A stretch of DNA of 64,000 bases, taken from assembly GCA_022833215.1 (NCBI GenBank), contig JAIPUZ010000113.1, positions 1-64,000 on the forward strand, read 5' to 3'. The translations under genes were made by a program, and so were the position numbers. Each line of letters starts with the position of its first letter. Position 1 is the first letter of the stretch. This document shows positions 1 through 64,000 of the stretch, piece after piece. This DNA comes from Mesorhizobium sp. (GTDB lineage: Bacteria; Pseudomonadota; Alphaproteobacteria; Rhizobiales; Rhizobiaceae). The notes beneath the pieces were generated by a model, which saw only the letters and a list, made by a program, of their open reading frames with translations, was not told the DNA's origin and searched no databases.

Positions 1-1219
1 AGAAGATGAGCTTGACGACGACGGTGGTGGCGAGGATCGCCAGACCGAAATTGCCGAGCATCTTGTAGAGCGTGTCGATCAGCCAGAACATCGGCTTGGT
101 GATGAAGTGGAACCATCCCCAGTCGATGAGCAGGTCGAAGCGGCGGATGCTGCGCTCCTTCTCGTATGCGGTGATGGTCTCGACTTCCTTGGCGCCTGCG
201 AAGACCAGCGATTCGACCGTGGCCGACTGGCCGGCGGCGACCGGGATGGCATCGCTGAGGAAGTCCGCCTGATAGCGCGGGCGGCCGTCCTCGAAATAGG
301 CGAAGCGCGGCTGGAACGGCTGCTTCGCGGTCGGCACCAGCGCCACCGCCCAGTACTTGTCGGTGATGCCGAGCCAGCCGTCGCTGGACTTGCCCGGCGT
401 GTACTGCTTGTCGTCCTCGACGGCGGAGTATTTGTGCTCCTGCAGCCCTTCCTCACCGGTGACGCCGATCAGCCCCTCGTGCAGCACGTAGATCGAGGCT
501 GTGGTGGGCTTGTCGAAGCGGGTGACGCGGCCGTAGCTGAACAGGGTGACGTCGCCCGCTCCGCCGTTCTCGACCGTGTCGGACACGGTGAACAGGTAGT
601 GCTCGTCGAGCGAATAGGTACGCCTGAAGGTAAGGCCCTTCTCGTTGGTATAGGTGAGCGTGACCGGTGTGGCGGGGGTGAGGATCGGGTTGCCGTCGAC
701 CGTCCACTCTGTCTGGGGGCCGGGCACCGCGCCAGTCGCATCGCTGCCGACGAAACCGATCTCGGCATAATAGCCGTTGGGCATGGCGGCCGGGTTGAGC
801 AGCTCGATCTCGGGCGAGTTGTTGTCGACCGTCTCGCGATAATCCTTGAGCTTGAGGTCGTCGAGCCGCCCGCCGATCAGGTTGATCGATCCTTCCACGC
901 TCGGCGTGTCGATCTTTACGCGCGGCGTGCCCGCAAGCGCCTGTGCACGGCCTGCGGGTGCCGCCTGGCCATCGGGACCGCCAGAGCCGGGAATCGCGCC
1001 CTGTCCGGGTGCGGCTTGTCCCGGCGCGGTTTGGCCCGGCGCGGTCTGGCCGGGTGCCGGCAGGTCGTTGTTCTGCTGCGTCTGTTCCTGGCGAGCCTGC
1101 TCGATCCGGGCCGCTTCGCGTTGCGCCTCGATCCGCGGGTTCATGTAGAAGACCTGCCAGAGCAACAGGATCAGCACCGACAGCGCAATGGTTATGAAGA
1201 AATTGCGATTGTTTTCCAT
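1..1219 (-). CDS. yidC: Membrane protein insertase YidC (C-terminus cut by window edge)
   Basis: YidC inserts and folds inner-membrane proteins, alone or with the Sec translocon. The frame is open from an ATG at 1219 to the window start with no stop, giving about 406 residues. The start MENNRNFFITIALSVLILLLWQ is an N-terminal membrane anchor typical of Gram-negative YidC. A Pro/Gly/Gln/Ala-rich linker follows (about residues 45-90), then the periplasmic beta-sandwich domain. The frame runs off at IDTLYKMLGNFGLAILATTVVVKL, the first helix of the conserved insertase core. It lies 8 bp downstream of rnpA, the usual rpmH-rnpA-yidC order. Confidence is high. Confidence 0.95.
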   Translation of the reverse strand, partial: MENNRNFFITIALSVLILLLWQVFYMNPRIEAQREAARIEQARQEQTQQNNDLPAPGQTAPGQTAPGQAAPGQGAIPGSGGPDGQAAPAGRAQALAGTPRVKIDTPSVEGSINLIGGRLDDLKLKDYRETVDNNSPEIELLNPAAMPNGYYAEIGFVGSDATGAVPGPQTEWTVDGNPILTPATPVTLTYTNEKGLTFRRTYSLDEHYLFTVSDTVENGGAGDVTLFSYGRVTRFDKPTTASIYVLHEGLIGVTGEEGLQEHKYSAVEDDKQYTPGKSSDGWLGITDKYWAVALVPTAKQPFQPRFAYFEDGRPRYQADFLSDAIPVAAGQSATVESLVFAGAKEVETITAYEKERSIRRFDLLIDWGWFHFITKPMFWLIDTLYKMLGNFGLAILATTVVVKLIF

Positions 1220-1227
1220 CCTGAACC

Positions 1228-1581
1228 CTATCGTGATCCGCGGATCCGCCGGGAAAGCTCGACCCTGAGCTGGTCGAATGTGGCGCCGAGCACATCTTCG
1301 CGCCCGACGATCACATAATCGCTGCCGGGCTGCATGTCATGTGCGGCATGGGTGCGCACGGCTTCTTTCAGCCGCCGCCGGACGCGGTTGCGCACAACCG
1401 CGTTGCCGACTTTTTTGGTGACGGTGTAGCCGACGCGCGGCGCCTTGTCGTCGCCCCGGTCGAGAACCTCGACGAGGAAAAGCCGACCACGGCGCTTCTC
1501 ACCGCGCCGCACGGCCAGAAACTCCGCGCGTTTGAGAAGCCGCCCGGGCTGTGGTCCCGAAGGCTTGCCTGCGCCGGGCAA
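1228..1581 (-). CDS. rnpA: Ribonuclease P protein component
   Basis: Protein subunit of RNase P, which with the catalytic RNA matures the 5' ends of tRNAs. The 117-residue basic protein has the family signature [15 protein letters not shown] (the RNR box) preceded by [11 protein letters not shown]. It sits between rpmH and yidC on the same strand, the classical cluster. Length fits the family. Confidence 0.95.
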
Positions 1582-1594
1582 CGAACTCGTTCCG

Positions 1595-1729
1595 TCAGGC
1601 GCTCAGCCGCTTGCGGCCACGATTGCGGCGGGCTGCGATGACAGCGCGGCCGCCATTGGTGGCCATGCGGGCACGGAAGCCGTGGCGGCGCTTGCGAACG
1701 AGTTTGGAGGGTTGGTAGGTACGCTTCAT
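1595..1729 (-). CDS. rpmH: 50S ribosomal protein L34
   Basis: The 44-residue protein begins [18 protein letters not shown], contains the [15 protein letters not shown] core, and ends RGRKRLSA, which is diagnostic of L34. It is the first gene of the rpmH-rnpA-yidC operon. The 259 bp between it and the divergent histidine kinase should hold both promoters. Confidence 0.97.
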
Positions 1730-1988
1730 TTATTTAATACCGCGGTGTGCGGCCCTTCTTGATTCTGCCATCGATGCGACAGGAGCTGTGCTCAGCCATT
1801 GTGACGCGACCGAAACCGCGCCGGGAGGTCAGGCCCGAGCGTGAGCGGCTTATATGGATTGGGGCCGGTGAAGTCAATTGCCGCGCAGGCCCGGTTCGCG
1901 ACGGCCGCCGCAGACAGGAAGGCTCTTTTCCCCTATGCTGTTCATGCCCGCAAAAGGGCATGGCAGAGACCGAAAAGCTCGGGAAAGC

Positions 1989-3467
1989 ATGACGCAGGAC
2001 GTGCAGCGACAGGAAACGCCGGAGCCGGCCGCGGCCACGGTTCCGCTTGCGCGCGGCCTTTCCACCAAGCTGCTGCTGCTCACCCTTGTGTTCGTGCTTC
2101 TTGCCGAAACCTTCATTTTCCTGCCCTCGGTGGCCAGCTACCGCATAAGCTGGCTGCGCGACCGGCTTGCCACGGCCGCCGCCGTTTCTATCGTGCTGGT
2201 GCAGGGCGACCCGGCCGCGCTCTCGCGCGAGGCTCAGGACGACGTCCTCATGGCCATCGGCGCCAGGGCGATCGCCATGACCGATGGCGGCGTTTCGCGG
2301 CTGCTGGTCGTGGCCGACATGCCTCCGGAAGTGGACAAGCACATCGACATGGCCAATGTGGGCATGTTCGGCGAGATCGCCGGCGCGCTCGACACGCTGA
2401 TCAACGGCGGCGGCAGCATGCTGCGTGTCTATGGGCCCGCCGGAGAGGACGAGCGCGAATTCGAGCTCATCATGCCCGACAAGGCGCTGCGCGCGGCGAT
2501 GCTGATCTATGCACGCAACGTCGCCTTGCTGTCGCTGCTCATCTCCGTTTTCGCGGCGATGCTGGTCTATGCCGCCATGGACCGCATCATGGTGCGGCCG
2601 ATGCGCAGGCTCGCCCGCTCCATGCTGTCTTTCTCGCAGGCGCCGGAAGACCCCACGCGCATCATCGCCCCGGCCGCGCGCGCCGACGAGATCGGCTTTG
2701 CCGAGCGCGAGCTTTCGCGCATGCAGGAGCGGTTGCAGAAAATGCTGGCGGAGCGCCGTCACCTAGCCGACCTCGGCCTGGCCGTTTCCAAGATCAACCA
2801 CGACATGCGCAACATGCTGGCTTCCGCCCAGCTCATTTCGGACAGGCTCTCGACGTCGAAGGACCCGACCGTGCAATCCTTCGCGCCCCGTCTGCTGCGG
2901 ACGCTGGACCGCGCCGTTTCCTATTCGGAGGGCGTGCTGGCCTATGGACGCACACAGGAGCCGGCGCCCGCGCGCCGTCTGGTGAAGCTCCATTCGCTGG
3001 TCGAGGACTTGCGCGACATGGTCAATGCCGACAGCGGCACGGAATTCGTCAATGCCGTGCCTCCCGACTTCGAGGTCGACGCCGATCCCGACCAGCTTTT
3101 CCGGGTGCTGACCAATCTCGCGCGCAATGCGGTGCAGGCAATGTCGTCCGAAGCCGACAGGGTGAGCGTGCGCCGGTTGACCGTTTCGGCCGAGCGGCAG
3201 GGGAGCGTGTGCCGGATCGTCGTCAACGACACCGGTCCCGGCCTGCCGCTCAGGGCGCGCGAGAACCTGTTCTCCGCCTTTCGGGGCGCCGCGCGGCAGG
3301 GGGGGACCGGCCTTGGGCTGGCAATCGCGCAGGAACTGGTGCGCGCCCATGGCGGAACCCTGGAGCTCGTCGGCAGCGAGAGCGGCAACACCACTTTCGC
3401 GGTGAGCATCGCCGATCGCCCCCTTCCTTTCGGCCGCGCCTTCGATGGCCAGCGCAGGCATGGCTGA
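1989..3467 (+). CDS. Membrane sensor histidine kinase
   Basis: A 492-residue two-component sensor kinase. Two membrane segments (about residues 27-45 and 170-195) flank a periplasmic sensor region of about 125 residues. The linker after the second segment looks HAMP-like (RIMVRPMRRLARSM). The phospho-acceptor is His271 in the motif KINHDMRN. The catalytic domain shows an N box (LFRVLTNLARNAVQAM), G1 (VVNDTGPGLP) and G2 (GGTGLGLAIAQELV). I chose ATG 1989 because the 37 codons upstream in the frame look like noncoding translation. No response regulator is adjacent, so the signal and partner are unknown. It belongs to the host chromosome. Confidence 0.85.
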   Translation: MTQDVQRQETPEPAAATVPLARGLSTKLLLLTLVFVLLAETFIFLPSVASYRISWLRDRLATAAAVSIVLVQGDPAALSREAQDDVLMAIGARAIAMTDGGVSRLLVVADMPPEVDKHIDMANVGMFGEIAGALDTLINGGGSMLRVYGPAGEDEREFELIMPDKALRAAMLIYARNVALLSLLISVFAAMLVYAAMDRIMVRPMRRLARSMLSFSQAPEDPTRIIAPAARADEIGFAERELSRMQERLQKMLAERRHLADLGLAVSKINHDMRNMLASAQLISDRLSTSKDPTVQSFAPRLLRTLDRAVSYSEGVLAYGRTQEPAPARRLVKLHSLVEDLRDMVNADSGTEFVNAVPPDFEVDADPDQLFRVLTNLARNAVQAMSSEADRVSVRRLTVSAERQGSVCRIVVNDTGPGLPLRARENLFSAFRGAARQGGTGLGLAIAQELVRAHGGTLELVGSESGNTTFAVSIADRPLPFGRAFDGQRRHG

Positions 3468-3601
3468 GCCAGTGTTTTGCAAGGCAGGTGAGAAAACTTA
3501 AAATGCCGGCTTGCATTTCGCAAAATCAGTCGCTAGTGAAGCGGCACGTTCGCGGTCGGCACCGACAGCCGGACGCTGGGTCGGTTCCGCCGGCCAGACG
3601 C

Positions 3602-3678
3602 GCGCCCGTAGCTCAGCTGGATAGAGCACCAGACTACGAATCTGGGGGTCAGAGGTTCGAATCCTTTCGGGCGCGCCA
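3602..3678 (+). tRNA. tRNA-Arg (anticodon ACG)
   Basis: A full cloverleaf is visible. The acceptor is GCGCCCG paired with CGGGCGC, the D stem GCTC/GAGC, the anticodon stem CCAGA/TCTGG with loop CTACGAA (ACG at 3636-3638), and the T arm has loop TTCGAAT. Discriminator G is followed by an encoded CCA at 3676-3678. The prophage begins immediately downstream, so the 3' end of this gene is the probable integration site. Confidence 0.97.
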
Positions 3679-3741
3679 CTTGCTACCCCAAAAAACTCCG
3701 GTTTCTCAGTGACTTATGGTTCATCTCGGCCAAAGTCAACA

Positions 3742-3920
3742 GGGCGCATTTCAGGGCGCGACAAAGGCTCGGGCGCTCATAGGGCGCAGGTTTCGACGGG
3801 ATTTGCCGGGATTGCTGGGTTTTCCCGGGGACGTGCCGGCGTCGGGAAAGAAAAAGGCCAGCGGGCCGATGCCGCTGGCCTTTTCTCGTGGGGCGCACTC
3901 TCGGGCGCAGTTTAGGGCGC
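3742..3920 (+). repeat. Cluster of seven GGGCGC hexamers beside tRNA-Arg
   Basis: GGGCGC begins at 3742, 3754, 3771, 3782, 3891, 3903 and 3915, mostly 11-12 bp apart, and the tRNA acceptor end also reads CGGGCGC. Spacing near one helical turn and the position at the presumed attL suggest recombinase arm-type sites, but GGGCGC is common in GC-rich DNA. Function is inferred. Confidence 0.35.
3852..3884. terminator. Bidirectional intrinsic terminator
   Basis: A 13-bp perfect hairpin, AAAAGGCCAGCGG paired with CCGCTGGCCTTTT, with A and T runs on the two sides. It would stop the leftward phage operon before the host tRNA and also rightward tRNA read-through. Confidence 0.85.
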
Positions 3921-4214
3921 AGCTTTCCCGCGCTTCCGGGCCTCGACTATCTGCATGACGCCGGCGCGGATCCGCTCGGCTGCAGCCAGCCCTCGCGCAG
4001 CGCCGATGCTGGGGCGGCGAACCATGGCTTCGTTGATTCGCCCCGTCGCGTCGCGGACGCCGTTAGGGTTCCCATACAGCCACTTGTTGCGAGCCCACTT
4101 GTCCGGCAGCCGGTCGAGGACATAGCGGCACTCGCACTCGTGGCGATAGGCTTCAGAGAAATTTGACGCTTCAGTTCCGACCTCCAGCGTGACTGTTCGC
4201 TCCAACTTATTCAT
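3912..4214 (-). CDS. Small phage protein, DUF7696-like
   Basis: A 100-residue protein with the segment EAYRHECECRYVLDRL and a C-terminal RGLAAAERIRAGV. This recalls the small phage family DUF7696 (YRHxCExRYVL followed by AAAERLR); the match is from memory. It is the last gene of the leftward arm, 28 bp before a strong terminator. Function unknown. Confidence 0.6.
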   Translation of the reverse strand: MNKLERTVTLEVGTEASNFSEAYRHECECRYVLDRLPDKWARNKWLYGNPNGVRDATGRINEAMVRRPSIGAARGLAAAERIRAGVMQIVEARKRGKAAP

Positions 4215-4515
4215 GGCGGTTTCCTTTGGACCTGTCTCTAGTCCTGGTAATCACTTGCAAATTCCGTGGCACATGCAGGCCGCTAACTATCGCTCGTGAA
4301 CAAAGGCTATCCATAAGTTGACTGCTGCGATAGCGACGAAGCCGGGGTAGGATTCTTTGGCCTTGTCGTGCGGAACGGTCGGCACAGGCCCAACTATAAA
4401 TCTCGAATGTTATCCGAAACTTCACCAATAGGTTGTTAGGTGTTGCGGATATGTTACAGACTCCTGATGGGTTCTGTCCTACATGAGAGTTTATTGACAA
4501 CAAGGGGTTATGATT

Positions 4516-5256
4516 ATGAAGAGGCTTTTGGGGGTTACCACCGCTATCGTACTTTTGGCGGGGTCCAGTGCATTCGCGGCAGACGCTATTGTTTATAGCG
4601 ACTCGATTCCGTCGCAGGCGTTCTATAGCTGGTCTGGCGGTTATGTCGGTTTCAATCTCGGCTATGGCGGTGGCAAGGCCAAGCATCCTTTCAGTATCTC
4701 TAACACATCGGGTACGCTGGCCAGCGGCTCGCTGAACATGACTTCCAGCGGTTTCCTCGGCGGCGTTCAGGCCGGCTGGAATTTCCAGCAGGATTCGTTC
4801 GTTTACGGTATCGAGGCTGACTTCCAAGGCAGCAACGTCAAGGGCGAGACTAGCGTTTCTCTTACTGACGGCACCGATACGCTCTCGGGCGAGATCGGCA
4901 CCAAGCTGAACTGGTACGGCACCCTTCGCGCCCGTCTCGGCGTTACCGCTACTGATCGCTTCCTTGTCTACGCAACCGGCGGTCTCGCTTATGGTGAAAC
5001 CAAGAGCTACATCAACGGCTCTCTGAACGGGGCAGGCTTCAGCGAAAGCGTCAAGAAGACTAAGACCGGCTGGACCGTTGGTGCAGGTGCGGAATATGCC
5101 ATCACTGACAACTGGACATTCAAGTCCGAATATCTCTACACCGATCTGGGTAAGGCTAATCTGTACTCGGATGAAATTGTGACCGGTGTTAACGGCAAAC
5201 TCGACCGGAAGTTCAACTTCCATACCGTTCGCGTCGGTGTGAATTACAAGTTCTAA
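4516..5256 (+). CDS. Outer-membrane beta-barrel protein (Omp25/Omp31-like)
   Basis: About 246 residues with a signal peptide MKRLLGVTTAIVLLAGSSAFA and cleavage after AFA. The body is a Gly/Tyr/Thr-rich beta barrel: GYVGFNLGYGGGKA, GGVQAGWNFQ, TVGAGAEYAI, SEYLYTDLG and the C-terminal HTVRVGVNYKF ending in Phe. This is the Rhizobiales porin-like OMP family (Omp25/31). Two ATGs are possible (4510 and 4516); AAGGGG at 4502-4507 favours 4516. It is oriented against its phage neighbours, has its own terminator, and looks less GC-rich and differently biased in codon use. It is probably a lysogenic-conversion gene altering the host surface. Confidence 0.85.
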   Translation: MKRLLGVTTAIVLLAGSSAFAADAIVYSDSIPSQAFYSWSGGYVGFNLGYGGGKAKHPFSISNTSGTLASGSLNMTSSGFLGGVQAGWNFQQDSFVYGIEADFQGSNVKGETSVSLTDGTDTLSGEIGTKLNWYGTLRARLGVTATDRFLVYATGGLAYGETKSYINGSLNGAGFSESVKKTKTGWTVGAGAEYAITDNWTFKSEYLYTDLGKANLYSDEIVTGVNGKLDRKFNFHTVRVGVNYKF

Positions 5257-5274
5257 TCTCCAGCCCTATAACTT

Positions 5275-5304
5275 AAAAGGCCCTGCGTTGAGCGGGGCCT
5301 TTTT
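5275..5304. terminator. Intrinsic terminator after the porin gene
   Basis: AAAAGGCCCTGC pairs with GCGGGGCCTTTT around loop GTTGA, followed by a T tract. The A run on the other side makes it usable for the converging minus-strand gene at 5318-5662. Confidence 0.85.
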
Positions 5305-5317
5305 CTTTTGCTACTCA

Positions 5318-5662
5318 CTATGGTCGACTTAATATGGAACGTTTGCGGAATTCGTAGATTCTGTTGCGCATGGCGCTTAACATTTCGCCCTGCGTTTCCA
5401 GCGCTTGAATGTGTCGCTCGATCTTGACAGCGTGTTCATCAACCGTGTCGCTCCCGTTCTCGACGGCCTGATCGGCCTCGCACACCGCGTTGATGGCATC
5501 CAGCAGCCGTTCCCCTGCCTCCGCCATGTACTCGGCATGCTCCAGCGCGTAGGCGGTCGGGGTGCGCCCGGCATGAAGGTTGCCGCGATAGATGGCGACG
5601 GCATGCTCGATGCTGGGGTGACGCCCCCACTGGTTTTCGTGCTCGCGCTGGCGCGGGTGCAT
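5318..5662 (-). CDS. Hypothetical phage protein
   Basis: 114 residues, charged and predicted helical (HAVKIERHIQALETQGEMLSAMRNRIYEF). No recognised domain. The only usable start downstream of the nearest in-frame stop is ATG 5662. It lies inside the reading frame of the preceding gene, so the two overlap over most of this gene. Confidence 0.6.
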   Translation of the reverse strand: MHPRQREHENQWGRHPSIEHAVAIYRGNLHAGRTPTAYALEHAEYMAEAGERLLDAINAVCEADQAVENGSDTVDEHAVKIERHIQALETQGEMLSAMRNRIYEFRKRSILSRP

Positions 5663-5970
5663 GATACCGCCAGGTGCTGGAACGTTCGGGCATTGATCTC
5701 GACGCGGATCGCCTCATCGTGGGCGCCTATGACAAGCGCTGTCAGACCATCCGTGTCGAAGGTCGACAGTTGTGGCAGACGCAGAATGAAGCGCACGCCT
5801 TTGCCGAACATCCAGTCGGCGTTCTTGAATGTGCTCGCGAAGTCGTAAGGGCCGCAGCGCATGGCCCGGCACACCAGCACCACGGCCCGGCGCTGGAAGT
5901 CGGTGAGCGTGCGCCCGATGTGGCGCTCGACCCACGCCGCGCGCCAGTCGATGGTTTCCTCGATGGTCAT
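5377..5970 (-). CDS. Hypothetical phage protein with out-of-frame-looking C-terminus
   Basis: ATG 5970 is preferred over 5976 because AGGA lies at proper spacing. The first ~100 residues (MTIEETIDWRAAWVERHIGR, then FASTFKNADWMFGKGVRFILRLPQ) look genuine. From about the overlap with the next gene the sequence becomes Ser/Thr/Arg/Pro-rich, as expected for a wrong frame. The true protein may end near 5660 and a base change may have removed its stop or shifted the frame. It starts 8 bp after the helicase stop. Function unknown. Confidence 0.5.
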   Translation of the reverse strand: MTIEETIDWRAAWVERHIGRTLTDFQRRAVVLVCRAMRCGPYDFASTFKNADWMFGKGVRFILRLPQLSTFDTDGLTALVIGAHDEAIRVEINARTFQHLAVSCTRASASTKTSGGVTPASSMPSPSIAATFMPGAPRPPTRWSMPSTWRRQGNGCWMPSTRCARPIRPSRTGATRLMNTLSRSSDTFKRWKRRAKC

Positions 5971-5978
5971 ATCCATTC

Positions 5979-7085
5979 CTATTTGGTGATGACGGTGATG
6001 CGCTCGGCGGCGCGGGTGACGCCGGTATAGACCCAGCGGTCGGCGTCGAGCCGGAAGGTGCTGCTCTCGTCGAACAGCATCACGTTGTCCCATTGGCTGC
6101 CCTGCGCCTTGTGACAGGTCAGGGCATAGCCATAGTCGAATTCCTCGGTGGCTCGCCTGTCACGCCAGTCGAGCGTGTCCTCGGTGCCGTAGAAGAAATT
6201 CTGAAAGACGTTGACCTCGACCGGATGCGTCAGCATGTCGTCGTCCTCCGACTTCACCGCCATGCTGATAATGCCGTGGCGGTCGGGCACGCCGGACCGC
6301 TTGACCGTCCACAGCCCGCCGTTGAGTAACTGCTTCTCCTGCTTGTTGCGCAGGCACACGAGCCTGTCGTCGCGCTGGGGCATGTCAAACTGGAAGCCAA
6401 GCAACTGCCGGATCCGGCCGTTGTAGCCACGGCGCGTCCGGTTCAGGCCGACGATCACTTGATCGGCGTCGATGACGTCCTGCGTCTCCAGTTCGTTGCG
6501 GGTGATGACCCGGCTGTCGCCATAGGTGCCGATGGTCAGCCTGCGGCCCTGGCGTATGTCCATCGACATGCGGATGATCGGGTTGTCCAGCGCCTGGCGC
6601 CGGATGTCGGTCAGCATGACGTCGGGCTCGATGCCCTCCGTGAAGTAGCCAGCGCCCTTGACTGGCGGCAGCTGGAACGGATCGCCGAGTACGAGGATGC
6701 GGGTGCCGAAAGATTCGAGATCACGGCCGAGTTCCTCGTCAACCATCGAGCATTCGTCAATGATGATCAGCTTCGCGCCCTGCACGTCGCTATCGCGGTT
6801 GAGGATGAAGAGCGGCTGGCCGTTCCGCTGTTCCTCCAATTTGTAGATCATGCTGTGGATCGTGCTGGCGCCGGCGCAGCCTTTGCGCCGGAGAACGAGG
6901 CATGCCTTGCCCGTGAATGCGCCGAAGAGGACGTTACCGCTGATGCCCTCGCGGATCGCCGTGGCGATGGTGGTCTTGCCCGTGCCGGCGTAGCCGAACA
7001 GGCGGAATACCTGTTTTCCCTTCTTGTCCTTGAGCCAAGCGTGCACGGCGTCGATCGCGGCAGCTTGCTGCGGTGTCCATTCCAT
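5979..7085 (-). CDS. RecD/Dda-like superfamily 1B DNA helicase
   Basis: 368 residues. Walker A is GYAGTGKT (31-38), Walker B is LIIIDECSMVDEE (Asp110-Glu111), motif III is GDPFQLPPV, and the C-terminal SF1 motif is GYALTCHKAQGSQWDNV followed by VYTGVTRAAE. These are diagnostic of RecD2/Dda helicases, 5'-3' translocating enzymes that phages use at forks or in recombination. It sits in the leftward recombination operon. Confidence 0.9.
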   Translation of the reverse strand: MEWTPQQAAAIDAVHAWLKDKKGKQVFRLFGYAGTGKTTIATAIREGISGNVLFGAFTGKACLVLRRKGCAGASTIHSMIYKLEEQRNGQPLFILNRDSDVQGAKLIIIDECSMVDEELGRDLESFGTRILVLGDPFQLPPVKGAGYFTEGIEPDVMLTDIRRQALDNPIIRMSMDIRQGRRLTIGTYGDSRVITRNELETQDVIDADQVIVGLNRTRRGYNGRIRQLLGFQFDMPQRDDRLVCLRNKQEKQLLNGGLWTVKRSGVPDRHGIISMAVKSEDDDMLTHPVEVNVFQNFFYGTEDTLDWRDRRATEEFDYGYALTCHKAQGSQWDNVMLFDESSTFRLDADRWVYTGVTRAAERITVITK

Positions 7086-7133
7086 AAATTGTCCGTGGGG
7101 AGGTGGGAGGCGGGGCCGAAGCCCCGCACAGGG

Positions 7134-7364
7134 TTACGACGCCTTGTAGTTCGCCGTCGATTGGTAGGTGTTCTGCTCGTCCCACTGGTCCAGCAGTTTC
7201 ACTGGGTAAAAGATTTTCCCGCCGCGCCTGATGTACTTCGGGCCTTTGCCCAGCGTGCGCCAGTTAGCGAGGGTCCGGGTGGAGATGCGCCCGTTGTAGC
7301 GGGCCGACACCTCGTCGGGGCTGAGTTCATCCAGCCCGCCGGGCTTGGGGTCGTTGTCGTTCAT
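7134..7364 (-). CDS. Excisionase/MerR-like HTH DNA-binding protein
   Basis: 76 residues with LSPDEVSARYNGRISTRTLANWRTLGKGPKYIRRGGKIFYPVKLLDQW. This is the winged-helix excisionase-type fold (helix-turn-helix, RRGGKIFYP wing). ATG 7364 overlaps the stop of the upstream gene (TGATG), so it is translationally coupled. Such proteins act as directionality factors or small regulators; which applies here is unknown. Confidence 0.75.
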   Translation of the reverse strand: MNDNDPKPGGLDELSPDEVSARYNGRISTRTLANWRTLGKGPKYIRRGGKIFYPVKLLDQWDEQNTYQSTANYKAS

Positions 7365-8461
7365 CAAAATACGTCCTCATCGTTGTTGCCTGAGTTGGTT
7401 CCCTCCTGATCGGCTTGTACATGTTCCACTTTTTCCGGTTCTTTCGCCGGTGTGCCCTCGGATTGTTCAGGAGCGGCCTTGGGCTGGCTGGGCTCTGCCG
7501 GGGCAGCGGGTTCAGCCGCCTGCGCCTTTTGACGCCCCGCGGCTTTTCCTGTGGATTTTGCCGAATCTTCCTTCTGGCCCTTGGCTGCAGCGGCCTGCTG
7601 CTGCTTGACGACTTGTTGTGCGCCGGACTTCTCGGGATCGCCTTCTTGCTCGGCATCCTCGACCGGGAACTGATCCTCGACCGTGAAATGACCCTCCCGG
7701 ATCGAGGTAAAGACGCCGATCATGTCGACCAGCTCGTCGGCCGTGGTCTGGTCCAGCGGGTGGCCTAGCTTCTTCACCAGCATGTCGCCCGTGACGCCGA
7801 TCTTGGCGAAGGCGGCGACCATCTTGTCGATACGGGCGGACAGCGGCTCGCCGTTGCCGCCCTTGAGCGTCTGGCGGCAGGCCATGATGGCGGTCTGGAC
7901 CAGTGACTTGGGCAGAACAGCGAGGATCCGGCCGCGCAGCTGGGCGCTGGCCTTGCGCGCGACGAGGTCGTCGATCTCCTTCTCGCTCTTCGTGGCCCGG
8001 CTGCGACCACCCGAGAGGTCGATGGTGTGGCGCACGGTCAGCTGCCGGGTGGAGGTGGTGTTGGTCTGCGTGTCCCACGCATAGACCTCGATCTCGGATT
8101 TGCCGTCGCTGCGGGAAAGCTCCCGGTGGCCATAGTCGATATTGCCCCAGCAGCGGGCCAGTTCCTCGGCGAGCTTGATCGTCGGGCCTTCGATTGTCTC
8201 GTCGCCGCGCGGCAGGGCGTAGAAGGCGACCTCGGCCAGCGCCATGTCCTTGCAGGCGTCAGCCATTTCCCGGCGGGCGAGGGCTGTGTCGCGAGGGAAC
8301 CGCTTGGCGAGCACCAGCTTGCCTTGCGCCTCGGCGATGGCGCGCTCCTGCTCGATGGCGACCGCACCGACGTTCATGCCGCCGGTATGGGCGACCATGC
8401 GGCCGAACGGGTTCCCCGCGTGGGAGACTTCGTGGCCGACATTGGCGGGCAGATTTTCCAT
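7364..8461 (-). CDS. Candidate phage ssDNA-annealing / recombination protein
   Basis: 365 residues. The conserved core reads FYALPRGDETIEGPTIKLAEELARCWGNIDYG, a hallmark of a common phage family I recall near exonucleases and tentatively linked to RecT/Redbeta-type annealing. A helical segment (MVAAFAKIGVTGDMLVKKLG) follows, then a low-complexity Ala/Glu/Gln/Pro tail of about 110 residues ending in an acidic NNDEDVF. Its place in one operon with a RecE-like nuclease and an SbcC-like ATPase supports a recombination role. The function is inferred. Confidence 0.6.
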   Translation of the reverse strand: MENLPANVGHEVSHAGNPFGRMVAHTGGMNVGAVAIEQERAIAEAQGKLVLAKRFPRDTALARREMADACKDMALAEVAFYALPRGDETIEGPTIKLAEELARCWGNIDYGHRELSRSDGKSEIEVYAWDTQTNTTSTRQLTVRHTIDLSGGRSRATKSEKEIDDLVARKASAQLRGRILAVLPKSLVQTAIMACRQTLKGGNGEPLSARIDKMVAAFAKIGVTGDMLVKKLGHPLDQTTADELVDMIGVFTSIREGHFTVEDQFPVEDAEQEGDPEKSGAQQVVKQQQAAAAKGQKEDSAKSTGKAAGRQKAQAAEPAAPAEPSQPKAAPEQSEGTPAKEPEKVEHVQADQEGTNSGNNDEDVF

Positions 8462-8546
8462 GAATACTCCAGAATGAAAGGTGAGGTATGTATAAGGGAG
8501 GTGAGAACCGGAATTGTACTGTAATTCCGGTGTTTATTGCGGCTGG

Positions 8547-9887
8547 TTAGGCTTCGTCGGGGTTGATCGTGAATGGTTTGTCATCCACGCGTGCCACGAA
8601 CATCTGCAGGTCGGTTTGCTCGATCTGTTTTTTCAGCTCGCTGTACGATTCGCTGTCCAGCAATTCGACGCCGTCGAGGCAGCAGATGCCGAGTTGACCT
8701 GCGCGCAACTTTGCGACCTCGACCGCGATCTGGACCTGCCCGGCGGTGTTGATCCGATCCAGCGGCACGCCGTGGCGGAACACCTCCCCGTCGCGCACCT
8801 CCAGCCCGTCGATGGGCATGCTGGAGAGCAGCTCCGACTGGTAGGCTTCGATCCCGTTCAGGGCAGCGGTCAGCTTGGCGGCTTCCTCGACCAGTTCGTC
8901 GTACTCGTCGCGCATCTGCTCGATCAGGGCCTGCTGCTGCTTGCGCTTGGCGGCGAGGTCGCGGTTCGCGCGGATAGCCGCCAGCGCGGCGTTGAGGGGC
9001 GCGGCGGTTTCGTCGAACTTGGCTTTGGTGCGGTCGCGCTGCTGGTTGGCTTTCAGCTCGACGCCCGCCAGTTCGTTGCGCTGGGCGTCGACCGACTGTT
9101 CCAGTTCGGCCTTGATCGCGTCGATCTTGGCCTGTGCCTCGTCGCGCAGCCGCTGGATGGTGTCGCTCGTTTCTTTCTGGATGCCGCCCAGCTTGAGGCG
9201 GACGCGCTCCAGCTCGTTGTCGCGGGCCACCCGGGCCGTCTCCAGCTGCTGGGTCAGGCTGTCCTCGTCGCCGTCGACGCCGCCGGGCATCTCCGGCATG
9301 GCCTCCGTCAGCTGGTTGATCGTGCCCTCTTTCTCTTTGACCGCGCGGTTCGTGCCGGTGCGCTCGTCGAAAATCTGCTTGCGGACCGCGTCGATGGCCT
9401 GCAGGGCGTGCGTGCCCTCGGTCAGCTTGAGCGGGATGCCCGCCAGTTCGGAGAGGCGGGTGGCGTCGGCTTCCAACGGCATGCTGTCGAGCAGGACGCG
9501 CACGCGGTCCTTTTTCGGTGCGCGCAGGAAATCGACCGGGTTGACGCTGATCATGTCGGTGAGCGCCTTGAGGGTCGAGACCGGGCTGGACAGCTTCTTT
9601 CCGTCGCGGCGGACCTCGGTGTCGCTCTTGTCCTCGCGCACGCGCCGGCGGATCTCCGTGGTGGAGTCGTCGTCGAGCACAAGCACGATCTCGCCCTCGG
9701 ATTCCCCGTTGCGCAGCAGGGTGGCGTCGTGGCCGGCGCCGGTCGCGGCCTTGATAGCCTCGAGCACGGAGGTCTTGCCGCTGCCGTTCGGCCCGGCAAT
9801 CTCGTTGAAGCCGGTCTGCGGCTCGAATTCCAGATTCTTGATGCCGAGGATGTTTTCGATCTTCAGGCGTGCGATGTGCATGGTCAT
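8547..9887 (-). CDS. SbcC/RecF-like ATPase with coiled coil
   Basis: 446 residues. The N-terminal half-ABC domain has Walker A GPNGSGKTS (32-40) after KIENILGIKNLEFEP. The middle (about 200-340) is a long charged coiled coil. The C-terminal lobe has LGICCLDGVELLDSE as a Walker B-like strand and LQMFVARVDDKPF. This SMC-like layout matches phage SbcC/RecN-like proteins that partner a nuclease in DNA-end processing. No SbcD-type phosphoesterase is adjacent; the neighbour is a PD-(D/E)XK nuclease. Confidence 0.85.
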   Translation of the reverse strand: MTMHIARLKIENILGIKNLEFEPQTGFNEIAGPNGSGKTSVLEAIKAATGAGHDATLLRNGESEGEIVLVLDDDSTTEIRRRVREDKSDTEVRRDGKKLSSPVSTLKALTDMISVNPVDFLRAPKKDRVRVLLDSMPLEADATRLSELAGIPLKLTEGTHALQAIDAVRKQIFDERTGTNRAVKEKEGTINQLTEAMPEMPGGVDGDEDSLTQQLETARVARDNELERVRLKLGGIQKETSDTIQRLRDEAQAKIDAIKAELEQSVDAQRNELAGVELKANQQRDRTKAKFDETAAPLNAALAAIRANRDLAAKRKQQQALIEQMRDEYDELVEEAAKLTAALNGIEAYQSELLSSMPIDGLEVRDGEVFRHGVPLDRINTAGQVQIAVEVAKLRAGQLGICCLDGVELLDSESYSELKKQIEQTDLQMFVARVDDKPFTINPDEA

Positions 9888-9926
9888 GATGGGCTGAGTT
9901 CCAGTGGTTGGGGGGGTAAAAGTCGG

Positions 9927-10769
9927 TCAGGCGGCGTCGGGGACGCCGTACTGGCCGGGAATTTCGAGGGGCTGGGCCTCGACCGCGAAGTCGGGCCAGA
10001 AGCCGTTGGCTCGGCACTCGGCGATCAGGCGCAGGTCGCGGCGTGCCGTCTCGCGGCCTTTGCGGCGCATCTCGTCCGTGGCGTAGTAGAGGCCGCAGGC
10101 GTAGGGCGGATCCTTCTCGACCGCGATGAACATCCAATAGGCCGGGCGCTCGCCGAACAGATCCTGCAGGATGTCCTCGTACCAAGACGGCTGAATGTAG
10201 TAGCGGTATTTCCGGGCCGACCAGCGGAACTCCCGGCCCGCGCCCTCGGTTGTTTTCAGGTCGATGCTATAAGCGCCGTTGGCGGCGAGACCGTCGAAGC
10301 GGCACTTGATCAGCTCGCCTGTGTCCGTGTCGGTCGTGAAGAATGACTGCTCGGTCTTGATGTTGCGCAGCAGCGGCCCGATGACAGGGTGGCGGTGTAC
10401 CGTGTCCCGGATGAGCAAGACCCGCTCGTAGTCTGCTGGCTTCAGGATGATCTTGCCGGCGTTTTCTTCCTCGAACTGCGCCCATGCGAACTTGTCGGCG
10501 GTAGACCGGCGCTCGACGTCCAGCCCGCGCACCACGCTCTGCCGGAGCAGGTCGGGCTCCAGAATGGCGATGTGCGTGGCCGATCCGATGATCTTCGCTG
10601 GGGTGGGCGTCTCCGGCTCACGGTTGGGGTTCTGGTACTGGTTCCAGTAGTGAAGGGGCGTGCGGTCCAGTTCTGGCGCGATCCAGTCCAGATGGGTTTT
10701 GCTGACGCCTGGCCCTTGGTGATATTCGTCGTTCGTCATCTCGACGTGCCCGTGCAACGTGCGTTCCAT
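9927..10769 (-). CDS. RecE/exonuclease VIII-like PD-(D/E)XK nuclease
   Basis: About 280 residues. The start MERTLHGHVEMTNDEYHQGPGVSKTHLDWI and HYWNQYQNP match the N-terminus of the RecE-like family (DUF3799). GSATHIAILEPD, KCRFDGL, IDLKTTEGA (catalytic D...E/D-x-K core) and YRYYIQPSWYED follow. It would resect dsDNA ends to feed the annealing protein two genes downstream. I chose ATG 10769 because it follows a purine-rich GAGAACGAGAG and the upstream 19 codons cross the promoter. Confidence 0.85.
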   Translation of the reverse strand: MERTLHGHVEMTNDEYHQGPGVSKTHLDWIAPELDRTPLHYWNQYQNPNREPETPTPAKIIGSATHIAILEPDLLRQSVVRGLDVERRSTADKFAWAQFEEENAGKIILKPADYERVLLIRDTVHRHPVIGPLLRNIKTEQSFFTTDTDTGELIKCRFDGLAANGAYSIDLKTTEGAGREFRWSARKYRYYIQPSWYEDILQDLFGERPAYWMFIAVEKDPPYACGLYYATDEMRRKGRETARRDLRLIAECRANGFWPDFAVEAQPLEIPGQYGVPDAA

Positions 10770-10797
10770 CTCTCGTTCTCTGTGGTGGGATGGTGCA

Positions 10798-10817
10798 ATT
10801 GTGCCTCGAATTTGAGG
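10798..10817 (-). promoter_or_regulatory. Leftward class I promoter/operator
   Basis: Minus strand reads CTCAAATTCGAG then CACAAT as a -10 element, the recurring box of this phage. It lies directly upstream of the leftward recombination operon. A near palindrome (CCTCGAATTTGAGG, 10804-10817) suggests a dimeric regulator. Confidence 0.6.
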
Positions 10818-10918
10818 ACACAGCAATTTTGATGCGTGTTTATTCTTTGTTTATATTGCAATGTCATGTAAGTTCACGCTGATGCGCTAGTATTACTCGC
10901 TGACGATTTGCGGGCTTG

Positions 10919-10936
10919 CTCAATTCCGGGCACAAT
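10919..10936 (+). promoter_or_regulatory. Rightward class I promoter/operator
   Basis: CTCAATTCCGGG followed by CACAAT aligns with the leftward copy 110 bp away. It points to the HTH gene at 10979. The pair makes a divergent control region between the two replication/recombination operons. Confidence 0.5.
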
Positions 10937-10978
10937 TGCCGCTCATCTATTCTTTCATGCCCTGTCCGGGCACCGGAA

Positions 10979-11209
10979 ATGAGCGAAAAATTCACCGAAA
11001 CGTTCAAGTCGGCCATCACCGACATCAAGACCAAGGCCGCCGAGAAGGGCGTCTCCATGCGGGCGCTCTGCAAGGAGGCGGGGATCTCGCGCGCCACGCC
11101 GGACCGCTGGCTGGCGAAGCCTCCGAATTCCATTGTGCTGGTCGAAAAGCTGCAGGAAGCCGCCGAGGTCACCGAGCCGGCGCGTCGACGCAAGGCCGGG
11201 GATCAGTGA
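10979..11209 (+). CDS. Small HTH regulator
   Basis: 76 residues. SMRALCKEAGISRATPDRWLAKPPNSI is a Cro/XRE-like helix-turn-helix (residues about 25-50). It is the first gene right of the divergent promoter pair, the usual place for a Cro-like regulator. The stop overlaps the next ATG (TGATG). Confidence 0.7.
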   Translation: MSEKFTETFKSAITDIKTKAAEKGVSMRALCKEAGISRATPDRWLAKPPNSIVLVEKLQEAAEVTEPARRRKAGDQ

Positions 11210-11424
11210 TGGCGCAATCGCGGGTGGGGTCGATGGTGGAGTCGGTCGCCAACGTGGCGATTGGCTACGGGATTGCGGTGGCTGCGCAGGCGATCATCTT
11301 CCCGTGGTTCGGGATCAACGTGGCGATGCACGACCACCTGATGATCGGTGCACTGTTCACCGTTGTCTCGCTGGCTCGCTCCTATGCGCTGCGACGGCTG
11401 TTCAACCGCCTCGGCAGGGGGTGA
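11209..11424 (+). CDS. Small membrane protein, DUF7220-like
   Basis: 71 residues with two hydrophobic segments (VANVAIGYGIAVAAQAIIFPWFGI and MIGALFTVVSLARSYAL) and an arginine-rich end RRLFNRLGRG. It resembles a widespread phage family I recall as DUF7220. Probably an inner-membrane protein of unknown role, coupled to the HTH gene by a TGATG overlap. Confidence 0.7.
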   Translation: MAQSRVGSMVESVANVAIGYGIAVAAQAIIFPWFGINVAMHDHLMIGALFTVVSLARSYALRRLFNRLGRG

Positions 11425-11427
11425 CTC

Positions 11428-14139
11428 GTGTCGAACATCGTACTGCGCGACTATCAGGAGGGCGGCGTCAACGATATCCGCGGCGCCTTCCGTAGCAACG
11501 ACGTTGTCGTGTTCGTGCTGCCAACGGGTGGCGGGAAATGCCTTGGTCGCGGCACGCCCGTCCTCCTGTTCGACGGGTCGATTAAGCCCGTCGAGGATGT
11601 GGAGGTGGGCGATATGCTGATGGGGCCGGACAGCCGGCCGCGTCGCGTCTTGTCTCTGGCCTCCGGTCGGGAGCAGCTTTATCGGGTGACACCGGTCAAG
11701 GGCGACCCGTATGTGGTGAACGAAAGCCACATTCTCAGCCTCAAGCGTACCGGGTCGAAGGCTACCTCTCTGTACCCGTCGCAGGGCGGCGGGGCGGTCG
11801 TGAATATCAGCGTTCGTGAGTATCTGGCGAAAAGCGCAACCTTCAAGCATACCCACAAGGGGTGGCGCGCCGCCGTGGATTTCCCGTCTGGCGGTCATCT
11901 GCGCATCGAGCCATACTTCTTGGGGCTGTGGCTCGGTGACGGCCATTCGAACATCGCTGCGGTGACTACCGGGGACGAGGAAATCGCGCGGTATCTGATC
12001 GACTACGCCGATCGTCTCGGGATGCAGATCGGCTGGGCCGACAACAGCCCCGGCTCGATCCTCATGTTCTTGCGGGGAAAGGCCCCGACCGGACGTGGCG
12101 GGACGCCGATCATGAACCGCTTGCGTGCCTATGGTGTCCTACACAACAAGCACGTTCCACATGATTTCAAGATCGCGTCTCGTCGCGAGAGGCTCGAACT
12201 GCTGGCCGGCCTGCTCGATACCGATGGCCACTACACCGGCAAGGGTTATGACCTCTGCCTGAAAAACGAGCGGCTGCTGGACGATGCGATCTTCGTCGCT
12301 CGCTCGCTGGGTTTCGCGGCTTACAAGGTAGCGAAGGGTTCCTATTGGCGCTGCACTATTTCTGGCGATGTGGACGCCATTCCATGCCGACTGCCCCGAA
12401 AGTTCGCTGCGCGGCGTCGGCAGAAGAAGGATCCGCTCGTCACTGGCATCACGGTCGATCCGATTGGTGAAGGCGAATACTTCGGCTTCGAGATCGACGG
12501 CGACCATTTGTTCATGCTGGGTGACTTCACCGTCACCCACAATACCTACACGTTCTGCTACATCGCCGACAGCGCGGCCCTGAAAGGGCGCCATGTCCTG
12601 ATTGTGGTGCACCGAAAGGAGCTGCTGAAGCAGGCGTCCAAGTCCCTGTCCAAGATGGGGATCGAACACGGGCTGATCGCGCCGTGGGCTACGCCGAAGC
12701 CGAAGGCCCTTATTCAGGTCGCCAGCGTGGATGCACTCGACTCGAAGAAGGGCCGGCGCCTGCTGGAGACCGCGCTGGTGCGTGGCGACCTGCTCATTTT
12801 CGACGAAGGGCATCACGTTACGCTGGAGAGCAAGTGGGGCCGGGTCTGGCAGGCCCTGACCGAGCAGGCCGAGCGTCGCAAGGTCAAGATGAAGACCCTG
12901 CTGGTGACAGCCTCGCCCGGCCGGCCCGATGGGAAGGGGCTGGGGAAGGGGCACGGCGGCATCGCCGACACCATCGTCGTCGGCCCGTCCGTGCCCGAAC
13001 TGATCGAGCGCGGCTGCCTGCTGAAACCTCGCGTGTTCGGCTGCGTTGAAGCGCCGGACATCGAGGGGATCAAGCTCAATTCCCAGGGCGACCTCGATGC
13101 GAAGGAGCTTGCCCACCGGGTCGACAAGCCCCGGCTGATCGGTAACGCCGTCAAGGAATATTCCGAGGTCTGCCCGGGCGCGCGCGCCGTGGCGTTCTGC
13201 GTCAACGTCCAGCACGCCATCCACGTTCGGGATGAGTTCAATGCCGCGGGCTACCGATTCGCGTTGCTCGTCGGCGACAAGGAACTGGTGTCCGAAGGCG
13301 AGCGCACACGTATTGTCGAGCAGCTGGACAGCGGCGAGCTGGACGGCATCTGCACGGTCGATCTGGTGTCGGAGGGCTTCGACTGCCCCGGGCTGGTCTG
13401 CTGCATCATGATGCGCCCGACTGAGTCCGAGATCGTATTCCTGCAGCAGGTCGGCCGCGTGATGCGTATCGACGAGGGCAAGACCGAGTGCTTCCTGATC
13501 GACCAAGCCGGCAACGTCGGGCGCTGGAAGGGCGCGGAGTTCAAGGCCAAACACGGCATGCCCCACATTGAGCGAGACTGGTCGCAGGCGCTTGAGGGCC
13601 GCAAGAAGCGGTCGCGCGCCAAGAAGGACGACGAGCCGGCGGTCATCGAAATGATCCAGTGCAAGCACTGCCGGTACATTTTCGATGCCGGACCCGAAAA
13701 GTGCCCTTCGTGCGATGAGCCCGTGCCGGTCAAATCTGCCGGTGGTCGCTCGGCGCCGGATCAGGTGGATGGTCGGCTCGTCGAGATCACACCCGAAATG
13801 GAGCGCGAGGCGGCACGCAAGGCGCGCGCGGCGCAGGGTCGGGCCAGCTCCGTCGAGGACATGATCGAGCAGCTGGGCTACTCGCGGGCGCGTGCCGAGA
13901 AAATTATCGACGCCCGCATCGAGAAGCAGGCGCTGATCGACGGCCTGGTCGAGGACATGCGGGACTGGTTCGACCAGACCGGCCAGACGGCCCCGGACAC
14001 GTTCGGCGTCAGCACATTCGACATCAAACGCATGAAACCCCGCGAACTGCGGGATCTGCGCAAGCGCGTCGACGACCACATGGCCGTGTGGCGCGCTGTC
14101 CGCCAGCCTGCCCAGCAGCAGGCCGCAATCGATTTCTAA
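11428..14139 (+). CDS. Superfamily II DNA helicase interrupted by an intein
   Basis: 903 codons with a GTG start behind AGGGGGTGA. Joining residues 1-37 to 373-903 gives a 568-residue DEAD/DEAH helicase. The motifs are RDYQEGG (Q-like), LPTGGGK|T (motif I), LLIFDEGHHV (motif II), LVTASPGRPDG (III), ICTVDLVSEGFDCPG (V) and QQVGRVMRIDEGK (VI, QxxGRxxR). A zinc ribbon follows (CKHCRYIF...CPSCDEP). The family (RadD/UvsW-like) remodels branched DNA. Residues 38-372 are an intein inside the P-loop, so the helicase should be inactive until splicing. Confidence 0.92.
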   Translation: MSNIVLRDYQEGGVNDIRGAFRSNDVVVFVLPTGGGKCLGRGTPVLLFDGSIKPVEDVEVGDMLMGPDSRPRRVLSLASGREQLYRVTPVKGDPYVVNESHILSLKRTGSKATSLYPSQGGGAVVNISVREYLAKSATFKHTHKGWRAAVDFPSGGHLRIEPYFLGLWLGDGHSNIAAVTTGDEEIARYLIDYADRLGMQIGWADNSPGSILMFLRGKAPTGRGGTPIMNRLRAYGVLHNKHVPHDFKIASRRERLELLAGLLDTDGHYTGKGYDLCLKNERLLDDAIFVARSLGFAAYKVAKGSYWRCTISGDVDAIPCRLPRKFAARRRQKKDPLVTGITVDPIGEGEYFGFEIDGDHLFMLGDFTVTHNTYTFCYIADSAALKGRHVLIVVHRKELLKQASKSLSKMGIEHGLIAPWATPKPKALIQVASVDALDSKKGRRLLETALVRGDLLIFDEGHHVTLESKWGRVWQALTEQAERRKVKMKTLLVTASPGRPDGKGLGKGHGGIADTIVVGPSVPELIERGCLLKPRVFGCVEAPDIEGIKLNSQGDLDAKELAHRVDKPRLIGNAVKEYSEVCPGARAVAFCVNVQHAIHVRDEFNAAGYRFALLVGDKELVSEGERTRIVEQLDSGELDGICTVDLVSEGFDCPGLVCCIMMRPTESEIVFLQQVGRVMRIDEGKTECFLIDQAGNVGRWKGAEFKAKHGMPHIERDWSQALEGRKKRSRAKKDDEPAVIEMIQCKHCRYIFDAGPEKCPSCDEPVPVKSAGGRSAPDQVDGRLVEITPEMEREAARKARAAQGRASSVEDMIEQLGYSRARAEKIIDARIEKQALIDGLVEDMRDWFDQTGQTAPDTFGVSTFDIKRMKPRELRDLRKRVDDHMAVWRAVRQPAQQQAAIDF
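11539..12543 (+). other. Intein with LAGLIDADG homing endonuclease, in the helicase P-loop
   Basis: 335 residues starting with Cys (block A: CLGRGTPVLLFDGSIKPVEDVEVGD) and ending His-Asn, with Thr as the first C-extein residue. Block B is VVNESHILSL, and block F is YFGFEIDGDHLFML. Two dodecapeptide motifs, YFLGLWLGDGH and LLAGLLDTDGH, mark an endonuclease that would spread the element into empty P-loop alleles. Both catalytic Asp-containing motifs look intact. The insertion falls exactly between Lys37 and the Thr of PTGGGKT. Confidence 0.93.
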
Positions 14140-14172
14140 CCCCGCCCGGTAGGGCGACAACCAAGGAAGGCT

Positions 14173-14508
14173 ATGGCTATTCGCAAAATCAAAGATCTGG
14201 CCGTGAAGACGGGCTCGTACCAGTCGAGCGACGGTGAAACCAAGAACCGCTACGAGAACGTGGGCGGTGTGTTCGAGGGTGAAAACGGCAAGTTCATCAT
14301 GCTGAAGCGCTCGTTCAACCCGGCCGGCGTCCCGTTCAAGGAAGGCAGCGACAGCATCATGGTGTCGATGTTCGACGTTAAGGAGCGCGACGGTAGTGGC
14401 AGCGGCGGTCAGCGCCAGCCGCAGCGCAGCGCGCCCCAGCAATCGTCGGGAGGTGGCCGGGCCATGGATGATGACATCCCGTTCGGTCCTCGCAACGATC
14501 CCTTCTGA
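14173..14508 (+). CDS. Single-stranded-DNA-binding-like protein
   Basis: 111 residues. A beta-rich domain (KTGSYQSSDGETKNRYENVGGVF, GKFIMLKRSFNPAGVP) is followed by a Gly/Gln linker and an acidic tip DDDIPFGPRNDPF, like the partner-binding tail of SSB. It is preceded by the phage's typical ribosome site AAGGAAGG. A replication role next to helicase and nuclease genes fits. Confidence 0.65.
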   Translation: MAIRKIKDLAVKTGSYQSSDGETKNRYENVGGVFEGENGKFIMLKRSFNPAGVPFKEGSDSIMVSMFDVKERDGSGSGGQRQPQRSAPQQSSGGGRAMDDDIPFGPRNDPF

Positions 14509-14510
14509 TC

Positions 14511-14798
14511 ATGACAGACCCCATCACTGCCTTGGGGCTGCTCGATGTGGCGGCAGGTCATATGCGTGACCGCGCCGCCACATACGATAAGCCTGAAGGC
14601 GAACGCTCAATGGGCCGGACGGTGCAAGCCTTCAACGCGATCACGGGCCGGGATTTGACAGAGCCCGAGGGCTGGCTGCTGATGCAACTGCTGAAGGATG
14701 TTCGCCTGTTTACTCGGCCTGGATATCATGCCGACAGTGCCGAGGACTGCATCTCGTATGCAGCCCTGAAGGCCGAGGCATTGGCGGCGGCTTTCTGA
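14511..14798 (+). CDS. Phage protein, DUF6378-like
   Basis: 95 residues: MRDRAATYDKPEGERSMGRTVQAFNAITGRDLTE and EGWLLMQLLKDVRLF with EDCISYAALKAEA. This matches a phage family I recall as DUF6378, often beside replication genes. No catalytic role known. Confidence 0.75.
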   Translation: MTDPITALGLLDVAAGHMRDRAATYDKPEGERSMGRTVQAFNAITGRDLTEPEGWLLMQLLKDVRLFTRPGYHADSAEDCISYAALKAEALAAAF

Positions 14799-15244
14799 TG
14801 GGCGCCCGCGAAAACCCCGCCCAGCGTGAATGCTGGCGTGAACTCGGCCGGGCCGGTGCCAAGGCGTTCCGCATCAACACGGGACGGGCTTGGGCCGGCA
14901 AGGGCGAGCGACTGTCCGGCGGCGCGGTGCTCATCCGCGTGCCGCAGCTGGTCTGCCTCGGGTTCGCCGACGTGCACAATGATCCGGTGGCAGGCGTCGG
15001 CGATCTCGCCGGCTGGCTGCCTGTCGTGGTCACGCCCGATATGGTCGGCCACACGATTGCCGTCTACATCAATCCCGAGTGCAAGCCGCCCACGGGTGGC
15101 CGCGTCTCGAAAGAGCAGCGCAACCACATCGCCCTCGTGCAGCGTGACGGCGGCATCGCTGGCGTGGTGAGGTGCGCGGCCGATGTCCGGGCTATGATCT
15201 CGGACTGGTTCGCCGGATTCCGCCGACCCGGCCCGCCGGAATGA
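14798..15244 (+). CDS. VRR-NUC domain nuclease
   Basis: 148 residues. FRINTGRAWAGKGER, LGFADV, then AVYINPECKPPTGGRVSKEQRNHIALVQRDGGIAGVV and a final AADVRAMI follow the VRR-NUC layout, with Glu-Cys-Lys in the place of the catalytic E-x-K. Phage versions act as structure-selective nucleases or Holliday-junction resolvases. TGATG overlap couples it to the gene before. Confidence 0.75.
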   Translation: MGARENPAQRECWRELGRAGAKAFRINTGRAWAGKGERLSGGAVLIRVPQLVCLGFADVHNDPVAGVGDLAGWLPVVVTPDMVGHTIAVYINPECKPPTGGRVSKEQRNHIALVQRDGGIAGVVRCAADVRAMISDWFAGFRRPGPPE

Positions 15245-15415
15245 CGCTATCATGCACTCTTCATCCCGCGATCTCTCCCTGAATCGCGCCCTGTAGTTCC
15301 CGATTCTCCATACTGTTCCCATGGGCTAGGCGCCGGGTAGCTCCCGGCGTTGAACGGCGGTTACTGCTGCCGCCGGCCCACCCTTTTTCAGCAGCGTCCG
15401 TAGCAGGAGGGCACA

Positions 15416-15466
15416 TTGAATAACGATTTGGAACCTGTCTCCGTGACCCGGAGGCGGTATGCATGA
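15416..15466 (+). CDS. Possible 16-residue leader peptide
   Basis: A strong AGGAGG (15406-15411) sits 4 bases before TTG 15416, which opens MNNDLEPVSVTRRRYA and ends TGA 15464-15466, overlapping the primase start by 8 bases. The ribosome site fits no other gene. Upstream (15331-15349) a hairpin CGCCGGG/CCCGGCG and a T run could be an attenuator. Low confidence. Confidence 0.3.
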   Translation: MNNDLEPVSVTRRRYA

Positions 15467-18269
15467 GGCAGACGTTGTTGGTAAGTTCGTCGATGCGATG
15501 GGTTCCCATGGGATCCAGGTCGACGCCGGCGACATCGTCGCTGACGGGCAGATCCACCGAATCCACGTCCATGGCGACAAGAAGGGCTCGAAGAACGCCT
15601 GGTACATCCTGCACTATGACCAGCACCCGGCCGGGGCGTTCGGCTGCAATAAGCGCTTGGGCATGGACGTGCGGATCAAGTGGTCCAGCGACAAGGTCGT
15701 GCACCTGTCGCCCGAGGAGCGGATCGCCCTGCGCAAGAAGATGCGCGCCCAGCGCGAGCAGAAAGCCCGGGAGGAAGCCGAGCGCTGGAACGCCGCTGCC
15801 AGCCGCGCGGAGCTGATCCTCACCGAGGGCACCGACCCGGGCGATGACCATCCGTACTTGCAGCGCAAGGGCGTCAAGAATTACGGTCTGCTTGAGGGCC
15901 AGTGGCTGGTCACCCGAAAGGATTCGGGCGAGGTGACGCTGGTCACGAAGCGCGCGCTCTATGTGCCGCTGCGCGATACCAAGAAGCGGGTGTGGTCGCT
16001 TCAGGGCATCTTCGCCAGCGACAAGAACCCGCTTCGCCGGGACAAATCCTTCCTGCAGGACGGCAAGAAGCAGGGCCTGTTCTACACCATCGGCAAGCCG
16101 AAACAGGTCGACGGCCGGTCCGTCATCCTGCTGGCCGAGGGCTACGCCACCGCCGCCAGCATCCACGAGGCCACGGGCCACGCCGTGGTGGTCACGTTCG
16201 ACGCAGGCAACATGTTCCATGTCGGCCGGGCCATGCGCGGCGCGTTCCCCGGCGCTCTGCTGGTGTTCTGCGCCGACAACGACCAATGGACCACCGAGCC
16301 GGTGGAGAACCCCGGCGTCCATTGGGCGAAGCGCTCAGCGGCCGAGGTCAACGGCCTGCTCGTCGTGCCCGAGTTCGCCGATCTGGCGACCAAGCCTTCG
16401 GACTTCAACGACCTCCACGCGCTGCAGGGGCTCGACGAGGTGGCGGCGCAGATCGGGCTCGCGCTCACGCCGCCGGCGCCGGCCGAGCCGCCAGCCGCCG
16501 ATCCGGAGCCAGCGGCACCGCCGCCCGCGCCTGCGCCGGCACCGGCACCGGCCAAGGCCGAGGACGATGCGCCGCCCCCGCCGTCGCAGGAGGGCGGCGG
16601 GTATTTCGTGCTGCTCGGCTACGACCACGAGCGCTACTACATTTTCCAGCACGAGAAGAAGCAGGTGCTGGTCTACAGCAAGAGCGACTTCACCGAGGCC
16701 GGCCTGATCGCGCTCGCCCCCTTGAACTGGTGGGAGATGGAATTCCCGGCCGAGAAGGGCGGTATCGAGAAGAAGGCGGCGGTCGACTGGATCATGCGCG
16801 GCTGCAACAAAGCCGGCATCTACGATCCGAAGCGGTTGCGCGGGCGCGGCGCGTGGGTCGATGCAAAGCGCATGGTGTTCCACCATGGCGGGTATTTGAC
16901 CGTCGACGGCTCGGCGACGCCCATCACCCATATCCGCTCACGCTACGTCTACGAGCTGGATATCTCCCTGCCGGATCCCGCGCCCGATGCGCTGACCGAC
17001 GCCGAGGGCAAGAATCTGCTCGATCTGGCAGGCATGTTCCGCTGGACGAAGGAGGGTAGCTCGGCGCTGCTCGCCGGCTGGGTCGCGCTCTCCCCGCTTT
17101 GCGGCGCGCTGCGCTGGCGTCCGCACATCTGGATTACCGGCGGGCCGGGCTGCGGCAAGACCACGGTGATGGAGCGGTTCGTTCACCCGCTCATGAACGG
17201 CATCGAAATCTACGCGCAGGGCAACTCCACCGAGGCCGGGATCCGGCAGACGCTGAAATCGGACGCCCTGCCGGTTCTGTTCGACGAGTCCGAGTCCAAC
17301 GAGGAAAAGGACGTCGTCCGCGTCCAGAACATCCTATCGCTGATCCGGCAAGCCTCGACCGAGTCGCAGGCCAAGACACTGAAGGGCACCGCCGGCGGCG
17401 ACGCGCTGGCGTTCCATATCCGCTCGATGTTCTGCCTGTCGTCTATTCAGGTCGCGATCAAGCAGCAGGCCGACATGGAGCGTATGGCCCGGCTGTCGCT
17501 CAAACCCAAGCGCGAGGACAGCAACTTCTTGGCGACGTGGGAGGCGCTGAAGGAGGCGCTCTACGCCCTCGGCCGCGACGAGACCCTGCCGGCGCGCCTG
17601 TTCCGCCGCTCGTTGAACCTGCTGCCGATCACCCGCCGGAACATCGAGACGTTCGCCACGGCGGCCGCCCAGCGGTTCGGCAGCCAGCGCGACGGTGACC
17701 AGTATGGCACGCTGCTGGCCGGCGCCTGGTCGCTGATCAGCGGCGAGCTCGCGACGCTCGACGACGCCTTCGCCATGATCGACCGCTACGACTGGTCCGA
17801 GCATCTTGAGGGCGCGGACGGCGACGACTCGTCCCGCGCGCTCGCCGCGCTGATCGAGGCCCACATCAAGCTGCAGGGCGGCAACACGGTCACTGTCTAT
17901 GAGCTGGTGCGCATCGCGCTGAACAAGGCCGTCGACGGCGTGGACGGCATGTCCAGCGTCGGGGCCGCGGCGGTGCTGGCCCGCTACGGCATGCGCATCA
18001 AGGACGGCCGGCTGCTGGTGTCGAACAAGTCGGAGCAGGCCAAGAAGCTGTTCACGGGCACACCCTACGCATCGGACGTGCGTGGCGCGCTCAAGCGTGT
18101 CCCAGGGGCGGACACCTACGAGAACAAGACCGTGCGCATCGGTGGCGTGGAGACGAAGTGCGTTTCGCTGCCGCTCGATTTCGCCGACGACGAGCAGTCG
18201 ACCTTGCCCTACGGCAACGCCAGCGCCGCGCCGAGGTGGGATCCCGACAGCGACGATCCGCCGTTCTGA
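15459..18269 (+). CDS. TOPRIM primase fused to DUF927 helicase
   Basis: 936 residues. The N-terminus resembles phage primases lacking an obvious zinc finger. A TOPRIM domain follows, with LLAEGYATAASI (catalytic Glu about 227) and LLVFCADND (about 270). After a Pro/Ala linker (about 340-370) comes a DUF927 helicase with TGGPGCGKTT (Lys567) and LPVLFDESESNEEKD as Walker B. It should synthesise primers and unwind DNA for phage replication. GGAGGCGGT precedes ATG 15459. Confidence 0.88.
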   Translation: MHEADVVGKFVDAMGSHGIQVDAGDIVADGQIHRIHVHGDKKGSKNAWYILHYDQHPAGAFGCNKRLGMDVRIKWSSDKVVHLSPEERIALRKKMRAQREQKAREEAERWNAAASRAELILTEGTDPGDDHPYLQRKGVKNYGLLEGQWLVTRKDSGEVTLVTKRALYVPLRDTKKRVWSLQGIFASDKNPLRRDKSFLQDGKKQGLFYTIGKPKQVDGRSVILLAEGYATAASIHEATGHAVVVTFDAGNMFHVGRAMRGAFPGALLVFCADNDQWTTEPVENPGVHWAKRSAAEVNGLLVVPEFADLATKPSDFNDLHALQGLDEVAAQIGLALTPPAPAEPPAADPEPAAPPPAPAPAPAPAKAEDDAPPPPSQEGGGYFVLLGYDHERYYIFQHEKKQVLVYSKSDFTEAGLIALAPLNWWEMEFPAEKGGIEKKAAVDWIMRGCNKAGIYDPKRLRGRGAWVDAKRMVFHHGGYLTVDGSATPITHIRSRYVYELDISLPDPAPDALTDAEGKNLLDLAGMFRWTKEGSSALLAGWVALSPLCGALRWRPHIWITGGPGCGKTTVMERFVHPLMNGIEIYAQGNSTEAGIRQTLKSDALPVLFDESESNEEKDVVRVQNILSLIRQASTESQAKTLKGTAGGDALAFHIRSMFCLSSIQVAIKQQADMERMARLSLKPKREDSNFLATWEALKEALYALGRDETLPARLFRRSLNLLPITRRNIETFATAAAQRFGSQRDGDQYGTLLAGAWSLISGELATLDDAFAMIDRYDWSEHLEGADGDDSSRALAALIEAHIKLQGGNTVTVYELVRIALNKAVDGVDGMSSVGAAAVLARYGMRIKDGRLLVSNKSEQAKKLFTGTPYASDVRGALKRVPGADTYENKTVRIGGVETKCVSLPLDFADDEQSTLPYGNASAAPRWDPDSDDPPF

Positions 18270-18271
18270 CG

Positions 18272-18305
18272 AAAAAAACGGGCCGCAAGGCCCGTTTCTG
18301 TTTCT
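18272..18305. terminator. Bidirectional terminator between converging genes
   Basis: A7 run, then ACGGGCC-GCAA-GGCCCGT and TTCTGTTT. It ends the primase operon and the converging minus-strand gene. Confidence 0.85.
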
Positions 18306-18888
18306 ACCGGCCGGATCCGGCGCCGATGCCGTCGTCGGGCTCCTGCGCGTTGGCGTAGGTGGTCACCTCGTCGATCGTCGGCGGGTCGATGCGGTGCATG
18401 ATGTGGTTGGCGATCTCGGACCCGAGTGCCTTGTCGGGGTGCGTGCGGATGTGCTTGGCGATCTTCTCGCGCATCACCTCGGCCCCGCGCCGGATGTATT
18501 CCTCGCGCTCGCTGCCCGTGTCCTTGATGAACGCGCGCAGGCTATTTTCCCGGTGGGCGGCTGCCTGCAGCAAACGCTCGAGTTCCTGCAGCCGGCGCTT
18601 GTGGTCATCCTGCACCGCCACGTCGGCCTTCATCTCGGTCGCTCGCTTGGCCGCATCGGTCACTTGGTTGACCTGCCCGATGGTGGTGGCGACCAGTTCG
18701 CCCATCTCGTTGACGCGGCCTTGCAGGCCCTGGACCTGCTGGTTCAGTTCCTGCTCGCGTTCGTGGGATGCGGCCAGCAGGCGCTCGGCCTGAACACGGG
18801 TTTCGATGGCCCGGGTGGCCACCATCTCCCAAGCCCTGTTTTGCAGGATGAGGTCGGCGATGCGTTGCTCGTGCGGTGATTTGCTCAT
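18304..18888 (-). CDS. Coiled-coil phage protein
   Basis: 194 residues from ATG 18888, preferred over 18918 because the ten extra codons lie in the upstream control region. The protein is mostly helix and coiled coil (about residues 30-125: AERLLAASHEREQELNQQVQGLQGRVNEM). HPDKALGSEIANHIMHRIDPPTIDEVTTY ends it. No family recognised. It is a lone minus-strand gene between rightward operons. Confidence 0.65.
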   Translation of the reverse strand: MSKSPHEQRIADLILQNRAWEMVATRAIETRVQAERLLAASHEREQELNQQVQGLQGRVNEMGELVATTIGQVNQVTDAAKRATEMKADVAVQDDHKRRLQELERLLQAAAHRENSLRAFIKDTGSEREEYIRRGAEVMREKIAKHIRTHPDKALGSEIANHIMHRIDPPTIDEVTTYANAQEPDDGIGAGSGR

Positions 18889-18984
18889 GGTTTCAAGTGG
18901 TTCAAGTATTGGGGCCACTATTATAATATTTGAGTACGAGTTCAGGGCTGCAATGCCTTGCGGTTACACTTGGTTTCACAACGG

Positions 18985-19017
18985 TTCCCGCAACATCACG
19001 GAAAGTCACGGTAATAT
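18985..19017 (+). promoter_or_regulatory. Class II promoter/operator
   Basis: TTCCCG-N8-CGGAA, then AAGTCACGG and TAATATT as -10. It aligns base by base with the copy at 29364-29397. It precedes the small-gene operon that begins at 19043. Confidence 0.5.
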
Positions 19018-19042
19018 TAACCCGTCAACTTTGGGGGGCGAT

Positions 19043-19246
19043 ATGGCAGGCGTGCCGATTTTCTCGGTAGGTGCTGGCGGCAAGCAGGCTGCGCAGCGCG
19101 AGGACGGGCAGTGGTTCTACCGTCTGCGCCGCGTCGCCAGCCTCCGAGGCTCGATGGGCTGGAGCCGTTGGCTTCCCTGCGACGGTCGGCCCGAATGTGC
19201 CTGGTACGACCCGCAGGCCGGCCGAGCCCGGCTCCCCAAGGATTAA
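19043..19246 (+). CDS. Hypothetical phage protein
   Basis: 67 residues: MAGVPIFSVGAGGKQAAQRED, then RVASLRGSMGWSRWLPCDGRPECAWYD. The GGGGGGCG before ATG 19043 sets the start. Not recognised; first gene after the class II promoter. Confidence 0.6.
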   Translation: MAGVPIFSVGAGGKQAAQREDGQWFYRLRRVASLRGSMGWSRWLPCDGRPECAWYDPQAGRARLPKD

Positions 19247-19278
19247 CCCGCCCGCGAGGGCTCTATCAAGGAAAGGAA

Positions 19279-19584
19279 ATGATCGATTGGAACCTGTCTG
19301 CGGAGGACCGCCCCATCATGAACAAGATCGCGGAGCGCGCCGTCGAAATGTTGAAGGCCCAAGGGGTGATGCCGCAACCGCTCTCCCATTACGCTATGGA
19401 TGTGACCGCCGTGCACCTGAATATCCAGCCGCTGCGCTTGGCTGATCTGCTGGCTGCCGACGACTTCAACTTCGGCCACGACGTGTTCGGCATCGGTCGG
19501 CACTTGAACCGTGATCCGGAAAACCTGAAGCTGTTGCACTGCTTCCTGCCCCGCTTCTCGAAGCATGAGGAGGTGGCGGCATGA
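19279..19584 (+). CDS. Phage protein, DUF6874-like
   Basis: 101 residues: MIDWNLSAEDRPIMNKIAERAVEM and LRLADLLAADDFNFGHDVFGIGRHL with CFLPRF. I recall this as phage family DUF6874. Start set by AAGGAAAGGAA. The stop overlaps the next start (ATGA). Confidence 0.75.
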   Translation: MIDWNLSAEDRPIMNKIAERAVEMLKAQGVMPQPLSHYAMDVTAVHLNIQPLRLADLLAADDFNFGHDVFGIGRHLNRDPENLKLLHCFLPRFSKHEEVAA

Positions 19585-19817
19585 GCACCCCCGCCACCTA
19601 TGAGGAAATGGGCGCGCTGCTGGCCGTGGCCGGCGGGATCATGGCGCGGGCCGGCTTGGCCGCTCCGGTGATCCTCGGCGCATACCGCGACCGGGAGAAC
19701 GACCTTGAGATCATCGCGGCGCTCGAGGACCGGTTCGGGATCGCGGGTGATCGCGCTGTCGATCTGCTCGGTATCGACCCCGAAGACTTGGTCGGCTTGG
19801 TTAAGGTCGCGCGATGA
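19581..19817 (+). CDS. Hypothetical phage protein
   Basis: 78 residues, helical and acidic, with ILGAYRDRENDLEIIAALEDRFG. It overlaps both neighbours by 4 bases, so it is translationally coupled. Function unknown. Confidence 0.65.
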   Translation: MSTPATYEEMGALLAVAGGIMARAGLAAPVILGAYRDRENDLEIIAALEDRFGIAGDRAVDLLGIDPEDLVGLVKVAR

Positions 19818-20023
19818 AAATCTACTCCAGCCGCCCGAAGAAGAACGGCAACCGGGTCATGTTCGTCGAGCTGAAGCCGGGCGAGCAGCTGGTTTCGATC
19901 CGGGAGGACCAGCACTACCGGCTCGGCTATCCCGTCGAGGATGTCGTCGGCAGCCACATCATCGCCGAGGCCGTGCCCGTCGTCTGGTGCTCGGCCTCGC
20001 AGAAGTGGGTCGACGCTTGTTAA
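19814..20023 (+). CDS. Hypothetical phage protein
   Basis: 69 residues, beta-rich: KNGNRVMFVELKPGEQLVSIRED, ending PVVWCSASQKWVDAC. Coupled by an ATGA overlap. Not recognised. Confidence 0.65.
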   Translation: MKIYSSRPKKNGNRVMFVELKPGEQLVSIREDQHYRLGYPVEDVVGSHIIAEAVPVVWCSASQKWVDAC

Positions 20024-20090
20024 CAGCCCCGGCTCGACGGTCGCGTGCGGCCGTCCGGCAGGCGCTGTGCCTGATCTCCAAGGATAGAAA

Positions 20091-20393
20091 ATGAAGAGCA
20101 ATATTGCGATGTCCCTGCTGGGCGCGCTCGGCATGGAGCGGTTGTTCCAGAACGCCGTCCCGACGCCGGTCGGCCTGAACCGCAGCAGGCCCGGCCGTTA
20201 TGGGCGGGCCGTCAATAACCATCGCGAGCGCAAGTCCGATTTCGCCAAGACCTGCGCGCGCACCGCCAAGCACATCGGCGTCGCCCGCAAGGTAGCGCTG
20301 GGCACACTGACCATGCCCGGCGGTCGTCGCGGCATGCAGGCGCGCCGTGTCTCGGGCAAGGGCCGCAACTCCGTCTACCTCATCACCGCCTGA
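20091..20393 (+). CDS. Basic hypothetical phage protein
   Basis: 100 residues, strongly basic (NRSRPGRYGRAVNNHRERK, TMPGGRRGMQARRVSGKGRN), perhaps nucleic-acid binding. CCAAGGATAG precedes ATG 20091. No family recognised. Confidence 0.6.
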   Translation: MKSNIAMSLLGALGMERLFQNAVPTPVGLNRSRPGRYGRAVNNHRERKSDFAKTCARTAKHIGVARKVALGTLTMPGGRRGMQARRVSGKGRNSVYLITA

Positions 20394-20409
20394 TCGCCCG
20401 GAGGATCCT

Positions 20410-20760
20410 ATGCACCCCATCGTGAACTTGCGCGCGGCCAGTGCTGGCGCTCTCGAAACGCCCGCCGCCGAGCGCCGCGGCCTCATGGCGAAGGTGGCTA
20501 TCGGCTCGAAATGGCAACCGCCCCTACGCGAGCGCCTCGAACCGCACGCCGGCGTCTATCGCGGCTTCAACCCGTTTGCCGACAGCGATGCCCGGCTCGT
20601 GCAGGCTGCGGTGCTCGGGCGTGGGCTCGGCACCATCGAGCCGCAGCGCCGCCGGCGTGATCGTCGCATCGTCGACGCACTCTGGTGGGTGCTGGGTGGC
20701 GCGCTCATGGCCACGCTGGTCTGGCTCGTGCTGTTCGTCGGGCCGGCGCTGGGATTCTGA
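20410..20760 (+). CDS. Hypothetical protein with C-terminal membrane segment
   Basis: 116 residues. A soluble N-terminus is followed by a basic stretch QRRRRDRRI and one membrane helix (VLGGALMATLVWLVLFVGPALGF), so it is probably a tail-anchored inner-membrane protein. ATG 20410 follows GGAGGA. Confidence 0.65.
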   Translation: MHPIVNLRAASAGALETPAAERRGLMAKVAIGSKWQPPLRERLEPHAGVYRGFNPFADSDARLVQAAVLGRGLGTIEPQRRRRDRRIVDALWWVLGGALMATLVWLVLFVGPALGF

Positions 20761-20824
20761 ACCGACGCCGGGGCGGCTCCCCGGCCAATCAATACCAGCG
20801 CCGGCCTACGGCGCGGAGGAAATC

Positions 20825-21772
20825 ATGAAGACCCTTATCAAAGCCGCGCGGCTGTATAGCGCGAAGCTGCCCGCTGCTGATCTCGTTGCGGGCCACCTGC
20901 AGGAGAAGCAGTTCGGCGAGCTGTCCAGCCTGCAAGTCTCCGGCGCCGGGTTCGTGCCCGTGAAGGATGGCGAGTTCGTCGCGACGTTCGAGGGCGGCTT
21001 CGCCTTCGCCGTGCGCATCGACACGAAGGTGATCCCGCCCAGCGCGGTGAAGGCCGAGACGCAGCGGCTGGCCGATGCGTATGAAAAGGACAACGGCTTC
21101 CCGCCCGGGCGCAAGTCCCGCAAGGAGTTGAAGGAGCGGGCGTTCGACACCCTGCTGCCGCGTGCCTTGGTACATACGGTCGATCTGCATGCGTTCTATC
21201 ACGTCGAGGACAACCTGCTGATCGTGCCGACCTCGAGCAAGGCTGCGGCCGACATCGTCACCGGCCTGCTGATTCAGGCCATCGGCTCGGTCGAGACGAG
21301 CACCCTGAACGTCAGCGAGGTCAAGCACGGGCTGACCACGCGCCTGGCGAGATGGCTGATGCTGGACGACAACGAGGACGAGGATCCCGATCTCGCGTTC
21401 GGGACGGACTTCACGCCCTCTGACACCGTGACGCTCTCGCGCCGGGTGGATAGCGGCAAGGAGCGCCTGTCCATCCAGATCGCCGACCTGCAGCAGGCCC
21501 GCGCCGCGATCCGCGAAGCGCTGGTGTCGCAGTTTGGCGTGACGTCGATCCGGTTCGACTATCCCGGCGTGACGTTCACCCTGAACGACGATTTCTCGCT
21601 GCGCTCCCTGTCGTTCGAGTCCGGGCCGGATGACGAGGGTGCTCAAAGTGTCGATGGCTGGGCGCATGAAGCCAGCGTCGAGACGATGATCGTCTCCCGC
21701 GTGGTGCGCTCGCTGTTGGAGCTGCTGCAGTACAAGGCGCCCGCGACCGATTCCGCCGAAGCCACGGCGTAA
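20825..21772 (+). CDS. rdgC: RdgC-like recombination-associated protein
   Basis: 315 residues. RLYSAKLPAADLVAGHLQEKQFGELSSLQ, GFVPVKDGEFVATFEGGFAF, PPSAVKAETQRLADAYEKDNG and the basic GRKSRKELKERAFDTLLPRALVHT segment are characteristic of RdgC. RdgC is a ring-forming DNA-binding protein that limits RecA action. Its presence beside phage RecE/RecT-type genes suggests control of host RecA. GGAGGAAATC sets the start. Confidence 0.85.
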   Translation: MKTLIKAARLYSAKLPAADLVAGHLQEKQFGELSSLQVSGAGFVPVKDGEFVATFEGGFAFAVRIDTKVIPPSAVKAETQRLADAYEKDNGFPPGRKSRKELKERAFDTLLPRALVHTVDLHAFYHVEDNLLIVPTSSKAAADIVTGLLIQAIGSVETSTLNVSEVKHGLTTRLARWLMLDDNEDEDPDLAFGTDFTPSDTVTLSRRVDSGKERLSIQIADLQQARAAIREALVSQFGVTSIRFDYPGVTFTLNDDFSLRSLSFESGPDDEGAQSVDGWAHEASVETMIVSRVVRSLLELLQYKAPATDSAEATA

Positions 21773-21818
21773 CTCGTTGGGCCGGCTACGGCTGGCCCGC
21801 TCTCCATAGGAAATCACC

Positions 21819-22271
21819 ATGACGAAGAAGCGTGTAGCGGCCGCGCCGGCCGGAACGTCCAACCCTGTGCCGTCCAGCCCGCTGACGACGGGGCAGATGC
21901 GCTATGCCTCCAATCGGCTGCATGAGTTGGCGGAGGCGCTGATCGAGCGCCGCATCAAGGCTCTGCCGCCATTCCCGGAGTGCCCCGATCTGACGAACGA
22001 CGAGAAAGTCGCCTTGATCCTCGCCGGCAAGGCCAAGCTGCTGCGCAAGGGTCTGTCGGGTTATATCCGCCTGGTCGACGCCTACGGATACCCGGAACAT
22101 GATCGTGCTGTCGCTGCGTGGACGAAGCGCAATAAAGCGCGGGCGGCGAAGGTCGACCAGATCCGCGATTCGGTCAACGTCGACCGCGGCAAGCTGCAAG
22201 ACGAGATCGCCCTCGGCACGGACGGCACCACCGTGCTGGCGAAGCTGGAGGCGTTCGCCGCCATGAAGTAG
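21819..22271 (+). CDS. Hypothetical phage protein
   Basis: 150 residues, mostly helical: TTGQMRYASNRLHELAEALIERRIKAL and ILAGKAKLLRKGLSGYIRLVDAYGYPEHDRAVAAWTKR. Last gene of its operon, before a strong terminator. Function not recognised. Confidence 0.65.
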   Translation: MTKKRVAAAPAGTSNPVPSSPLTTGQMRYASNRLHELAEALIERRIKALPPFPECPDLTNDEKVALILAGKAKLLRKGLSGYIRLVDAYGYPEHDRAVAAWTKRNKARAAKVDQIRDSVNVDRGKLQDEIALGTDGTTVLAKLEAFAAMK

Positions 22272-22357
22272 GGGGCTTGCCAGGCTCCACGTCGATGCTA
22301 GATTCTTGGCGTAGCCTGTTGGCGGCTTAGGCTGCCAACCAGACCCAAGCCCAAAGA

Positions 22358-22392
22358 AGCCCTCACGGCCCCCAACTCCGTGGGGGCTTTTT
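22358..22392 (+). terminator. Intrinsic terminator
   Basis: AGCCCTCACGG pairs with CCGTGGGGGCT (11 bp, one G-T) and is followed by TTTT. Ends the 19.0-22.3 kb operon. Confidence 0.85.
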
Positions 22393-22433
22393 GCTGCCCG
22401 GCCCGCCTCGGGCATCGCGCACCGGCAATCGGT

Positions 22434-22843
22434 GGTTACGGTTACACCTAATTGCGCGTAAGTCATTGATTTATAAGCGTAACCGTGTAACCAAACCGGG
22501 AGGGGTAGAGCCTGGCAGGCCTGAACGTAACCGGTTTGACCCTGTCCGGTTAGGGCTTGGTTATGTTTTTGGTTACGGACCTAAGTTGTTGATCTATATA
22601 GGAAAAATACCCTTCCTATATATAAATATAACCATGTAACCATGTATATAGTTATATATATACGTACATGCATGCGCCTGCACATACGCACGTACATGCG
22701 CATGCACATGCAGGTATGGTTCTGTTGTTTTTTCGGGTTTGGACGGTTATGCGGTTAGGAATCCGTCTTTTCCTTTACAGATCAAACACTTAGGCGTAAC
22801 TTTCGGTCAAACCCCGCCGGTTATGCCCCGGAAATGCCTAACC
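22434..22843. repeat. AT-rich island 1 with GGTTAC repeats and purine-pyrimidine tract
   Basis: About 14 copies of GGTTAY/RTAACC or one-base variants in both orientations, e.g. 22434, 22440, 22479, 22487, 22527, 22559, 22571, 22628, 22636, 22745, 22819. The middle (22600-22660) is TATA-rich and runs into a 60-bp alternating tract of the type CATGCATGCGC and CGTACATGCGCATG. No gene fits. It resembles an iteron-plus-unwinding layout, and a related island lies at 50389-50673. Confidence 0.6.
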
Positions 22844-22845
22844 GT

Positions 22846-22859
22846 GCTCAAATTTGAGC
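22846..22859. promoter_or_regulatory. Perfect class I palindrome
   Basis: GCTCAAATTTGAGC is a perfect 14-bp palindrome, the best copy of the recurring box. It lies 115 bp before the zinc-protein gene at 22974. A small hairpin CGTGG-GAA-CCACG follows at 22868-22880. Confidence 0.6.
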
Positions 22860-22973
22860 ATGTGTGTCGTGGGAACCACGGGCGGCACCAACAATGCGCT
22901 GCGTTCCTGCGGTGCGTGTGATCGGTTCTGATACAATCCGACGCATACCGAAATCCGAGCCGATTCCACTCCC

Positions 22974-23498
22974 ATGGTCGAATACTTCAAGGTCGAGGGG
23001 CTTGACCGCCCCATGTTCCGCTGCGACCGCTTGCGGGCATCACTTACCGTCGACGCATGCCGGTCGAACTGGACCGCCGCCAACGCCGGAGATGAACGCC
23101 GCGAGGCATGCCGCTCGTGCGCGCTCGGCGCCCAGCATGCCGGCCATGACAAGGCGTCCTGCTCGAACCTGAAGGGCTCGCTCATCTGCGGCCGCTGCAA
23201 CGAGACGTCCTCGCGCGGCTGGCTGCTCGGCAAGCACCTCTGCGTCTCCTGCTGGAACCGCGAGCGCGAATGGGTCACCGGCCGCAATGCCAAGGGCAGC
23301 CGCCCCACCAAGATGCTCCCGCTCGCTCCCCGGTCCATCCGCATCATGGAAGCCGACGAGCCCAAGGTCATTTACCGGCAGCTCACCCAGCACCATTCCG
23401 AACTCGTCGTCTCCGCGCTGCGCGATAGCGCCGGGGCCGTCACTTTCATCCCCAACAAGTTTGCCGCCGCGCAATTCGCGCAAAGGGAGATGTTCTGA
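22974..23498 (+). CDS. Cysteine-rich zinc-finger protein, possible regulator
   Basis: 174 residues with many Cys: CDRLRASLTVDACRSNW, EACRSCALGAQHAGHDKASC, then the pair LICGRCNETSSRGWLLGKHLCVSCWNRE, a CxxC-x14-CxxC zinc ribbon. The C-terminus is helical. Phage proteins of this shape are often transcription activators; here it follows the class I palindrome and precedes packaging-type genes. That role is inference. Stop and next ATG overlap. Confidence 0.65.
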   Translation: MVEYFKVEGLDRPMFRCDRLRASLTVDACRSNWTAANAGDERREACRSCALGAQHAGHDKASCSNLKGSLICGRCNETSSRGWLLGKHLCVSCWNREREWVTGRNAKGSRPTKMLPLAPRSIRIMEADEPKVIYRQLTQHHSELVVSALRDSAGAVTFIPNKFAAAQFAQREMF

Positions 23499-23926
23499 TG
23501 TCGCTGGGAAGCCACCACGGGCCGCAGGAGGCCACGAAACCGAAACCCCGGGGGGATGGGCGCGACGATGGCAATGAGCCCGTCACAGGCCCGGAAATCG
23601 CTTCACATGCCTGGGCGCTGACCGGTCACTGCTGCCGCATCTGCTTCTCGCGCATCGTGCAGGCCGAACGCGAAGGCGGCGGCTATCACTACCGATGCAC
23701 CGGATGCGGCTCCGCCGGCGAGGGCACGCACCCCAAGGTGATCTGCTCCTGCGGCCTGAAGATCAAGACCGTCACCCGGCGCGAGATCTTCCGCAATGGC
23801 AAGGCCGGCACCGAGAAGGTGCACGGCTACAAGGACATGGGCGTGCGCTGCATCGTCAACGATGCGGTCTGCCCCGAGAACCCCTACGAGATCGTCGCCC
23901 GTCAGGTTGACGAGTCGGGACGGTAA
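23498..23926 (+). CDS. Zinc-ribbon protein
   Basis: 142 residues. HCCRICFSRI and YRCTGCGSAGEGTHPKVICSCGLKI supply four or more Cys pairs in zinc-knuckle spacing. Overlaps the preceding stop by one base (TGATG), so coupled to it. Function unknown; possibly acts with the zinc protein upstream. Confidence 0.6.
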   Translation: MSLGSHHGPQEATKPKPRGDGRDDGNEPVTGPEIASHAWALTGHCCRICFSRIVQAEREGGGYHYRCTGCGSAGEGTHPKVICSCGLKIKTVTRREIFRNGKAGTEKVHGYKDMGVRCIVNDAVCPENPYEIVARQVDESGR

Positions 23927-23935
23927 AATTCTGTC

Positions 23936-24487
23936 ATGGCAACCGTGAAACGACTATCCGCCGACGAATGGGCCGCCGCTCGCGTGGCTTGGGAGTCTGA
24001 CCCCACTATGACGCTCGGCCGTCTGGCGGACGCCTTGGGCATTGCAAAGCAATCCGTCCACTACCGGATGAAGGCCGACGAGAAGAAGGGTAACCCGTGG
24101 GAGAAAAAGCAAACGCTCTCCGACATCGCGGCGCGCGCCCAACGCATCGCCGACCGTCAGTCAGCGAAAGTCTCTGACGATCCTGACGCGGGCGTCAGAG
24201 AAAAGAAGGACGCAGGCGAGCCCCCGCCAATGCCTACCGCTGACACCCCTGCCGATCAGCGAGCGGATGTCATCGCCCGACACCGGCGCGAATGGGCGAT
24301 CATCAAGGGCCTTTCCAATGAGGCTATCAAAGGCCGTGACTTCGAGCGCGCCAAGCTGGCGAAGATCACCAGCGAAACCATGAAGATTTGGCAGGACGGC
24401 GAGCGCAAGGCATGGGGCCTGGACGCGATCGACCCCGAAAAGCAGGCCCCCGTCGTCGTCATCGAGCGCTCCAGCGCCGGAGGATAA
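23936..24487 (+). CDS. Candidate small terminase subunit / HTH DNA-binding protein
   Basis: 183 residues. The N-terminal helix-turn-helix (WESDPTMTLGRLADALGIAKQSVHYRMK) is followed by a charged linker and a conserved helical end, ARHRREWAIIKGLSNEAIKGRDFERAKLAKITSETMKIWQDGERKAWGLD. I recall this C-terminal pattern from phage DNA-recognition proteins of small-terminase type. It is 19 kb away from the large terminase, so the assignment stays tentative. Confidence 0.5.
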   Translation: MATVKRLSADEWAAARVAWESDPTMTLGRLADALGIAKQSVHYRMKADEKKGNPWEKKQTLSDIAARAQRIADRQSAKVSDDPDAGVREKKDAGEPPPMPTADTPADQRADVIARHRREWAIIKGLSNEAIKGRDFERAKLAKITSETMKIWQDGERKAWGLDAIDPEKQAPVVVIERSSAGG

Positions 24488-24490
24488 TTC

Positions 24491-25900
24491 GTGAAAGTCG
24501 TTCCCATGATCGCGGCTCCCACTTGGGAATATCGCCCGATCGAATCCCTGATGGCCTACGCGCGCAACTCGCGCACGCACTCGCAGGACCAGATTCGCCA
24601 GCTGGTCGACAGCATGGACGAGTTCGGTTTCACGAACGCCATTCTTGCCGACGAGCAGGGTATCGTTGCTGGCCATGGCCGCGTGGCGGCCGCGATCCAG
24701 ATCTACGCCAACGGCGGGCGCCTTCGCTGGATGAACGGCGCGCAGATCCCCGAGGGCATGGTGCCGGTAATGCCGTGCGACGGTTGGACGGAGAACCAGC
24801 GCCGGGCGTACATCATCGCGGACAACAAGCTGGCGCTGAACGCCGGCTGGGACGAGGATCTGCTGCGCTTGGAGATCGGCGACCTGCGCGATGGCGGGTT
24901 CGACATCGAACTACTCGGCTTCTCGGACGACGAGCTGGCCGACCTGCTGAATCCCGGCGAGCTGCCGGCCAACGGCAAGGATCCCGACGACGCGCCGCCG
25001 CTGCAGCCGGACCCGATCTCGCAGCCTGGTGACGTGTGGATCCTCGGCCCGCACCGCGTGATGTGCGGCTCGTCGACGGAGGTGGATGCCTGGGACAAGC
25101 TGATGGCCGGCGAGCGGGCCGACATCTGCGTGACGGACCCGCCCTACAACGTGGCCTACGAGGGCAAGACGAAGGACCGGCTGAAGATCGAGAACGACTC
25201 GATGTCCGGCGGCGACTTCCGCCAGTTCCTGCTGGACTTCTACACGGCCGTGTTCACGGTGATGAAGCCGGGTGCCCCGATCTACGTCTACCACGCCGAC
25301 ACCGAGGGCCTGAATTTCCGGGGCGCGTTCATCGACGCCGGGTTCAAGCTCTCGGGCTGCCTGATCTGGCGCAAGAACGTCATGGTGCTGGGCCGCTCGG
25401 ATTACCAGTGGCAGCACGAGCCGGTCCTGTACGGCTGGAAGCCGGGCGCTGCGCATCGCTGGTACGGCGGACGCAAGCTGACCACGGTGCTCGAGCACGG
25501 GGAGGGCGGGCCTATCTCGAAGCTGGCGGACGGCCGGTGGGCCGTGAAGATCGGCGACGACGTGCTGGTGGTCGACGGCGAGGCCAAGCTGGAGCAGCAC
25601 CCGAGCTCGGTCATCTACCACGAGAAGCCGGCCCGCAATGGCGAGCACCCGACCATGAAGCCGGTCGGCCTGATCGAGAAGAACCTGCGCGCTTCGTCGC
25701 GCGCCGGCGATATCGTGATCGACGGGTTCGGCGGCTCGGGCTCGACGCTCATGGCGGCGGATCGCATGGGCCAGTCAGCGCGGCTCATGGAGCTGGACGC
25801 GCGCTACGTCGACGTGATCGTGCGCCGCTGGCAGAACTACACCGGCCGTCGTGCCGTCCACGCCGATACCGGCGAACAGTTCCCGGCCGATCCGGCCTGA
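24491..25900 (+). CDS. ParB-domain DNA methyltransferase
   Basis: 469 residues with a GTG start behind GGAGGA. The N-terminal ParB-like domain (residues 10-60: YRPIESLMAYARNSRTHSQDQIRQLVDSM, then GIVAGHGRVAAA) is fused to a beta-class methylase with DPPYNVAY (about 216) before FGGSGST (about 414). Such phage fusions modify adenine or N4-cytosine and probably protect phage DNA. ASTMKPVGL and YVDVIVRRWQ fit the family end. Confidence 0.9.
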   Translation: MKVVPMIAAPTWEYRPIESLMAYARNSRTHSQDQIRQLVDSMDEFGFTNAILADEQGIVAGHGRVAAAIQIYANGGRLRWMNGAQIPEGMVPVMPCDGWTENQRRAYIIADNKLALNAGWDEDLLRLEIGDLRDGGFDIELLGFSDDELADLLNPGELPANGKDPDDAPPLQPDPISQPGDVWILGPHRVMCGSSTEVDAWDKLMAGERADICVTDPPYNVAYEGKTKDRLKIENDSMSGGDFRQFLLDFYTAVFTVMKPGAPIYVYHADTEGLNFRGAFIDAGFKLSGCLIWRKNVMVLGRSDYQWQHEPVLYGWKPGAAHRWYGGRKLTTVLEHGEGGPISKLADGRWAVKIGDDVLVVDGEAKLEQHPSSVIYHEKPARNGEHPTMKPVGLIEKNLRASSRAGDIVIDGFGGSGSTLMAADRMGQSARLMELDARYVDVIVRRWQNYTGRRAVHADTGEQFPADPA

Positions 25901-25915
25901 GCTTAGGAGAGCACT

Positions 25916-26440
25916 GTGGCGCTTCCAACCACCGGCCCTCTGGCCATGTCGCAGGTCCGATCTGAGATGTCGGGGTCAGGCGCTATTTCACTGGGCAGCA
26001 GCGCTGTTCGTGATCTTGCTGGGATCCTGTCCGGCAAGATCAGTATGTCAGATCTGCGCGGAAAATCCGACGGGGCACTGCTTGTTTCGGGCTACTACAG
26101 TACGACTGTAGGCCCAAGTGTGGTAGTGACGAATTATGGGTACATCCCACAGCAGGGGCAAGGATCGCTCGATTCGTTGCCTGGGGCTCCCGTACAAGAT
26201 ATCTTACTGTTTGCTGATGTCACTCGCTCGGGGATGCCGCGCTATGGCCGGGTGGTTTTCACTGGCAACGTAGTTAGTCTGGTCGAATCGCTCGATGTGG
26301 TTGTTGATGGGGTCAGGTTCTCCCCTACTGGCGTATTCTTCACCAGCGGGAATGACTCGACGACATGGGAAGTCGAGGGCGGGTTTTCCATGACTTACAG
26401 CCAAGAATACAAGGTGAAGATGGTTCCGGCTGATTCCTAG
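25916..26440 (+). CDS. Virion/tail-fibre-like phage protein
   Basis: 174 residues from GTG 25916 after TAGGAGAG. The opening MALPTTGPLAMSQVRSEM and SSAVRDLAG with SGKISMSDLRGKS is a recurrent N-terminal module of phage tail-tip proteins. The rest is beta-rich (Gly/Ser/Val). Codon use is visibly less GC-rich than its neighbours. It precedes the structured noncoding region. Confidence 0.6.
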   Translation: MALPTTGPLAMSQVRSEMSGSGAISLGSSAVRDLAGILSGKISMSDLRGKSDGALLVSGYYSTTVGPSVVVTNYGYIPQQGQGSLDSLPGAPVQDILLFADVTRSGMPRYGRVVFTGNVVSLVESLDVVVDGVRFSPTGVFFTSGNDSTTWEVEGGFSMTYSQEYKVKMVPADS

Positions 26441-26494
26441 TCTGTTGTTTCAACCGGACACCCGCTTGGAAAGATTGCGCTTTCCGGCGGCTGT

Positions 26495-27848
26495 TACAAT
26501 TTCGGGCGCTGACCGGGCACACCTGCCCTCATATTTGTGGCAATATTCGTTCCGTGGTTTGCGGCACGCGAATGTTGCAACCCACAGTCCTCGGCGCGGT
26601 CGGTTCGCGGCCGAGGGCCATCATCGGAGCATCCTTTCGGGTGAAAGTCCCGGTAGCGAAGATGTTGCCCACCGAGCGCAGGGGGCTCCGATGATGGCAG
26701 CAGCCCATGAGGCACCTGAAACCTGAAATCGACCCCGGATGGATAACCGGGATGCCAGCCCAAGGGTCGACAGAGAAGCCGAAACTGTAAGCCATCCCGT
26801 GCGGCCGGTTTGCCGTGGGCCAGTTGAGCCCGTCTCCCTTCGCGGGGGCAAATCAGCGGCCCTGCCTTCGGGCAGGGCCATCATCGAAGCGGCGGCGTGG
26901 TCCCGGGGTTGTAGCCGGGCCTTAAATGACAGCCTGACCTGCGGCGCAGCCGCTTCGATGATGGCGAAGGCGAAAGCCTGACGGAGTTCCGTGACGACCC
27001 TTCGGGGTTGGACCGATACCGGGGCAGAAGGCGTAGGCCCTCCCTGATGTAGAGCGCGCGGCGCCATCAACCCTTTGCGCAGCACTTCGGCCTCGGTCGA
27101 TAGAAGCAAATACCTCTCCCATTCAGGACTGCTACGGGAGAGGGCCATCAGGTAGCCGCCTTGCTGATCGCGATGACGGCGCCGGTCATAATTGAACCGG
27201 CAATCGAGCCTAGCCCGTAGGTGGGGCGGCTACCTGATGGCGTGCAGTACAGTGCGGTGGCCCCGTCGCCATCAAAAGTGAAGCCGCCGAGCACGGCAGA
27301 CCCGGCGCAGGATCGTATGCCAGCGCTGGCCGCACCGTGAATCCGGGGCCAGCCCCGAGTTCGGCGGCTTCCTGATGGCGAACGCGCAGCCCGATGCGCG
27401 CATTCCTTATCGGCGCTGGGTACAGGCCAGCGTTGCCGGTTCGACTCCGGCCGTCATCAAAGGTGAAGCCGTGAGCATGCGGCCAAGCGGGAGGGTAGCC
27501 CGCCCCAGCGTAAGCCCATGGGTGAACGGGTGGCGCGGCTGCAACGCCGTAGGAAAGCGGATGCTCGGGCAACGGGTGGGCTGTGAAATACCAACCATCG
27601 CGCCCCGAGATGCAGCGAGTACGACCTGCAGCGCAGATTCGGTGGTCCGGGATTCAGCATACCCCGGCAGGGCCGTGAGGCCGCGGGAATGGCCACGGCG
27701 GTGGAACTCCGCGCCGGAGACGTACCCGGCACCTTCACGCATGGCGGTTGCCGTATGTGACTTCCGGTCGAAAACCGTAGGTTCCGCGAAAGCGCAACGC
27801 TACGTCAGTAACCCGGTCGCGGCCAGCCGCCATCCGTGAGGGCTGGCA
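26495..27848 (+). ncRNA. Candidate large modular structured RNA
   Basis: No ORF in 26441-27888 looks like a gene. Four long helices each open with GCCATCA and close with TGATGGC: 26617-26630/26685-26698 (14 bp), 26877-26893/26949-26965 (17 bp), 27144-27160/27225-27241 (17 bp), and 27268-27290/27361-27379 (7+11 bp). Each differs in sequence yet still pairs. Each is abutted on its 5' side by a short hairpin: 26589-26616, 26858-26879, 27113-27143, and a wobble-rich one ending at 27270. A fifth copy (GCCGG-TTCGACT-CCGGC then CGTCATCA, 27434-27459) lacks the closing arm. Smaller UUCG and GAAA hairpins fill the gaps. TACAAT at 26495-26500 may be the -10; GCCAGCC/GGCTGGC closes at 27847. Strand and ends are inferred. 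Confidence 0.5.
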
Positions 27849-27888
27849 TTGCGCCGCCCGATTTGCCCGCCTCGGGCGTGAGGAAGAA

Positions 27889-28155
27889 ATGACCGACGTC
27901 TCCAAACTGGACCCGCGCGTGCCGCTCATGGAGCCCGTGCCCGACCCCGTCCCTTTCGGCAAGCAGCCGGCGTTTCCCCAGCAGGTCCGCGCCGGCGATT
28001 TGTTCGCCGTCGACGCGCCTGGCTTGAATATTTCCCAGCATGTCTGGCTGACACTGTTCGCGGCCTACCTCCCGAACTTGAGCGCGAATATGGCAGCGGA
28101 ATGGGCCGACGTCGCGCTGCCCGTGGCGCTGGAGCGGCTGGAGGGTCTGGCGTGA
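27889..28155 (+). CDS. Hypothetical phage protein
   Basis: 88 residues: Pro-rich start (PRVPLMEPVPDPVPFGKQPAFPQQ) and helical end. GAGGAAGAA precedes ATG 27889. The stop overlaps the next GTG. Not recognised. Confidence 0.6.
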   Translation: MTDVSKLDPRVPLMEPVPDPVPFGKQPAFPQQVRAGDLFAVDAPGLNISQHVWLTLFAAYLPNLSANMAAEWADVALPVALERLEGLA

Positions 28156-28418
28156 GAACACCCAACGTCCTTTTCATCGGCGGGCCGATCGATGGCCGCC
28201 GCGAGGTGTTTGGGGATCCGCCTCCAGCGTGGATAGCCGCCGAGACAACGGGTCGCGGCGGCGTCGAGCCGATCAACATCACCAAGCACCAATATCGCTG
28301 CTTTCAGCTTGGTGCCACACCCGATGGGTTCCCGCTTTGCGTCTACGTCCATCCAGACGTCAATGACTGGATCTCGCGGCTGATGAGCCACTATCCGCAG
28401 GAGACGCACAATGGATAA
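28152..28418 (+). CDS. Hypothetical phage protein
   Basis: 88 residues from GTG 28152 (GTGA overlap). RTPNVLFIGGPIDGRREVF, then NITKHQYRCFQLGATPDGFPLCVYVHPDVNDWI. The GGPIDGRR start is common in small phage proteins of unknown role. Confidence 0.65.
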   Translation: MRTPNVLFIGGPIDGRREVFGDPPPAWIAAETTGRGGVEPINITKHQYRCFQLGATPDGFPLCVYVHPDVNDWISRLMSHYPQETHNG

Positions 28419-28788
28419 CCGCAAGCCCGCCGCCGAACTTGAAGGTGCCGAATTGGATTGGTGGGTGGCGAAGGCCGAAGGTCTGGATGTGTCGCATATC
28501 GAGGATGGCAAGGTATGGCTGTTCCTGACCGAACTGCGCACGGCCAGCGTGAAGCAGTCCCCGCGCTTCTCGACGGTTTGGTCCGACGGTGGGCCGATCG
28601 TCGAGCGCGAGAGGATCGGAGTATCTCCTGCGGTGTTCACTGATCGCGGATGGATAGCAGGTATGGTCGCGGACGATTGCGCCCGGCTCGTATCTGGACG
28701 CGGCCCCACGCCGCTGATCGCCGCCATGCGCGTGTTCGTCGAGTCGAAGTTCGGCGAGTCCGTGCTTCCGAGAGAGGTGCGGCCGTGA
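28411..28788 (+). CDS. DUF2591-like phage protein
   Basis: 125 residues. LEGAELDWWVAKAEGL, WSDGGPIVERERIGV and GPTPLIAAMRVFVESKFG match phage family DUF2591. Overlaps the gene before by 8 bases. Function unknown. Confidence 0.8.
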   Translation: MDNRKPAAELEGAELDWWVAKAEGLDVSHIEDGKVWLFLTELRTASVKQSPRFSTVWSDGGPIVERERIGVSPAVFTDRGWIAGMVADDCARLVSGRGPTPLIAAMRVFVESKFGESVLPREVRP

Positions 28789-28874
28789 GCATCACGCTGA
28801 CCGCCGATGGCGTCGTGTTCTCGTGGATCGCGTTCTTTCTGGCCGGGCTGGTGATCGGCTACTGGATGGCGTGA
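28785..28874 (+). CDS. 29-residue membrane protein
   Basis: GTG 28785 overlaps the previous stop; the peptide ITLTADGVVFSWIAFFLAG is followed by LVIGYWMA, one membrane helix covering most of the protein. It is coupled on both sides by GTGA overlaps, which supports real translation. Confidence 0.55.
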   Translation: MSITLTADGVVFSWIAFFLAGLVIGYWMA

Positions 28875-29254
28875 ACGTGAACCATCACCGTGCCGTAATC
28901 GCGGCCCTGGCTGACGCAGGCCGACCGATCCCAGTATCAACGATCATGAGGCTGGCAAAGCTGGATTCCCGGATCGTGAGCCGCGTGACCAGCCGGTTGG
29001 TGCTGAGGGGGCGGGTCAGTCGGGAGAAGGTGCCGGGCACGTATTCCCGCTACTACTTGACCGACGAGCAACTTGCCATGTTCCAGAGGCTGGTGTCCGG
29101 CGGGTTTCACCTGCGGCCGTCTGCTACCGACGCGGCGACTCGGCTGCGGTTTCTCAAGGATCTTCAGGAGCGGACGGTTTACCGGGACTCGGCAACGCTG
29201 GCGGCCATCGTCCAAGACTACGAGGTCGCGCTGCGCGAGGCTGCGGACATCTGA
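28871..29254 (+). CDS. Winged-helix-like phage protein
   Basis: 127 residues from GTG 28871 (or GTG 28877). ALADAGRPIPVSTIMRLAKLDSRIVSRVTSRLVLRGRVSREKVPGTYSRYYLT looks like a winged helix-turn-helix with a basic wing. Probably DNA-binding; target unknown. Confidence 0.6.
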   Translation: MNVNHHRAVIAALADAGRPIPVSTIMRLAKLDSRIVSRVTSRLVLRGRVSREKVPGTYSRYYLTDEQLAMFQRLVSGGFHLRPSATDAATRLRFLKDLQERTVYRDSATLAAIVQDYEVALREAADI

Positions 29255-29363
29255 TCGTGAGTCTGGTGCCGCGCGCCGTGACCGCCCGGATTTTCTGGCC
29301 TGTGCGGGTGGTTGCGATTGCCGGGCGCCGATAGGGCGCAAAGTTACAAAAAAGGTGTGGTAA

Positions 29364-29397
29364 TTCCCGGCACTTCACGGGAAATCACTGGCATAAT
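29364..29397 (+). promoter_or_regulatory. Class II promoter/operator
   Basis: TTCCCG-GCACTTCA-CGGGAA is a perfect 6-bp inverted repeat, followed by ATCACTGG and CATAAT as -10. Same layout as 18985-19017. It starts the operon at 29426. Confidence 0.55.
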
Positions 29398-29425
29398 TCG
29401 CCCATCGTCAACGACCACGCCCACC

Positions 29426-29677
29426 ATGAAAATCATCAACGAAACCGCCCAGCCCGACGCCAGCGCGTGGTCGGCACTGGTCGATCTGCGCGGCATCCGC
29501 TTCGTGGCGTCCTATGTCGCCGGCCGGCTGTCGGTGCGTCTGGCCCCGTACAAGCGCCCGCCTCGGGTGGCGACGTGGATGGTTGGCTACGTGAAGGAGT
29601 GGGCCGGCAAGCGCCTCGCGCTACTGCCTGATGAATGGTTCGAAGCGCACCGGGCGCTGTATGGGGTGGCCGCGTGA
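29426..29677 (+). CDS. Hypothetical phage protein
   Basis: 83 residues: WSALVDLRGIRFVASYVAGRLSVRLAPYKRPPRVATWMVGYVKEWAG. First ATG after the class II promoter, 30 bases from the -10. Not recognised. Confidence 0.6.
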   Translation: MKIINETAQPDASAWSALVDLRGIRFVASYVAGRLSVRLAPYKRPPRVATWMVGYVKEWAGKRLALLPDEWFEAHRALYGVAA

Positions 29678-29916
29678 TCCCCACCAGCCTCCAAACCGTC
29701 GCCGCCGGGTTCGACGCGCTGTGGAAGCTGCGCGCGCGGCGCAACGATATCGACGCCGAGTTGCTGGTGCTGCAGGCCGGCCCTTGCTCGGGGAAGGACC
29801 GTGCTCGCATCGCCAATCTCATGCAGCGCCGCGCCGATCTCGTCGAACGAATCCAGTCCATGTCCGCCCACGCGCGCGGCATGGCAAATGCAACCACGCG
29901 CCGCCTCGGCGCTTAA
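29674..29916 (+). CDS. Hypothetical helical protein
   Basis: 80 residues from GTG 29674 (GTGA overlap). Helical and charged: FDALWKLRARRNDIDAELLVLQ, then RIANLMQRRADLVERIQSM. Function unknown. Confidence 0.6.
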   Translation: MIPTSLQTVAAGFDALWKLRARRNDIDAELLVLQAGPCSGKDRARIANLMQRRADLVERIQSMSAHARGMANATTRRLGA

Positions 29917-29928
29917 CCAAGGAAGGAT

Positions 29929-30441
29929 ATGCCCACACCTATACTGACCGACGAAGATCGCGCTCTGCTGCGGGCGGCGGCCAATGTCATCACGAACGCT
30001 GCCAACGTCACCACCGAGCGCGTTAAAGCCGCCGCCCTGCTGCGCAAGCTGGCCGTGCCGCCAACCGAAACCGGCCTGCTGGCCTTCGCCCAAGGCGAGC
30101 CCAACGAATATTTCATCACCAACAACGGCCATTGGCTGGCGGCGGTGAAGTTCAACGGCGAACTGACCGTCGCCGAGCAGGAGGCAAACCTGCGCGCGTG
30201 GCTGGCCGGGGCCTCGGCCCTGCAACTCGCCCAAGGTCGCATCGATGGCCTGCGCCGCCTGTGCGGGTATGTCGAGGATAGCAGCGATGAGTCGGTGGGG
30301 ATTTACCAAGACGACGCGACCCGCGATTGGACCGTGCGTGTAGGGCCATCGCTGTCGCCGCGTGCGAAGCTCTTCCACGGTCACAGCATGATCGCTGCCC
30401 TCGACGCCGCTATCGCTGCCGACCAGCCGGAGGGATCATGA
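29929..30441 (+). CDS. Hypothetical phage protein
   Basis: 170 residues. An N-terminal helical region precedes GEPNEYFITNNGHWLAAVKFNGELTVAEQ, then VGIYQDDATRDWTVRVG, which looks like a small beta fold. The phage ribosome site AAGGAAGGAT precedes the ATG. Function unknown. Confidence 0.65.
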   Translation: MPTPILTDEDRALLRAAANVITNAANVTTERVKAAALLRKLAVPPTETGLLAFAQGEPNEYFITNNGHWLAAVKFNGELTVAEQEANLRAWLAGASALQLAQGRIDGLRRLCGYVEDSSDESVGIYQDDATRDWTVRVGPSLSPRAKLFHGHSMIAALDAAIAADQPEGS

Positions 30442-30971
30442 GCGCGACCAGCAATCCCCTGCGAGGTTCCCTGACGATCTGCAAGGACTCGTCGGGCACG
30501 GTACGGGTCTACGTCCGGGATCAGGAGTCGCGGACGGTGTTCGCGGCTCTGCGACTGTCGCCGGAAGACTTTGCTGACGCCCTGTTCGGGCTGGCGGAGA
30601 CGCATTGCGAGCTGGACGTGCACGGGCTCGATCGCATCGGGAAACGCCGCGTATCGGAAAGCCGGCAGATCGAGGTCTTGGGCGAGGCGAAAATTTACAA
30701 GAGGGATAATCTCCGCGCATGGTTGCGTGAAAATGCGCAGGAGCCGGGCTGGATCCTTGACGACTATCTCGGGACACAGGGCTCGGTGCTCTATCGTGAC
30801 GGCAAGGTGCTCCTGAATTACCGCGTCTACAAGTTCGTGGACGTGGCCGAGGAATCCGCCGCCGCTGTCGTGCAGGGCAGCTGCGATCCGGATTGCGAGT
30901 GGGGGGCGCGCAAGGACGGCGATCCGGTGGGCCAAGAGTGCCAGAAGTGCGGCTTGATCATCCCGTTCTGA
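30438..30971 (+). CDS. Hypothetical protein with C-terminal zinc motif
   Basis: 177 residues. LTICKDSSGTVRVYVRDQESRTVFAALRLSPEDFADAL is followed by a beta-rich part and a C-terminal CDPDCEWGARKDGDPVGQECQKCG, four Cys as CxxxC-x15-CxxC. Coupled by ATGA overlap. Not recognised. Confidence 0.65.
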   Translation: MSATSNPLRGSLTICKDSSGTVRVYVRDQESRTVFAALRLSPEDFADALFGLAETHCELDVHGLDRIGKRRVSESRQIEVLGEAKIYKRDNLRAWLRENAQEPGWILDDYLGTQGSVLYRDGKVLLNYRVYKFVDVAEESAAAVVQGSCDPDCEWGARKDGDPVGQECQKCGLIIPF

Positions 30972-30984
30972 ATCAGGAGACATC

Positions 30985-31410
30985 ATGAATTTCGCTGACC
31001 TGCCGCTGGGCGGCTTGTTCTTGAACGACGGGGAGGCTTGGGAAAAGGTCGGTTGGCGCCGGGCGAAGCCGGCCGGAAAGCCCGGCCCGTCGTGTGCGAT
31101 AAGCGACATCTTCACGGAAGTCCGCCCGATGTTCCGTCATCTCGGCTTGGCCTTCGTGGTGCTGGCCGAGTTCCCCGACACGGACGACGGCGTGGACGCG
31201 GCGAACGCCTACATGGAGGCCAACCCCGGCGCTGCGGTGCTGGGGGTGGTCGACGGTCGCGCCGTGCTGGCCGACAAGGCCGACATGGGGGTTAAGCTGC
31301 CCCTGGCAGCGGAAGACTTCATCCGGCTCGGGGCCGAGCGCGGGCATGGCTCGGCCCGGCGCTTCGCCGAGAAGGTTGTCGCACGCCGGAAGGCGAAGGA
31401 GGCCGCATGA
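30985..31410 (+). CDS. Hypothetical phage protein
   Basis: 141 residues. MNFADLPLGGLFLNDGEAWEKVGWRRA recalls the short phage beta module LPxGxxFxxxGxxWxKxxxxxA. Then LAFVVLAEFPDTDDGVDAANAYMEANPGAAVL and a basic end. AATCAGGAGACATC sets the start. Confidence 0.65.
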   Translation: MNFADLPLGGLFLNDGEAWEKVGWRRAKPAGKPGPSCAISDIFTEVRPMFRHLGLAFVVLAEFPDTDDGVDAANAYMEANPGAAVLGVVDGRAVLADKADMGVKLPLAAEDFIRLGAERGHGSARRFAEKVVARRKAKEAA

Positions 31411-31649
31411 GCGCTGCCATCCGTGACGAGATTGCGCGCCTTCGGGCCGACGCTCGCCATTTCCGCGATCTGGCGAAGATGAAGCGCGCCGAGGTGGCGC
31501 GGTTGAAGGCGCTGCCGATAGGCCGGCGCGACCCCGTCGCCTTGCTGCGCGCCCGGGATCGGGTCGCCGAGTATGTCCGCGACGCGCAGAATTGCGAGGC
31601 GAAGATCAAAGAATGGCGCGCGCAGATCCCGCGCAAGGGAGGCGCGTGA
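31407..31649 (+). CDS. Coiled-coil hypothetical protein
   Basis: 80 residues, almost wholly charged helix: RDEIARLRADARHFRDLAKMKRAEVARLKAL. ATGA overlap upstream, GTGA overlap downstream. Function unknown. Confidence 0.6.
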   Translation: MSAAIRDEIARLRADARHFRDLAKMKRAEVARLKALPIGRRDPVALLRARDRVAEYVRDAQNCEAKIKEWRAQIPRKGGA

Positions 31650-31825
31650 CGCCCGCTCAATACCACGAGTTCCAGCTGCTGCGCATGGCGCTGGCGTTCG
31701 ACAAGCTGAAGCTGCCCGGCATGGCTGCCGCGACGGAGGTGCTGCGCGATGCTGCAGGGTTCATCCGGGAGCAGGCGGCTGGTGGCGATGGGCAGGCGGT
31801 GGAGCCCGCCGAGGGAGGCGAGTGA
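31646..31825 (+). CDS. Hypothetical phage protein
   Basis: 59 residues from GTG 31646: TPAQYHEFQLLRMALAFDKLKLPGMAAATEVLRDAAGF. Helical, acidic C-terminus. Bounded by GTGA overlaps on both sides. Confidence 0.6.
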   Translation: MTPAQYHEFQLLRMALAFDKLKLPGMAAATEVLRDAAGFIREQAAGGDGQAVEPAEGGE

Positions 31826-32319
31826 GCCTGTCTGCCCACCAGTCTGCGCGAGCCGGCAAGGACGAATGGCTCACCCCGCCGGACATTCTGGCGGCGCTCG
31901 GGCCGTTCGATCTGGATCCGTGCGCGCCGGTCGTGCGCCCGTGGCCGACGGCGGCGCAGCACTTCACCATCCTCGACAACGGCCTGGTGCGTGCTTGGCA
32001 TGGCCGTGTTTGGCTTAACCCGCCGTTCGGGCGTGCCGCGGCGACGTGGATGCGGCGCATGGTCGAGCACGGCAACGGCATCGCACTGCTGCCGGCACGC
32101 ACCGAGACGGAGATGTTCTACGAGACGGTGTGGTTTGCAGCCGACGCGGTGCTGTTCCTGCAGGGCCGGCCGCACTTCCACCACGTCGACGGCAAGCGGG
32201 CATCGTTCAATTCCGGCGCGCCGATCTGCTTGATCGCGTATGGTGTCGCCAACGTGGCCGCGCTCTCGCGCTCGAACCTTGGGCACGTCGTGCCCGTTCT
32301 TCGGAGGACTGCAGCATGA
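31822..32319 (+). CDS. dam: Phage DNA N6-adenine methyltransferase
   Basis: 165 residues. KDEWLTPPDILAALGPFDLDPCAP, RPWPTAAQHFTILDNGLVRAWHGRVWLNPPFG, HGNGIALLPARTETEMF and DAVLFLQGRPHF match the short phage Dam family. The catalytic motif is NPPF. With the ParB-methylase it gives the phage two DNA-modifying enzymes, probably for restriction evasion. GTG start overlaps the previous stop. Confidence 0.9.
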   Translation: MSLSAHQSARAGKDEWLTPPDILAALGPFDLDPCAPVVRPWPTAAQHFTILDNGLVRAWHGRVWLNPPFGRAAATWMRRMVEHGNGIALLPARTETEMFYETVWFAADAVLFLQGRPHFHHVDGKRASFNSGAPICLIAYGVANVAALSRSNLGHVVPVLRRTAA

Positions 32320-32813
32320 ACGAATCCCACCCCGATTTCATTGGGCCGAGGTCGCCGTTTGCGACGCTGCGCGGCTTGCTGGGCACGTCAATCCCCCAAA
32401 TTTCGATGCCGAAGGGCTTAGACCTGAACCGCCCCATCGGCGTTTCGCCGTCTGAATGGGCCGAACACAAGCTCAAGCTCAACCAGAAGCCCGCCGCTGT
32501 GCGCGTGTGGGAGCGTAAGCGGTGGGCGCCTGGCACGCGTCAGGATCTGCTCGTCCCGATGTCCGCCGATGGACTGCTGTACGTCGCGGCCGCCGACGCG
32601 GTCATCAAGCGCATGCTCTCCGGCAAGCTTCCGTCCGGCGCGGGCGCGAACACCGAGGCCGTGTCGTATGCCTTGACGCTAAGCCATCGGCTCGGCGAGG
32701 ACGCGCCCTATGCGCAGTTCGTTGCGCATCCAACGCTTCCACGCCCCATCCCGGTTGTGCCCTTCCGGTCGGGGTTGGCGGAGCTGCGGCGGGCGCGTGG
32801 GCGGTCCATCTGA
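32316..32813 (+). CDS. Hypothetical phage protein
   Basis: 165 residues. SPSEWAEHKLKLNQKPAAVRVWERKRWAPGTRQDLLVPMSADGLLYVAAADAVIKRML. Overlaps the methylase stop by 4 bases and ends 17 bp before a terminator. Not recognised. Confidence 0.65.
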   Translation: MNESHPDFIGPRSPFATLRGLLGTSIPQISMPKGLDLNRPIGVSPSEWAEHKLKLNQKPAAVRVWERKRWAPGTRQDLLVPMSADGLLYVAAADAVIKRMLSGKLPSGAGANTEAVSYALTLSHRLGEDAPYAQFVAHPTLPRPIPVVPFRSGLAELRRARGRSI

Positions 32814-32829
32814 CTCCGAGTCTGACGAC

Positions 32830-32862
32830 AAAGCCCCGGCGCGCGTTGCGTTCCGGGGCTTT
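32830..32862. terminator. Bidirectional terminator
   Basis: AAAGCCCCGG pairs perfectly with CCGGGGCTTT. It separates the rightward small-gene operon from the leftward toxin-antitoxin pair. Confidence 0.85.
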
Positions 32863-32899
32863 CTGCTGCCCACCGTTGCCGCCGGGCGCTGGTCGGGCG

Positions 32900-33298
32900 C
32901 TACGCCAGCCAGTTCTCGACCTTCAGGCCCCTGATCCGGCTGAACTCGCTCGTGTTGGCCGTGACCAGCGTTACCCCGAGCGCGTAGGCGTGGGCGGCGA
33001 TAAAAAGGTCGTTGTGCCCGATGGGCTGGCCGGCTGCCTCCAGCTCGGCGCGGATGCCGCCGTATTCGGCGTCGGCGGGCACGTCGAGCGGTAGGATCGC
33101 GATCTCGGCGAGGATTTCCTCGACCTTCTGCAGGAGGCGCTCAGACCCCTTTTTCGCGGTGCCGTAGCGCAGTTCCGAGGCCACGATAATGCTGGTGCAG
33201 ACGGCATCCTCGCCGACGCGCAGCAGCGCCTTCGCGGCCGGGCCGATGGGATTGCGGATGATGTCGCTGATGATGTTCGTGTCGAGCATGTAGCGCAT
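32900..33298 (-). CDS. vapC: VapC-like PIN-domain toxin
   Basis: 132 residues. MRYMLDTNIISDIIRNP opens the PIN domain (Asp6), SIIVASELRYGTAKK holds the conserved Glu, and GHNDLFIAAHAYALGVTLVTANTSEF holds the C-terminal acidic pair and TANxxEF. PIN toxins cleave RNA, often initiator tRNA. The ATG overlaps the antitoxin stop (TAATG). Confidence 0.92.
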   Translation of the reverse strand: MRYMLDTNIISDIIRNPIGPAAKALLRVGEDAVCTSIIVASELRYGTAKKGSERLLQKVEEILAEIAILPLDVPADAEYGGIRAELEAAGQPIGHNDLFIAAHAYALGVTLVTANTSEFSRIRGLKVENWLA

Positions 33299-33564
33299 TA
33301 GAAAATGTTCTCCGGCTTGACCGGCTCATCGTCTATGTCAGGGAACTGGTCCTCCGGCCCGAGCGCTGGCTCCTTCGCCCACTTCGCCAGAAGGGACGTG
33401 ATCCCCGCCTTGCGGATCGGCTCGATGATCAGCCGGTCGCCCTCTCGCAGGACGCGCACCTTGTCGCCCGGCGCGCCGAACTCCGGCGGGATCCGCACGG
33501 CGAGGCTGCGGTTGTTGCGGAAGATCGTGGTTTCCCTCGGTGGGGTTTGTGCGGGTGTTGCCAT
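33298..33564 (-). CDS. vapB: VapB-like AbrB antitoxin
   Basis: 88 residues. TTIFRNNRSLAVRIPPEFGAPGDKVRVLREGDRLIIEP is a SpoVT/AbrB swapped-hairpin DNA-binding domain; the acidic end (PALGPEDQFPDIDDEPVKPENIF) would occupy the toxin. AGGAGG six bases before ATG 33564 decides the start. Autorepression through the operator just upstream is expected. Confidence 0.92.
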   Translation of the reverse strand: MATPAQTPPRETTIFRNNRSLAVRIPPEFGAPGDKVRVLREGDRLIIEPIRKAGITSLLAKWAKEPALGPEDQFPDIDDEPVKPENIF

Positions 33565-33578
33565 GGGCGCCTCCTGTT

Positions 33579-33600
33579 GGGATATGCCATGGTATATCCC
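33579..33600. promoter_or_regulatory. vapBC operator
   Basis: Inverted repeat GGGATAT-N8-ATATCCC, 15 bases upstream of vapB, with a nested CCATGG. Typical of autoregulated vapBC pairs. Confidence 0.6.
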
Positions 33601-33715
33601 ATGGGGAAGCCCGGCGCAACCGACACTTTCTGCCGGGCCGGAGGTATACTCAAATCTGGTTATCCGCAGCCGGTCGGTCACCGGCTATTTTGCCCTCCGG
33701 GGCGCAAGGGAAAGG

Positions 33716-34162
33716 ATGGAACTGAGAAAACCTGAAGGTATGAGCTGGGCAGAGTTTTTGCGCGGCTATCAAGACCAGTACGCCGAAATGGTGAACAACC
33801 TGCAGGCGCTCTGCCACGGCTTGGCTTCCGAGGCCGGCTGGTGGAAAGCGAAGAACGGCACCGACGTGCGCGACCTCGACCCGGAGTTTTTCGGGTGGTG
33901 GGCTGGCACCAAGATCGCCCTGATCCACTCCGAGGCCAGCGAAGGGCTCGAGGGCCTGCGCAAAGGCTTGCCCGACGACAAGCTGCCGGAGTTCCCGATG
34001 TTCGGCGTCGAGCTGCAGGACGGCATTATCCGTTCGTGGGATCTGGCCGGCGGCTTGGGCTTCAACTCGGGCGCCATGTTCGTGCAGAAGCTGCTGTTCA
34101 ACGCCCAGCGCGCGGACCACCGCCCCGAGAACCGCGCGCAGGCTGGCGGGAAGGCGTTCTGA
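33716..34162 (+). CDS. MazG-like nucleotide pyrophosphohydrolase
   Basis: 148 residues. IALIHSEASEGLEGLRKGLPDD gives the E-x2-E metal motif and FGVELQDGIIRSWDLAGGLGF the E-x2-D motif, then KLLFNAQRADHRPENR. This matches phage MazG-like proteins, which hydrolyse nucleoside triphosphates or alarmone-related nucleotides. AAGGG five bases before ATG 33716 sets the start. A degenerate class I box lies upstream at 33649. Confidence 0.75.
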   Translation: MELRKPEGMSWAEFLRGYQDQYAEMVNNLQALCHGLASEAGWWKAKNGTDVRDLDPEFFGWWAGTKIALIHSEASEGLEGLRKGLPDDKLPEFPMFGVELQDGIIRSWDLAGGLGFNSGAMFVQKLLFNAQRADHRPENRAQAGGKAF

Positions 34163-34164
34163 CT

Positions 34165-34398
34165 ATGGCGACCACATCAAAGATTCCTCGCACGCCTTGG
34201 TTCAATATGGACCAGCAGCCGCAACGCACGGGATGGTACGAAATCGGGCAGGACCAGGGCAGAAGGATACGCCGCCGTTATTGGAACGGCTCGAGTTGGC
34301 GCCTGTTTCCAGATGGGCCTCGGGTGATATTCCTTCGGTCAGCCCGCTGGCGCGGCTTGACGGCCCCTTACCCCACGGAGGCGGCCCGTGCAGCATGA
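34165..34398 (+). CDS. Hypothetical phage protein
   Basis: 77 residues: WFNMDQQPQRTGWYEIGQDQGRRIRRRYWNGSSWRLFPDGP is the short phage fold seen in proteins annotated only as hypothetical. Starts 3 bases after the MazG-like stop. Confidence 0.6.
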   Translation: MATTSKIPRTPWFNMDQQPQRTGWYEIGQDQGRRIRRRYWNGSSWRLFPDGPRVIFLRSARWRGLTAPYPTEAARAA

Positions 34399-34600
34399 CC
34401 CCGAAATCCTCGCCAAGTCCGGCCTCGACGATCTCCGGGAATGCCCCGATTGCCGGGGATCCGGCATTTATCAGCGCGACCACTGCAGCCTGTGCAAGGG
34501 CAAGGGCGGGCTGAACATGCGCACCGGCGAGGCTGTGCCGGTCGATGAAGTGCCGCTCGGGCTGGGGGGCGTCACGGAGTCGTGTGATGAACGACCGTGA
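34388..34600 (+). CDS. DnaJ-type zinc-finger protein
   Basis: 70 residues from GTG 34388. ECPDCRGSGIYQRDHCSLCKGKGG shows two CxxCxGxG-like knuckles of the DnaJ central domain. No J domain. Role unknown. Overlaps both neighbours. Confidence 0.65.
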   Translation: MQHDPEILAKSGLDDLRECPDCRGSGIYQRDHCSLCKGKGGLNMRTGEAVPVDEVPLGLGGVTESCDERP

Positions 34601-34895
34601 ACTGTTGTCGCGGGCGGCTAAGGCGGCGGGGTACGACTACAAGCCAGCGAACGGCGCCATTGTTGTGGATGGCATACCGGGGCGCTGGGATCCGCTCTCT
34701 GATGACGGCGACGCGCTGCGCCTGGCGGTGCAGCTGCGGATCCTTGTGGAGTCGTGTGCATTCCAGTCGTATGCATGCGCAAGGGTGGATTCCAAACGGG
34801 TCTATGTAACCGAGCCACACGACGGCGATGTTTTTGCCTCCACCCGCCGCGCCATCGTGCGCGCCGCTGCCGCCCTTGCGCCGGAGGTCGCATGA
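34587..34895 (+). CDS. Hypothetical phage protein
   Basis: 102 residues: LLSRAAKAAGYDYKP, GRWDPLSDDGDALRLAVQLRI, then RRAIVRAAAALA. The WxPLxDDGDALRLAV motif is a frequent small phage module of unknown function. Overlaps the zinc-finger gene by 14 bases. Confidence 0.7.
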   Translation: MNDRELLSRAAKAAGYDYKPANGAIVVDGIPGRWDPLSDDGDALRLAVQLRILVESCAFQSYACARVDSKRVYVTEPHDGDVFASTRRAIVRAAAALAPEVA

Positions 34896-35134
34896 CCGGC
34901 ATCGCCCACATGGTCGCCCAGCTGCTGTCGGTGGTTGGTCACTCTGCCTCCGGCCGTGGCGGACGCCAGCCTAAGTTCGACATCCCGGTGCGCCGCGAGA
35001 TCGCGCGGCTGCTGGCCGAGGGCGGGCTGACCCACCAGCAAATCGCCGATCAGGTGGGGCAGGGCGTGAAGCGGCACCACGTCAGCGAGGTGGCGCGCCG
35101 GGCTCGTCGTGGTCGCGGCCACATCGACACCTGA
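34892..35134 (+). CDS. HTH DNA-binding protein
   Basis: 80 residues: RREIARLLAEGGLTHQQIADQVGQGVKRHHVSEVARRARRGRG is a helix-turn-helix with a basic tail, resembling resolvase/terminase-type HTHs. ATGA overlap. A regulator or DNA-recognition protein. Confidence 0.65.
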   Translation: MTGIAHMVAQLLSVVGHSASGRGGRQPKFDIPVRREIARLLAEGGLTHQQIADQVGQGVKRHHVSEVARRARRGRGHIDT

Positions 35135-35174
35135 CCCCCAGTCTGTTTCGGGTGTGCGGTAACCCTTTGGGATC

Positions 35175-35221
35175 GCACACCTTTCCTCAAATTTGAGCCA
35201 TAATGGGCGCACATCGGGCGC
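35175..35221 (+). promoter_or_regulatory. Class I promoter, strong copy
   Basis: CTCAAATTTGAG (35186-35197), then CATAAT (35199-35204) and GGGCGC. About 45 bp match the minus-strand promoter at 46230-46277. It precedes the gene at 35246. Confidence 0.7.
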
Positions 35222-35245
35222 TGTGCCCGTGTTTATGGGGGGCTT

Positions 35246-35482
35246 ATGACGCAAGTGCAGGTAACGGTGGACGTTGATGTCGAGCTGAATGTGTTCGACA
35301 CTCAGGATCTGATCGATGAACTGGAGCGCCGGGGTAAGCAACCCTCGGAGTTCTTGCCCAGGACAGGGCTGGATACCCAGCGCCAAGCCATGCTCCGCTC
35401 GCTGTGGGCTGGCGACGACGCCAAGACCATCGAGTTGCTGAAAAACTACCTGTGCGACTGCCTCGGTCGCGCAACCATTTAA
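35246..35482 (+). CDS. Hypothetical phage protein
   Basis: 78 residues: VQVTVDVDVELNVFDTQDLIDELERRGK then helical. GGGGGGCTT precedes the ATG. First gene after a strong class I promoter. Confidence 0.65.
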   Translation: MTQVQVTVDVDVELNVFDTQDLIDELERRGKQPSEFLPRTGLDTQRQAMLRSLWAGDDAKTIELLKNYLCDCLGRATI

Positions 35483-35499
35483 CCCAACCAAGGAAGGAT

Positions 35500-35976
35500 A
35501 TGGACCTGAAAATCCCGGCTGCCCGGACAGCCAGTGACGACGGCCTCTGCGCCGAGGCGTACAACGATTTCTATCACAAGATCAAAGCCGAAGTCGGCTA
35601 TGACAGCTGGCGCGCGATCTGGCAGTTCATCCGCCGTCGCATCGTCACGGAGGAAATGCTCCGGCATGCCGATCTCGGCTGCTCGGTCGAGAAGAGCGCC
35701 GGCACCATCCCCGAAGGCCACGAGCTGGTGTTCCTGAAAATCAGGTCGGCGTCCCTCAACGATGCCACCATGGTGTCGCTCGGGGCTCTCGCCGAGGCTA
35801 TCTCGTCGGGCCAGCAGGTGTTTGTCGCGGTCGGCCCGGCTGGTGAGCGCCTGCAGGCGCTGCTGAAGCTGATCGACCAGAAGTTTGCCTCGGGCAACGA
35901 TGTCCCGGTGGAGCGCATCACGCTGACACAGGCGGAACTCGAAGGGCTGGATGCGGCTCCGGGAGGTGCGGTATGA
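35500..35976 (+). CDS. Hypothetical phage protein
   Basis: 158 residues, helical. AYNDFYHKIKAEVGYDSWRAIWQFIRRRIVTEEML and VFVAVGPAGERLQALLKLIDQKF. Start set by AAGGAAGGAT, the phage's standard ribosome site. Function not recognised. Confidence 0.65.
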   Translation: MDLKIPAARTASDDGLCAEAYNDFYHKIKAEVGYDSWRAIWQFIRRRIVTEEMLRHADLGCSVEKSAGTIPEGHELVFLKIRSASLNDATMVSLGALAEAISSGQQVFVAVGPAGERLQALLKLIDQKFASGNDVPVERITLTQAELEGLDAAPGGAV

Positions 35977-36476
35977 CGCAGCGGCCGCCCGTCAACCAAT
36001 CTCGGCCTGAGATTGATCCCAAGCAGGCCGGCGCTGACCTGCTCGCCGACGCCCTGTCCGCCATCCTCTGGCTGGAGCGCCGGGTGGATCGTGGCTACCA
36101 GAGCGCTGACGGCACGGTGCGGTGCGTCGCGGACGTGAAGGCGAAGCTGGCGGCTGCAATACAGGCCGATGCCGGTTGCCCATCCCCACCCTTGATGGCG
36201 TCCGTGAACAACGCCGCCGCAGACCGCGCCCAGCTCATGCGCGAGATCCTGCTGGCCGGGCAGCGTGCGGGCATCATCGATCACAATCTGGAATCGGTCA
36301 GCGTGACGCAGTGCCTGCACATTCTGGAGTGCTTGTCGAAGCCTGCGGCGGTGCCGCCAGCCGGGTCCGGCATTGTGTCGTGCCCGGCTGGGCGAATGCT
36401 CTTGGGGGCGCAGTGCGCCGTCCACCGGGAGGCCATCGCAGCCTCCCTGCAGGCTGCGCAGAAGAAGGCGCTGTAG
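35973..36476 (+). CDS. Hypothetical phage protein
   Basis: 167 residues, two helical parts with several Cys near the end (CLHILECL, IVSCPAGRMLLGAQCAVHREA). ATGA overlap upstream. Not recognised. Confidence 0.6.
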   Translation: MTQRPPVNQSRPEIDPKQAGADLLADALSAILWLERRVDRGYQSADGTVRCVADVKAKLAAAIQADAGCPSPPLMASVNNAAADRAQLMREILLAGQRAGIIDHNLESVSVTQCLHILECLSKPAAVPPAGSGIVSCPAGRMLLGAQCAVHREAIAASLQAAQKKAL

Positions 36477-36513
36477 GATTGTTTTCCTACTCCCCCGGTT
36501 TTATATCGGGGGC

Positions 36514-36759
36514 ATGCGCCACTATCCGATCAGCGAGGCAAAGAAGAATATCCGCACCACCCTCGGCACGCTCGAGGAATGGTACGTGCTTTTCGGCAAC
36601 TGCTACATGTGCGACCACATCGGTTTCATCGACCGCTGGCTGCTGGCGTCCAAGCTGGGGAAGGACTGCCGGATCAAGGCGCTGGAGCCCCGCCTGCGCT
36701 GCACGATGTGCGGGAACCGGATGCACAACGGGTTCTGTATCACCAAGCAGAAGCGGTGA
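36514..36759 (+). CDS. Zinc-ribbon phage protein
   Basis: 81 residues. NCYMCDHIGFIDRWLLASKLGKDCRIKALEPRLRCTMCGNRMHNGF: CxxC ... CxxC with conserved hydrophobics. Similar short proteins occur in many phages; function unknown. Confidence 0.65.
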   Translation: MRHYPISEAKKNIRTTLGTLEEWYVLFGNCYMCDHIGFIDRWLLASKLGKDCRIKALEPRLRCTMCGNRMHNGFCITKQKR

Positions 36760-36769
36760 GTCGTCCTCC

Positions 36770-36791
36770 GTCGTGACTGCACCATGCTGGG
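36770..36791 (+). promoter_or_regulatory. Class III (late) promoter
   Basis: GTCGTGA-CTG-CACCAT fits GTCGTGA-N3-YANNMT. Unlike most copies there is no ATG at +1; the next gene (36832) has its own Shine-Dalgarno. Confidence 0.55.
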
Positions 36792-36831
36792 AGGGGCGAT
36801 GCCTCCATGCTGGTCAACGACGGAGATTTCC

Positions 36832-36948
36832 ATGTTCTACATCCTCGCAGTTCTTTTCGGCGTCGCCGGCGGGATCTACGCCGAGCGCAAGGGCTGGGTG
36901 AAGCTGGCGCTGGCAAAGCTCGAAAAGATCGCGGACCCTTTCAACTAG
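36832..36948 (+). CDS. 38-residue membrane protein
   Basis: MFYILAVLFGVAGGIYAERK is one membrane helix, followed by a basic amphipathic tail. GGAG precedes the ATG by 7 bases. It follows a late promoter, so a lysis-related or membrane role is possible but unproven. Confidence 0.55.
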   Translation: MFYILAVLFGVAGGIYAERKGWVKLALAKLEKIADPFN

Positions 36949-36955
36949 GATTGGT

Positions 36956-37231
36956 ATGGCTGTAATCTTCGGCCGAGTTCCCAAGGCGGAACTCGGAACT
37001 GTCTATACACACGTCGGTCGGTTTTACGGCATCATCCCCGTCTACATCGGCGATCCATTTGGCCCCGCTCCAGTCGTGGCGGTGCGCAACGGGCTGCCGG
37101 AATGGCTGCTTGATGCCGCTGACCTCGTGTGGAATTTGGCGGTGGCTGCGCGCCGGCTGTTCGATCCCACCTTCCCGCATCCGGGCTTCATGATGGCTGT
37201 CACGGGCGAGATCAAAAAGCCCCGCTCGTGA
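36956..37231 (+). CDS. Hypothetical phage protein
   Basis: 91 residues: RFYGIIPVYIGDPFGPAPVVAVRNGLPEWLLDAADLVWNLAVAARRLF. Hydrophobic, possibly membrane-associated. Starts 7 bases after the small membrane gene. Confidence 0.6.
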   Translation: MAVIFGRVPKAELGTVYTHVGRFYGIIPVYIGDPFGPAPVVAVRNGLPEWLLDAADLVWNLAVAARRLFDPTFPHPGFMMAVTGEIKKPRS

Positions 37232-37253
37232 CCGGGCACCTGATGCTGAGTCT

Positions 37254-37296
37254 GGCGCCGGCCGGCCAGAAGCCCTTGGTATAGCCGGCCGGCGCC
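37254..37296. terminator. Large GC hairpin, possible terminator
   Basis: GGCGCCGGCCGGC pairs perfectly with GCCGGCCGGCGCC (13 bp, 17-base loop). No T run follows, so it may be a rho-type or transcript-stabilising hairpin. It lies just before the late promoter at 37347. Confidence 0.5.
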
Positions 37297-37346
37297 GGCA
37301 TCTGCCCCGCCCCGGGCGCGTATAGGGCGCGCTCCGCCGCGAAATC

Positions 37347-37369
37347 GTCGTGACCGTACCCTGCAGGGT
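37347..37369 (+). promoter_or_regulatory. Class III (late) promoter
   Basis: GTCGTGA-CCG-TACCCT; ATG of the large ADP-ribosyltransferase-like gene begins 23 bases after the first G. No Shine-Dalgarno. Confidence 0.65.
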
Positions 37370-40351
37370 ATGTCGACGCCCTCCGTCTCCACGTTCCCCG
37401 TCTTGTTCCTGAAAGCCATGAAGAACAAGGCGGGTTATGCCCTCTACGGCAACCCGCCTCGCTGGCACAAGGTTGGCGGGGACAAGACGGCGCCTGCCGA
37501 CGCGCATCATGTTGCGATCTCTCACTACCATGTCGCTGCGGTCAAGAAGCTGCAAGCCGATGGCAAGCTGCACGGCCTCGCACCGCATGAGCAGTCCGCC
37601 AAGGTAAAGGGCCTGGCTGCCGAACTGCAGGCGGCCGCATCGCAGTCTGCCGCAGTGTCGATGTGGAAGAAGGTTGCCAGCTCCGGCAAAAACCCGACGC
37701 CGGCGCAGTGGAAGGCGTTCTATGCGCTGTCCAAGGACAAGCAGTCGGACCTGCTGGGCCAGATCGGCGAGTCGACGGGCGGGCAGTGGTCGCACCTGTC
37801 GCCGCCGGACGAGGCCAAGCCGCAGGCGGCGCCCGCTCCCGAGCCGCCGAAGCCGGATCCTGCCACGCTCGCCTTGGCGGCGGTGGATTGGACCGGGATG
37901 ACGCTGCCCGACACCAACGTCAACGCCGGAACGGTGAACAAGAAGCTGGCCGCACTGAAAGAGGCGGCGGCTACCGGCGAGCCCGAGAAGGTCGCGGCGC
38001 TGAAGTTCGGGGTGAACACCTACGGCAAGAAGCTCGCGGCTGCGCAGGCCAAGATCCTTGCCGCTCTCGGCGCGCCCGCGCAGGGCGTCGCTGCTGCGGT
38101 GGCCGCTACGCCCGCGCCGAAGGTGGCGAAGGTCGCAGCGGTGCCACCGTCCGCTGCGCCTGCGGCAGCTCCCGCACCGAAGCCGCCGCGCGTCGCCAAG
38201 GTGGCATCGTTCGCGCCCTCGTCGACCATCACCCTCGAGCACAAGACGGACGGCCACAACAAATTCTATTGGATCTCGGTCAGCGGCGATCAGGTATCCA
38301 CGAAGTGGGGCGCGATCGGCACCACCGGCCAGACCACGACGAAGAAGTTCGATAACCCGTCCGTGGCGCTCGCCTATGCAAATGCCCTTGCCGCTCAGAA
38401 GCTGAAGAAGGGCTATCAGCACACCTCGGGCAAGCTGCCCGACGCGCCGGCCTCGCCCAAGGTCGCCAGCGTCTCGCAGGCCGGCCCGAAGGAAGGCGAC
38501 ACGAAGCAGGGGGCGGACGGCATGCTCGTGCTGAAGCACGGGCGCTGGGTGAAGGTCGAACAGGACCAGCCGTCTGCGCCGGCCGCCCCGCATATAGATT
38601 CCCAGCCGCTGGACATCTCCGGCTGGAAGCAGGTAGGCCCGCAGGCCGGCTCGAACCCGGGTGGCGTGTTCGAAGCCCCGGACGGCGCCCGCTACTACGT
38701 CAAATTCCCCAAAAATCCCGACCATGCGAAGTCCGAGGTTCTCGCGGCCAAGCTCTACGAGCTGGCCGGGATCACGGCCCCGATCTCGCGCATGGCGACG
38801 CAGAACGGCAAGGTCGGCATCGCCTCGCTCATGGACGAGTCCCTGAAGCACGACGTGCCGGCGCTGTCCTCTGGCAAGGTGCACAGCGTGAAGGCGGGCT
38901 TTGCCGCCGACGCCTGGCTGGCAAACTACGACGTGGCCGGCCTGGGCTTCGACAACGTCATGCTCAAGCCGACGGGCGGCGCCGTGCGCATCGACGTGGG
39001 TGCCTCGATGGAGTTCCGCGCGCAGGGTGCGAAGAAGCCTTTCGGCTCGAAGGTCGGGGAAACCAAGACCCTGCTGGATCCTAAGATCAACGCGCAGTCC
39101 TCGGCTATGTTCGCCGGCATCACGCCGGCCGACATCACCGCTGGCGTGGCGAAGATCGCCGCCATCCCCGACGAGGCCATCCGCTCGCTCGTGCTCGAGC
39201 ACGGCCCCGGCACGGTCGCCGCGCGAAAAAAGCTGGCCGAGACGCTCATCGCCCGCAAGGCCGACCTGCTGAAGCAGTACCCGGCGGCTGCAAAGGCGGT
39301 GAAGAAGAAGCTGGACCCGACGAAGCTGCCTGTGGATCCCTTGCGGCTGCCGAAGGCGCACGACTTCGCCAACTGGAACGGGCCGGGCAATGGCCTGTCG
39401 TCGAAAGGCTACGTCAATGCTGCAAACGCGGCCGTCGAGCAGGAAATGCTCGCCATCGCTACGAAGGGCGACCTGCCGGCCCTGCGCGCCTTCACCTTCA
39501 AGTCCCTGAACAAGGAGTCCGGGCAGGCCACGGGCGCCTCGCACCCGATCTCGGAGCACCCGTCAAAGCACGTCGTGCAGCTGCATCAGGACTTGGTGAC
39601 GCTGCTTGACGAAATCGCCAATCCGCCCGAGCCGCTGAAGCTGTTCCGCGCGACGGATGTGGGCTCCGTGGCCGGCATCGCCGCCGCGTTCCCGCCGAAG
39701 AAGTTCGGCACCACGGTCGCCAAGGTCAAATCCAACGAGAAGCTCGGCTTCTGGGTGGCGCTGGGGCAGGTGTCGTCGGTCGAGAAGTTCAAGCCGAAGG
39801 CGACCTCGCACTTCTCGTCGGCGGCGATCGCCGCGGCGAAGAAGAAGTTTTCGCAGGGTACGCCGCTGGCGCAGCACTTCATTTCCTCGGTGCAGGCGTC
39901 GGGCTCCTACAACACCCTGTTCCGGGACGGGAAGACCCACGACCACTCCGGCCACAGCCTGGCGGACGTGGCGAAGGCCGCGCTCGAGCACGCCACTACC
40001 CAGCCGGAGGGCACCACGCTGTACCGCTGGCAGAATATGACGGACCCGATGGTGCAGCATGTGCTGAAATCGCCGGTCGGCACGGTGGTGCAGGCCACCG
40101 GCCCGATGTGCACGTCCTACGATCCGACCGCCACGACGCACTTTGGCAAGCACCGGGTCATCATCCGCTATGCCAAAGGCGCAAAGGCGGTCGAGTCCTT
40201 CGGATCAGGAAAATACAAAGGCGAGAAGGAGGTGACCACGCTGCCGAACAGCCGCTTCGTCGTGCTCTCGCGGAAGATGGTTCCGTCCAGCACCGGTGGG
40301 CAGCGCCTCGATCTGGAATTGCTGATGTTGCCGCCTGACCTCGGCCTGTAA
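37370..40351 (+). CDS. WGR, kinase-like and ADP-ribosyltransferase multidomain protein
   Basis: 993 residues. The N-terminus (VLFLKAMKNKAGYALYGNP) leads to an Ala/Pro/Lys-rich region. A WGR domain follows at about 285-350 (HNKFYWISVSGDQVSTKWGAIGTTGQ, Trp about 313). At about 425-640 lies a kinase-like segment: GARYYVKFPKNPDHAKSEVLAAKLYELAGI, and WLANYDVAGLGFDNVMLKP with IDVGASMEF (HipA-type D...N...D pattern). The C-terminal ~120 residues are an R-S-ExE ADP-ribosyltransferase: LYRWQNM, MCTSYDP, and GEKEVTTLPNSRFVVLSR. It likely enters the cell with the virion or modifies host proteins; that is inference. Confidence 0.8.
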   Translation: MSTPSVSTFPVLFLKAMKNKAGYALYGNPPRWHKVGGDKTAPADAHHVAISHYHVAAVKKLQADGKLHGLAPHEQSAKVKGLAAELQAAASQSAAVSMWKKVASSGKNPTPAQWKAFYALSKDKQSDLLGQIGESTGGQWSHLSPPDEAKPQAAPAPEPPKPDPATLALAAVDWTGMTLPDTNVNAGTVNKKLAALKEAAATGEPEKVAALKFGVNTYGKKLAAAQAKILAALGAPAQGVAAAVAATPAPKVAKVAAVPPSAAPAAAPAPKPPRVAKVASFAPSSTITLEHKTDGHNKFYWISVSGDQVSTKWGAIGTTGQTTTKKFDNPSVALAYANALAAQKLKKGYQHTSGKLPDAPASPKVASVSQAGPKEGDTKQGADGMLVLKHGRWVKVEQDQPSAPAAPHIDSQPLDISGWKQVGPQAGSNPGGVFEAPDGARYYVKFPKNPDHAKSEVLAAKLYELAGITAPISRMATQNGKVGIASLMDESLKHDVPALSSGKVHSVKAGFAADAWLANYDVAGLGFDNVMLKPTGGAVRIDVGASMEFRAQGAKKPFGSKVGETKTLLDPKINAQSSAMFAGITPADITAGVAKIAAIPDEAIRSLVLEHGPGTVAARKKLAETLIARKADLLKQYPAAAKAVKKKLDPTKLPVDPLRLPKAHDFANWNGPGNGLSSKGYVNAANAAVEQEMLAIATKGDLPALRAFTFKSLNKESGQATGASHPISEHPSKHVVQLHQDLVTLLDEIANPPEPLKLFRATDVGSVAGIAAAFPPKKFGTTVAKVKSNEKLGFWVALGQVSSVEKFKPKATSHFSSAAIAAAKKKFSQGTPLAQHFISSVQASGSYNTLFRDGKTHDHSGHSLADVAKAALEHATTQPEGTTLYRWQNMTDPMVQHVLKSPVGTVVQATGPMCTSYDPTATTHFGKHRVIIRYAKGAKAVESFGSGKYKGEKEVTTLPNSRFVVLSRKMVPSSTGGQRLDLELLMLPPDLGL

Positions 40352-40367
40352 GATGGGGTGTAGAATC

Positions 40368-40868
40368 ATGGCCATGGACAAACGCGAAATTGAGGGCTCG
40401 CCGGAACGGGCGGCAGATCGGGGGCGGGCCGAGGATCTTGGCTGGCCGGCCGGTGATCGCCCGTCGCTGGGTGATCCCGATGTCGTCCTGCAGGTCGTTC
40501 GCGAGTTCAGTGCCGCTGTGGTCGACGTCCGACGGCGCTACAACCTCGACGAGCTGACCAACGATGACGCGCTGGCCGATGTGGACAGGCTGGCTGGGCA
40601 GTATGGCGACGTCATCATGGGCCGCGACAGCGCATACACAGCGCTGCCTTGGAATTCTCCCGACCAGCTCGGTGCGCACATCGATAAGCGGCTGCCCGAG
40701 GCCGGCGAAGACCCGGACCCCGGCAAGGCCCTGTTTCTCGCGCTGGCCCGCTCGCTGCTGGACGTGGTGGTCGCGCATGAGGACGGCAACCTGAAGGACG
40801 GCGAGGCAAAGAGCCATGTCGAGGCGGGGATCAGCGCCGTTGCCGACCTCATCCTCGGGGTTCGCTGA
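40368..40868 (+). CDS. Hypothetical phage protein
   Basis: 166 residues, acidic and helical: VLQVVREFSAAVVDVRRRYNLDELTNDDALADVDRLAGQYG. ATG 40368 chosen; 40353 is possible. Not recognised. The stop overlaps the next ATG. Confidence 0.6.
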   Translation: MAMDKREIEGSPERAADRGRAEDLGWPAGDRPSLGDPDVVLQVVREFSAAVVDVRRRYNLDELTNDDALADVDRLAGQYGDVIMGRDSAYTALPWNSPDQLGAHIDKRLPEAGEDPDPGKALFLALARSLLDVVVAHEDGNLKDGEAKSHVEAGISAVADLILGVR

Positions 40869-41656
40869 TGGAGTGCATCCTGTTCCTGAAGGGGTTCGTG
40901 GCTCCCCACCTGCGCGCAGGCGTTCAGGTAAAGGGGTACTACCGAAAAGATGCGCCGAAGGGGGTTGCAAAGCATCCTCAGAGGGACCACCACGGGGAAA
41001 CTGTGACAGTCCAGAAGCCCACGGCGCCGACACCGCTGGAGACGTGGACCGACCCGCACGCCGTCGCGACGGTGGTGCCTGGCGGGCCGATGCCGACTGA
41101 CCTGCATGGTGTGGCGTTCGAGCCGTGGGCCGACCATCCGCACACCGATGTCGGCTGGGAATACCTGCCCGAGATCAACGACGATCTCGATGAGCCGCCC
41201 TTCCATGCCCCGAACGGCAAGCATGCCAGCGCTGGCGTCATCATCCGTGAGCCGGATGGCCGCGTCTGGCTCACCCACCCGACCAACGGTTTCGGTGGGT
41301 ACAAGTGCACGTTCCCCAAGGGCACGGCGGACGAGGGCATGTCACTGCAGGCCACGGCCGTGCGCGAGTGCTTCGAAGAGACCGGGCTCCGGGTCAGGAT
41401 CACCGGCTTCGTGGGCGACTTCCACCGCACCACGTCGGTCGCCCGCATATACCTTGCCGAGCGGGTCGGCGGTACGCCGTCCGCCATGGGCTGGGAGAGT
41501 CAGGCGGCGTCGCTTTGCCCGGTCGAGAAGCTCTATAGCGTGCTGAACATGCACACCGACCATGATATCGCCGAGGTCATCGGCGCCGGGCCGAAGCCCC
41601 CGAAGCCGAAATATTCGCCTCCGCCCGGGAAGACGGGCGACCTTTTCGGCGCATAA
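40868..41656 (+). CDS. NUDIX hydrolase
   Basis: 262 residues. A leader MECILFLKG...VKGYYRKDAPKGV shares a motif with two other late proteins. The NUDIX fold covers about 115-230: SAGVIIREPDGRVWLTHP, then the box GTADEGMSLQATAVRECFEETGL, where the first box Glu is Met but RExxEE is intact. Such enzymes cleave nucleoside-diphosphate-linked compounds, e.g. ADP-ribose. It neighbours an ADP-ribosyltransferase, so a shared ADP-ribose theme is possible. Confidence 0.85.
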   Translation: MECILFLKGFVAPHLRAGVQVKGYYRKDAPKGVAKHPQRDHHGETVTVQKPTAPTPLETWTDPHAVATVVPGGPMPTDLHGVAFEPWADHPHTDVGWEYLPEINDDLDEPPFHAPNGKHASAGVIIREPDGRVWLTHPTNGFGGYKCTFPKGTADEGMSLQATAVRECFEETGLRVRITGFVGDFHRTTSVARIYLAERVGGTPSAMGWESQAASLCPVEKLYSVLNMHTDHDIAEVIGAGPKPPKPKYSPPPGKTGDLFGA

Positions 41657-41680
41657 AAACAAGCTATTTCAGACACTTGC

Positions 41681-41700
41681 ACTCATTTCTGAGTTAGCAT
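41681..41700 (+). promoter_or_regulatory. Class I-like promoter for the HNH gene
   Basis: ACTCA-TTTC-TGAGT inverted repeat then TAGCAT as -10. Degenerate relative to the strong copies. Confidence 0.4.
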
Positions 41701-41731
41701 ACACCCGCTATTTCAATAGTTCGGGAGGTGT

Positions 41732-42271
41732 ATGACATGCGCAATATGTTCGCATTGCGGCTCTGAGTTTGAGAAACACCGCAGCGAGAAGGTCTGTTTT
41801 CTAAAATGCTCCGTTTTATCCAGAACGGCTGTCTCAGGGGAGAACGATTGTTGGGAATGGCTTGGCTCCATCGGTTCGCATGGGTACGGCGTTTTCTCAT
41901 TTCGAGGGATCCAGTACACCACGCATCGCGCCAGTTACCTCGCCCACAAGGGTGAGATACCCAGCCGAGATGGAGGACATGGCGGCGTTGTCATGCATAG
42001 TTGCGACAACCGCCCGTGCGTGAACCCATCGCATCTTTCTGCCGGCTCTCAGGGTGAAAACCTTGAGGATGCCGAAAACAAGGGACGGATGGTCCATGCC
42101 GGGCCGCGTGGCGAGTTGTCCAGAACGGCAATCCTAACCGCTGAAAAAGTGATGGCGATCCGGGGCCGATTGAGCGCCGGGGAGACGGGGCGTGCTCTGG
42201 CGAACGAATACGGGGTCACCCCCAGCACGATATCCAGCATCAAAACTGGGAAAATATGGAAACACATTTAG
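41732..42271 (+). CDS. Free-standing HNH homing endonuclease
   Basis: 179 residues. N-terminal zinc motif CAICSHCGSEFEK, then CWEWLGSIGSHGYGVFSFRGIQYTTHRASYLAHKG and VMHSCDNRPCVNPSHLSAGSQGENLEDAENKGR, the HNH core with its zinc Cys. The C-terminal HTH (ALANEYGVTPSTISSIKTGKIWKHI) binds DNA. GGGAGG precedes the ATG. Lower GC and its own promoter mark it as an inserted selfish gene. Confidence 0.9.
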   Translation: MTCAICSHCGSEFEKHRSEKVCFLKCSVLSRTAVSGENDCWEWLGSIGSHGYGVFSFRGIQYTTHRASYLAHKGEIPSRDGGHGGVVMHSCDNRPCVNPSHLSAGSQGENLEDAENKGRMVHAGPRGELSRTAILTAEKVMAIRGRLSAGETGRALANEYGVTPSTISSIKTGKIWKHI

Positions 42272-42283
42272 AAGGTGAATGGC

Positions 42284-42646
42284 ATGTGGATTATGCTTTC
42301 GGACAGTTTCCTGTCCATCGTCCATAAGGACTGCAAGCCCGATGAGCTGCTTGTACGGGCGCGTCGGAAGGGTGACGTCGAGCGGGTTTTCCCTCACGCA
42401 AAGGTGATCAGGACGCCTGGGAATGACTACCTTTTCCGGGCGGTACTTAAGCGCGACGAAGTGGTCGCCGCGATTGCCAACAGGTTGAACACGCTGGGCT
42501 ACGGGAACTACAAGTCATCGGTCAAAAACCGTCCGTTCCATAATGCGCTGAGCCGGGTCTGGAGCATCATGGCCGGCCTGCAGACGTCCGCGCCCTATTC
42601 TGGCGTGCGCCGTGGTCGTCGGGATCTGTTCGAGGAAATGCATTGA
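42284..42646 (+). CDS. Hypothetical phage protein
   Basis: 120 residues: MLSDSFLSIVHKDCKPDELLVRARRKGDVERVFPHAKVIRTPGNDYLFRA. This is a recurring small phage family of unknown function that I recognise by the SxVxxxxxPDxLLVRAR pattern. ATG 42284 follows AAGGTGA. Confidence 0.65.
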   Translation: MWIMLSDSFLSIVHKDCKPDELLVRARRKGDVERVFPHAKVIRTPGNDYLFRAVLKRDEVVAAIANRLNTLGYGNYKSSVKNRPFHNALSRVWSIMAGLQTSAPYSGVRRGRRDLFEEMH

Positions 42647-42900
42647 TGGACACCAATATCCGCCCTCTGGAAGATGTCGCGCAGGAGCACATGCAGACCG
42701 TGCCCACTGCCATCTTGAGCGCGTTCGTCCGTGGCGACCTCGACCTGATGCTCTGCGTGCGTGCCGAACTGGCCGCGCGCGGGCTCGGCCTGCATGGCGA
42801 GTGGATTGGGTTCGAGGAAGCCATGCGGCTTCATCTCGGCCTTGATCCTGACTGCAAGTCTGATGCCCCGCCCGCGCCGGGCTTGGAAACGCTGGGGTGA
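42646..42900 (+). CDS. Hypothetical phage protein
   Basis: 84 residues from ATG 42646 (TGATG overlap): LEDVAQEHMQTVPTAILSAFVRGDLDLMLCVRAELAARGL and WIGFEEAM. A common small phage protein with no assigned role. Confidence 0.65.
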   Translation: MDTNIRPLEDVAQEHMQTVPTAILSAFVRGDLDLMLCVRAELAARGLGLHGEWIGFEEAMRLHLGLDPDCKSDAPPAPGLETLG

Positions 42901-42944
42901 CGGCCTCGGCCAGCGGCCTCGGGCGCTGGTCGGGCACATTCCGG

Positions 42945-42966
42945 GTCGTGACCGCAGAATGGCAGC
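42945..42966 (+). promoter_or_regulatory. Class III (late) promoter
   Basis: GTCGTGA-CCG-CAGAAT. No ATG at the expected +1; the gene start downstream is at 43002. Confidence 0.5.
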
Positions 42967-43001
42967 ATCCCATTTATCGCTTCGGCTTCTGGAATCCTGT
43001 C

Positions 43002-43373
43002 ATGCAAAAATGCATTCTCCTGTTCGGCAAACCCGGTGCTCTCGGTGAACTAACCAAGTCCCGGATCAGTGGCTACACCCGAAAGGACGGGACTTTCGTT
43101 GCCGAGCACGACGACAAACGACAGGCCGCAGCCAAGTCGGCCCGCAGTTCCCTGTACCCTGACAATGAAGCACTCGGCCCGCACCGGGTCGGCGAAAAGG
43201 TTTCGTACAAGAACGATAAAGGTGTCACCCGGCAAGGGAAGGTGAAGGGTGGGCGCGACGGGAAGGTCGTTGTCGAGCACTCCGATGGGTACACCGAAAC
43301 CGTGCACCATCGTGATCTCACCAATCACGAAATCGCCCGCAACAAGGCCAACAAGCCCGCCTTCGGCTGGTAG
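43002..43373 (+). CDS. Phage protein with GYTRKDGTFV N-terminal tag
   Basis: 123 residues from ATG 43002. An alternative GTG 42897 would place a late promoter inside the gene, and the N-terminus from 43002 (MQKCILLFGKPGAL, ISGYTRKDGTFVAEHDDKRQ) matches the layout of the NUDIX protein's start. A second half, GEKVSYKNDKGVTRQGKVKGGRDGKVVVEHSDG, looks like an SH3-like beta fold. Function unknown; the second domain resembles the gene at 48078. Confidence 0.6.
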   Translation: MQKCILLFGKPGALGELTKSRISGYTRKDGTFVAEHDDKRQAAAKSARSSLYPDNEALGPHRVGEKVSYKNDKGVTRQGKVKGGRDGKVVVEHSDGYTETVHHRDLTNHEIARNKANKPAFGW

Positions 43374-43376
43374 ACT

Positions 43377-43398
43377 GTCGTGATGCCATCCTGATTGG
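43377..43398 (+). promoter_or_regulatory. Class III (late) promoter of terL
   Basis: GTCGTGA-TGC-CATCCT; terminase ATG exactly 22 bases after the first G. No Shine-Dalgarno. Confidence 0.7.
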
Positions 43399-46035
43399 AT
43401 GGCTCAGCAGATCAAGGTCAGGCTGCCGGACCCTCACCCGGCTCAGAAGAAAGCGCTCGCTCGTGCCGAGCGCTTTAATATTGTCGCGATGGGCGAGGAT
43501 GGCGGAAAGACCACCCTCGGGATCGAGGCGCTTCTGGCTGGCGACAAGGGCGCTCTGCGCGGCCACCCGGTCGCGTGGTTCTCCGCCACCGATGCCGACC
43601 TGACCGACGCCCGGCGCCGCGTTCTCCGAGCTGTGGATGCCCTGATTTCGGCCCGGCCGAGCCGCCGCCGCGTGGAGCTGGTCACCGGCGGGATCATCGA
43701 CTTCTACACCCTGGACGACAAGCGGCTTGATGCCGTGGAGCAGTACGCTACCATCGTGGTGGACGACGCGGCCGCTTGCGATCGCCTGCTCGACCTGTGG
43801 GAGGACGTGTTCCTGCCGTCGCTGCGCCAGCATCAGGGCACGGCGTGGGTGCTCTCCCACGCATTCGGCAAGAAGAACCACTTTTACAAGCTCTGGCGCA
43901 TGGGCGCCGCCGATCCCGATTTCGCCTGCTGGCAGTTCCCTTCGGACGCGAACCCTCACCTTCCCGACGACACTCGGGCCGAAATGGATGCGGCCACCGA
44001 GCCCGAGCGCCAGCAGCGGTTCGAGGCGGAGTTCCTCGACGTTGCCTTCGTGCTCAATGCCGGGCAGCGCGTCATCAAGCCTGGCGAGACCTTCCGCCAG
44101 TGGTGCGAGCGGCTGTCGAAGGATGGCCTGAAGGTCGACGGCAAGGCGTTCAAGCTGGACGACCGGCCGGCCATGGCGTGGATCTATGACCAGATCCCCA
44201 GCACCCACGAGGAAGCCTACAACTACGTGCTCGTGCTGATGAAGTGCGCGCAGGTGGGCTTCACCGTCATGGAAATGCTGGCCTGCATCTACCTTGGGCT
44301 GAAGTTCGGCCCGGCCACGGTCGGCATGTTCCTGCCCGACACCAATCTGGCGGACATCAAATCGTCCAAGCGCTTCATGCCCGTGGTGCGCTCGGTGCCT
44401 GATGTGCACGCGCTCATGACCATGGATGCGCTGGACGGGTCCGGGCGCAAGGCCGGCGAGGGTAACGTGCGCGTGCGCAACATCGGCTCGGCCATGTTCG
44501 TGTTCTCGTGGACCTCGGGCAAGGCGACCACCGAGTCGATCCCGATGGACGTGCTCTCCTTCGACGAAGTGCAGGAGATGACGCTCGACCAGATGGAGAA
44601 GACCCGCGAGCGTCTGTCGGCCTCGCCCGTGCGCTTCACGCTCATGGGGTCGACCGCCAACTGGCCCGACGCGGACATCGACGCCTGGTACAAGCGGGGC
44701 AGCCGGAACAAGTTTCACACCGAGTGCCCGCACTGCCTGGAGAAGAAGCCGCTCGACGACTATTTCCCGCAGTGCATCCGCTTTGACCCCGACCGGAACG
44801 TGCACAGGTATGTCTGCTTCTCCTGTGGGGGCTGGATCGACGACACCCAGCGCGGCGAATGGATTGCCGAGGCGCCGGAACTCGAAGCGCCCGGTGATCC
44901 GAGCATCCCGCTGAAAGATCGGCCGATGCGGATCAAGTCGATCCACTTCCCGCAGTTCCTGTCGCCCACGATCAGCGCCGGCGAAATCATCCATGCCTAC
45001 AACACCGCGGCCAGCCTGAAGAACTTCTACAACCGGAAGCTCGGCAAGCCGTGGGCCGACCCGTCGCAGATCCCGGTGAACCTGGAGATCCTGCAGGCGT
45101 GCGCCGACGAGGGTATGCGCCTCGGCTTGGTGTGGAAGACGCGCGCCGCCGGCACGTTCATGGGCATCGACCAGATGGGCCAGTTCAACGTCGTCATCAT
45201 CAAGGAGCGGCTGCCCGATGGGCGGCAGGCGACGGTGCACCTCGAGTACATCTTCGACTCGGATCCGTTCGCGCGCTGCTCGGACCTCATGGGGATCTAC
45301 GGCGTGCAGTGCTGCGTCGTGGAAATCCTCCCGAACTACAACGACGCGAAGCGCTTTGCCCAGCGCCACCCCGGCCGGGTGTTCCTCGCCAATTACCGCA
45401 AGCTCGACGGGGAAATGCTGGTTTGGGGCGACACGCCCACCGCGAACGCCTCTGATCGCCGCACCGACGACGAGGCGCTGGATCGCTACACGGTCGCGCT
45501 CGACCAGTACAAGTGCATGCAGGTGTCTATGGCCCGCTTCGTCAAGAAGCTGTGCCTGTTCCCGGATCCCGATGGGCTGGTGCAGGAGGTGATCGAGAAG
45601 GGCGTGCGCCAGAACATGGCGATCTGCCGCGAGCTGGCGTTCCTGCATTTCACAAAGACCGCGCTCGTCGTCGAAGAGGACGAGGAAGAGAAGAAGTTCA
45701 CGCGCAAGGTGGTGAAGGTGGGGATCGACCCGCACACCAGCTATGCCAATATGCTGTGCGACGTGGCATGGGCGCGCGCCTACGGCACCTCAACCTTCCT
45801 CATGCCGCCGGCGGCGCCACCGGAGGAAGCACCCGTCCAGATCGTCCGCGGCGGCGGCTCGGCGGTGACGCAGTCGCTGCCGATGGCTGCGCAGGAGGTC
45901 ATGGCGGCGCAGCATCTGTCCGGGGATGTGTGCGGCCGGTGCACGGCTTTTGCCGAGGGCCGCTGCGTCGAGCGCGGCGTGCTCGTGCGCCCGAAGGATC
46001 CCGGCTGTTTCCAGTTTATGGCTGTGGAATACTAG
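43399..46035 (+). CDS. terL: Terminase large subunit with two ATPase domains
   Basis: 878 residues. Residues 1-220 look like a Terminase_6-type ATPase: RFNIVAMGEDGGKTTLG (Walker A 32-38), PVAWFSATDADL, GGIIDFYTLDD, IVVDDAAACD (Asp122-Asp123 where the family has Asp-Glu) and GTAWVLSHAFGKKNHFYKLW. From about 225 a complete lambda gpA-like terminase follows: KCAQVGFT (282-289), VLSFDEVQEM (Asp389-Glu390), LMGSTANWPDADIDAWY, the CPHC/CFSC zinc pair, and a nuclease domain starting FMGIDQMGQF. A CGRCTAFAEGRC...DPGC knuckle ends the protein. It powers DNA packaging; the first domain is probably ATPase-impaired. Confidence 0.85.
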   Translation: MAQQIKVRLPDPHPAQKKALARAERFNIVAMGEDGGKTTLGIEALLAGDKGALRGHPVAWFSATDADLTDARRRVLRAVDALISARPSRRRVELVTGGIIDFYTLDDKRLDAVEQYATIVVDDAAACDRLLDLWEDVFLPSLRQHQGTAWVLSHAFGKKNHFYKLWRMGAADPDFACWQFPSDANPHLPDDTRAEMDAATEPERQQRFEAEFLDVAFVLNAGQRVIKPGETFRQWCERLSKDGLKVDGKAFKLDDRPAMAWIYDQIPSTHEEAYNYVLVLMKCAQVGFTVMEMLACIYLGLKFGPATVGMFLPDTNLADIKSSKRFMPVVRSVPDVHALMTMDALDGSGRKAGEGNVRVRNIGSAMFVFSWTSGKATTESIPMDVLSFDEVQEMTLDQMEKTRERLSASPVRFTLMGSTANWPDADIDAWYKRGSRNKFHTECPHCLEKKPLDDYFPQCIRFDPDRNVHRYVCFSCGGWIDDTQRGEWIAEAPELEAPGDPSIPLKDRPMRIKSIHFPQFLSPTISAGEIIHAYNTAASLKNFYNRKLGKPWADPSQIPVNLEILQACADEGMRLGLVWKTRAAGTFMGIDQMGQFNVVIIKERLPDGRQATVHLEYIFDSDPFARCSDLMGIYGVQCCVVEILPNYNDAKRFAQRHPGRVFLANYRKLDGEMLVWGDTPTANASDRRTDDEALDRYTVALDQYKCMQVSMARFVKKLCLFPDPDGLVQEVIEKGVRQNMAICRELAFLHFTKTALVVEEDEEEKKFTRKVVKVGIDPHTSYANMLCDVAWARAYGTSTFLMPPAAPPEEAPVQIVRGGGSAVTQSLPMAAQEVMAAQHLSGDVCGRCTAFAEGRCVERGVLVRPKDPGCFQFMAVEY

Positions 46036-46219
46036 TGGCGGCGCGGCGTAGTTTCGCCAGCCCGTTCTTGAAGGCTCGCGCGTCGCTTGGTGTTGAACTG
46101 AAGAACACCGGCGGCGGATCGGGCCGGCTGAATTTCCAATGGTCGCCGCGTGTCTTGGATACGGCGAAGCCTAATTTTTTGGCCTCGGCGATCACCTTGT
46201 GCACTCCATCCTTGACCAT
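46016..46219 (-). CDS. Solitary HicA-like protein
   Basis: 67 residues from ATG 46219, set by AAGGAAAGGAA. HKVIAEAKKLGFAVSKTRGDHWKFSRPDPPPVFFS has the dsRBD-like HicA pattern with the conserved His (GDHWKF). HicA toxins cleave mRNA, but no HicB antitoxin is adjacent. Its 3' end overlaps terL by 20 bp on the opposite strand. Confidence 0.7.
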   Translation of the reverse strand: MVKDGVHKVIAEAKKLGFAVSKTRGDHWKFSRPDPPPVFFSSTPSDARAFKNGLAKLRRAATSIPQP

Positions 46220-46229
46220 TTCCTTTCCT

Positions 46230-46277
46230 TGATGAGCCCAATACGCGCCCATTGTGTCTCAATTTTGAGGAAAGGAG
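46230..46277 (-). promoter_or_regulatory. Class I promoter, strong copy (minus strand)
   Basis: Minus strand: CCTTTCCTCAAAATTGAG (46258-46269 core), then CACAAT (46256-46251) and GGGCGC. Nearly identical over about 45 bp to 35175-35221. Drives the HicA-like gene. Confidence 0.7.
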
Positions 46278-46334
46278 TGCAGTTACAAACGCTTGCCGGG
46301 GACCGGCGCCGGACTTCGTGTCTGATGCCGCCCC

Positions 46335-46356
46335 GTCGTGATCTTACGCTTGCGGT
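46335..46356 (+). promoter_or_regulatory. Class III (late) promoter of the portal gene
   Basis: GTCGTGA-TCT-TACGCT; portal ATG exactly 22 bases after the first G. Confidence 0.7.
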
Positions 46357-48081
46357 ATGAGCGACACTGCCCGTGCAATTGCCTTCGATCCCGCTGCGCC
46401 TGCCGACGAGCGGTTCGACGCCCAAGCTGAACTGCAGCAGGCGGCCGCGCCGTCGTCGGTGCCGGACATGCTCCCGCTCGTCCAGTACGTCGCGGAGCAG
46501 TACCGCGAGCAGCAGATGACAAAGTCCCTGGAGCGGGCCAAGGTCATCCCGTTCCCCTCGCGCGCCGTCGAGCGCGGCAAGCCCGGGATGCAATCGGTCT
46601 GGCTGGACGACCAGCGCGTCCACGTCATGGGCGACTGGTATGAGCGGCCCTCGGCCTTCTCCTACGACACCATGCGACAGATGGTGGCGCAAACGCCGGT
46701 GCTGTCGTCCGTCATCCTGACCCGCGGAAGGCAGGTGAAGCGGTTCTGTCGCGTGTCGGAGGCCGGCAAGGGGCCGGGCTTCCAGATCCGTCTGAAGGAT
46801 CCGAACGCCAAGGCCGGCCGGGCGGAAACGGAATCGATCGCGCTGCTGCAGGACTTTTTCACGAACTGCGGCTGGGAGAAGAACCCCCGCCAGCGCGCCC
46901 GGCTGCGTCGCGACAACTTCTCGAATTTCATGGCGAAGCTGGTGCGCGACAGCTTGACCATGGACTCGGCCCCCATCGAAACCGAGTACAAGCGCGACCG
47001 CTCCCTCGGCCTGGATGGCATGTACGCCGTGGACGGCGCGACGCTGCGCTTGTGCACCGACGAGGGCTATCAGGGCGACGACGAGATTTTCGCCCTGCAG
47101 GTGGTCGAGGGCCGGCCGCGCGCGGTCTACACCTACAACGACCTGATCTACGTCCCGCGCAACCCTGTCACGGACGTCATGTCCGGCGGCTATGGGATGT
47201 CCGAGACGGAGCTGCTGGTCCGCGTGGTGACGGGCTTCCTGAACGCCTTCACCTACAACACCAGCTATTTCGACAAGAACGCCATCCCGAAGGGGCTTCT
47301 GCATCTGACTGGCGATTATTCGCCGGAGGATCTGTCCGCCTTCAAGCGGTACTGGAACAGCATGGTCCGGGGCATCAACAATGCTTGGACCCTGCCGGTC
47401 ATGGTGTCGAAAAATCAGGAGAGCAAGGCCGCGTTCGAGAACTTCGGCATTGAGGTCTCCGACGTTCTGTTCGAGCGCTGGATGACCTTCCTGACCGCGA
47501 TCATCTGCGCGATCTATGGCATGTCGCCGGAAGAGATCAATTTCGACTCGTTCTCGACCCGGTCGTCGTCCCTGTCGGGCAACGACACCGAGGAAAAGCT
47601 GATCTCGTCGAAGGACAAGGGGCTGCGGCCGCTGCTGACGCACTTCGAAGACCTGTTCTCGGACTACGTCGTGGCGGAGTTCTCCGACAAGTATGTGTTC
47701 CGCTGGACCGGGCTCGACGAGAAGGATGAGAAGCAGCTGTGGGACGAGGAAAAGACGCTCTCCACGGTGAACGAGGCCCGCCAATCGCGCGGGCAGGATC
47801 CGGTGAAGGGCAGCTGGGGCGACGCCCCGCTGAATCCCGCGCTGATGTCCGCCTGGCAGGCCGAGAACCAGACCAGCAGCGAGGACTACGGCGATCCCGA
47901 TGAGGATGGGGACTTCGGCGGTGATGACGATCGCGACGGCCAGCTTGGCGGTGCCCCTGGCGACGACGAGGATGACGCCAGCGACGCGGGTGATGGCGCC
48001 CCTGGCGCCGACGAAGAAGACGACGATGGCGAGCCGATCCAGAAATCCTTCGGCCTGCCGGTCTTGAGGATCGAGGTATGA
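46357..48081 (+). CDS. Portal protein
   Basis: 574 residues. Core segments FSYDTMRQMVAQTPVLSSVILTRGRQVKRF, LVRDSLTMDSAPIETEYKRD, VYTYNDLIYVPRNPVTDV, YGMSETELLVRVVTGFLNAFTYNTSYFDKNAIPKGLLHL and IICAIYGMSPEEINFDSF are typical of HK97/PBSX-type portals. Residues after about 500 form a long acidic Asp/Glu/Gly tail. It forms the dodecameric DNA entry ring at the capsid vertex. The stop overlaps the next ATG. Confidence 0.9.
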   Translation: MSDTARAIAFDPAAPADERFDAQAELQQAAAPSSVPDMLPLVQYVAEQYREQQMTKSLERAKVIPFPSRAVERGKPGMQSVWLDDQRVHVMGDWYERPSAFSYDTMRQMVAQTPVLSSVILTRGRQVKRFCRVSEAGKGPGFQIRLKDPNAKAGRAETESIALLQDFFTNCGWEKNPRQRARLRRDNFSNFMAKLVRDSLTMDSAPIETEYKRDRSLGLDGMYAVDGATLRLCTDEGYQGDDEIFALQVVEGRPRAVYTYNDLIYVPRNPVTDVMSGGYGMSETELLVRVVTGFLNAFTYNTSYFDKNAIPKGLLHLTGDYSPEDLSAFKRYWNSMVRGINNAWTLPVMVSKNQESKAAFENFGIEVSDVLFERWMTFLTAIICAIYGMSPEEINFDSFSTRSSSLSGNDTEEKLISSKDKGLRPLLTHFEDLFSDYVVAEFSDKYVFRWTGLDEKDEKQLWDEEKTLSTVNEARQSRGQDPVKGSWGDAPLNPALMSAWQAENQTSSEDYGDPDEDGDFGGDDDRDGQLGGAPGDDEDDASDAGDGAPGADEEDDDGEPIQKSFGLPVLRIEV

Positions 48082-48383
48082 GCAACCCCGAAAAACCGAA
48101 TGCTGAACACCCGCGCCGCGCCGGGGTCCATGCCGGCGACGAGCTGTATTATCGCCATCCGCGCCACGGGGCCGTCTCCGGGAAGGTACTGGCGCACGGC
48201 CGCCACGGCTGCACCCTCCAGTGCGGCAAGCAACGCCATAAGGTGAAGTGGGACAATGTGCTCGGCCACAAGCGGCGCTCGCCGCAGGACTACACCGTGG
48301 TGGAGGAAGGCGAGGACGGCTTGGTCGTCACCGATGCCCGTGGCCGGCGTCGCTATGTGGGGAGCGTCGAACATGAAGGCTGA
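48078..48383 (+). CDS. SH3-like small phage protein
   Basis: 101 residues: RRAGVHAGDELYYRHPRHGAVSGKVLAHGRHGCTLQCGKQRHKVKWDNVLGHKRR looks like a small beta barrel; the GxVxAxGxxGC and W..VLG..R pattern recurs in phage head-region proteins. ATGA overlap with the portal. Function unknown. Confidence 0.65.
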   Translation: MSNPEKPNAEHPRRAGVHAGDELYYRHPRHGAVSGKVLAHGRHGCTLQCGKQRHKVKWDNVLGHKRRSPQDYTVVEEGEDGLVVTDARGRRRYVGSVEHEG

Positions 48384-48421
48384 AGGTTGGGATGGTTAGG
48401 GTATTACCTACGGTTCGCGGC

Positions 48422-48439
48422 CTCATTTCGTGGTATTAT
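48422..48439 (+). promoter_or_regulatory. Class I-like promoter of the phage tRNA
   Basis: CTCATTTCGTGG directly followed by TATTAT (48434-48439); the tRNA begins 7 bases after the -10, so transcription should start at its first base. Confidence 0.5.
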
Positions 48440-48445
48440 TCCGGC

Positions 48446-48523
48446 CGTGGAGTAGCGCAGTCTGGCAGCGCGTCGGTCTCATAAGCCGAAGGTCGCGTGG
48501 TTCGAATCCCGCCTCCGCAACCA
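48446..48523 (+). tRNA. Phage tRNA with CAT anticodon, initiator-like
   Basis: Acceptor CGTGGAG/CTCCGCA leaves C1 opposed to A72, the hallmark of bacterial initiator tRNA. D stem GCGC/GCGC, anticodon stem TCGGT/GCCGA with loop CTCATAA (CAT at 48480-48482). The T stem GCG(T)GG/CCCGC carries one bulged T; loop TTCGAAT. CCA is encoded. The initiator's third G-C pair in the anticodon stem is T-G here. It may be an initiator or an Ile2-type tRNA. Confidence 0.85.
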
Positions 48524-48578
48524 ATTCCCTCACGCCCCACCGCGATAAGTCCTGCCGAGACTTTAAAAACCTGCCGAG

Positions 48579-48610
48579 AGCCCGCCGGTTGAAACAGCCG
48601 GCGGGCTTTT
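48579..48610 (+). terminator. Intrinsic terminator after the tRNA
   Basis: AGCCCGCCGG pairs with CCGGCGGGCT, followed by TTTT. Five bases later a new late promoter begins. Confidence 0.85.
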
Positions 48611-48614
48611 CGTT

Positions 48615-48636
48615 GTCGTGACGGCACGATCATCTT
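48615..48636 (+). promoter_or_regulatory. Class III (late) promoter without adjacent gene
   Basis: GTCGTGA-CGG-CACGAT. No ATG at +1. The next gene has its own copy at 48762, so this one would make a short transcript of unknown content. Confidence 0.5.
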
Positions 48637-48761
48637 CGTAGCTTGTGCGTGTGCCCCGATGGCGGATTTACTCGGGTAAAAGGTCCGCAGCCTGTCACGT
48701 TGTTCCATTCCTCCCCAGCGGGGGCAGGCCGGTGCCCTGCCGCAGTGATCTGCGGCCGGGT

Positions 48762-48783
48762 GTCGTGATGCCATTCTGGCCTC
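48762..48783 (+). promoter_or_regulatory. Class III (late) promoter of the head gene
   Basis: GTCGTGA-TGC-CATTCT; ATG 48784 exactly 22 bases after the first G. Confidence 0.7.
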
Positions 48784-49935
48784 ATGGGCCTGTTCCTCGA
48801 CATCATCCACCTCTCCGAGCCGCAGACCGAGCGCGCCCTGTCGGAGATCTATAAATCCGTGCATGACCACGACGCCGGGGACACGCCCCACGAGTCGCCG
48901 TTTGTGCGCCGGATCATCGAGCTTTTCCACCAGCGTGGGCTCGCCTACCTCGATACGGTGCAGGCCGAGCTGCAGAAGTGGGCGGCCGGCAAGTATCACA
49001 AGGCCGGCGAGGTGCCGCCGCGTCCGCTTGGCACGATGCAGCGCTGGACGCAGGCCGAGGCCGATCTCGTGCGCATCTACCTGCGCGCGCTGCCGCCGGC
49101 CGACTGGACGCTGCAGGACCACATGATGATGGTCGACTATGTGTTCCAGCGCTACCTGCCCCCCGATGCACTGGTGGCGGAGGCCGAATGGATGGCTACG
49201 CGGTCGACGCTCATGGGGAAGGTGCAGGCCAACCTCGACAAACCGCCCACGATCTCGCAGGCCGATACCATCCTGGTGGCGCTGCCGAACACGGTCGCCG
49301 CGGCCCTGGAGCAGTTTCCGCTCACGCGCACGCAGCAGGCCGTGCTCGATGTGGCGGCTGCGCGGGGCGCTGAGTACGTCACCAACTTCGCGGACGATGC
49401 CCGGCGGCGCCTGCGCGGCATCATCCGCCGGCACGCCGAGGAAAGTATGCTCCGGGTGCGCGGCACGCCGGGCCAGTCCCTCCAGACCCAGCTTGTGGAC
49501 GCCTTCGCGGACTTGAACCGCGACTGGCGGCGGATCGCCGTGACGGAGGCCGGCAACAACGCTTTGGTCGGGTTCATCGCCAGCTTGAAGCCCGGCACGA
49601 AGGTCAAGCGGGTGGAGCAGTACATGAACGCGTGCCCGCACTGCAGGAAGATCGACGGGCGGGTCATGACGGTGGTGGCGCCGGAAAAGCCCGGCAAGAA
49701 TCCTGACACCGAGGTATGGGTCGGCAAGACCAACTACGGGCGTGCGGCTGCCACGCACAAGCGGGTAGGGAACCAGTTGGTGCCGCGCACGAAGGATGAG
49801 CTGTGGTTCATCCCCGCCGGACTGATGCATCCCAACTGCCGGGGGCGCTGGGTGCGCGTCTTGGAGGCGCAGGAGGGGGACGATCCCGAGTTCGCTGGCT
49901 GGCTGCAGGACTTGCTGTCGAAAAAGCCTAGCTGA
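48784..49935 (+). CDS. Mu gpF/SPP1 gp7-like head morphogenesis protein
   Basis: 383 residues. The helical N-terminus leads to ITVTEAGNN-type core (RRIAVTEAGNNALVGFIASLKPGTKVKRVE), then NACPHCRKIDGRVMTVV and GLMHPNCRGRWV. These are the signatures of the minor head proteins that sit inside the portal vertex. Ends 8 bases into the converging AraC-like gene. Confidence 0.88.
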   Translation: MGLFLDIIHLSEPQTERALSEIYKSVHDHDAGDTPHESPFVRRIIELFHQRGLAYLDTVQAELQKWAAGKYHKAGEVPPRPLGTMQRWTQAEADLVRIYLRALPPADWTLQDHMMMVDYVFQRYLPPDALVAEAEWMATRSTLMGKVQANLDKPPTISQADTILVALPNTVAAALEQFPLTRTQQAVLDVAAARGAEYVTNFADDARRRLRGIIRRHAEESMLRVRGTPGQSLQTQLVDAFADLNRDWRRIAVTEAGNNALVGFIASLKPGTKVKRVEQYMNACPHCRKIDGRVMTVVAPEKPGKNPDTEVWVGKTNYGRAAATHKRVGNQLVPRTKDELWFIPAGLMHPNCRGRWVRVLEAQEGDDPEFAGWLQDLLSKKPS

Positions 49936-50320
49936 CCCTCGCCGAGGCCCCCAATATCTCCCACAGGGGGCACTCCGCGCAGATCGGCGTCGCCATCGGC
50001 GGCGGCTCGCTTTGCCTGCGGTAGGTCGCCGGCGTTATCCCCGTCGCGGCCTTGAACGCCGTCGTGAGGCTGCTCTGGCTGCTGAAACCGCACTCGACCG
50101 CGACATGGATGATCGGCATTGCCGTGGTCGCCAGCAGCACCTTTGCCTTCTCGATCCTGACCGCCGTCAAATACCTGGCAGGGGTGATGCCCATCGCCTG
50201 CTTGAAGCGACGGGTGAAATAGCTTCTGCTCATTCCTGCCGCTCGCGCCATGTCGGAGACATCGATGTGGCCAGCGGCATGCGTGGCGGCATAAGTGGCT
50301 GCCGTCAGGAGTCGGTTCAT
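49928..50320 (-). CDS. AraC-family transcription regulator (moron)
   Basis: 130 residues. Two helix-turn-helices: SDMARAAGMSRSYFTRRFKQAMGITPARYLTAVRIEKAKVLL and VAVECGFSSQSSLTTAFKAATGITPATYRRQ, the AraC/XylS signature. No ligand-binding domain. The C-terminus has CAEC. It lies on the opposite strand within the structural genes, next to an AT-rich island, so it is probably expressed in the lysogen. Targets unknown. Confidence 0.85.
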   Translation of the reverse strand: MNRLLTAATYAATHAAGHIDVSDMARAAGMSRSYFTRRFKQAMGITPARYLTAVRIEKAKVLLATTAMPIIHVAVECGFSSQSSLTTAFKAATGITPATYRRQSEPPPMATPICAECPLWEILGASARVS

Positions 50321-50388
50321 TTTTCACTGTGGCTCGCGGCTTGAGCGTGCCGGCTCGGTCTAGTCTGATCGGTCCTCTCCGCGGGTCA

Positions 50389-50673
50389 GGTTATGTCCAA
50401 CCTGAAAAACCTTGACGGTTAAGGTGCAGGTTACGCCCTATACCTATGATTATTAAAATAAAAATGGAACACGTAACCGTCAAACCGGGTTTTCAAAAAA
50501 TGGATATATAGATCCCATGCATGCGCGCGTATGTGTGCACCTGTGCATGTATATATATATATAAATAATTATATGGTTACATAAGTTATATTATATATAA
50601 GGCATTGATTTTCGGGCACTTTTTCGTAACTTTCAGGCGTAACCTGAACGGAACCGCCGAAAGGTCAGGTTAG
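50389..50673. repeat. AT-rich island 2 with GGTTAC repeats and purine-pyrimidine tract
   Basis: Copies of GGTTAC or one-base variants, both orientations, begin at 50389, 50417, 50429, 50473, 50575, 50626, 50639 and 50668. The tract 50515-50570 alternates purine and pyrimidine (CATGCATGCGCGCGT, then TGTATATATATATATA). Same composition as 22434-22843. No gene fits in 50321-50728. Confidence 0.6.
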
Positions 50674-50706
50674 GTTCGGGTTTTCCCCTCGCGGGCGGGT
50701 CACGTT

Positions 50707-50728
50707 GTCGTGACCGCACCATGGTCGG
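50707..50728 (+). promoter_or_regulatory. Class III (late) promoter of the 1515-residue gene
   Basis: GTCGTGA-CCG-CACCAT; ATG 50729 exactly 22 bases after the first G. Confidence 0.7.
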
Positions 50729-53700
50729 ATGCGTCGCCACCCTGCCATCGCTGACCTGCTCAAAGCCGCTGCCCCGCTCGGGCCGGGAGAGAGGTGGATC
50801 ACGGTCCGCCCGCCCGGCCACGAAAAGGGCAGCCCTGTCCTGATCCGGGAGAACCCGGACGGCTCCGCGCACATCATCGGCGGCGCAGGCGGAAAATTGA
50901 CCGGACTGCGCATCACCCCCTCCCGGACTGGCGAAAGCGCCTCACAGGCCGCACAGCGGCGTCAGGAAGCCCGTAAGAAGGCGAGGGCCGACCGGGTAGC
51001 GCAGGACAAGGAATCCGGGCTCCACGAGGGCAAACAGGCCGCGCGCAAATCGCTGCAGGAGCAGAAGAAGGCTGCCGAGCAGGAATTCATCGCTGTCGTG
51101 GCGAAGGCCAAGGGCTGGAACGAGGCTGATCTGCAGTTCGATCCCGGCAAGTTCCCCGACCTGTCGCCGCGTGCCATGAAATCGCTCGAAGCTCGCCACC
51201 ACCGCGAAACCCTGAAGGCGGCGCATGCGGCTGCCCGGGAGGCTGGCGATCAGGCCCGCCTTGATCATGGCGCCCGCGAGGCAGCCGTGGGCGAAATCCC
51301 GCTTGCCTCCGAAGACCCGGACACGTTGTCGGTGGCGGACATCGACCCGGTGAAGCCGGCCGGCTCGGGGCTGGGCTTCTCGGCGGACTACGGCAAACGA
51401 GCGGCCGAGGCCGGCGTCGGCCCGGCCGAGGCTGCTGCCGTGCTCGCGCAGGCCCGGGAGGCCAAGCTCGCGGCGATGACGCCTGAAGAGCGCGAGGCGG
51501 TGCTGGCGCGCGGCAAGGCCAAGGAGCAGCTGGCGCAGGAGCTGGATGCCGTGCGCGACACGCCCCTTTTCGACCCGAAGGGGGCCGAGCGGCAGGCGGA
51601 CATGAAGGCGTCGCTTGAAATTCTGAAAGCCCGGAAGAAGCTGCAACTCCTGCAGCAACAGGCCGCTACCGCCGGGAGGGAGATCGACGAAGCCGACGCG
51701 CTGCCGAAAGCCTACCGCTTGGACGTATCGGACGATGACGCCCAGCTGGAGGCGTCCGTGCGTGCCGATATCGAGAATGACCTGCGCACGGCTGCTGCGC
51801 GGTCGTTCCTGTCCGAAATCGACCAGCACGACCGTGGGGCGCTCGGGCGCCATATCGGCGTCGGCGCGTACAACGCCATGAATTCGCTGTCCCTGACTGT
51901 CGCCGGGCAGGGGCTGATCGACCGCTCCGTGGTCGACGTGCTGGGCGTGGCCGGTGCCGCGCAGGTGCTGGCGCGCCGGCTGCGGTCGTCGCTGTCGCCG
52001 GCAGAGTTCGAGCAGGTCAGCGATGCGCTGGGCAGCTTTCATGCCGACACCTATGCCACGGCTACCGCCGACGCCCTGAAGCAGGCGAAGGATTGGCACG
52101 GGATCGCCGCCGGGATCGAATTGCCGACGGCCATCACCACGGCCGAGGACATGCAGCTCGCACAGGATCTGAACGAGCGGCGTCGTGGTGCTGTTGGCGA
52201 GGCCAAGCGGATCCTCGGGACGGTGCTGGGCGAGACGGAGGCGAACGCCGCCCTGGTGGCTGCCCTGCAGGCGCCTGGCACCGACAAACTCGAAGTGCCC
52301 ATGGGGAAAATGCGCGAGGACGCGGCCGTGAAGCAGGCGGCGGCGCTCGGGCTGCAGGACGGCGACTACGCCTTGGAGCGTGTCGGTGCGGAACTGGTCA
52401 TGACCGTCGCGCCCGAGGGCATGGACCGGCTGGCGAAGCCGGTAGACCGCGAGGATCTGGCGCAGATCAAGCGCAGCCAAGCCATCATTCGTGGTGGCCA
52501 CGACGAGGAAGGCTGGCTGCCGCTCGGGTTCGCTTTCCGGCCCGATCTGGCCATGCCGCCGGTATCGCCCGGCGTCGCCCCGCGTTTGGCGCGGCCGTTC
52601 GACCCTGCCGGCGGTGAGCTGGCGGAAGCCCTGCAGGACTACATCGGCGGCCGAATGGCTGATGGTGACCTGCCGGCTGACATTCTGGCCGACGTCCAGT
52701 CGGCGGAAATGTTCCAGAAAGCCGGCGATAGCGACGCCTACCGCACCGCTCTGGACGCTGTCGCCCCTTTGAAGGGCGCGGACGGGAAGATGCAGACGGC
52801 TGACGCCCTGGCGCCGCTGTTCGACCAGTATGCCGACGCCTTCGTGAAGAAAGCCTACGGCGGCGAGCGCTCGACGCTAAACCGCCAGACGGTGGCGATG
52901 GACAAGGTGTCCGTCGAGGCCATGCACCGGGCGCTGTCGGATCACCCCGAGGGTGTCGTCGCCTACAAGCCGGTGGGCGATCTCACGCCGCAGGACCAGC
53001 GGGCGCTGCGGGAATATTTCGCCAAGAACGTTGCTCGCGAGTCGCCGGAGGAATCGTCCCTGCGTGCGCGGGTGGAGGAACTGGACGCGGCCGAGCCCCA
53101 ACGCACGGCCACCGACATGTTCGGCGAGGTTTCCGAAAACCCCGCCTGGGCGCAGTGGAAGGCCGAACGCGACGAGTCGGCTGCCAAGCACAACGCCGCG
53201 TCGCTCACCTGGGACAAGTACGTCAAGGCCCACCGCGGCACGGCGCGCGCCTACGAATCCATGCAGGATCTGATCCGCTCGAACGTGGCGGACAAGTTCG
53301 CGCATCATCACAACGCGCTGCGGCCGGACGCCCCGCTGAAGGTAGGCCGGGCTTCGATCCGCAACAACCTCACCCACCTCGACACGGTGGACCCGGCGGC
53401 GCGGGCCGCGCGGCAGGCCAAGGAGGCGGCGCTGCGGGACTCTCTGCGCGAGCGCGTCGGAGGCAAATATGCCGGCGGCGCGATCTCGGGCAAGCTGGAT
53501 GCTGCCCGCGAGCAGCAGGCCGCGTTCGAGCAGGCGCAGATGGGCTTCTTCTCGTCGGAGGAAGCCCCGGCGTCTGCCCCGGACACGAAGCTGGCGGCGG
53601 ACCAGCGGCACACCCTCGGCCATGTCGCCGAGCGTCAGCTGGCGCAGATGGCCGGTATGGTCGGGCAGAACTTCAAGCCGGGCGATCCCGTCAAGCTGTG

Positions 53701-55276
53701 GAATCCCTCCATGTCGGGGAAGTACGCCCCGCAGCAGCGCGCGATCAAGATGTGGGAGGCGAACCGGCGGCTGGGCGGCGCGCTCGGCGCGGGCTCGGGC
53801 AAGACCGCCATCATGCTGGGCGGCTTCTCGCACCTGCATGCCAAGGGCAAGGTCAAGCGGGCGATCATGCTGGTGCCCTCGATCGTGCAGGGCCAGTTCG
53901 CCGGCGAGGCGCTGCGCTACCTCGAGCCGGGCAAGTACAAGTGGCATATCCAGCCGGGCGCCAGCCGGGATGAGCGCATCGCCGCCTACAAGGATCCGTC
54001 GCACCACTTCTGTGTCATGACGCACCAGTCCTTCCGGGATGACATGATCCACCTGGGTGCGAAGCATGCCGGGGTCGACGAGGCCGCGATGGCCCAGCAG
54101 CTTGCCGGCATGCAGCCTGGCGAGCGGCAAGCCTGGATCCGCAGTGTCATGGAAAAAGAGGGCATCCGCTTCGACATGACGGCCGTGGACGAGGCCCACG
54201 AAACGGTGAATCGTGCGGGCAAGCAGGACTCCAGTCTGTCCAACCTGACCGAGGCGCTGGGCGACCACACCCCGTATTACGGCTATTTCTCCGGCGACCC
54301 GGTGAAGAATGACGCCTCCGAGATTCACTCGGTCCTGCAGAAGCTGGACCGCAGCCGGTATGGCGACCGGGCCGAGTTCATGCGCAAATACGGCGCGGAC
54401 ACCATGTCGTCGAAGGACGCCCTGCGCCGGGAAATGTCGCGCTACGTGTTCCCGAACAAGATCAGCTCCGGGGTGAACGCCGATCGGCAGCGCGTGCAGG
54501 TCGAGCTTTCCGCCGGCCAGAAGAAGGCCCTGCGCGACCTGGACGGCCATTTCTCGACGGCGCGCCTGGCGAAGATGCGCGGCGAGGTCGCGGTCGATGC
54601 GATGAAGGCGATCTCGCCCGGCTCGTTCGAGGGCGTCCCGGACGACCAGCACAAGGCCGTGGCCGAAAAGCTGCAGAAGTCGCTGGGCATCTTGAAAAAC
54701 TCCGCGACGCGCCGGGTCATCAATTCCCACCCCGACAACGCGAAATACGAGGCTACGGTGAAGGAGGTCATGGCGCGGCCGGATCGGCAAGGCGTCGTGT
54801 TCGCCCATGCCCGTGCCGATGTTGCCGGCCTGAAGGCCAAGCTGGAGGCGGCGGGCAAGCGCGTGGTCACGATTACGGGCTCGGACAGCGCGGCGGAGAA
54901 GGACCGGAAAAAGAAGATGTTCAACCCGGAAAAGGGCGAGGCGCAGGCCGATATCCTGCTGGCCTCGGACGCCGGCGCCGTGGGCATGAACCTGCAGTCG
55001 GGCCGCTACCTGATCCAGCACGATATCCCCGACACAGCCAAGACCCACGGCCAGCGCAATGCCCGGATCGACCGTCTCGGGCAGAAGAACGACGTCGAGC
55101 TTATCGACATGGTCGCCAACCACCGGGAGGAATTCCGCGCTCGGGATCGGCTGGAGAAAAAGTACGGGATCCGCGACCTGATGACGTCGCCGCTGGAAGG
55201 GCTCGATGACAGCGGACTCGCATGGTATCTCCGGCAGCGTCAGGCTGCAGATGCGGGACACTTGTCCGAAAATTGA
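50729..55276 (+). CDS. Giant helicase-like virion-region protein
   Basis: 1515 residues. The N-terminus PGERWITVRPPGHEKGSPVLIRENPDGSAHIIGGAGGKL is a module I recall from large phage polyvalent proteins. About 950 residues of helical, Ala/Glu-rich sequence follow. The C-terminal ~500 are a SNF2-type superfamily II helicase: GGALGAGSGKTAIMLGG (about 1020), IMLVPSIVQGQF, TAVDEAHETVN (DEAH), VVFAHARADVAGL, ILLASDAGAVGMNLQSG and NARIDRLGQKNDVELIDMVA. It may be packed in the capsid and act on DNA at infection, as DarB-like proteins do; this is inference. Confidence 0.82.
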   Translation: MRRHPAIADLLKAAAPLGPGERWITVRPPGHEKGSPVLIRENPDGSAHIIGGAGGKLTGLRITPSRTGESASQAAQRRQEARKKARADRVAQDKESGLHEGKQAARKSLQEQKKAAEQEFIAVVAKAKGWNEADLQFDPGKFPDLSPRAMKSLEARHHRETLKAAHAAAREAGDQARLDHGAREAAVGEIPLASEDPDTLSVADIDPVKPAGSGLGFSADYGKRAAEAGVGPAEAAAVLAQAREAKLAAMTPEEREAVLARGKAKEQLAQELDAVRDTPLFDPKGAERQADMKASLEILKARKKLQLLQQQAATAGREIDEADALPKAYRLDVSDDDAQLEASVRADIENDLRTAAARSFLSEIDQHDRGALGRHIGVGAYNAMNSLSLTVAGQGLIDRSVVDVLGVAGAAQVLARRLRSSLSPAEFEQVSDALGSFHADTYATATADALKQAKDWHGIAAGIELPTAITTAEDMQLAQDLNERRRGAVGEAKRILGTVLGETEANAALVAALQAPGTDKLEVPMGKMREDAAVKQAAALGLQDGDYALERVGAELVMTVAPEGMDRLAKPVDREDLAQIKRSQAIIRGGHDEEGWLPLGFAFRPDLAMPPVSPGVAPRLARPFDPAGGELAEALQDYIGGRMADGDLPADILADVQSAEMFQKAGDSDAYRTALDAVAPLKGADGKMQTADALAPLFDQYADAFVKKAYGGERSTLNRQTVAMDKVSVEAMHRALSDHPEGVVAYKPVGDLTPQDQRALREYFAKNVARESPEESSLRARVEELDAAEPQRTATDMFGEVSENPAWAQWKAERDESAAKHNAASLTWDKYVKAHRGTARAYESMQDLIRSNVADKFAHHHNALRPDAPLKVGRASIRNNLTHLDTVDPAARAARQAKEAALRDSLRERVGGKYAGGAISGKLDAAREQQAAFEQAQMGFFSSEEAPASAPDTKLAADQRHTLGHVAERQLAQMAGMVGQNFKPGDPVKLWNPSMSGKYAPQQRAIKMWEANRRLGGALGAGSGKTAIMLGGFSHLHAKGKVKRAIMLVPSIVQGQFAGEALRYLEPGKYKWHIQPGASRDERIAAYKDPSHHFCVMTHQSFRDDMIHLGAKHAGVDEAAMAQQLAGMQPGERQAWIRSVMEKEGIRFDMTAVDEAHETVNRAGKQDSSLSNLTEALGDHTPYYGYFSGDPVKNDASEIHSVLQKLDRSRYGDRAEFMRKYGADTMSSKDALRREMSRYVFPNKISSGVNADRQRVQVELSAGQKKALRDLDGHFSTARLAKMRGEVAVDAMKAISPGSFEGVPDDQHKAVAEKLQKSLGILKNSATRRVINSHPDNAKYEATVKEVMARPDRQGVVFAHARADVAGLKAKLEAAGKRVVTITGSDSAAEKDRKKKMFNPEKGEAQADILLASDAGAVGMNLQSGRYLIQHDIPDTAKTHGQRNARIDRLGQKNDVELIDMVANHREEFRARDRLEKKYGIRDLMTSPLEGLDDSGLAWYLRQRQAADAGHLSEN

Positions 55277-55283
55277 GTATTAT
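55266..55283 (+). promoter_or_regulatory. Class I-like promoter
   Basis: CCGAAAATTGAG directly followed by TATTAT (55278-55283), 7 bases before the ATG of the secreted protein gene, so its mRNA would be almost leaderless. Confidence 0.5.
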
Positions 55284-55290
55284 CAGTGTC

Positions 55291-55512
55291 ATGAAACGAT
55301 CCCTCGCCATCCTGTGCCTCGCCGTCGCGGCGGCGATCGCACTGCCCGGTTCCGTCGCAGCCGTCGCTGCGGATGCCGGCTCGTGCTACGCCATCGCCGA
55401 TGGCGATGCGCGCATGTACTGCCTCGCGCGTGCTCATGGCGATCCGGGCCGGTGCTACGCCATCCACGATTCCGGTATGCGGTCGCAGTGCTTGGCCGAG
55501 GTGCGGAAATGA
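55291..55512 (+). CDS. Secreted protein with Cys repeat
   Basis: 73 residues. Signal peptide MKRSLAILCLAVAAAIALPG with cleavage near AVA. The mature part holds two copies of CYAIxDxxxRxxCLA (SCYAIADGDARMYCLA and RCYAIHDSGMRSQCLA), probably two disulphide hairpins. Periplasmic; role unknown, perhaps lysis or superinfection related. Confidence 0.65.
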   Translation: MKRSLAILCLAVAAAIALPGSVAAVAADAGSCYAIADGDARMYCLARAHGDPGRCYAIHDSGMRSQCLAEVRK

Positions 55513-55757
55513 AACCCGATGGTGTCCGCTCTCAGCTTGCCGATCTGTCCGCGCTGCAGGCGCGCACCGATGCCGACGAGCGGAAGATTCTCGCGGCGGC
55601 GGAGAAGCGCCACGATGATCTGCAGGCGCAGATGCACGCCACGAAAAAGGACGCCGTTCTGGATGAGGGTGCCGCCTCGCGGTATCTCGCCATGACCGAG
55701 GAACTCGGGCAGGTCAGTATTGTCATCGCCAAGGCACGAGAGGCGCTTGGCGTGTAG
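55509..55757 (+). CDS. Coiled-coil hypothetical protein
   Basis: 82 residues, helical: SQLADLSALQARTDADERKILAAAEKRHDDLQAQMHATKKD. ATGA overlap with the secreted-protein gene. Function unknown. Confidence 0.6.
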   Translation: MKPDGVRSQLADLSALQARTDADERKILAAAEKRHDDLQAQMHATKKDAVLDEGAASRYLAMTEELGQVSIVIAKAREALGV

Positions 55758-55782
55758 GTTTTCCCCTACCTTGGGATGCCTT

Positions 55783-55808
55783 GGGCCGCTTTTTGCGGCC
55801 CCTTTTTG
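55783..55808 (+). terminator. Intrinsic terminator
   Basis: GGGCCGC-TTTTT-GCGGCCC followed by CTTTTTG. Ends the transcript before the capsid operon. Confidence 0.85.
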
Positions 55809-55831
55809 TGGCCCCATGCGCGGCCCGGAGA

Positions 55832-55853
55832 GTCGTGACGTCAACATTGCGTC
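55832..55853 (+). promoter_or_regulatory. Class III (late) promoter of the capsid operon
   Basis: GTCGTGA-CGT-CAACAT; ATG 55854 exactly 22 bases after the first G. Confidence 0.7.
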
Positions 55854-56735
55854 ATGCGATCCGACGATCAACTTCTCGGGCAAGTCCCGGACTTCATCTG
55901 CATCGAGTCCATGCTCAAGGCCACGCCGGCCGAGGAAGCAGGGGAGCGCTTCGTCTATATGGAAGCGTCCAAGGAGGATCGCGACCAGCAGAACGAGATC
56001 GTCCTGCAGAAGGCCCTCGGGGACAGCGCCGAGCACTTCCTGAAATTCGGAAATCTGGACATCGACCACAAGTCGATGCCCTCGGTCGCTCGCCGCTATG
56101 GCATCGACCAGCCCGAGTTGTGGGAGGTCGGCGTGCCCGTCGACGTCAGGTTCCGCGACGGGGCCACGTTCGTAAAGGCCAAGCTGTTCTCGGGCGACAC
56201 CCCGCTGGCCGGGCGCGCCAATATGGTGTGGGACAGCATGACCAAGCTGAACCCGGCAAAGCGCTGGTATCCCAGCGTCGGCGGGGCGGTCATGGCGAAG
56301 TCCATCCAGCTCGACAAGAAGACCGGCGACCGGGTTGCCGTCGTCTCTAAGGTCCGCTGGACCAATCTCGCGATCAGCCAGCACCCGGTGAACCAGCATG
56401 TGGGCGGACTGTCGACCGTGCCTTTCGGCGCGCTGGCGAAGTCCTGGACCGCTGACGGCTTGGTGATCTCGAAATCTCTGGAGGCGGGCTACGGCTCCGA
56501 CGTCGCCCAGCTATCCGGCGGCTCCGCGCTGCGCGTCCAGTCCTTGGACGGCGCGCCCGCCACCTATCACGAATTCCGCGATGCCATCTCGCGTCAGGTG
56601 CTCGAAGGCCGGACCGGCCAGAGCAAGGACGCGCTGATCAAGCATTGCGGCGAAGTATTCGGCCTTTCGTCCGACGCGGCGACCGAATGGGTATCGCGCT
56701 TCCTGCGCGATCTGAAAAATGGACTCAGGAGTTAA
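55854..56735 (+). CDS. Prohead protease-like protein
   Basis: 293 residues. FVYMEASKEDRDQQNEIVLQKAL, FLKFGNLDIDHKS (candidate catalytic His), ELWEVGVPVDVRFRDGATFVKAKLFSGDT and RWYPSVGGAV (candidate Ser) follow phage capsid proteases. Residues about 205-230 carry KSLEAGYGSD and GGSALRVQSLD, a near copy of the major capsid N-terminus, which may be a cleavage or docking site. It lies directly before scaffold and capsid genes. Confidence 0.7.
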   Translation: MRSDDQLLGQVPDFICIESMLKATPAEEAGERFVYMEASKEDRDQQNEIVLQKALGDSAEHFLKFGNLDIDHKSMPSVARRYGIDQPELWEVGVPVDVRFRDGATFVKAKLFSGDTPLAGRANMVWDSMTKLNPAKRWYPSVGGAVMAKSIQLDKKTGDRVAVVSKVRWTNLAISQHPVNQHVGGLSTVPFGALAKSWTADGLVISKSLEAGYGSDVAQLSGGSALRVQSLDGAPATYHEFRDAISRQVLEGRTGQSKDALIKHCGEVFGLSSDAATEWVSRFLRDLKNGLRS

Positions 56736-56737
56736 TT

Positions 56738-57370
56738 ATGGACTTCAAGGAGCTTCTGGCGGCCGCGAACGAGGCGGCCGACGAGCTGAAAAAGTCGCAG
56801 GTCGACGATGGCGATCAGGACGAGAAAATCCACGCTGCCGCTGGCGAAGATGACAACGACGCGGGCGATGCCGATGCCGGCGCTGACGAAGGTCAGGACG
56901 GCGAGGAAACCCTCGGCAAGTCGTTCAAGTTCACGCTGGAGGACGGCACCGAAATCGAGGCGCAGGACGGCACCGAACTGGTGAAGTCGCTCTTCACCCG
57001 TGTCGAAGAATCCGAGGGCGCGATCCAGCAGGCGCTGGGCGCCACGTTCGACCTGGTGAAATCGCAGGGCGCGGTGATCAAGTCGCAGGGCGAAATGATC
57101 AAGAACCTGCAGGCGCAGATCGGCAAGGTTTCGACCGCTGGTCGTGGCCGCAAAGCCATCCTGTCCGTGAACGAGCGTCAGGATCCGACCGCGCTGCGCA
57201 AGTCGCAGGCCGATGAACCCAAGGGCCTCAAGGCCGAGGAATTCATGGCGAAGGCCCTCGACCTGCAGGCCAGCGGCAAGCTCACCGGCCTCGACGTGGC
57301 GCGCATCGAAGCCTCGCTCAACGAAGGTGTTCCCGTCGCCGACGACCTCGTTCGTCGCGTGATGGCCTGA
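56738..57370 (+). CDS. Scaffold-like capsid assembly protein
   Basis: 210 residues. Acidic N-terminus (DDGDQDEKIHAAAGEDDNDAG), then a helical/coiled-coil middle (FDLVKSQGAVIKSQGEMIKNLQAQIGKV) and a C-terminal helix. Position between protease and major capsid and this composition are typical of scaffolds. CAGGAG precedes the ATG. Confidence 0.65.
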   Translation: MDFKELLAAANEAADELKKSQVDDGDQDEKIHAAAGEDDNDAGDADAGADEGQDGEETLGKSFKFTLEDGTEIEAQDGTELVKSLFTRVEESEGAIQQALGATFDLVKSQGAVIKSQGEMIKNLQAQIGKVSTAGRGRKAILSVNERQDPTALRKSQADEPKGLKAEEFMAKALDLQASGKLTGLDVARIEASLNEGVPVADDLVRRVMA

Positions 57371-57429
57371 TCGGCCAAGCCGCACCCTAGCGCATCCATA
57401 AAACGTCCGCATACCTCTCAGGAGAAAAC

Positions 57430-58908
57430 ATGGACTTCCTTACCAATCCGAACACCTCCGGCCTGGGGGTGGCGGGCGAGATGACCTCGCAGCAGCTGCA
57501 GGAACTGCAGAAATCGCTGCAAGCCGGCTATGGCTCGGACATGGCTGAACTGCAGGGCGGCTCGGCGCTGCGTATCCAGTCCCTGGATACCACGCTGCAG
57601 GCCACCGTGCAGGACAACAAGCACTTCGCGCTGTTCAACGCGCTGGCGAAGCCCAAGGCGACGGCGGTGCTGGACGAATGGTCCGAGCAGAAGTCGATCG
57701 GCGGCTGGCTGGGCTCGACCTTCAACACGCAGGACGGCGCGGCCATGGAAACGCATGGCGAGTACCAGCGCATGGTCGGCAAGGTCAAATACCAGACGAC
57801 CTACCGCAAGATCCCGATCGTGCTCGACCGCCAGAACAACCTGTCCGATCCGGTCGCACTGGAAACCGTCAACGGCACCAAGCAGCTGCTGTCCGATATC
57901 GAGTTCGGCCTGTTCGAGGGCGACGACGAAGTTCTGCCCCTGTCGTTCCCCGGCATCACCAAGCAGATCGAAGATCTCGGCAGCACCGATCACGTCATCG
58001 ACATGAACGGCCAGCCGCTGGACAAGGTCGACCCCGTGATGAAGGCAGCGCAGACCGTGTTCGGCTTCGGCAACTTCGGGGTGATCACCGACCTGTACAT
58101 CCCGCCCAGCATCCAGACCGACCTGAACAACCATCTGGATCCCGCCTTCCGCGTGGCGCTGGACAACACGCCGAACAGTATCGCCTACGGCACCCACGTT
58201 CGTGCGATCCAGACGTCTTGGGGCGCCATCGCCACTCGCAACGACGTGTTCATCCGCGATGCCGAGGGCTACCTGAAGAAGCCCTTCGAGGTCCGCAACC
58301 CCATCCTGCTGGAAGTGGCCGTCAAGAACGCCAACTTCAAGCCCGCGGGCGTGACGGCGGTAGCCGATGCCAGCGGCGGTGCCAGCTCGCGCTGGAACGC
58401 TGATCGTGCCGGCGACTACGTCTACGCGGTCACCGGCATCAACAAGGACGGCGAGACGCAGGCGGTGTTCCCGTCCGGCGGCGCGGTGACCGTGGCGGCC
58501 GGTGGCAAGGTGGTGATCACCATCACTCCGTCTGCGGCTGGTTCCGAGACGGGTTACGTGATCTATCGCGGCCGGCAGGACTCCGCCAGCACCGAACTGC
58601 ACGATCTGCGTGAAATGGTTCGCGTACCGAAGGAGCAGTCCGGCAACACGGTGTACGAGGACATCTGCCGCGCGATCCCCGGCTCGACCTCGGCCTACGC
58701 GCTGAACCTGTCGGCGGCGGACCATGCCATCGCCTGGCGGCAGTTCCTGCCGATGCTGAAGATCCCGATGGCGGCGGTGAACTCGCCGATCATCCCGTGG
58801 CTGCAGATGATCTGCGGCTACCTGCGGATCACCAAGCGCAACCAGCACGTCGTCATCAAGAACGTCGTGCCGCGCAGCGCGAGCTGGAAGCCTTTCACGA
58901 ACGCGTAA
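57430..58908 (+). CDS. Major capsid protein
   Basis: 492 residues. N-terminal QKSLQAGYGSDMAELQGGSALRIQ, then FALFNALAKPKATAVLDEW, MVGKVKYQTTYRKIPIVLDRQ and FGFGNFGVITDLYIPPSIQTDL: an HK97-fold phage capsid. Residues about 300-400 (DYVYAVTGINKDGETQAV ... GYVIYRGRQ) look like an inserted fibronectin-III-type domain, probably surface exposed. TCTCAGGAG gives strong translation. Confidence 0.88.
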   Translation: MDFLTNPNTSGLGVAGEMTSQQLQELQKSLQAGYGSDMAELQGGSALRIQSLDTTLQATVQDNKHFALFNALAKPKATAVLDEWSEQKSIGGWLGSTFNTQDGAAMETHGEYQRMVGKVKYQTTYRKIPIVLDRQNNLSDPVALETVNGTKQLLSDIEFGLFEGDDEVLPLSFPGITKQIEDLGSTDHVIDMNGQPLDKVDPVMKAAQTVFGFGNFGVITDLYIPPSIQTDLNNHLDPAFRVALDNTPNSIAYGTHVRAIQTSWGAIATRNDVFIRDAEGYLKKPFEVRNPILLEVAVKNANFKPAGVTAVADASGGASSRWNADRAGDYVYAVTGINKDGETQAVFPSGGAVTVAAGGKVVITITPSAAGSETGYVIYRGRQDSASTELHDLREMVRVPKEQSGNTVYEDICRAIPGSTSAYALNLSAADHAIAWRQFLPMLKIPMAAVNSPIIPWLQMICGYLRITKRNQHVVIKNVVPRSASWKPFTNA

Positions 58909-58961
58909 TGGCTTGAAACTGGGCGGCTTCGGCCGCCCGGTTCATCACAGGAGGTTTCACT

Positions 58962-59372
58962 ATGAGCAAGACCGTTCAGGTAGTCCGGCAGAAGCCCGGC
59001 CTGCTGACCCCCATCAACGGCGTGGCCTTCAAGCCGCACGCCGAAGGCTCGATCTCGGAGCCGATCACCGTCGAGGTGGCCGAGAAGTTCCTCTGCGCCC
59101 CGGGCTACGTGGTGGTCGAGGACACCAAGGCTGCCGAACGTCAGCTGGCCGCTGCCGAGCAGAAGGCTGCAGATGAAAAGGCCGCGAAGGAAGCTGCCGA
59201 GAAGGAAGCCGCTGCCACTGCTGCCGCTGCTAAGGCGGCTGCAGACGCGGCTGCCGAAAAGGCTGCCGTCGAAGAAGCGGGCAAGAAGGCCGAGGCGAAG
59301 GGCTCACGCTCGAAGTCCGGCGACACCAAGCAGACCACCGGCGCCCCGGAAGGCGAGGGCTCGGTTTTCTAA
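58962..59372 (+). CDS. Small head protein with Ala/Lys/Glu tail
   Basis: 136 residues. A short beta domain (VQVVRQKPGLLTPINGVAFKPHAEGSISEPITVEVAEKFL) and a long single helix AAEQKAADEKAAKEAAEKEA with an SRSKSG end. Probably a capsid accessory protein; family not recognised. CAGGAGG sets the start. Confidence 0.6.
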   Translation: MSKTVQVVRQKPGLLTPINGVAFKPHAEGSISEPITVEVAEKFLCAPGYVVVEDTKAAERQLAAAEQKAADEKAAKEAAEKEAAATAAAAKAAADAAAEKAAVEEAGKKAEAKGSRSKSGDTKQTTGAPEGEGSVF

Positions 59373-59381
59373 GGAGCGACT

Positions 59382-59780
59382 ATGTCGGATCCGTTTTTCC
59401 CCGTCAGCGTGCGCGAGACGCTGAACAAGATGAACCCGGCCGCAGCCCGCGTTGGGCTCGGAGATATCGTCGCCGATCTGCAAGAGAAAGCGGCGGAGCC
59501 GGATGCTCCGGCGGATATTCCCCCGGCCACGACGGCCGAGCCCGGGCTGATGTCGGCGCAGGACAAGTCGAAGCTGAACGGGATCGCTGCTCAAGCAACC
59601 CGCAACGAGACCGACGCGAACCTCCGAGACCGTGCGAACCACAGCGGCTCGCAGGCGGCGACCACGGTGAACGTGGCGGCTGACGCAGCCTCGGGAGTCG
59701 CCGCTGGTAACCTGCAGGTGGCGTTCGTTGCCCTGGCGAACCGGGTGAAGACGCTCGAGGACGCCGCCGGCGGCGGCTGA
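59382..59780 (+). CDS. Fibre-type repeat structural protein
   Basis: 132 residues. TTAEPGLMSAQDKSKLNGIAAQATRNETDANLRDRANHSGSQAA is the familiar tail-fibre connector repeat (GLMSxxDKxKLxGIxxxAT). It sits unusually among head genes, so it may decorate the head or neck. AAGGAG precedes the ATG. Confidence 0.65.
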   Translation: MSDPFFPVSVRETLNKMNPAAARVGLGDIVADLQEKAAEPDAPADIPPATTAEPGLMSAQDKSKLNGIAAQATRNETDANLRDRANHSGSQAATTVNVAADAASGVAAGNLQVAFVALANRVKTLEDAAGGG

Positions 59781-59847
59781 TTCCCCTCCTGTTTCATGGC
59801 CCTTTGGGCGCGGGCCGCATCTGCGGCCCATTTATTTGCGAGGCATC

Positions 59848-60939
59848 ATGGCATCCATCATCGCCGGTACGGACTCTACCTTCACCGTCTCGGTGCAGAC
59901 CGATGGCCGGCCTGTGCCACTCAGCGGCAGCGTGACCGCCCGGGTCATGACCATGGACGCGCGCACGACTGTCGTGCCGCAGTTCAATCTCGACGAGAAC
60001 GGCGAGGGTGCGGATTGGCCCGATGGCGTGGCTGCGGTGACGCTGACCGGCGCCCAGACCGCAGCGCTGGAGCCGCGCGAGCACATGCTGGTGCTGCAGG
60101 GAGGCTTCGGCATCAAACGTTTCAGCCTGCGGGTGGAGACGCTGACCGTGCCGACCCGTAATTCCCTGTTTGTGCGGGATCTGGTTGTGGACGAAATCCG
60201 CCGCGACCGCATCATGGCTGCCGCTACCAGCCTGCTTGCCGGGATCGAGGTATCCGACGACTATATCTGGGACAAGGTCCGCGCGGCTGAGTCCGAGGTC
60301 GCGCACACGTTGCGCGTGCCGCTGGTGCCGACGAAGTTCTTCCCGATCAAGCCCACGCAGGCACAGATCGACGCTCTTGAGGGCATGGCGTGGGCGGTTG
60401 ATCCTGCCTACGACTACCACCCCGACATGTTCCACTTCGAGAAGTGGGGCTATTTCATTGCTCGTCAGCGGCCGATTATCTCGGTCGAAAGCCTGCGCTT
60501 CGCATACCCGTCACAGGAGTCCGGCTTCTTCGACATCCCCTTGGACTGGATCCGTATCGACGCGAAATACGGCCACGTCCGCCTGGTGCCGTCCAGCCCG
60601 GCGGTGTTCGCCACCATGGACGCCTTCATCATGACGGCGCTCGCCAGTTCGCGGTCGATCCCCTTCATGATCCAGCTTTCCTATACGGCCGGGCTGGAGG
60701 ACGTGGACCAGAACTACCCGGAGCTGCCCGACATCGTGAAGCGCCTTGCGGTGCTGAAAATCGTCTCCGACACCTTCCTTCCGCAGTCCGGCTCGATCAG
60801 CGCCGATGGCCTGTCACAGTCCATCAGCGTGGACATGGACAAATATCAGGAGGCGATTGACGCCGCGCTCAATGGCCCGCCGGGCGCGAATGGTGGCCTT
60901 GTCGCCAAGCTGCACGGCATCCGCACGCTGGTGATCTGA
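59848..60939 (+). CDS. Head-tail connector protein
   Basis: 363 residues. The N-terminal beta domain (STFTVSVQTDGRPVPLSGSVTARV) is followed by DDYIWDKVRAAESEVAHTLRVPLVPTKFFP and IPFMIQLSYTAGLEDVDQNYPELPDIVKRLAVLKI, matching the gp6-like adaptor that extends the portal. ATG 59848 chosen because GCGAGG precedes it. The stop overlaps the next ATG. Confidence 0.75.
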   Translation: MASIIAGTDSTFTVSVQTDGRPVPLSGSVTARVMTMDARTTVVPQFNLDENGEGADWPDGVAAVTLTGAQTAALEPREHMLVLQGGFGIKRFSLRVETLTVPTRNSLFVRDLVVDEIRRDRIMAAATSLLAGIEVSDDYIWDKVRAAESEVAHTLRVPLVPTKFFPIKPTQAQIDALEGMAWAVDPAYDYHPDMFHFEKWGYFIARQRPIISVESLRFAYPSQESGFFDIPLDWIRIDAKYGHVRLVPSSPAVFATMDAFIMTALASSRSIPFMIQLSYTAGLEDVDQNYPELPDIVKRLAVLKIVSDTFLPQSGSISADGLSQSISVDMDKYQEAIDAALNGPPGANGGLVAKLHGIRTLVI

Positions 60940-61592
60940 TGAGGCTCAATCCAAGCGCTTTCAACCGGTTTCTCGACGGGATCGGTCAGTCGTTCCTGTG
61001 GCGGCGCAGCGATGCGTGCCCTTGCTACAATCCCAACTCCGGCGCGGCCAATCCTCGGTGCCCGCACTGTGGCGGGAAGGGACGCATGTGGCACCCACCG
61101 GTCCCAGCAAAGGCCGGCGTCGCCTCGGCGAACGTCCAGCGAGAGTGGGCGCGCTCCGGCATGTGGGAGAACGGCGACCTTGTCCTGGCGATCCCCGGCA
61201 ACTCTCCTATGTGGGGCATGGGCCAGTACGACCGCGTGACCATGCTCAACGCCACCGACCAGTTCTCGGTGACGTTGACGCGCGGTTCGCCGGTGGAGAG
61301 CTTGCGCTTCACCGTGGTGGCCGTCGAGCGCGTGTTCTGGATCGATCCGCAGACGCAGGAGCTGGTCGACGGGTCTGCGCCGGCGGTATCGGATGACGGG
61401 ACGCTTGCGTGGCCGAATGGCGGGCCACCCGTGGGCGTGGGCTACACCATCACCGGCACCAAGCACCTCGACTACTATGTCTATGGGCAGCTTCCCCGGA
61501 ACCGGAACGAGCACCACGGTGCCCGGCTGCCGAAGGCCGCGGTCCTGCGCAAGTGGGATCTGCTCGGGCGCGGCAACGCCGCCGGCTACTAG
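60939..61592 (+). CDS. Head-tail joining protein with zinc motif
   Basis: 217 residues. SDACPCYNPNSGAANPRCPHCGGKGRMWHP is a CxC...CxxCxGxG zinc knuckle; the rest is beta-rich (GDLVLAIPGNSPMWGMGQYDRVTML). Resembles Mu-like and other myovirus neck proteins. Overlaps the converging tail-completion gene by 4 bases. Confidence 0.7.
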   Translation: MRLNPSAFNRFLDGIGQSFLWRRSDACPCYNPNSGAANPRCPHCGGKGRMWHPPVPAKAGVASANVQREWARSGMWENGDLVLAIPGNSPMWGMGQYDRVTMLNATDQFSVTLTRGSPVESLRFTVVAVERVFWIDPQTQELVDGSAPAVSDDGTLAWPNGGPPVGVGYTITGTKHLDYYVYGQLPRNRNEHHGARLPKAAVLRKWDLLGRGNAAGY

Positions 61593-62455
61593 CCGAGGGT
61601 GCGCTTGACGGCTTCCTGAAACGCCTTCTCCGCGAGAGGGCGCATTTCTTGCTCGACCTGCTGGGCGATGTTGCGCGCACCCTCGGGCTTGGTCACCCAG
61701 CCGGCCTGGCCTTCCATGATGATCCTGAAGGTGAGGAAGGCGCTGGACGGCGCGTTCGGCGTGCCAGTGTCGAAGCGCACCATGCCTTTGAAGCGGCGGC
61801 GTTCCTCGGCGGTCAGGCCCTCGACGCCCTTCAGGTCTTTGCCGCGCAGGCGCTGGCCCCACGCATAGATGTTCTTGTTCACCATCGTTGCGTTCCGGCT
61901 GGCCGGGCTGGACAGAAACGCGCTTTGCCCAGCCGCCGGCGCCATTCCCGATCCTGGCGACATGGAGGTGATCTGGCCTGCGGGGCGCTCTGTCCGGCCG
62001 ATGACGGTCGTGGGCGACAGCGCCTTCGCCATGGCGTGCACGGACGGCGGCATGGGCTTGCTGTGCGCACCGTGGCCGGGCGTGTTGTGGCGCATGGGGA
62101 TCACCAAGAACCGCTTCCCGTTCTTGGCCGAGCGCCGCACCTTGGGGCTCGTGTCGAGCATCTTCTTGAGGTCGCGCCCAGGGCGGCCTGACTCGATCTC
62201 GCTGGCTTGGTCGTAGGACGCTTCCACGACGGCGGAGAAGTCGCCCGTCATATGCCATTTGATCGACTCGGCATAGGCGTCCTTCTCGCCAGACCAAATG
62301 CCGGACTGCTTGAGCACCGCTTCCTTCCAGTTCTCGTGCATCTGGAACGCGATGGCGCGCACGGCCTGATTCAGCAGCGGGAACACCTCCTTGGTGATCG
62401 CGCCCTTGATGTCCATGACATGGCCGAGGTCGAGGTTGACTTTAAATCTGATCAT
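61589..62455 (-). CDS. HK97 gp10-like tail completion protein, on the opposite strand
   Basis: 288 residues. LNQAVRAIAFQMHENWKEAVLKQSGIWSGEKDAYAESIKWHMTGDFSAVVEASYDQASEIESGRP is the gp10/neck-completion pattern, with VIPMRHNTPG and FLTFRIIMEGQAGWVTKPEG later. It is inverted within the operon but carries its own late promoter. ATG 62455. Confidence 0.72.
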   Translation of the reverse strand: MIRFKVNLDLGHVMDIKGAITKEVFPLLNQAVRAIAFQMHENWKEAVLKQSGIWSGEKDAYAESIKWHMTGDFSAVVEASYDQASEIESGRPGRDLKKMLDTSPKVRRSAKNGKRFLVIPMRHNTPGHGAHSKPMPPSVHAMAKALSPTTVIGRTERPAGQITSMSPGSGMAPAAGQSAFLSSPASRNATMVNKNIYAWGQRLRGKDLKGVEGLTAEERRRFKGMVRFDTGTPNAPSSAFLTFRIIMEGQAGWVTKPEGARNIAQQVEQEMRPLAEKAFQEAVKRTLG

Positions 62456-62477
62456 GCTGCCAGCGTACCGTCACGCC
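62456..62477 (-). promoter_or_regulatory. Class III (late) promoter, minus strand
   Basis: Minus strand GGCGTGA-CGG-TACGCT, ATG 62455 exactly 22 bases after the first G. Back to back with the plus copy at 62481. Confidence 0.6.
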
Positions 62478-62480
62478 ACG

Positions 62481-62502
62481 GTCGTGACGGCATCATGCTT
62501 TC
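62481..62502 (+). promoter_or_regulatory. Class III (late) promoter
   Basis: GTCGTGA-CGG-CATCAT; ATG 62503 exactly 22 bases after the first G. Confidence 0.7.
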
Positions 62503-63375
62503 ATGGTCATTTCGGTCCATCCCCTTCCTGTCGGTAACGCCATGAAGCTGCGCCTCGCCCCTCCGGCCGGGGCTGCAGCTTGGCGCATCCTGCGCAAGGA
62601 TGGGGACACGTTCACCGGCCCGGACGATCCCGGCGCCCTTATCGCCTATCAGGGCGACGACCTGACCGTTATCGACCACCAGTTTCTGCGCAACGCCGTC
62701 GAGGTGTTCTATCGGCCGTATTACCTGGTGGACGGCCAGTTCGTCGCCGGGGAGAGCGTCAGCGGCGTTCCGGCACCGGCCTACGAGGACCAGTCGCAGG
62801 ATGCGTTTGATATCCTGCGCGAGCGGCTTGAAGCCGGCCTTAAGGTCGAGGTCGATCGTGGTGTGCTGCGCGCCGACGCGGGCTTTATCCAAGTGATGAC
62901 CGCGCCGCCGCCCTACGACAACAACCTGCGCTTCCCGCTCGTGTCGATCCATCTGGAGAGCGATGCACCGCAGGAGCGAGCCATCGGCGAGGAATTCGAC
63001 GGGATCGGCGAGGATCCGCTGACCGGCGATTTCCTCGACGGCCATGGCTGGGTCGCCTCGGTTCGCATTTCCGTTGTCGGCTGGTCGCTGAACCCCGACG
63101 AGCGCAACGAGCTACGCAAGGCCCTGCGCCGCGTGGTCATAGCGAATTTCGAAGTTTTCGCCTCCCACGGCATGGATCAGGTGAACTTCGAGCAAACGAA
63201 CAACGAACTGCTGAACGGCGAGCAGGGGGCCAACCTCTACCTCGCCGAGGGCACCTTCTCCTGCATCGCGCCCGTGTCTGTGGCGACCCGTCGCGAGCCG
63301 CAGCAACTCCAATCCATATCCATCGGGGTCAACGATGTCGAAAATCCGTTCAGCGACTGCGGATGCTCCGGCTGA
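62503..63375 (+). CDS. Tail-terminator-like protein
   Basis: 290 residues. FPLVSIHLESDAPQERAIGEEF, WVASVRISVVGWSLNPDERNELRKALRRVVIANFEVF and FSCIAP fit myovirus tail-end/neck proteins that sit before the sheath. The first ~100 residues look like an extra domain. Overlaps the next gene by 41 bases. Confidence 0.65.
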   Translation: MVISVHPLPVGNAMKLRLAPPAGAAAWRILRKDGDTFTGPDDPGALIAYQGDDLTVIDHQFLRNAVEVFYRPYYLVDGQFVAGESVSGVPAPAYEDQSQDAFDILRERLEAGLKVEVDRGVLRADAGFIQVMTAPPPYDNNLRFPLVSIHLESDAPQERAIGEEFDGIGEDPLTGDFLDGHGWVASVRISVVGWSLNPDERNELRKALRRVVIANFEVFASHGMDQVNFEQTNNELLNGEQGANLYLAEGTFSCIAPVSVATRREPQQLQSISIGVNDVENPFSDCGCSG

Positions 63376-63586
63376 AAAGCCGGACGCCGCTCCGCCCGCA
63401 ACCGTCCCGCCCGCACCCGTCGAGCGTGTCGTGCTCGATGAGTTCTGCCGCCGGCTGTCCACGACGGACCGGCGGGTGGAACTGATCGCCGCGTTCCATT
63501 TCACGGAGCGCGATGCTGGCCGCACCTCCGATACCGAGCAGCAGTACCAGGCTCGGTACGAGGCCCTCATCAAGAAGCCTGTCTAA
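63335..63586 (+). CDS. Hypothetical pre-sheath protein
   Basis: 83 residues. Ala/Pro-rich start, then LDEFCRRLSTTDRRVELIAAFHFTERDAGRTSDTEQQYQARYEALIKKPV. Small proteins of this type often precede the sheath gene in myoviruses. Function unknown. Confidence 0.65.
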   Translation: MSKIRSATADAPAEKPDAAPPATVPPAPVERVVLDEFCRRLSTTDRRVELIAAFHFTERDAGRTSDTEQQYQARYEALIKKPV

Positions 63587-63598
63587 GCCGAGGTCATC

Positions 63599-64000
63599 AT
63601 GCCTGTATTTTTCAACGGTCGGCTGCTGATCACGCCGACCAGCGCCACGAAGGTCGACGACTCGGCCATGGCAAACCGGAACCTGACGGTCGGAAACAAC
63701 ATCCTGCTGATCGGTTCCAGCCTGGGCGGTACGCCGCAGAAGCCCCTGCGCTTCGGCGACCCCAACGAGGCCATTGCCCTGCTGCGCGGCGGCGACCTGC
63801 TGGATGCCGTCAAGAAGGCTTTCGATCCCTCGAACCAGACCGGCGGGCCGGCCGTGGTCACCGTCATCCGCGTGGATCCGGCGGCTGGCTCGGAGATCGT
63901 GCTGCAGAACGACGATGACGACTCTCCCGTCCCTGGCGTGAAGGTCGTTTCGGTGGATGCCGGCGAGCACACCACGAATATTCAGGTGCGCGTCGAGGAA
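63599..64000 (+). CDS. Tail sheath protein (C-terminus beyond the window)
   Basis: 134 residues in the window, frame open to the edge. MPVFFNGRLLITPTSATKVDD, GNNILLIGSSLGGTPQKPLRFGDPNEAIALLRGGDLLDAVKKAFDPSNQT and GPAVVTVIRVDPA are the N-terminal features of contractile tail sheaths. This identifies the phage as a myovirus. GCCGAGG precedes the ATG. Confidence 0.82.
   Translation, partial: MPVFFNGRLLITPTSATKVDDSAMANRNLTVGNNILLIGSSLGGTPQKPLRFGDPNEAIALLRGGDLLDAVKKAFDPSNQTGGPAVVTVIRVDPAAGSEIVLQNDDDDSPVPGVKVVSVDAGEHTTNIQVRVEE

Follow-up and report, generated by a model that had tools for sequence, protein, structure and literature searches.

A fixed-distance sequence motif as the probable late promoter of a tailed-phage family, with leaderless mRNAs predicted at about half of its sites

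Leaderless phage mRNAs are already known: in the Thermus phage phiYS40, most middle and late mRNAs lack a leader and undergo leaderless translation (PMC3594737). A -10 motif (TANNNT) adjoining open reading frames drives leaderless mRNA in Deinococcus-Thermus, with spacing requirements (PMC12340547), and the middle and late promoters of the Thermus phage P23-45 are of the extended -10 class (PMC7403470). Here, we analyse a window of 64,000 nucleotides (positions 1 to 64,000 of Mesorhizobium sp. contig JAIPUZ010000113.1, denoted C113) in which the motif GTCGTGA-N3-YANNMT recurs ahead of prophage genes. The locus resembles phiYS40 in its leaderless late phage mRNAs, here predicted from sequence, Deinococcus-Thermus in a -10 box placed a few bases ahead of the open reading frame, and P23-45 in late promoters without a -35 element. 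It differs from the sigma appropriation by AsiA and MotA of T4 (PMC7403470) in that the element of the GTCGTGA family lies at -22 to -15, beside the -10 box. Three further differences stand out: phiYS40 infects Thermus, whereas the GTCGTGA family has proteobacterial hosts and about half of its sites are predicted to be leadered; the Deinococcus-Thermus motif is host-wide and comes without a phage element, whereas GTCGTGA, 3 bp ahead of its box, is specific to a phage family; and the extended -10 TG of P23-45, at -15/-14, is absent from the family's promoter. We know of no GTCGTGA-type element in phiYS40, and none of the papers listed in a literature search, judged mostly by title, describes a GTCGTGA promoter.

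A sequence-only reading of the window had listed ten plus-strand copies of the motif and a one-mismatch copy on the minus strand, with an ATG at a distance from the first base of the motif (hereafter the offset) of 22 in seven copies and 23 in one; coordinates and counts were both reproduced (Table 1). It had overlooked a further one-mismatch copy, at 23914, which likewise has an ATG at offset 22 and precedes an HTH protein that we read as terminase-small-subunit-like. With up to one mismatch allowed, the window holds 13 matches, against 2.27 expected from dinucleotide shuffles (maximum 7 in 100 shuffles). Beyond the window, the same contig carries exact copies at 66010, 72278, 80328 and 84799 and, at 89472, a copy with a high matrix score and no exact match. 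At the terL site, an inverted repeat (CCATCC..GGATGG) spans the predicted start, and the sites at 62477 (minus) and 62481 (plus) stand back to back with 3 bp between them. The gene at 62503 has no PHROG match; its ST4 relative is annotated as a head-to-tail adaptor. The large WGR-domain protein starting at 37370 is ART-type according to the annotation of its relatives.

Table 1 Predicted promoter sites and other features of the window
Feature	Position	Strand	Remarks
Late promoter site (predicted)	37347..37362	+	ATG 37370, offset 23, pyrimidine at 22; large WGR-domain protein
Late promoter site (predicted)	43377..43392	+	terL (GpA-type ATPase) ATG 43399, offset 22
Late promoter site (predicted)	46335..46350	+	portal ATG 46357, offset 22
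Late promoter site (predicted)	48762..48777	+	minor head protein ATG 48784, offset 22
Late promoter site (predicted)	50707..50722	+	1515-aa helicase-domain protein ATG 50729, offset 22
Late promoter site (predicted)	55832..55847	+	head maturation protease ATG 55854, offset 22
Late promoter site (predicted)	62481..62496	+	head/tail-block gene ATG 62503, offset 22
Late promoter site (predicted)	62462..62477	-	GGCGTGA, one mismatch; ATG of gene 61589-62455, offset 22
One-mismatch site	23914..23929	+	ATG 23936 of HTH protein, offset 22
Site without ATG at 22	36770..36785	+	predicted start 36792, then AGGGGCG, ATG 36799
Site without ATG at 22	42945..42960	+	predicted start 42967; next called gene 43002
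Site without ATG at 22	48615..48630	+	downstream of tRNA-Met gene; predicted start 48637
Left att core, 47 bp	3632..3678	+	in tRNA-Arg gene; right copy 92867-92913, contig C113
g11, small HTH protein	10979..11209	+	weak Cro/C1-type match; alternative candidate factor
g27, 174 aa, eight conserved cysteines	22974..23498	+	best-conserved candidate for motif-reading or RNAP-binding factor
g28, cysteine-rich, zinc-ribbon-type	23498..23926	+	adjoins g27; putative partner
AraC-type HTH ORF, stand-alone	49928..50320	-	candidate rejected as universal factor

The bare heptamer GTCGTGA shows no enrichment across the window (13 copies against 9.59 expected), and the heptamer combined with the distance is not significant against Markov shuffles in the C113 genome alone, because its seven occurrences equal the level reached by the best heptamer and distance pair in 30 shuffles (6-8). 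What carries the significance is the full motif, real gene starts and the relatives. We counted exact GTCGTGA copies followed by an open ATG (ORF of at least 50 codons) in 79 IMG/VR relatives plus C113. There were 101 at offset 22 and 15 at offset 23, or 83 and 13 after removal of near-duplicates, while each of the remaining offsets between 12 and 33 had 0-10, before and after that removal. Among 255 non-redundant matches (of 306) to a matrix of the site, described below, the ATG lies at 22 in 113, at 23 in 20, at 21 in 4 and at none of these in 118. The codon at 22 or 23 is ATG in 133 cases versus GTG or TTG in 4, of which 1 is open, and position 22 is C or T in 19 of the 20 sites with offset 23. 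In five phages, 24 of 31 ATGs predicted by the motif coincide with the start given by the depositor; for other deposited genes, such as Dolphis 14320 and 23688 and ST4 70150, the motif suggests a different start codon. The idea that the pattern arose by chance and the reader's selection could draw on the insignificance of heptamer plus distance in one genome; the family-wide counts, the depositors' starts and a scan of IMG/VR for the consensus plus ATG, which returned 4 stretches, all four from the same phage family, make it a negligible prospect, and we rejected it as refuted by the relatives.

The motif had also been proposed to be phage-specific, which a scan of the host genome bore out: the 4.55 Mb assembly contains 17 copies of GTCGTGA-N3-YANNMT, including 14 on the prophage contig, and all 7 exact copies with an ATG exactly at 22 belong to the prophage. 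The expected recurrence in related phages was found as well: 27 of 29 records have the motif at an unchanged distance from the ATG. In each of these records it keeps to one strand, except for one extra match in a Microvirga genome, and a reversed control pattern has 0 matches in all 29. The two remaining records, Mecenats66 and G021, have no strict copy with an ATG; relaxed copies in Mecenats66 include 39560, before the protease gene, and 46183, ahead of the gene related to that at 62503. In the searches made, the motif is restricted to one phage family, which includes PHB04, Dolphis, ST4, Touem01, fHe-Yen8-01 and relatives. Across this family, the motif precedes packaging, head, tail, structural and lysis genes, functions that suggest a late class.

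Not every such gene carries a copy. The full motif is absent from 23 of 79 terL loci, and any GTCGTGA from 5 of 79. With starts anchored by homology, no motif lies at 21-23 ahead of 17 of 39 genes for terL, 16 of 56 for the portal, 13 of 28 for the minor head protein and 1 of 4 for ART; some of these genes have the motif further upstream and others have none. All nine protease genes anchored in this way have it at 21-23. That the motif serves as late promoter in this family of tailed phages and prophages, about 80-98 kb in size, and that it makes leaderless late mRNAs where the ATG lies at offset 22, has in our estimate a probability of roughly 0.86.

The anatomy of the site points to a promoter. 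The matrix was built from 119 non-redundant sites (from 145 that have an ATG at 22 and no more than one mismatch), numbered with the A of the ATG as +1. In the -10 box read by sigma70-type polymerase, A-11 and T-7 are nearly invariant, about 6 bases ahead of the start, and -12 is a T. A-11 and T-7 each occur in 92% of the 119 sites, so that the proposed placement of YANNMT as a -10 box agrees with such a polymerase if RNA begins at the A of the ATG; -12 is C in 56% and T in 24%, which suggests a weak box, and -1 is C in 61%. Conventional promoters also have a -35 box, separated from the -10 box by about 17 bp, and extended -10 promoters a TG at -15/-14. Between -52 and -23, no position of the 119 sites exceeds 0.15 bit, leaving no conserved -35 box; -15 is C in 69% and -14 is G in 54%, with the TG at -18/-17. 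Both the -35 and the extended -10 readings were rejected, as the matrix does not match them. From these features we infer the RNA start and the use of sigma70: YANNMT would be the -10 box for host polymerase carrying a sigma of the sigma70 type, the sequence GTCGTGAC at -22 to -15 would replace the missing -35 box and be read by a phage-encoded factor, and transcription would begin, preferably on a purine, about 22 bases past the first G of the motif.

The lack of a conserved -35 box also bears on whether GTCGTGA is instead the operator of a phage repressor that overlaps an ordinary promoter and silences late genes in the prophage. In favour are the overlap of the element with the promoter spacer, the integrases of several relatives and the presence of small HTH proteins whose annotation is repressor; with no -35 box upstream, GTCGTGA looks like a requirement for recognition and not like an addition, and we consider an operator unlikely. 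A compact, phage-specific promoter with a fixed start, ending at +1, could also serve a phage-encoded RNA polymerase, either T7-like or of the single-chain cellular type as in P23-45, and phrog_23333 ('polymerase') does match a 993-aa protein, although only in its WGR domain (residues 291-351). Against this, PHROGs and Pfam show no RNA polymerase domain in the C113 proteins scanned, a set that leaves out the 1066-aa and 1851-aa proteins; the ORFs of at least 250 aa in seven genomes hold scattered D.DGD occurrences and no conserved site; and conservation is weak from +4 to +20, with no base above 0.41 bit. A search for the T7-like polymerase family PF00940 gave 0 matches in 28 records, the positive controls being equally silent. 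A phage polymerase seems to us very unlikely.

If host polymerase starts on the A of the ATG, as we propose for about half of the sites, the late mRNA would be leaderless and translated from a 5'-terminal AUG. The eight genes named in the sequence-only reading were said to lack a Shine-Dalgarno; in these and the gene at 72300, the pairing energies are only +0.6 to -3.2. An energy of -4 or lower occurs in 3% of 132 genes of the ATG class (137 minus 5 short ORFs), a figure that is partly automatic because the motif occupies -22 to -7; in 65% of 97 best downstream starts at the other sites (118 minus 21 without a candidate); and in 73% of 62 other C113 genes, for which the gene caller favoured Shine-Dalgarno starts. 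ATG-class genes have the AUG start without Shine-Dalgarno expected of leaderless messages, the second feature being partly automatic. The 118 of 255 sites without an ATG at 21-23 would use the same start and yield a leader, in most cases a short one that carries a Shine-Dalgarno: 79 have a Shine-Dalgarno start, at varied distance, with a median leader of 24. Hairpins straddle the predicted start at a minority of sites in a GC-matched swap test; a folding-energy version of the test was confounded by G+C.

These leadered sites weigh against the motif being a translation signal in RNA, bound by the ribosome or a phage protein some 22 bases upstream of the AUG, with no promoter involved. The fixed distance and the missing Shine-Dalgarno in the ATG class would suit such a signal; nearly half of the sites lack the ATG, most of these having a Shine-Dalgarno start of their own, transcription initiation is consistent with the A-11/T-7 spacing and with the pyrimidine rule at 22, and the hairpins over the predicted start also speak against it. 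We regard a translation signal as highly improbable. The promoter reading allows the 5' ends of many late mRNAs across the family to be predicted base by base. It also presents a testable example of translation from leaderless messages, on which proteobacterial hosts would have to rely for key structural proteins. A review describes leaderless mRNAs as rare in enterobacteria (PMC9031893), which counts against the reading, since some hosts of the family are gammaproteobacterial.

We take the hosts of the motif-carrying phages to be alpha-, beta- and gammaproteobacterial, and it is the constancy of the motif across them that argues for a phage factor; the motif would then point to a putative phage-encoded transcription factor whose DNA target is defined. 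That an AraC-type regulator is the activator reading GTCGTGA would accord with the AraC-type HTH genes in the window and in PHB04, Dolphis, ST4 and Touem01. Such a gene is missing from fHe-Yen8-01 and G001, both of which have the motif with its ATG, so that we find this quite unlikely; with an AraC-type gene in only 13 of 28 records, it was rejected as the universal factor. The GTCGTGA at 50061, within the AraC-type ORF itself, lacks A-11. A phage sigma factor was rejected too, as Sigma70 region 2 was found in 0 of 28 records (C113 not among them; controls positive in 10 of 14).

The pair g27 and g28 is a possible, still tentative, best candidate. Of the two, g27 is probably of zinc type, judging from its eight conserved cysteines; a single-sequence search found 2 g27 loci and an alignment search 93, of which the best 80 were kept. 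Pfam gave no match above cut-off for g27, g28 or g11, and Foldseek against the PDB none at E 0.001 or better for the g27 and g28 models; among the g28 rows are short stretches matching RNA polymerase subunits, which at E 4.5 are not significant. In profile searches of the PDB, g27 returned nothing at E 1 or better, and g28 weak matches, the best to zinc-ribbon ribosomal proteins (E 0.036). A joint reading, which we hold as speculative, is that g27/g28 read GTCGTGAC within the spacer of the promoter, next to a degenerate -10 box on its upstream side, in a new form of sigma70 appropriation with a start fixed on the AUG, so that in alpha-, beta- and gammaproteobacterial hosts alike late genes would be translated leaderless. 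At some of the sites, a hairpin over the start would fold in read-through RNA only, and only RNA from the late promoter would expose the start codon or escape termination. The pair is present in 29 of 29 records; Mecenats66 and G021 both have g27 and g28.

The 16-bp motif GTCGTGA-N3-YANNMT, which the sequence-only reading took for a phage promoter giving leaderless late transcripts, was found at all eleven listed positions in the window, with an ATG 22 bases after its first base in seven copies and 23 in one. Allowing at most one mismatch gives 13 matches in the window, where 2.27 are expected. The window comes from a 92,981-base contig (C113), in which a direct repeat of a tRNA-Arg gene bounds an 89-kb prophage. 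For the gene at the right end of the prophage, relatives in PHB04, Dolphis, ST4 and Touem01 carry an integrase annotation; adjoining it is a small cysteine protein, whose relatives in Dolphis and Touem01 bear the name TraR and which gave no Pfam match over the cut-off. Across the 4.55-Mb assembly the motif occurs 17 times (14 on C113, 3 elsewhere; reversed control, 3), and all seven exact copies with an ATG at 22 lie on C113. With one mismatch allowed, 3 of 16 such sites fall outside it. We consider the motif real and family-wide, and best explained, with a probability of about 0.86, as a phage late promoter whose predicted start often falls on the AUG.

The spacing recurs in related phages. 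We counted exact GTCGTGA followed at offsets of 12–33 by an ATG opening a frame of at least 50 codons, in C113 and 79 relatives retrieved from IMG/VR by TerL, near-duplicates included: there were 101 at offset 22, 15 at 23, 10 at 14, where the ATG is formed inside the box, and 0–3 elsewhere. Removing near-duplicates left 83, 13, 10 and again 0–3. The full motif lies on the terL strand in 56 of the 79 loci and on the opposite strand in none; GTCGTGA is absent from 5 and found only on the opposite strand in 6. Six named genomes were scanned whole for sites. Five of the six loci on named bacterial contigs (two Geminicoccus, Microvirga, Parvibaculum and Steroidobacter) have a site with ATG at 22, and the Phenylobacterium locus has none; the Microvirga genome holds five motif-plus-ATG sites within about 37 kb around the prophage terL and one elsewhere. 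Among 29 records searched whole, a count that omits locus L098, 27 carry the motif with ATG at 22, on one strand per virus record, and the reversed pattern gave no match in any. When the whole of IMG/VR was scanned with a tighter consensus that included the ATG, four stretches came up, all with late genes of the phage family; the contig of one (L185) had been found before. The homologous late-protein match starts exactly at the ATG in three, and for L186 the matches listed do not show this.

We also compared the spacing with start codons placed independently. We took the in-frame start nearest to that expected from C113 proteins, leaving out loci with too little upstream DNA or no N-terminal match, and found GTCGTGA (up to one mismatch) at 21–23 in 9/9 proteases, 40/56 portals, 22/39 terL, 15/28 minor head and 3/4 ART genes. 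Among the misses, five portals (L025, L037, L055, L072 and L080) have the motif farther upstream, with a leader, and six portal loci (L065, L066, L067, L069, L081 and L083) have a changed element upstream, CGTGAC-ACTACAGT; it lies within a 10-bp palindrome, AGGAG comes next, and it is possibly a diverged form of the promoter. Other misses lack the motif. In five named phages (matrix score of at least 13, offsets 22 and 23 counted but not 21), the depositor's start is the predicted ATG at 24 of 31 sites, and lies a multiple of three away at five of the other seven and out of step at two.

With the A of ATG as +1, a matrix from 119 non-redundant sites reads G-22 T C G T G A-16, C-15 (69%), A-11 (92%), T-7 (92%) and C-1 (61%), and no position from −52 to −23 exceeds 0.15 bit. 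A-11 and T-7 correspond to the bases on which sigma70 −10 boxes chiefly depend. Of the 20 sites with offset 23, 19 have C or T at position 22; a purine-preferring start would slide by one. Codons at 22 or 23 are ATG in 133 cases and GTG or TTG in four, one of which is open; strict AUG is a property of leaderless initiation. Shine–Dalgarno energies of −4 or lower occur at 3% of 132 starts with ATG at 21–23, a low figure that follows in part from the motif occupying that stretch, at 65% of 97 other sites, which is generous because the best candidate start per site was scored, at 73% of 62 other C113 genes, whose start choice favoured Shine–Dalgarno sequences, and at 28% of 1000 random C113 places.

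An ATG at 21–23 is missing at 118 of 255 sites. At 79 of these a Shine–Dalgarno start is within reach, with a median leader of 24, and the base at 22 across the 118 is mildly A-rich (42 A). Perfect stems of at least 6 bp straddle the predicted start at 18 of 137 leaderless-class sites (mean 6.0, largest 14 in 200 rounds of GC-matched swaps) and at 26 of the 118 others (mean 8.7, largest 16); five of these 26 have a T-run. A promoter-started RNA would miss part of such a stem, and a read-through RNA would contain it whole. The hairpin is a minority feature, whose role we infer.

On C113 the sites precede genes for a WGR/ART-type protein, terL, portal, minor head, a helicase-domain protein and head protease, two genes in the head/tail block and two listed below, including an HTH protein read as small terminase; the sites of its orthologues lie apart from the main late block.

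Features and sites, by position
Feature	Position	Remark
tRNA-Arg repeat	window 3632–3678; C113 92867–92913	47 bp
g11	window 10979–11209 (+)	small HTH protein
Helicase-like protein	window 11428–14139	Hint and homing-endonuclease matches
g27	window 22974–23498 (+)	174 aa, eight conserved cysteines
g28	window 23498–23926 (+)	cysteine-rich
HTH protein	window 23936	served by a site
Sites of HTH orthologues	Dolphis 72811; Touem01 6229; ST4 3897	40–50 bases upstream
tRNA-Met gene	window 48446–48523	within late block; followed by site
Site	window 48615	no clear gene
Divergent sites	window 62462–62496	3 bp apart; genes 61589–62455 (−), 62503 (+)
Back-to-back sites	PHB04 14015+/13999−; Dolphis 14298+/14280−; Touem01 42690+/42673−	
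Gene	C113 72300	served by a site
Leadered sites	PHB04 90389; ST4 37545	precede holin genes
Small cysteine protein	C113 91291–91503 (L002 9291–9503)	
Integrase-like gene	C113 91505–92677	
MazF/MazE pair	Dolphis 76195–76744	annotated

The family's hosts span alpha-, beta- and gammaproteobacteria; because the element is constant across them, a reader encoded by the phage is the most economical explanation. A search of 28 records, all other than C113, found sigma70 region 2 in none, and an AraC-type HTH is in 13 of 28. Genes g27 and g28, which lie side by side and each encode conserved cysteines, occur in 29 of 29 records, and 79 g27 and 76 g28 frames were found across 80 loci (the best 80 of 93, near-duplicates included); g27 has nine records in the phage collection, all of this family, and g11 is in 24 of 29. 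The structures predicted for g27 and g28 have high confidence (pLDDT 90.6 and 85.2) and gave no significant match to any solved fold. A link to the motif is weakened because record G021 and Mecenats66 have both genes and lack the strict motif with ATG; that g27/g28 read the element is a guess, and a doubtful one. The helicase-like protein is probably intein-bearing, given its Hint and homing-endonuclease matches; its frame is shorter in five of six relatives compared and long in Touem01.

The proposed GTCGTGA late promoter is a variation on already known kinds. Most middle and late phiYS40 mRNAs are leaderless (PMC3594737), TANNNT boxes adjoining ORFs drive leaderless genes in Deinococcus (PMC12340547), T4 appropriates sigma and P23-45 has late promoters of the extended −10 class (PMC7403470), leaderless mRNAs are, according to a review, rare in enterobacteria (PMC9031893), and the AR9 paper describes phage transcripts as often leaderless. 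Literature searches, mostly of journals outside subscription, returned no description of a GTCGTGA late promoter, and the words 'promoter' and 'leaderless' occur in neither the Mecenats66 nor the Touem01 paper. Dolphis, which carries the annotated MazF/MazE pair, appears to use leaderless mRNAs; the pair may have a link to leaderless translation.
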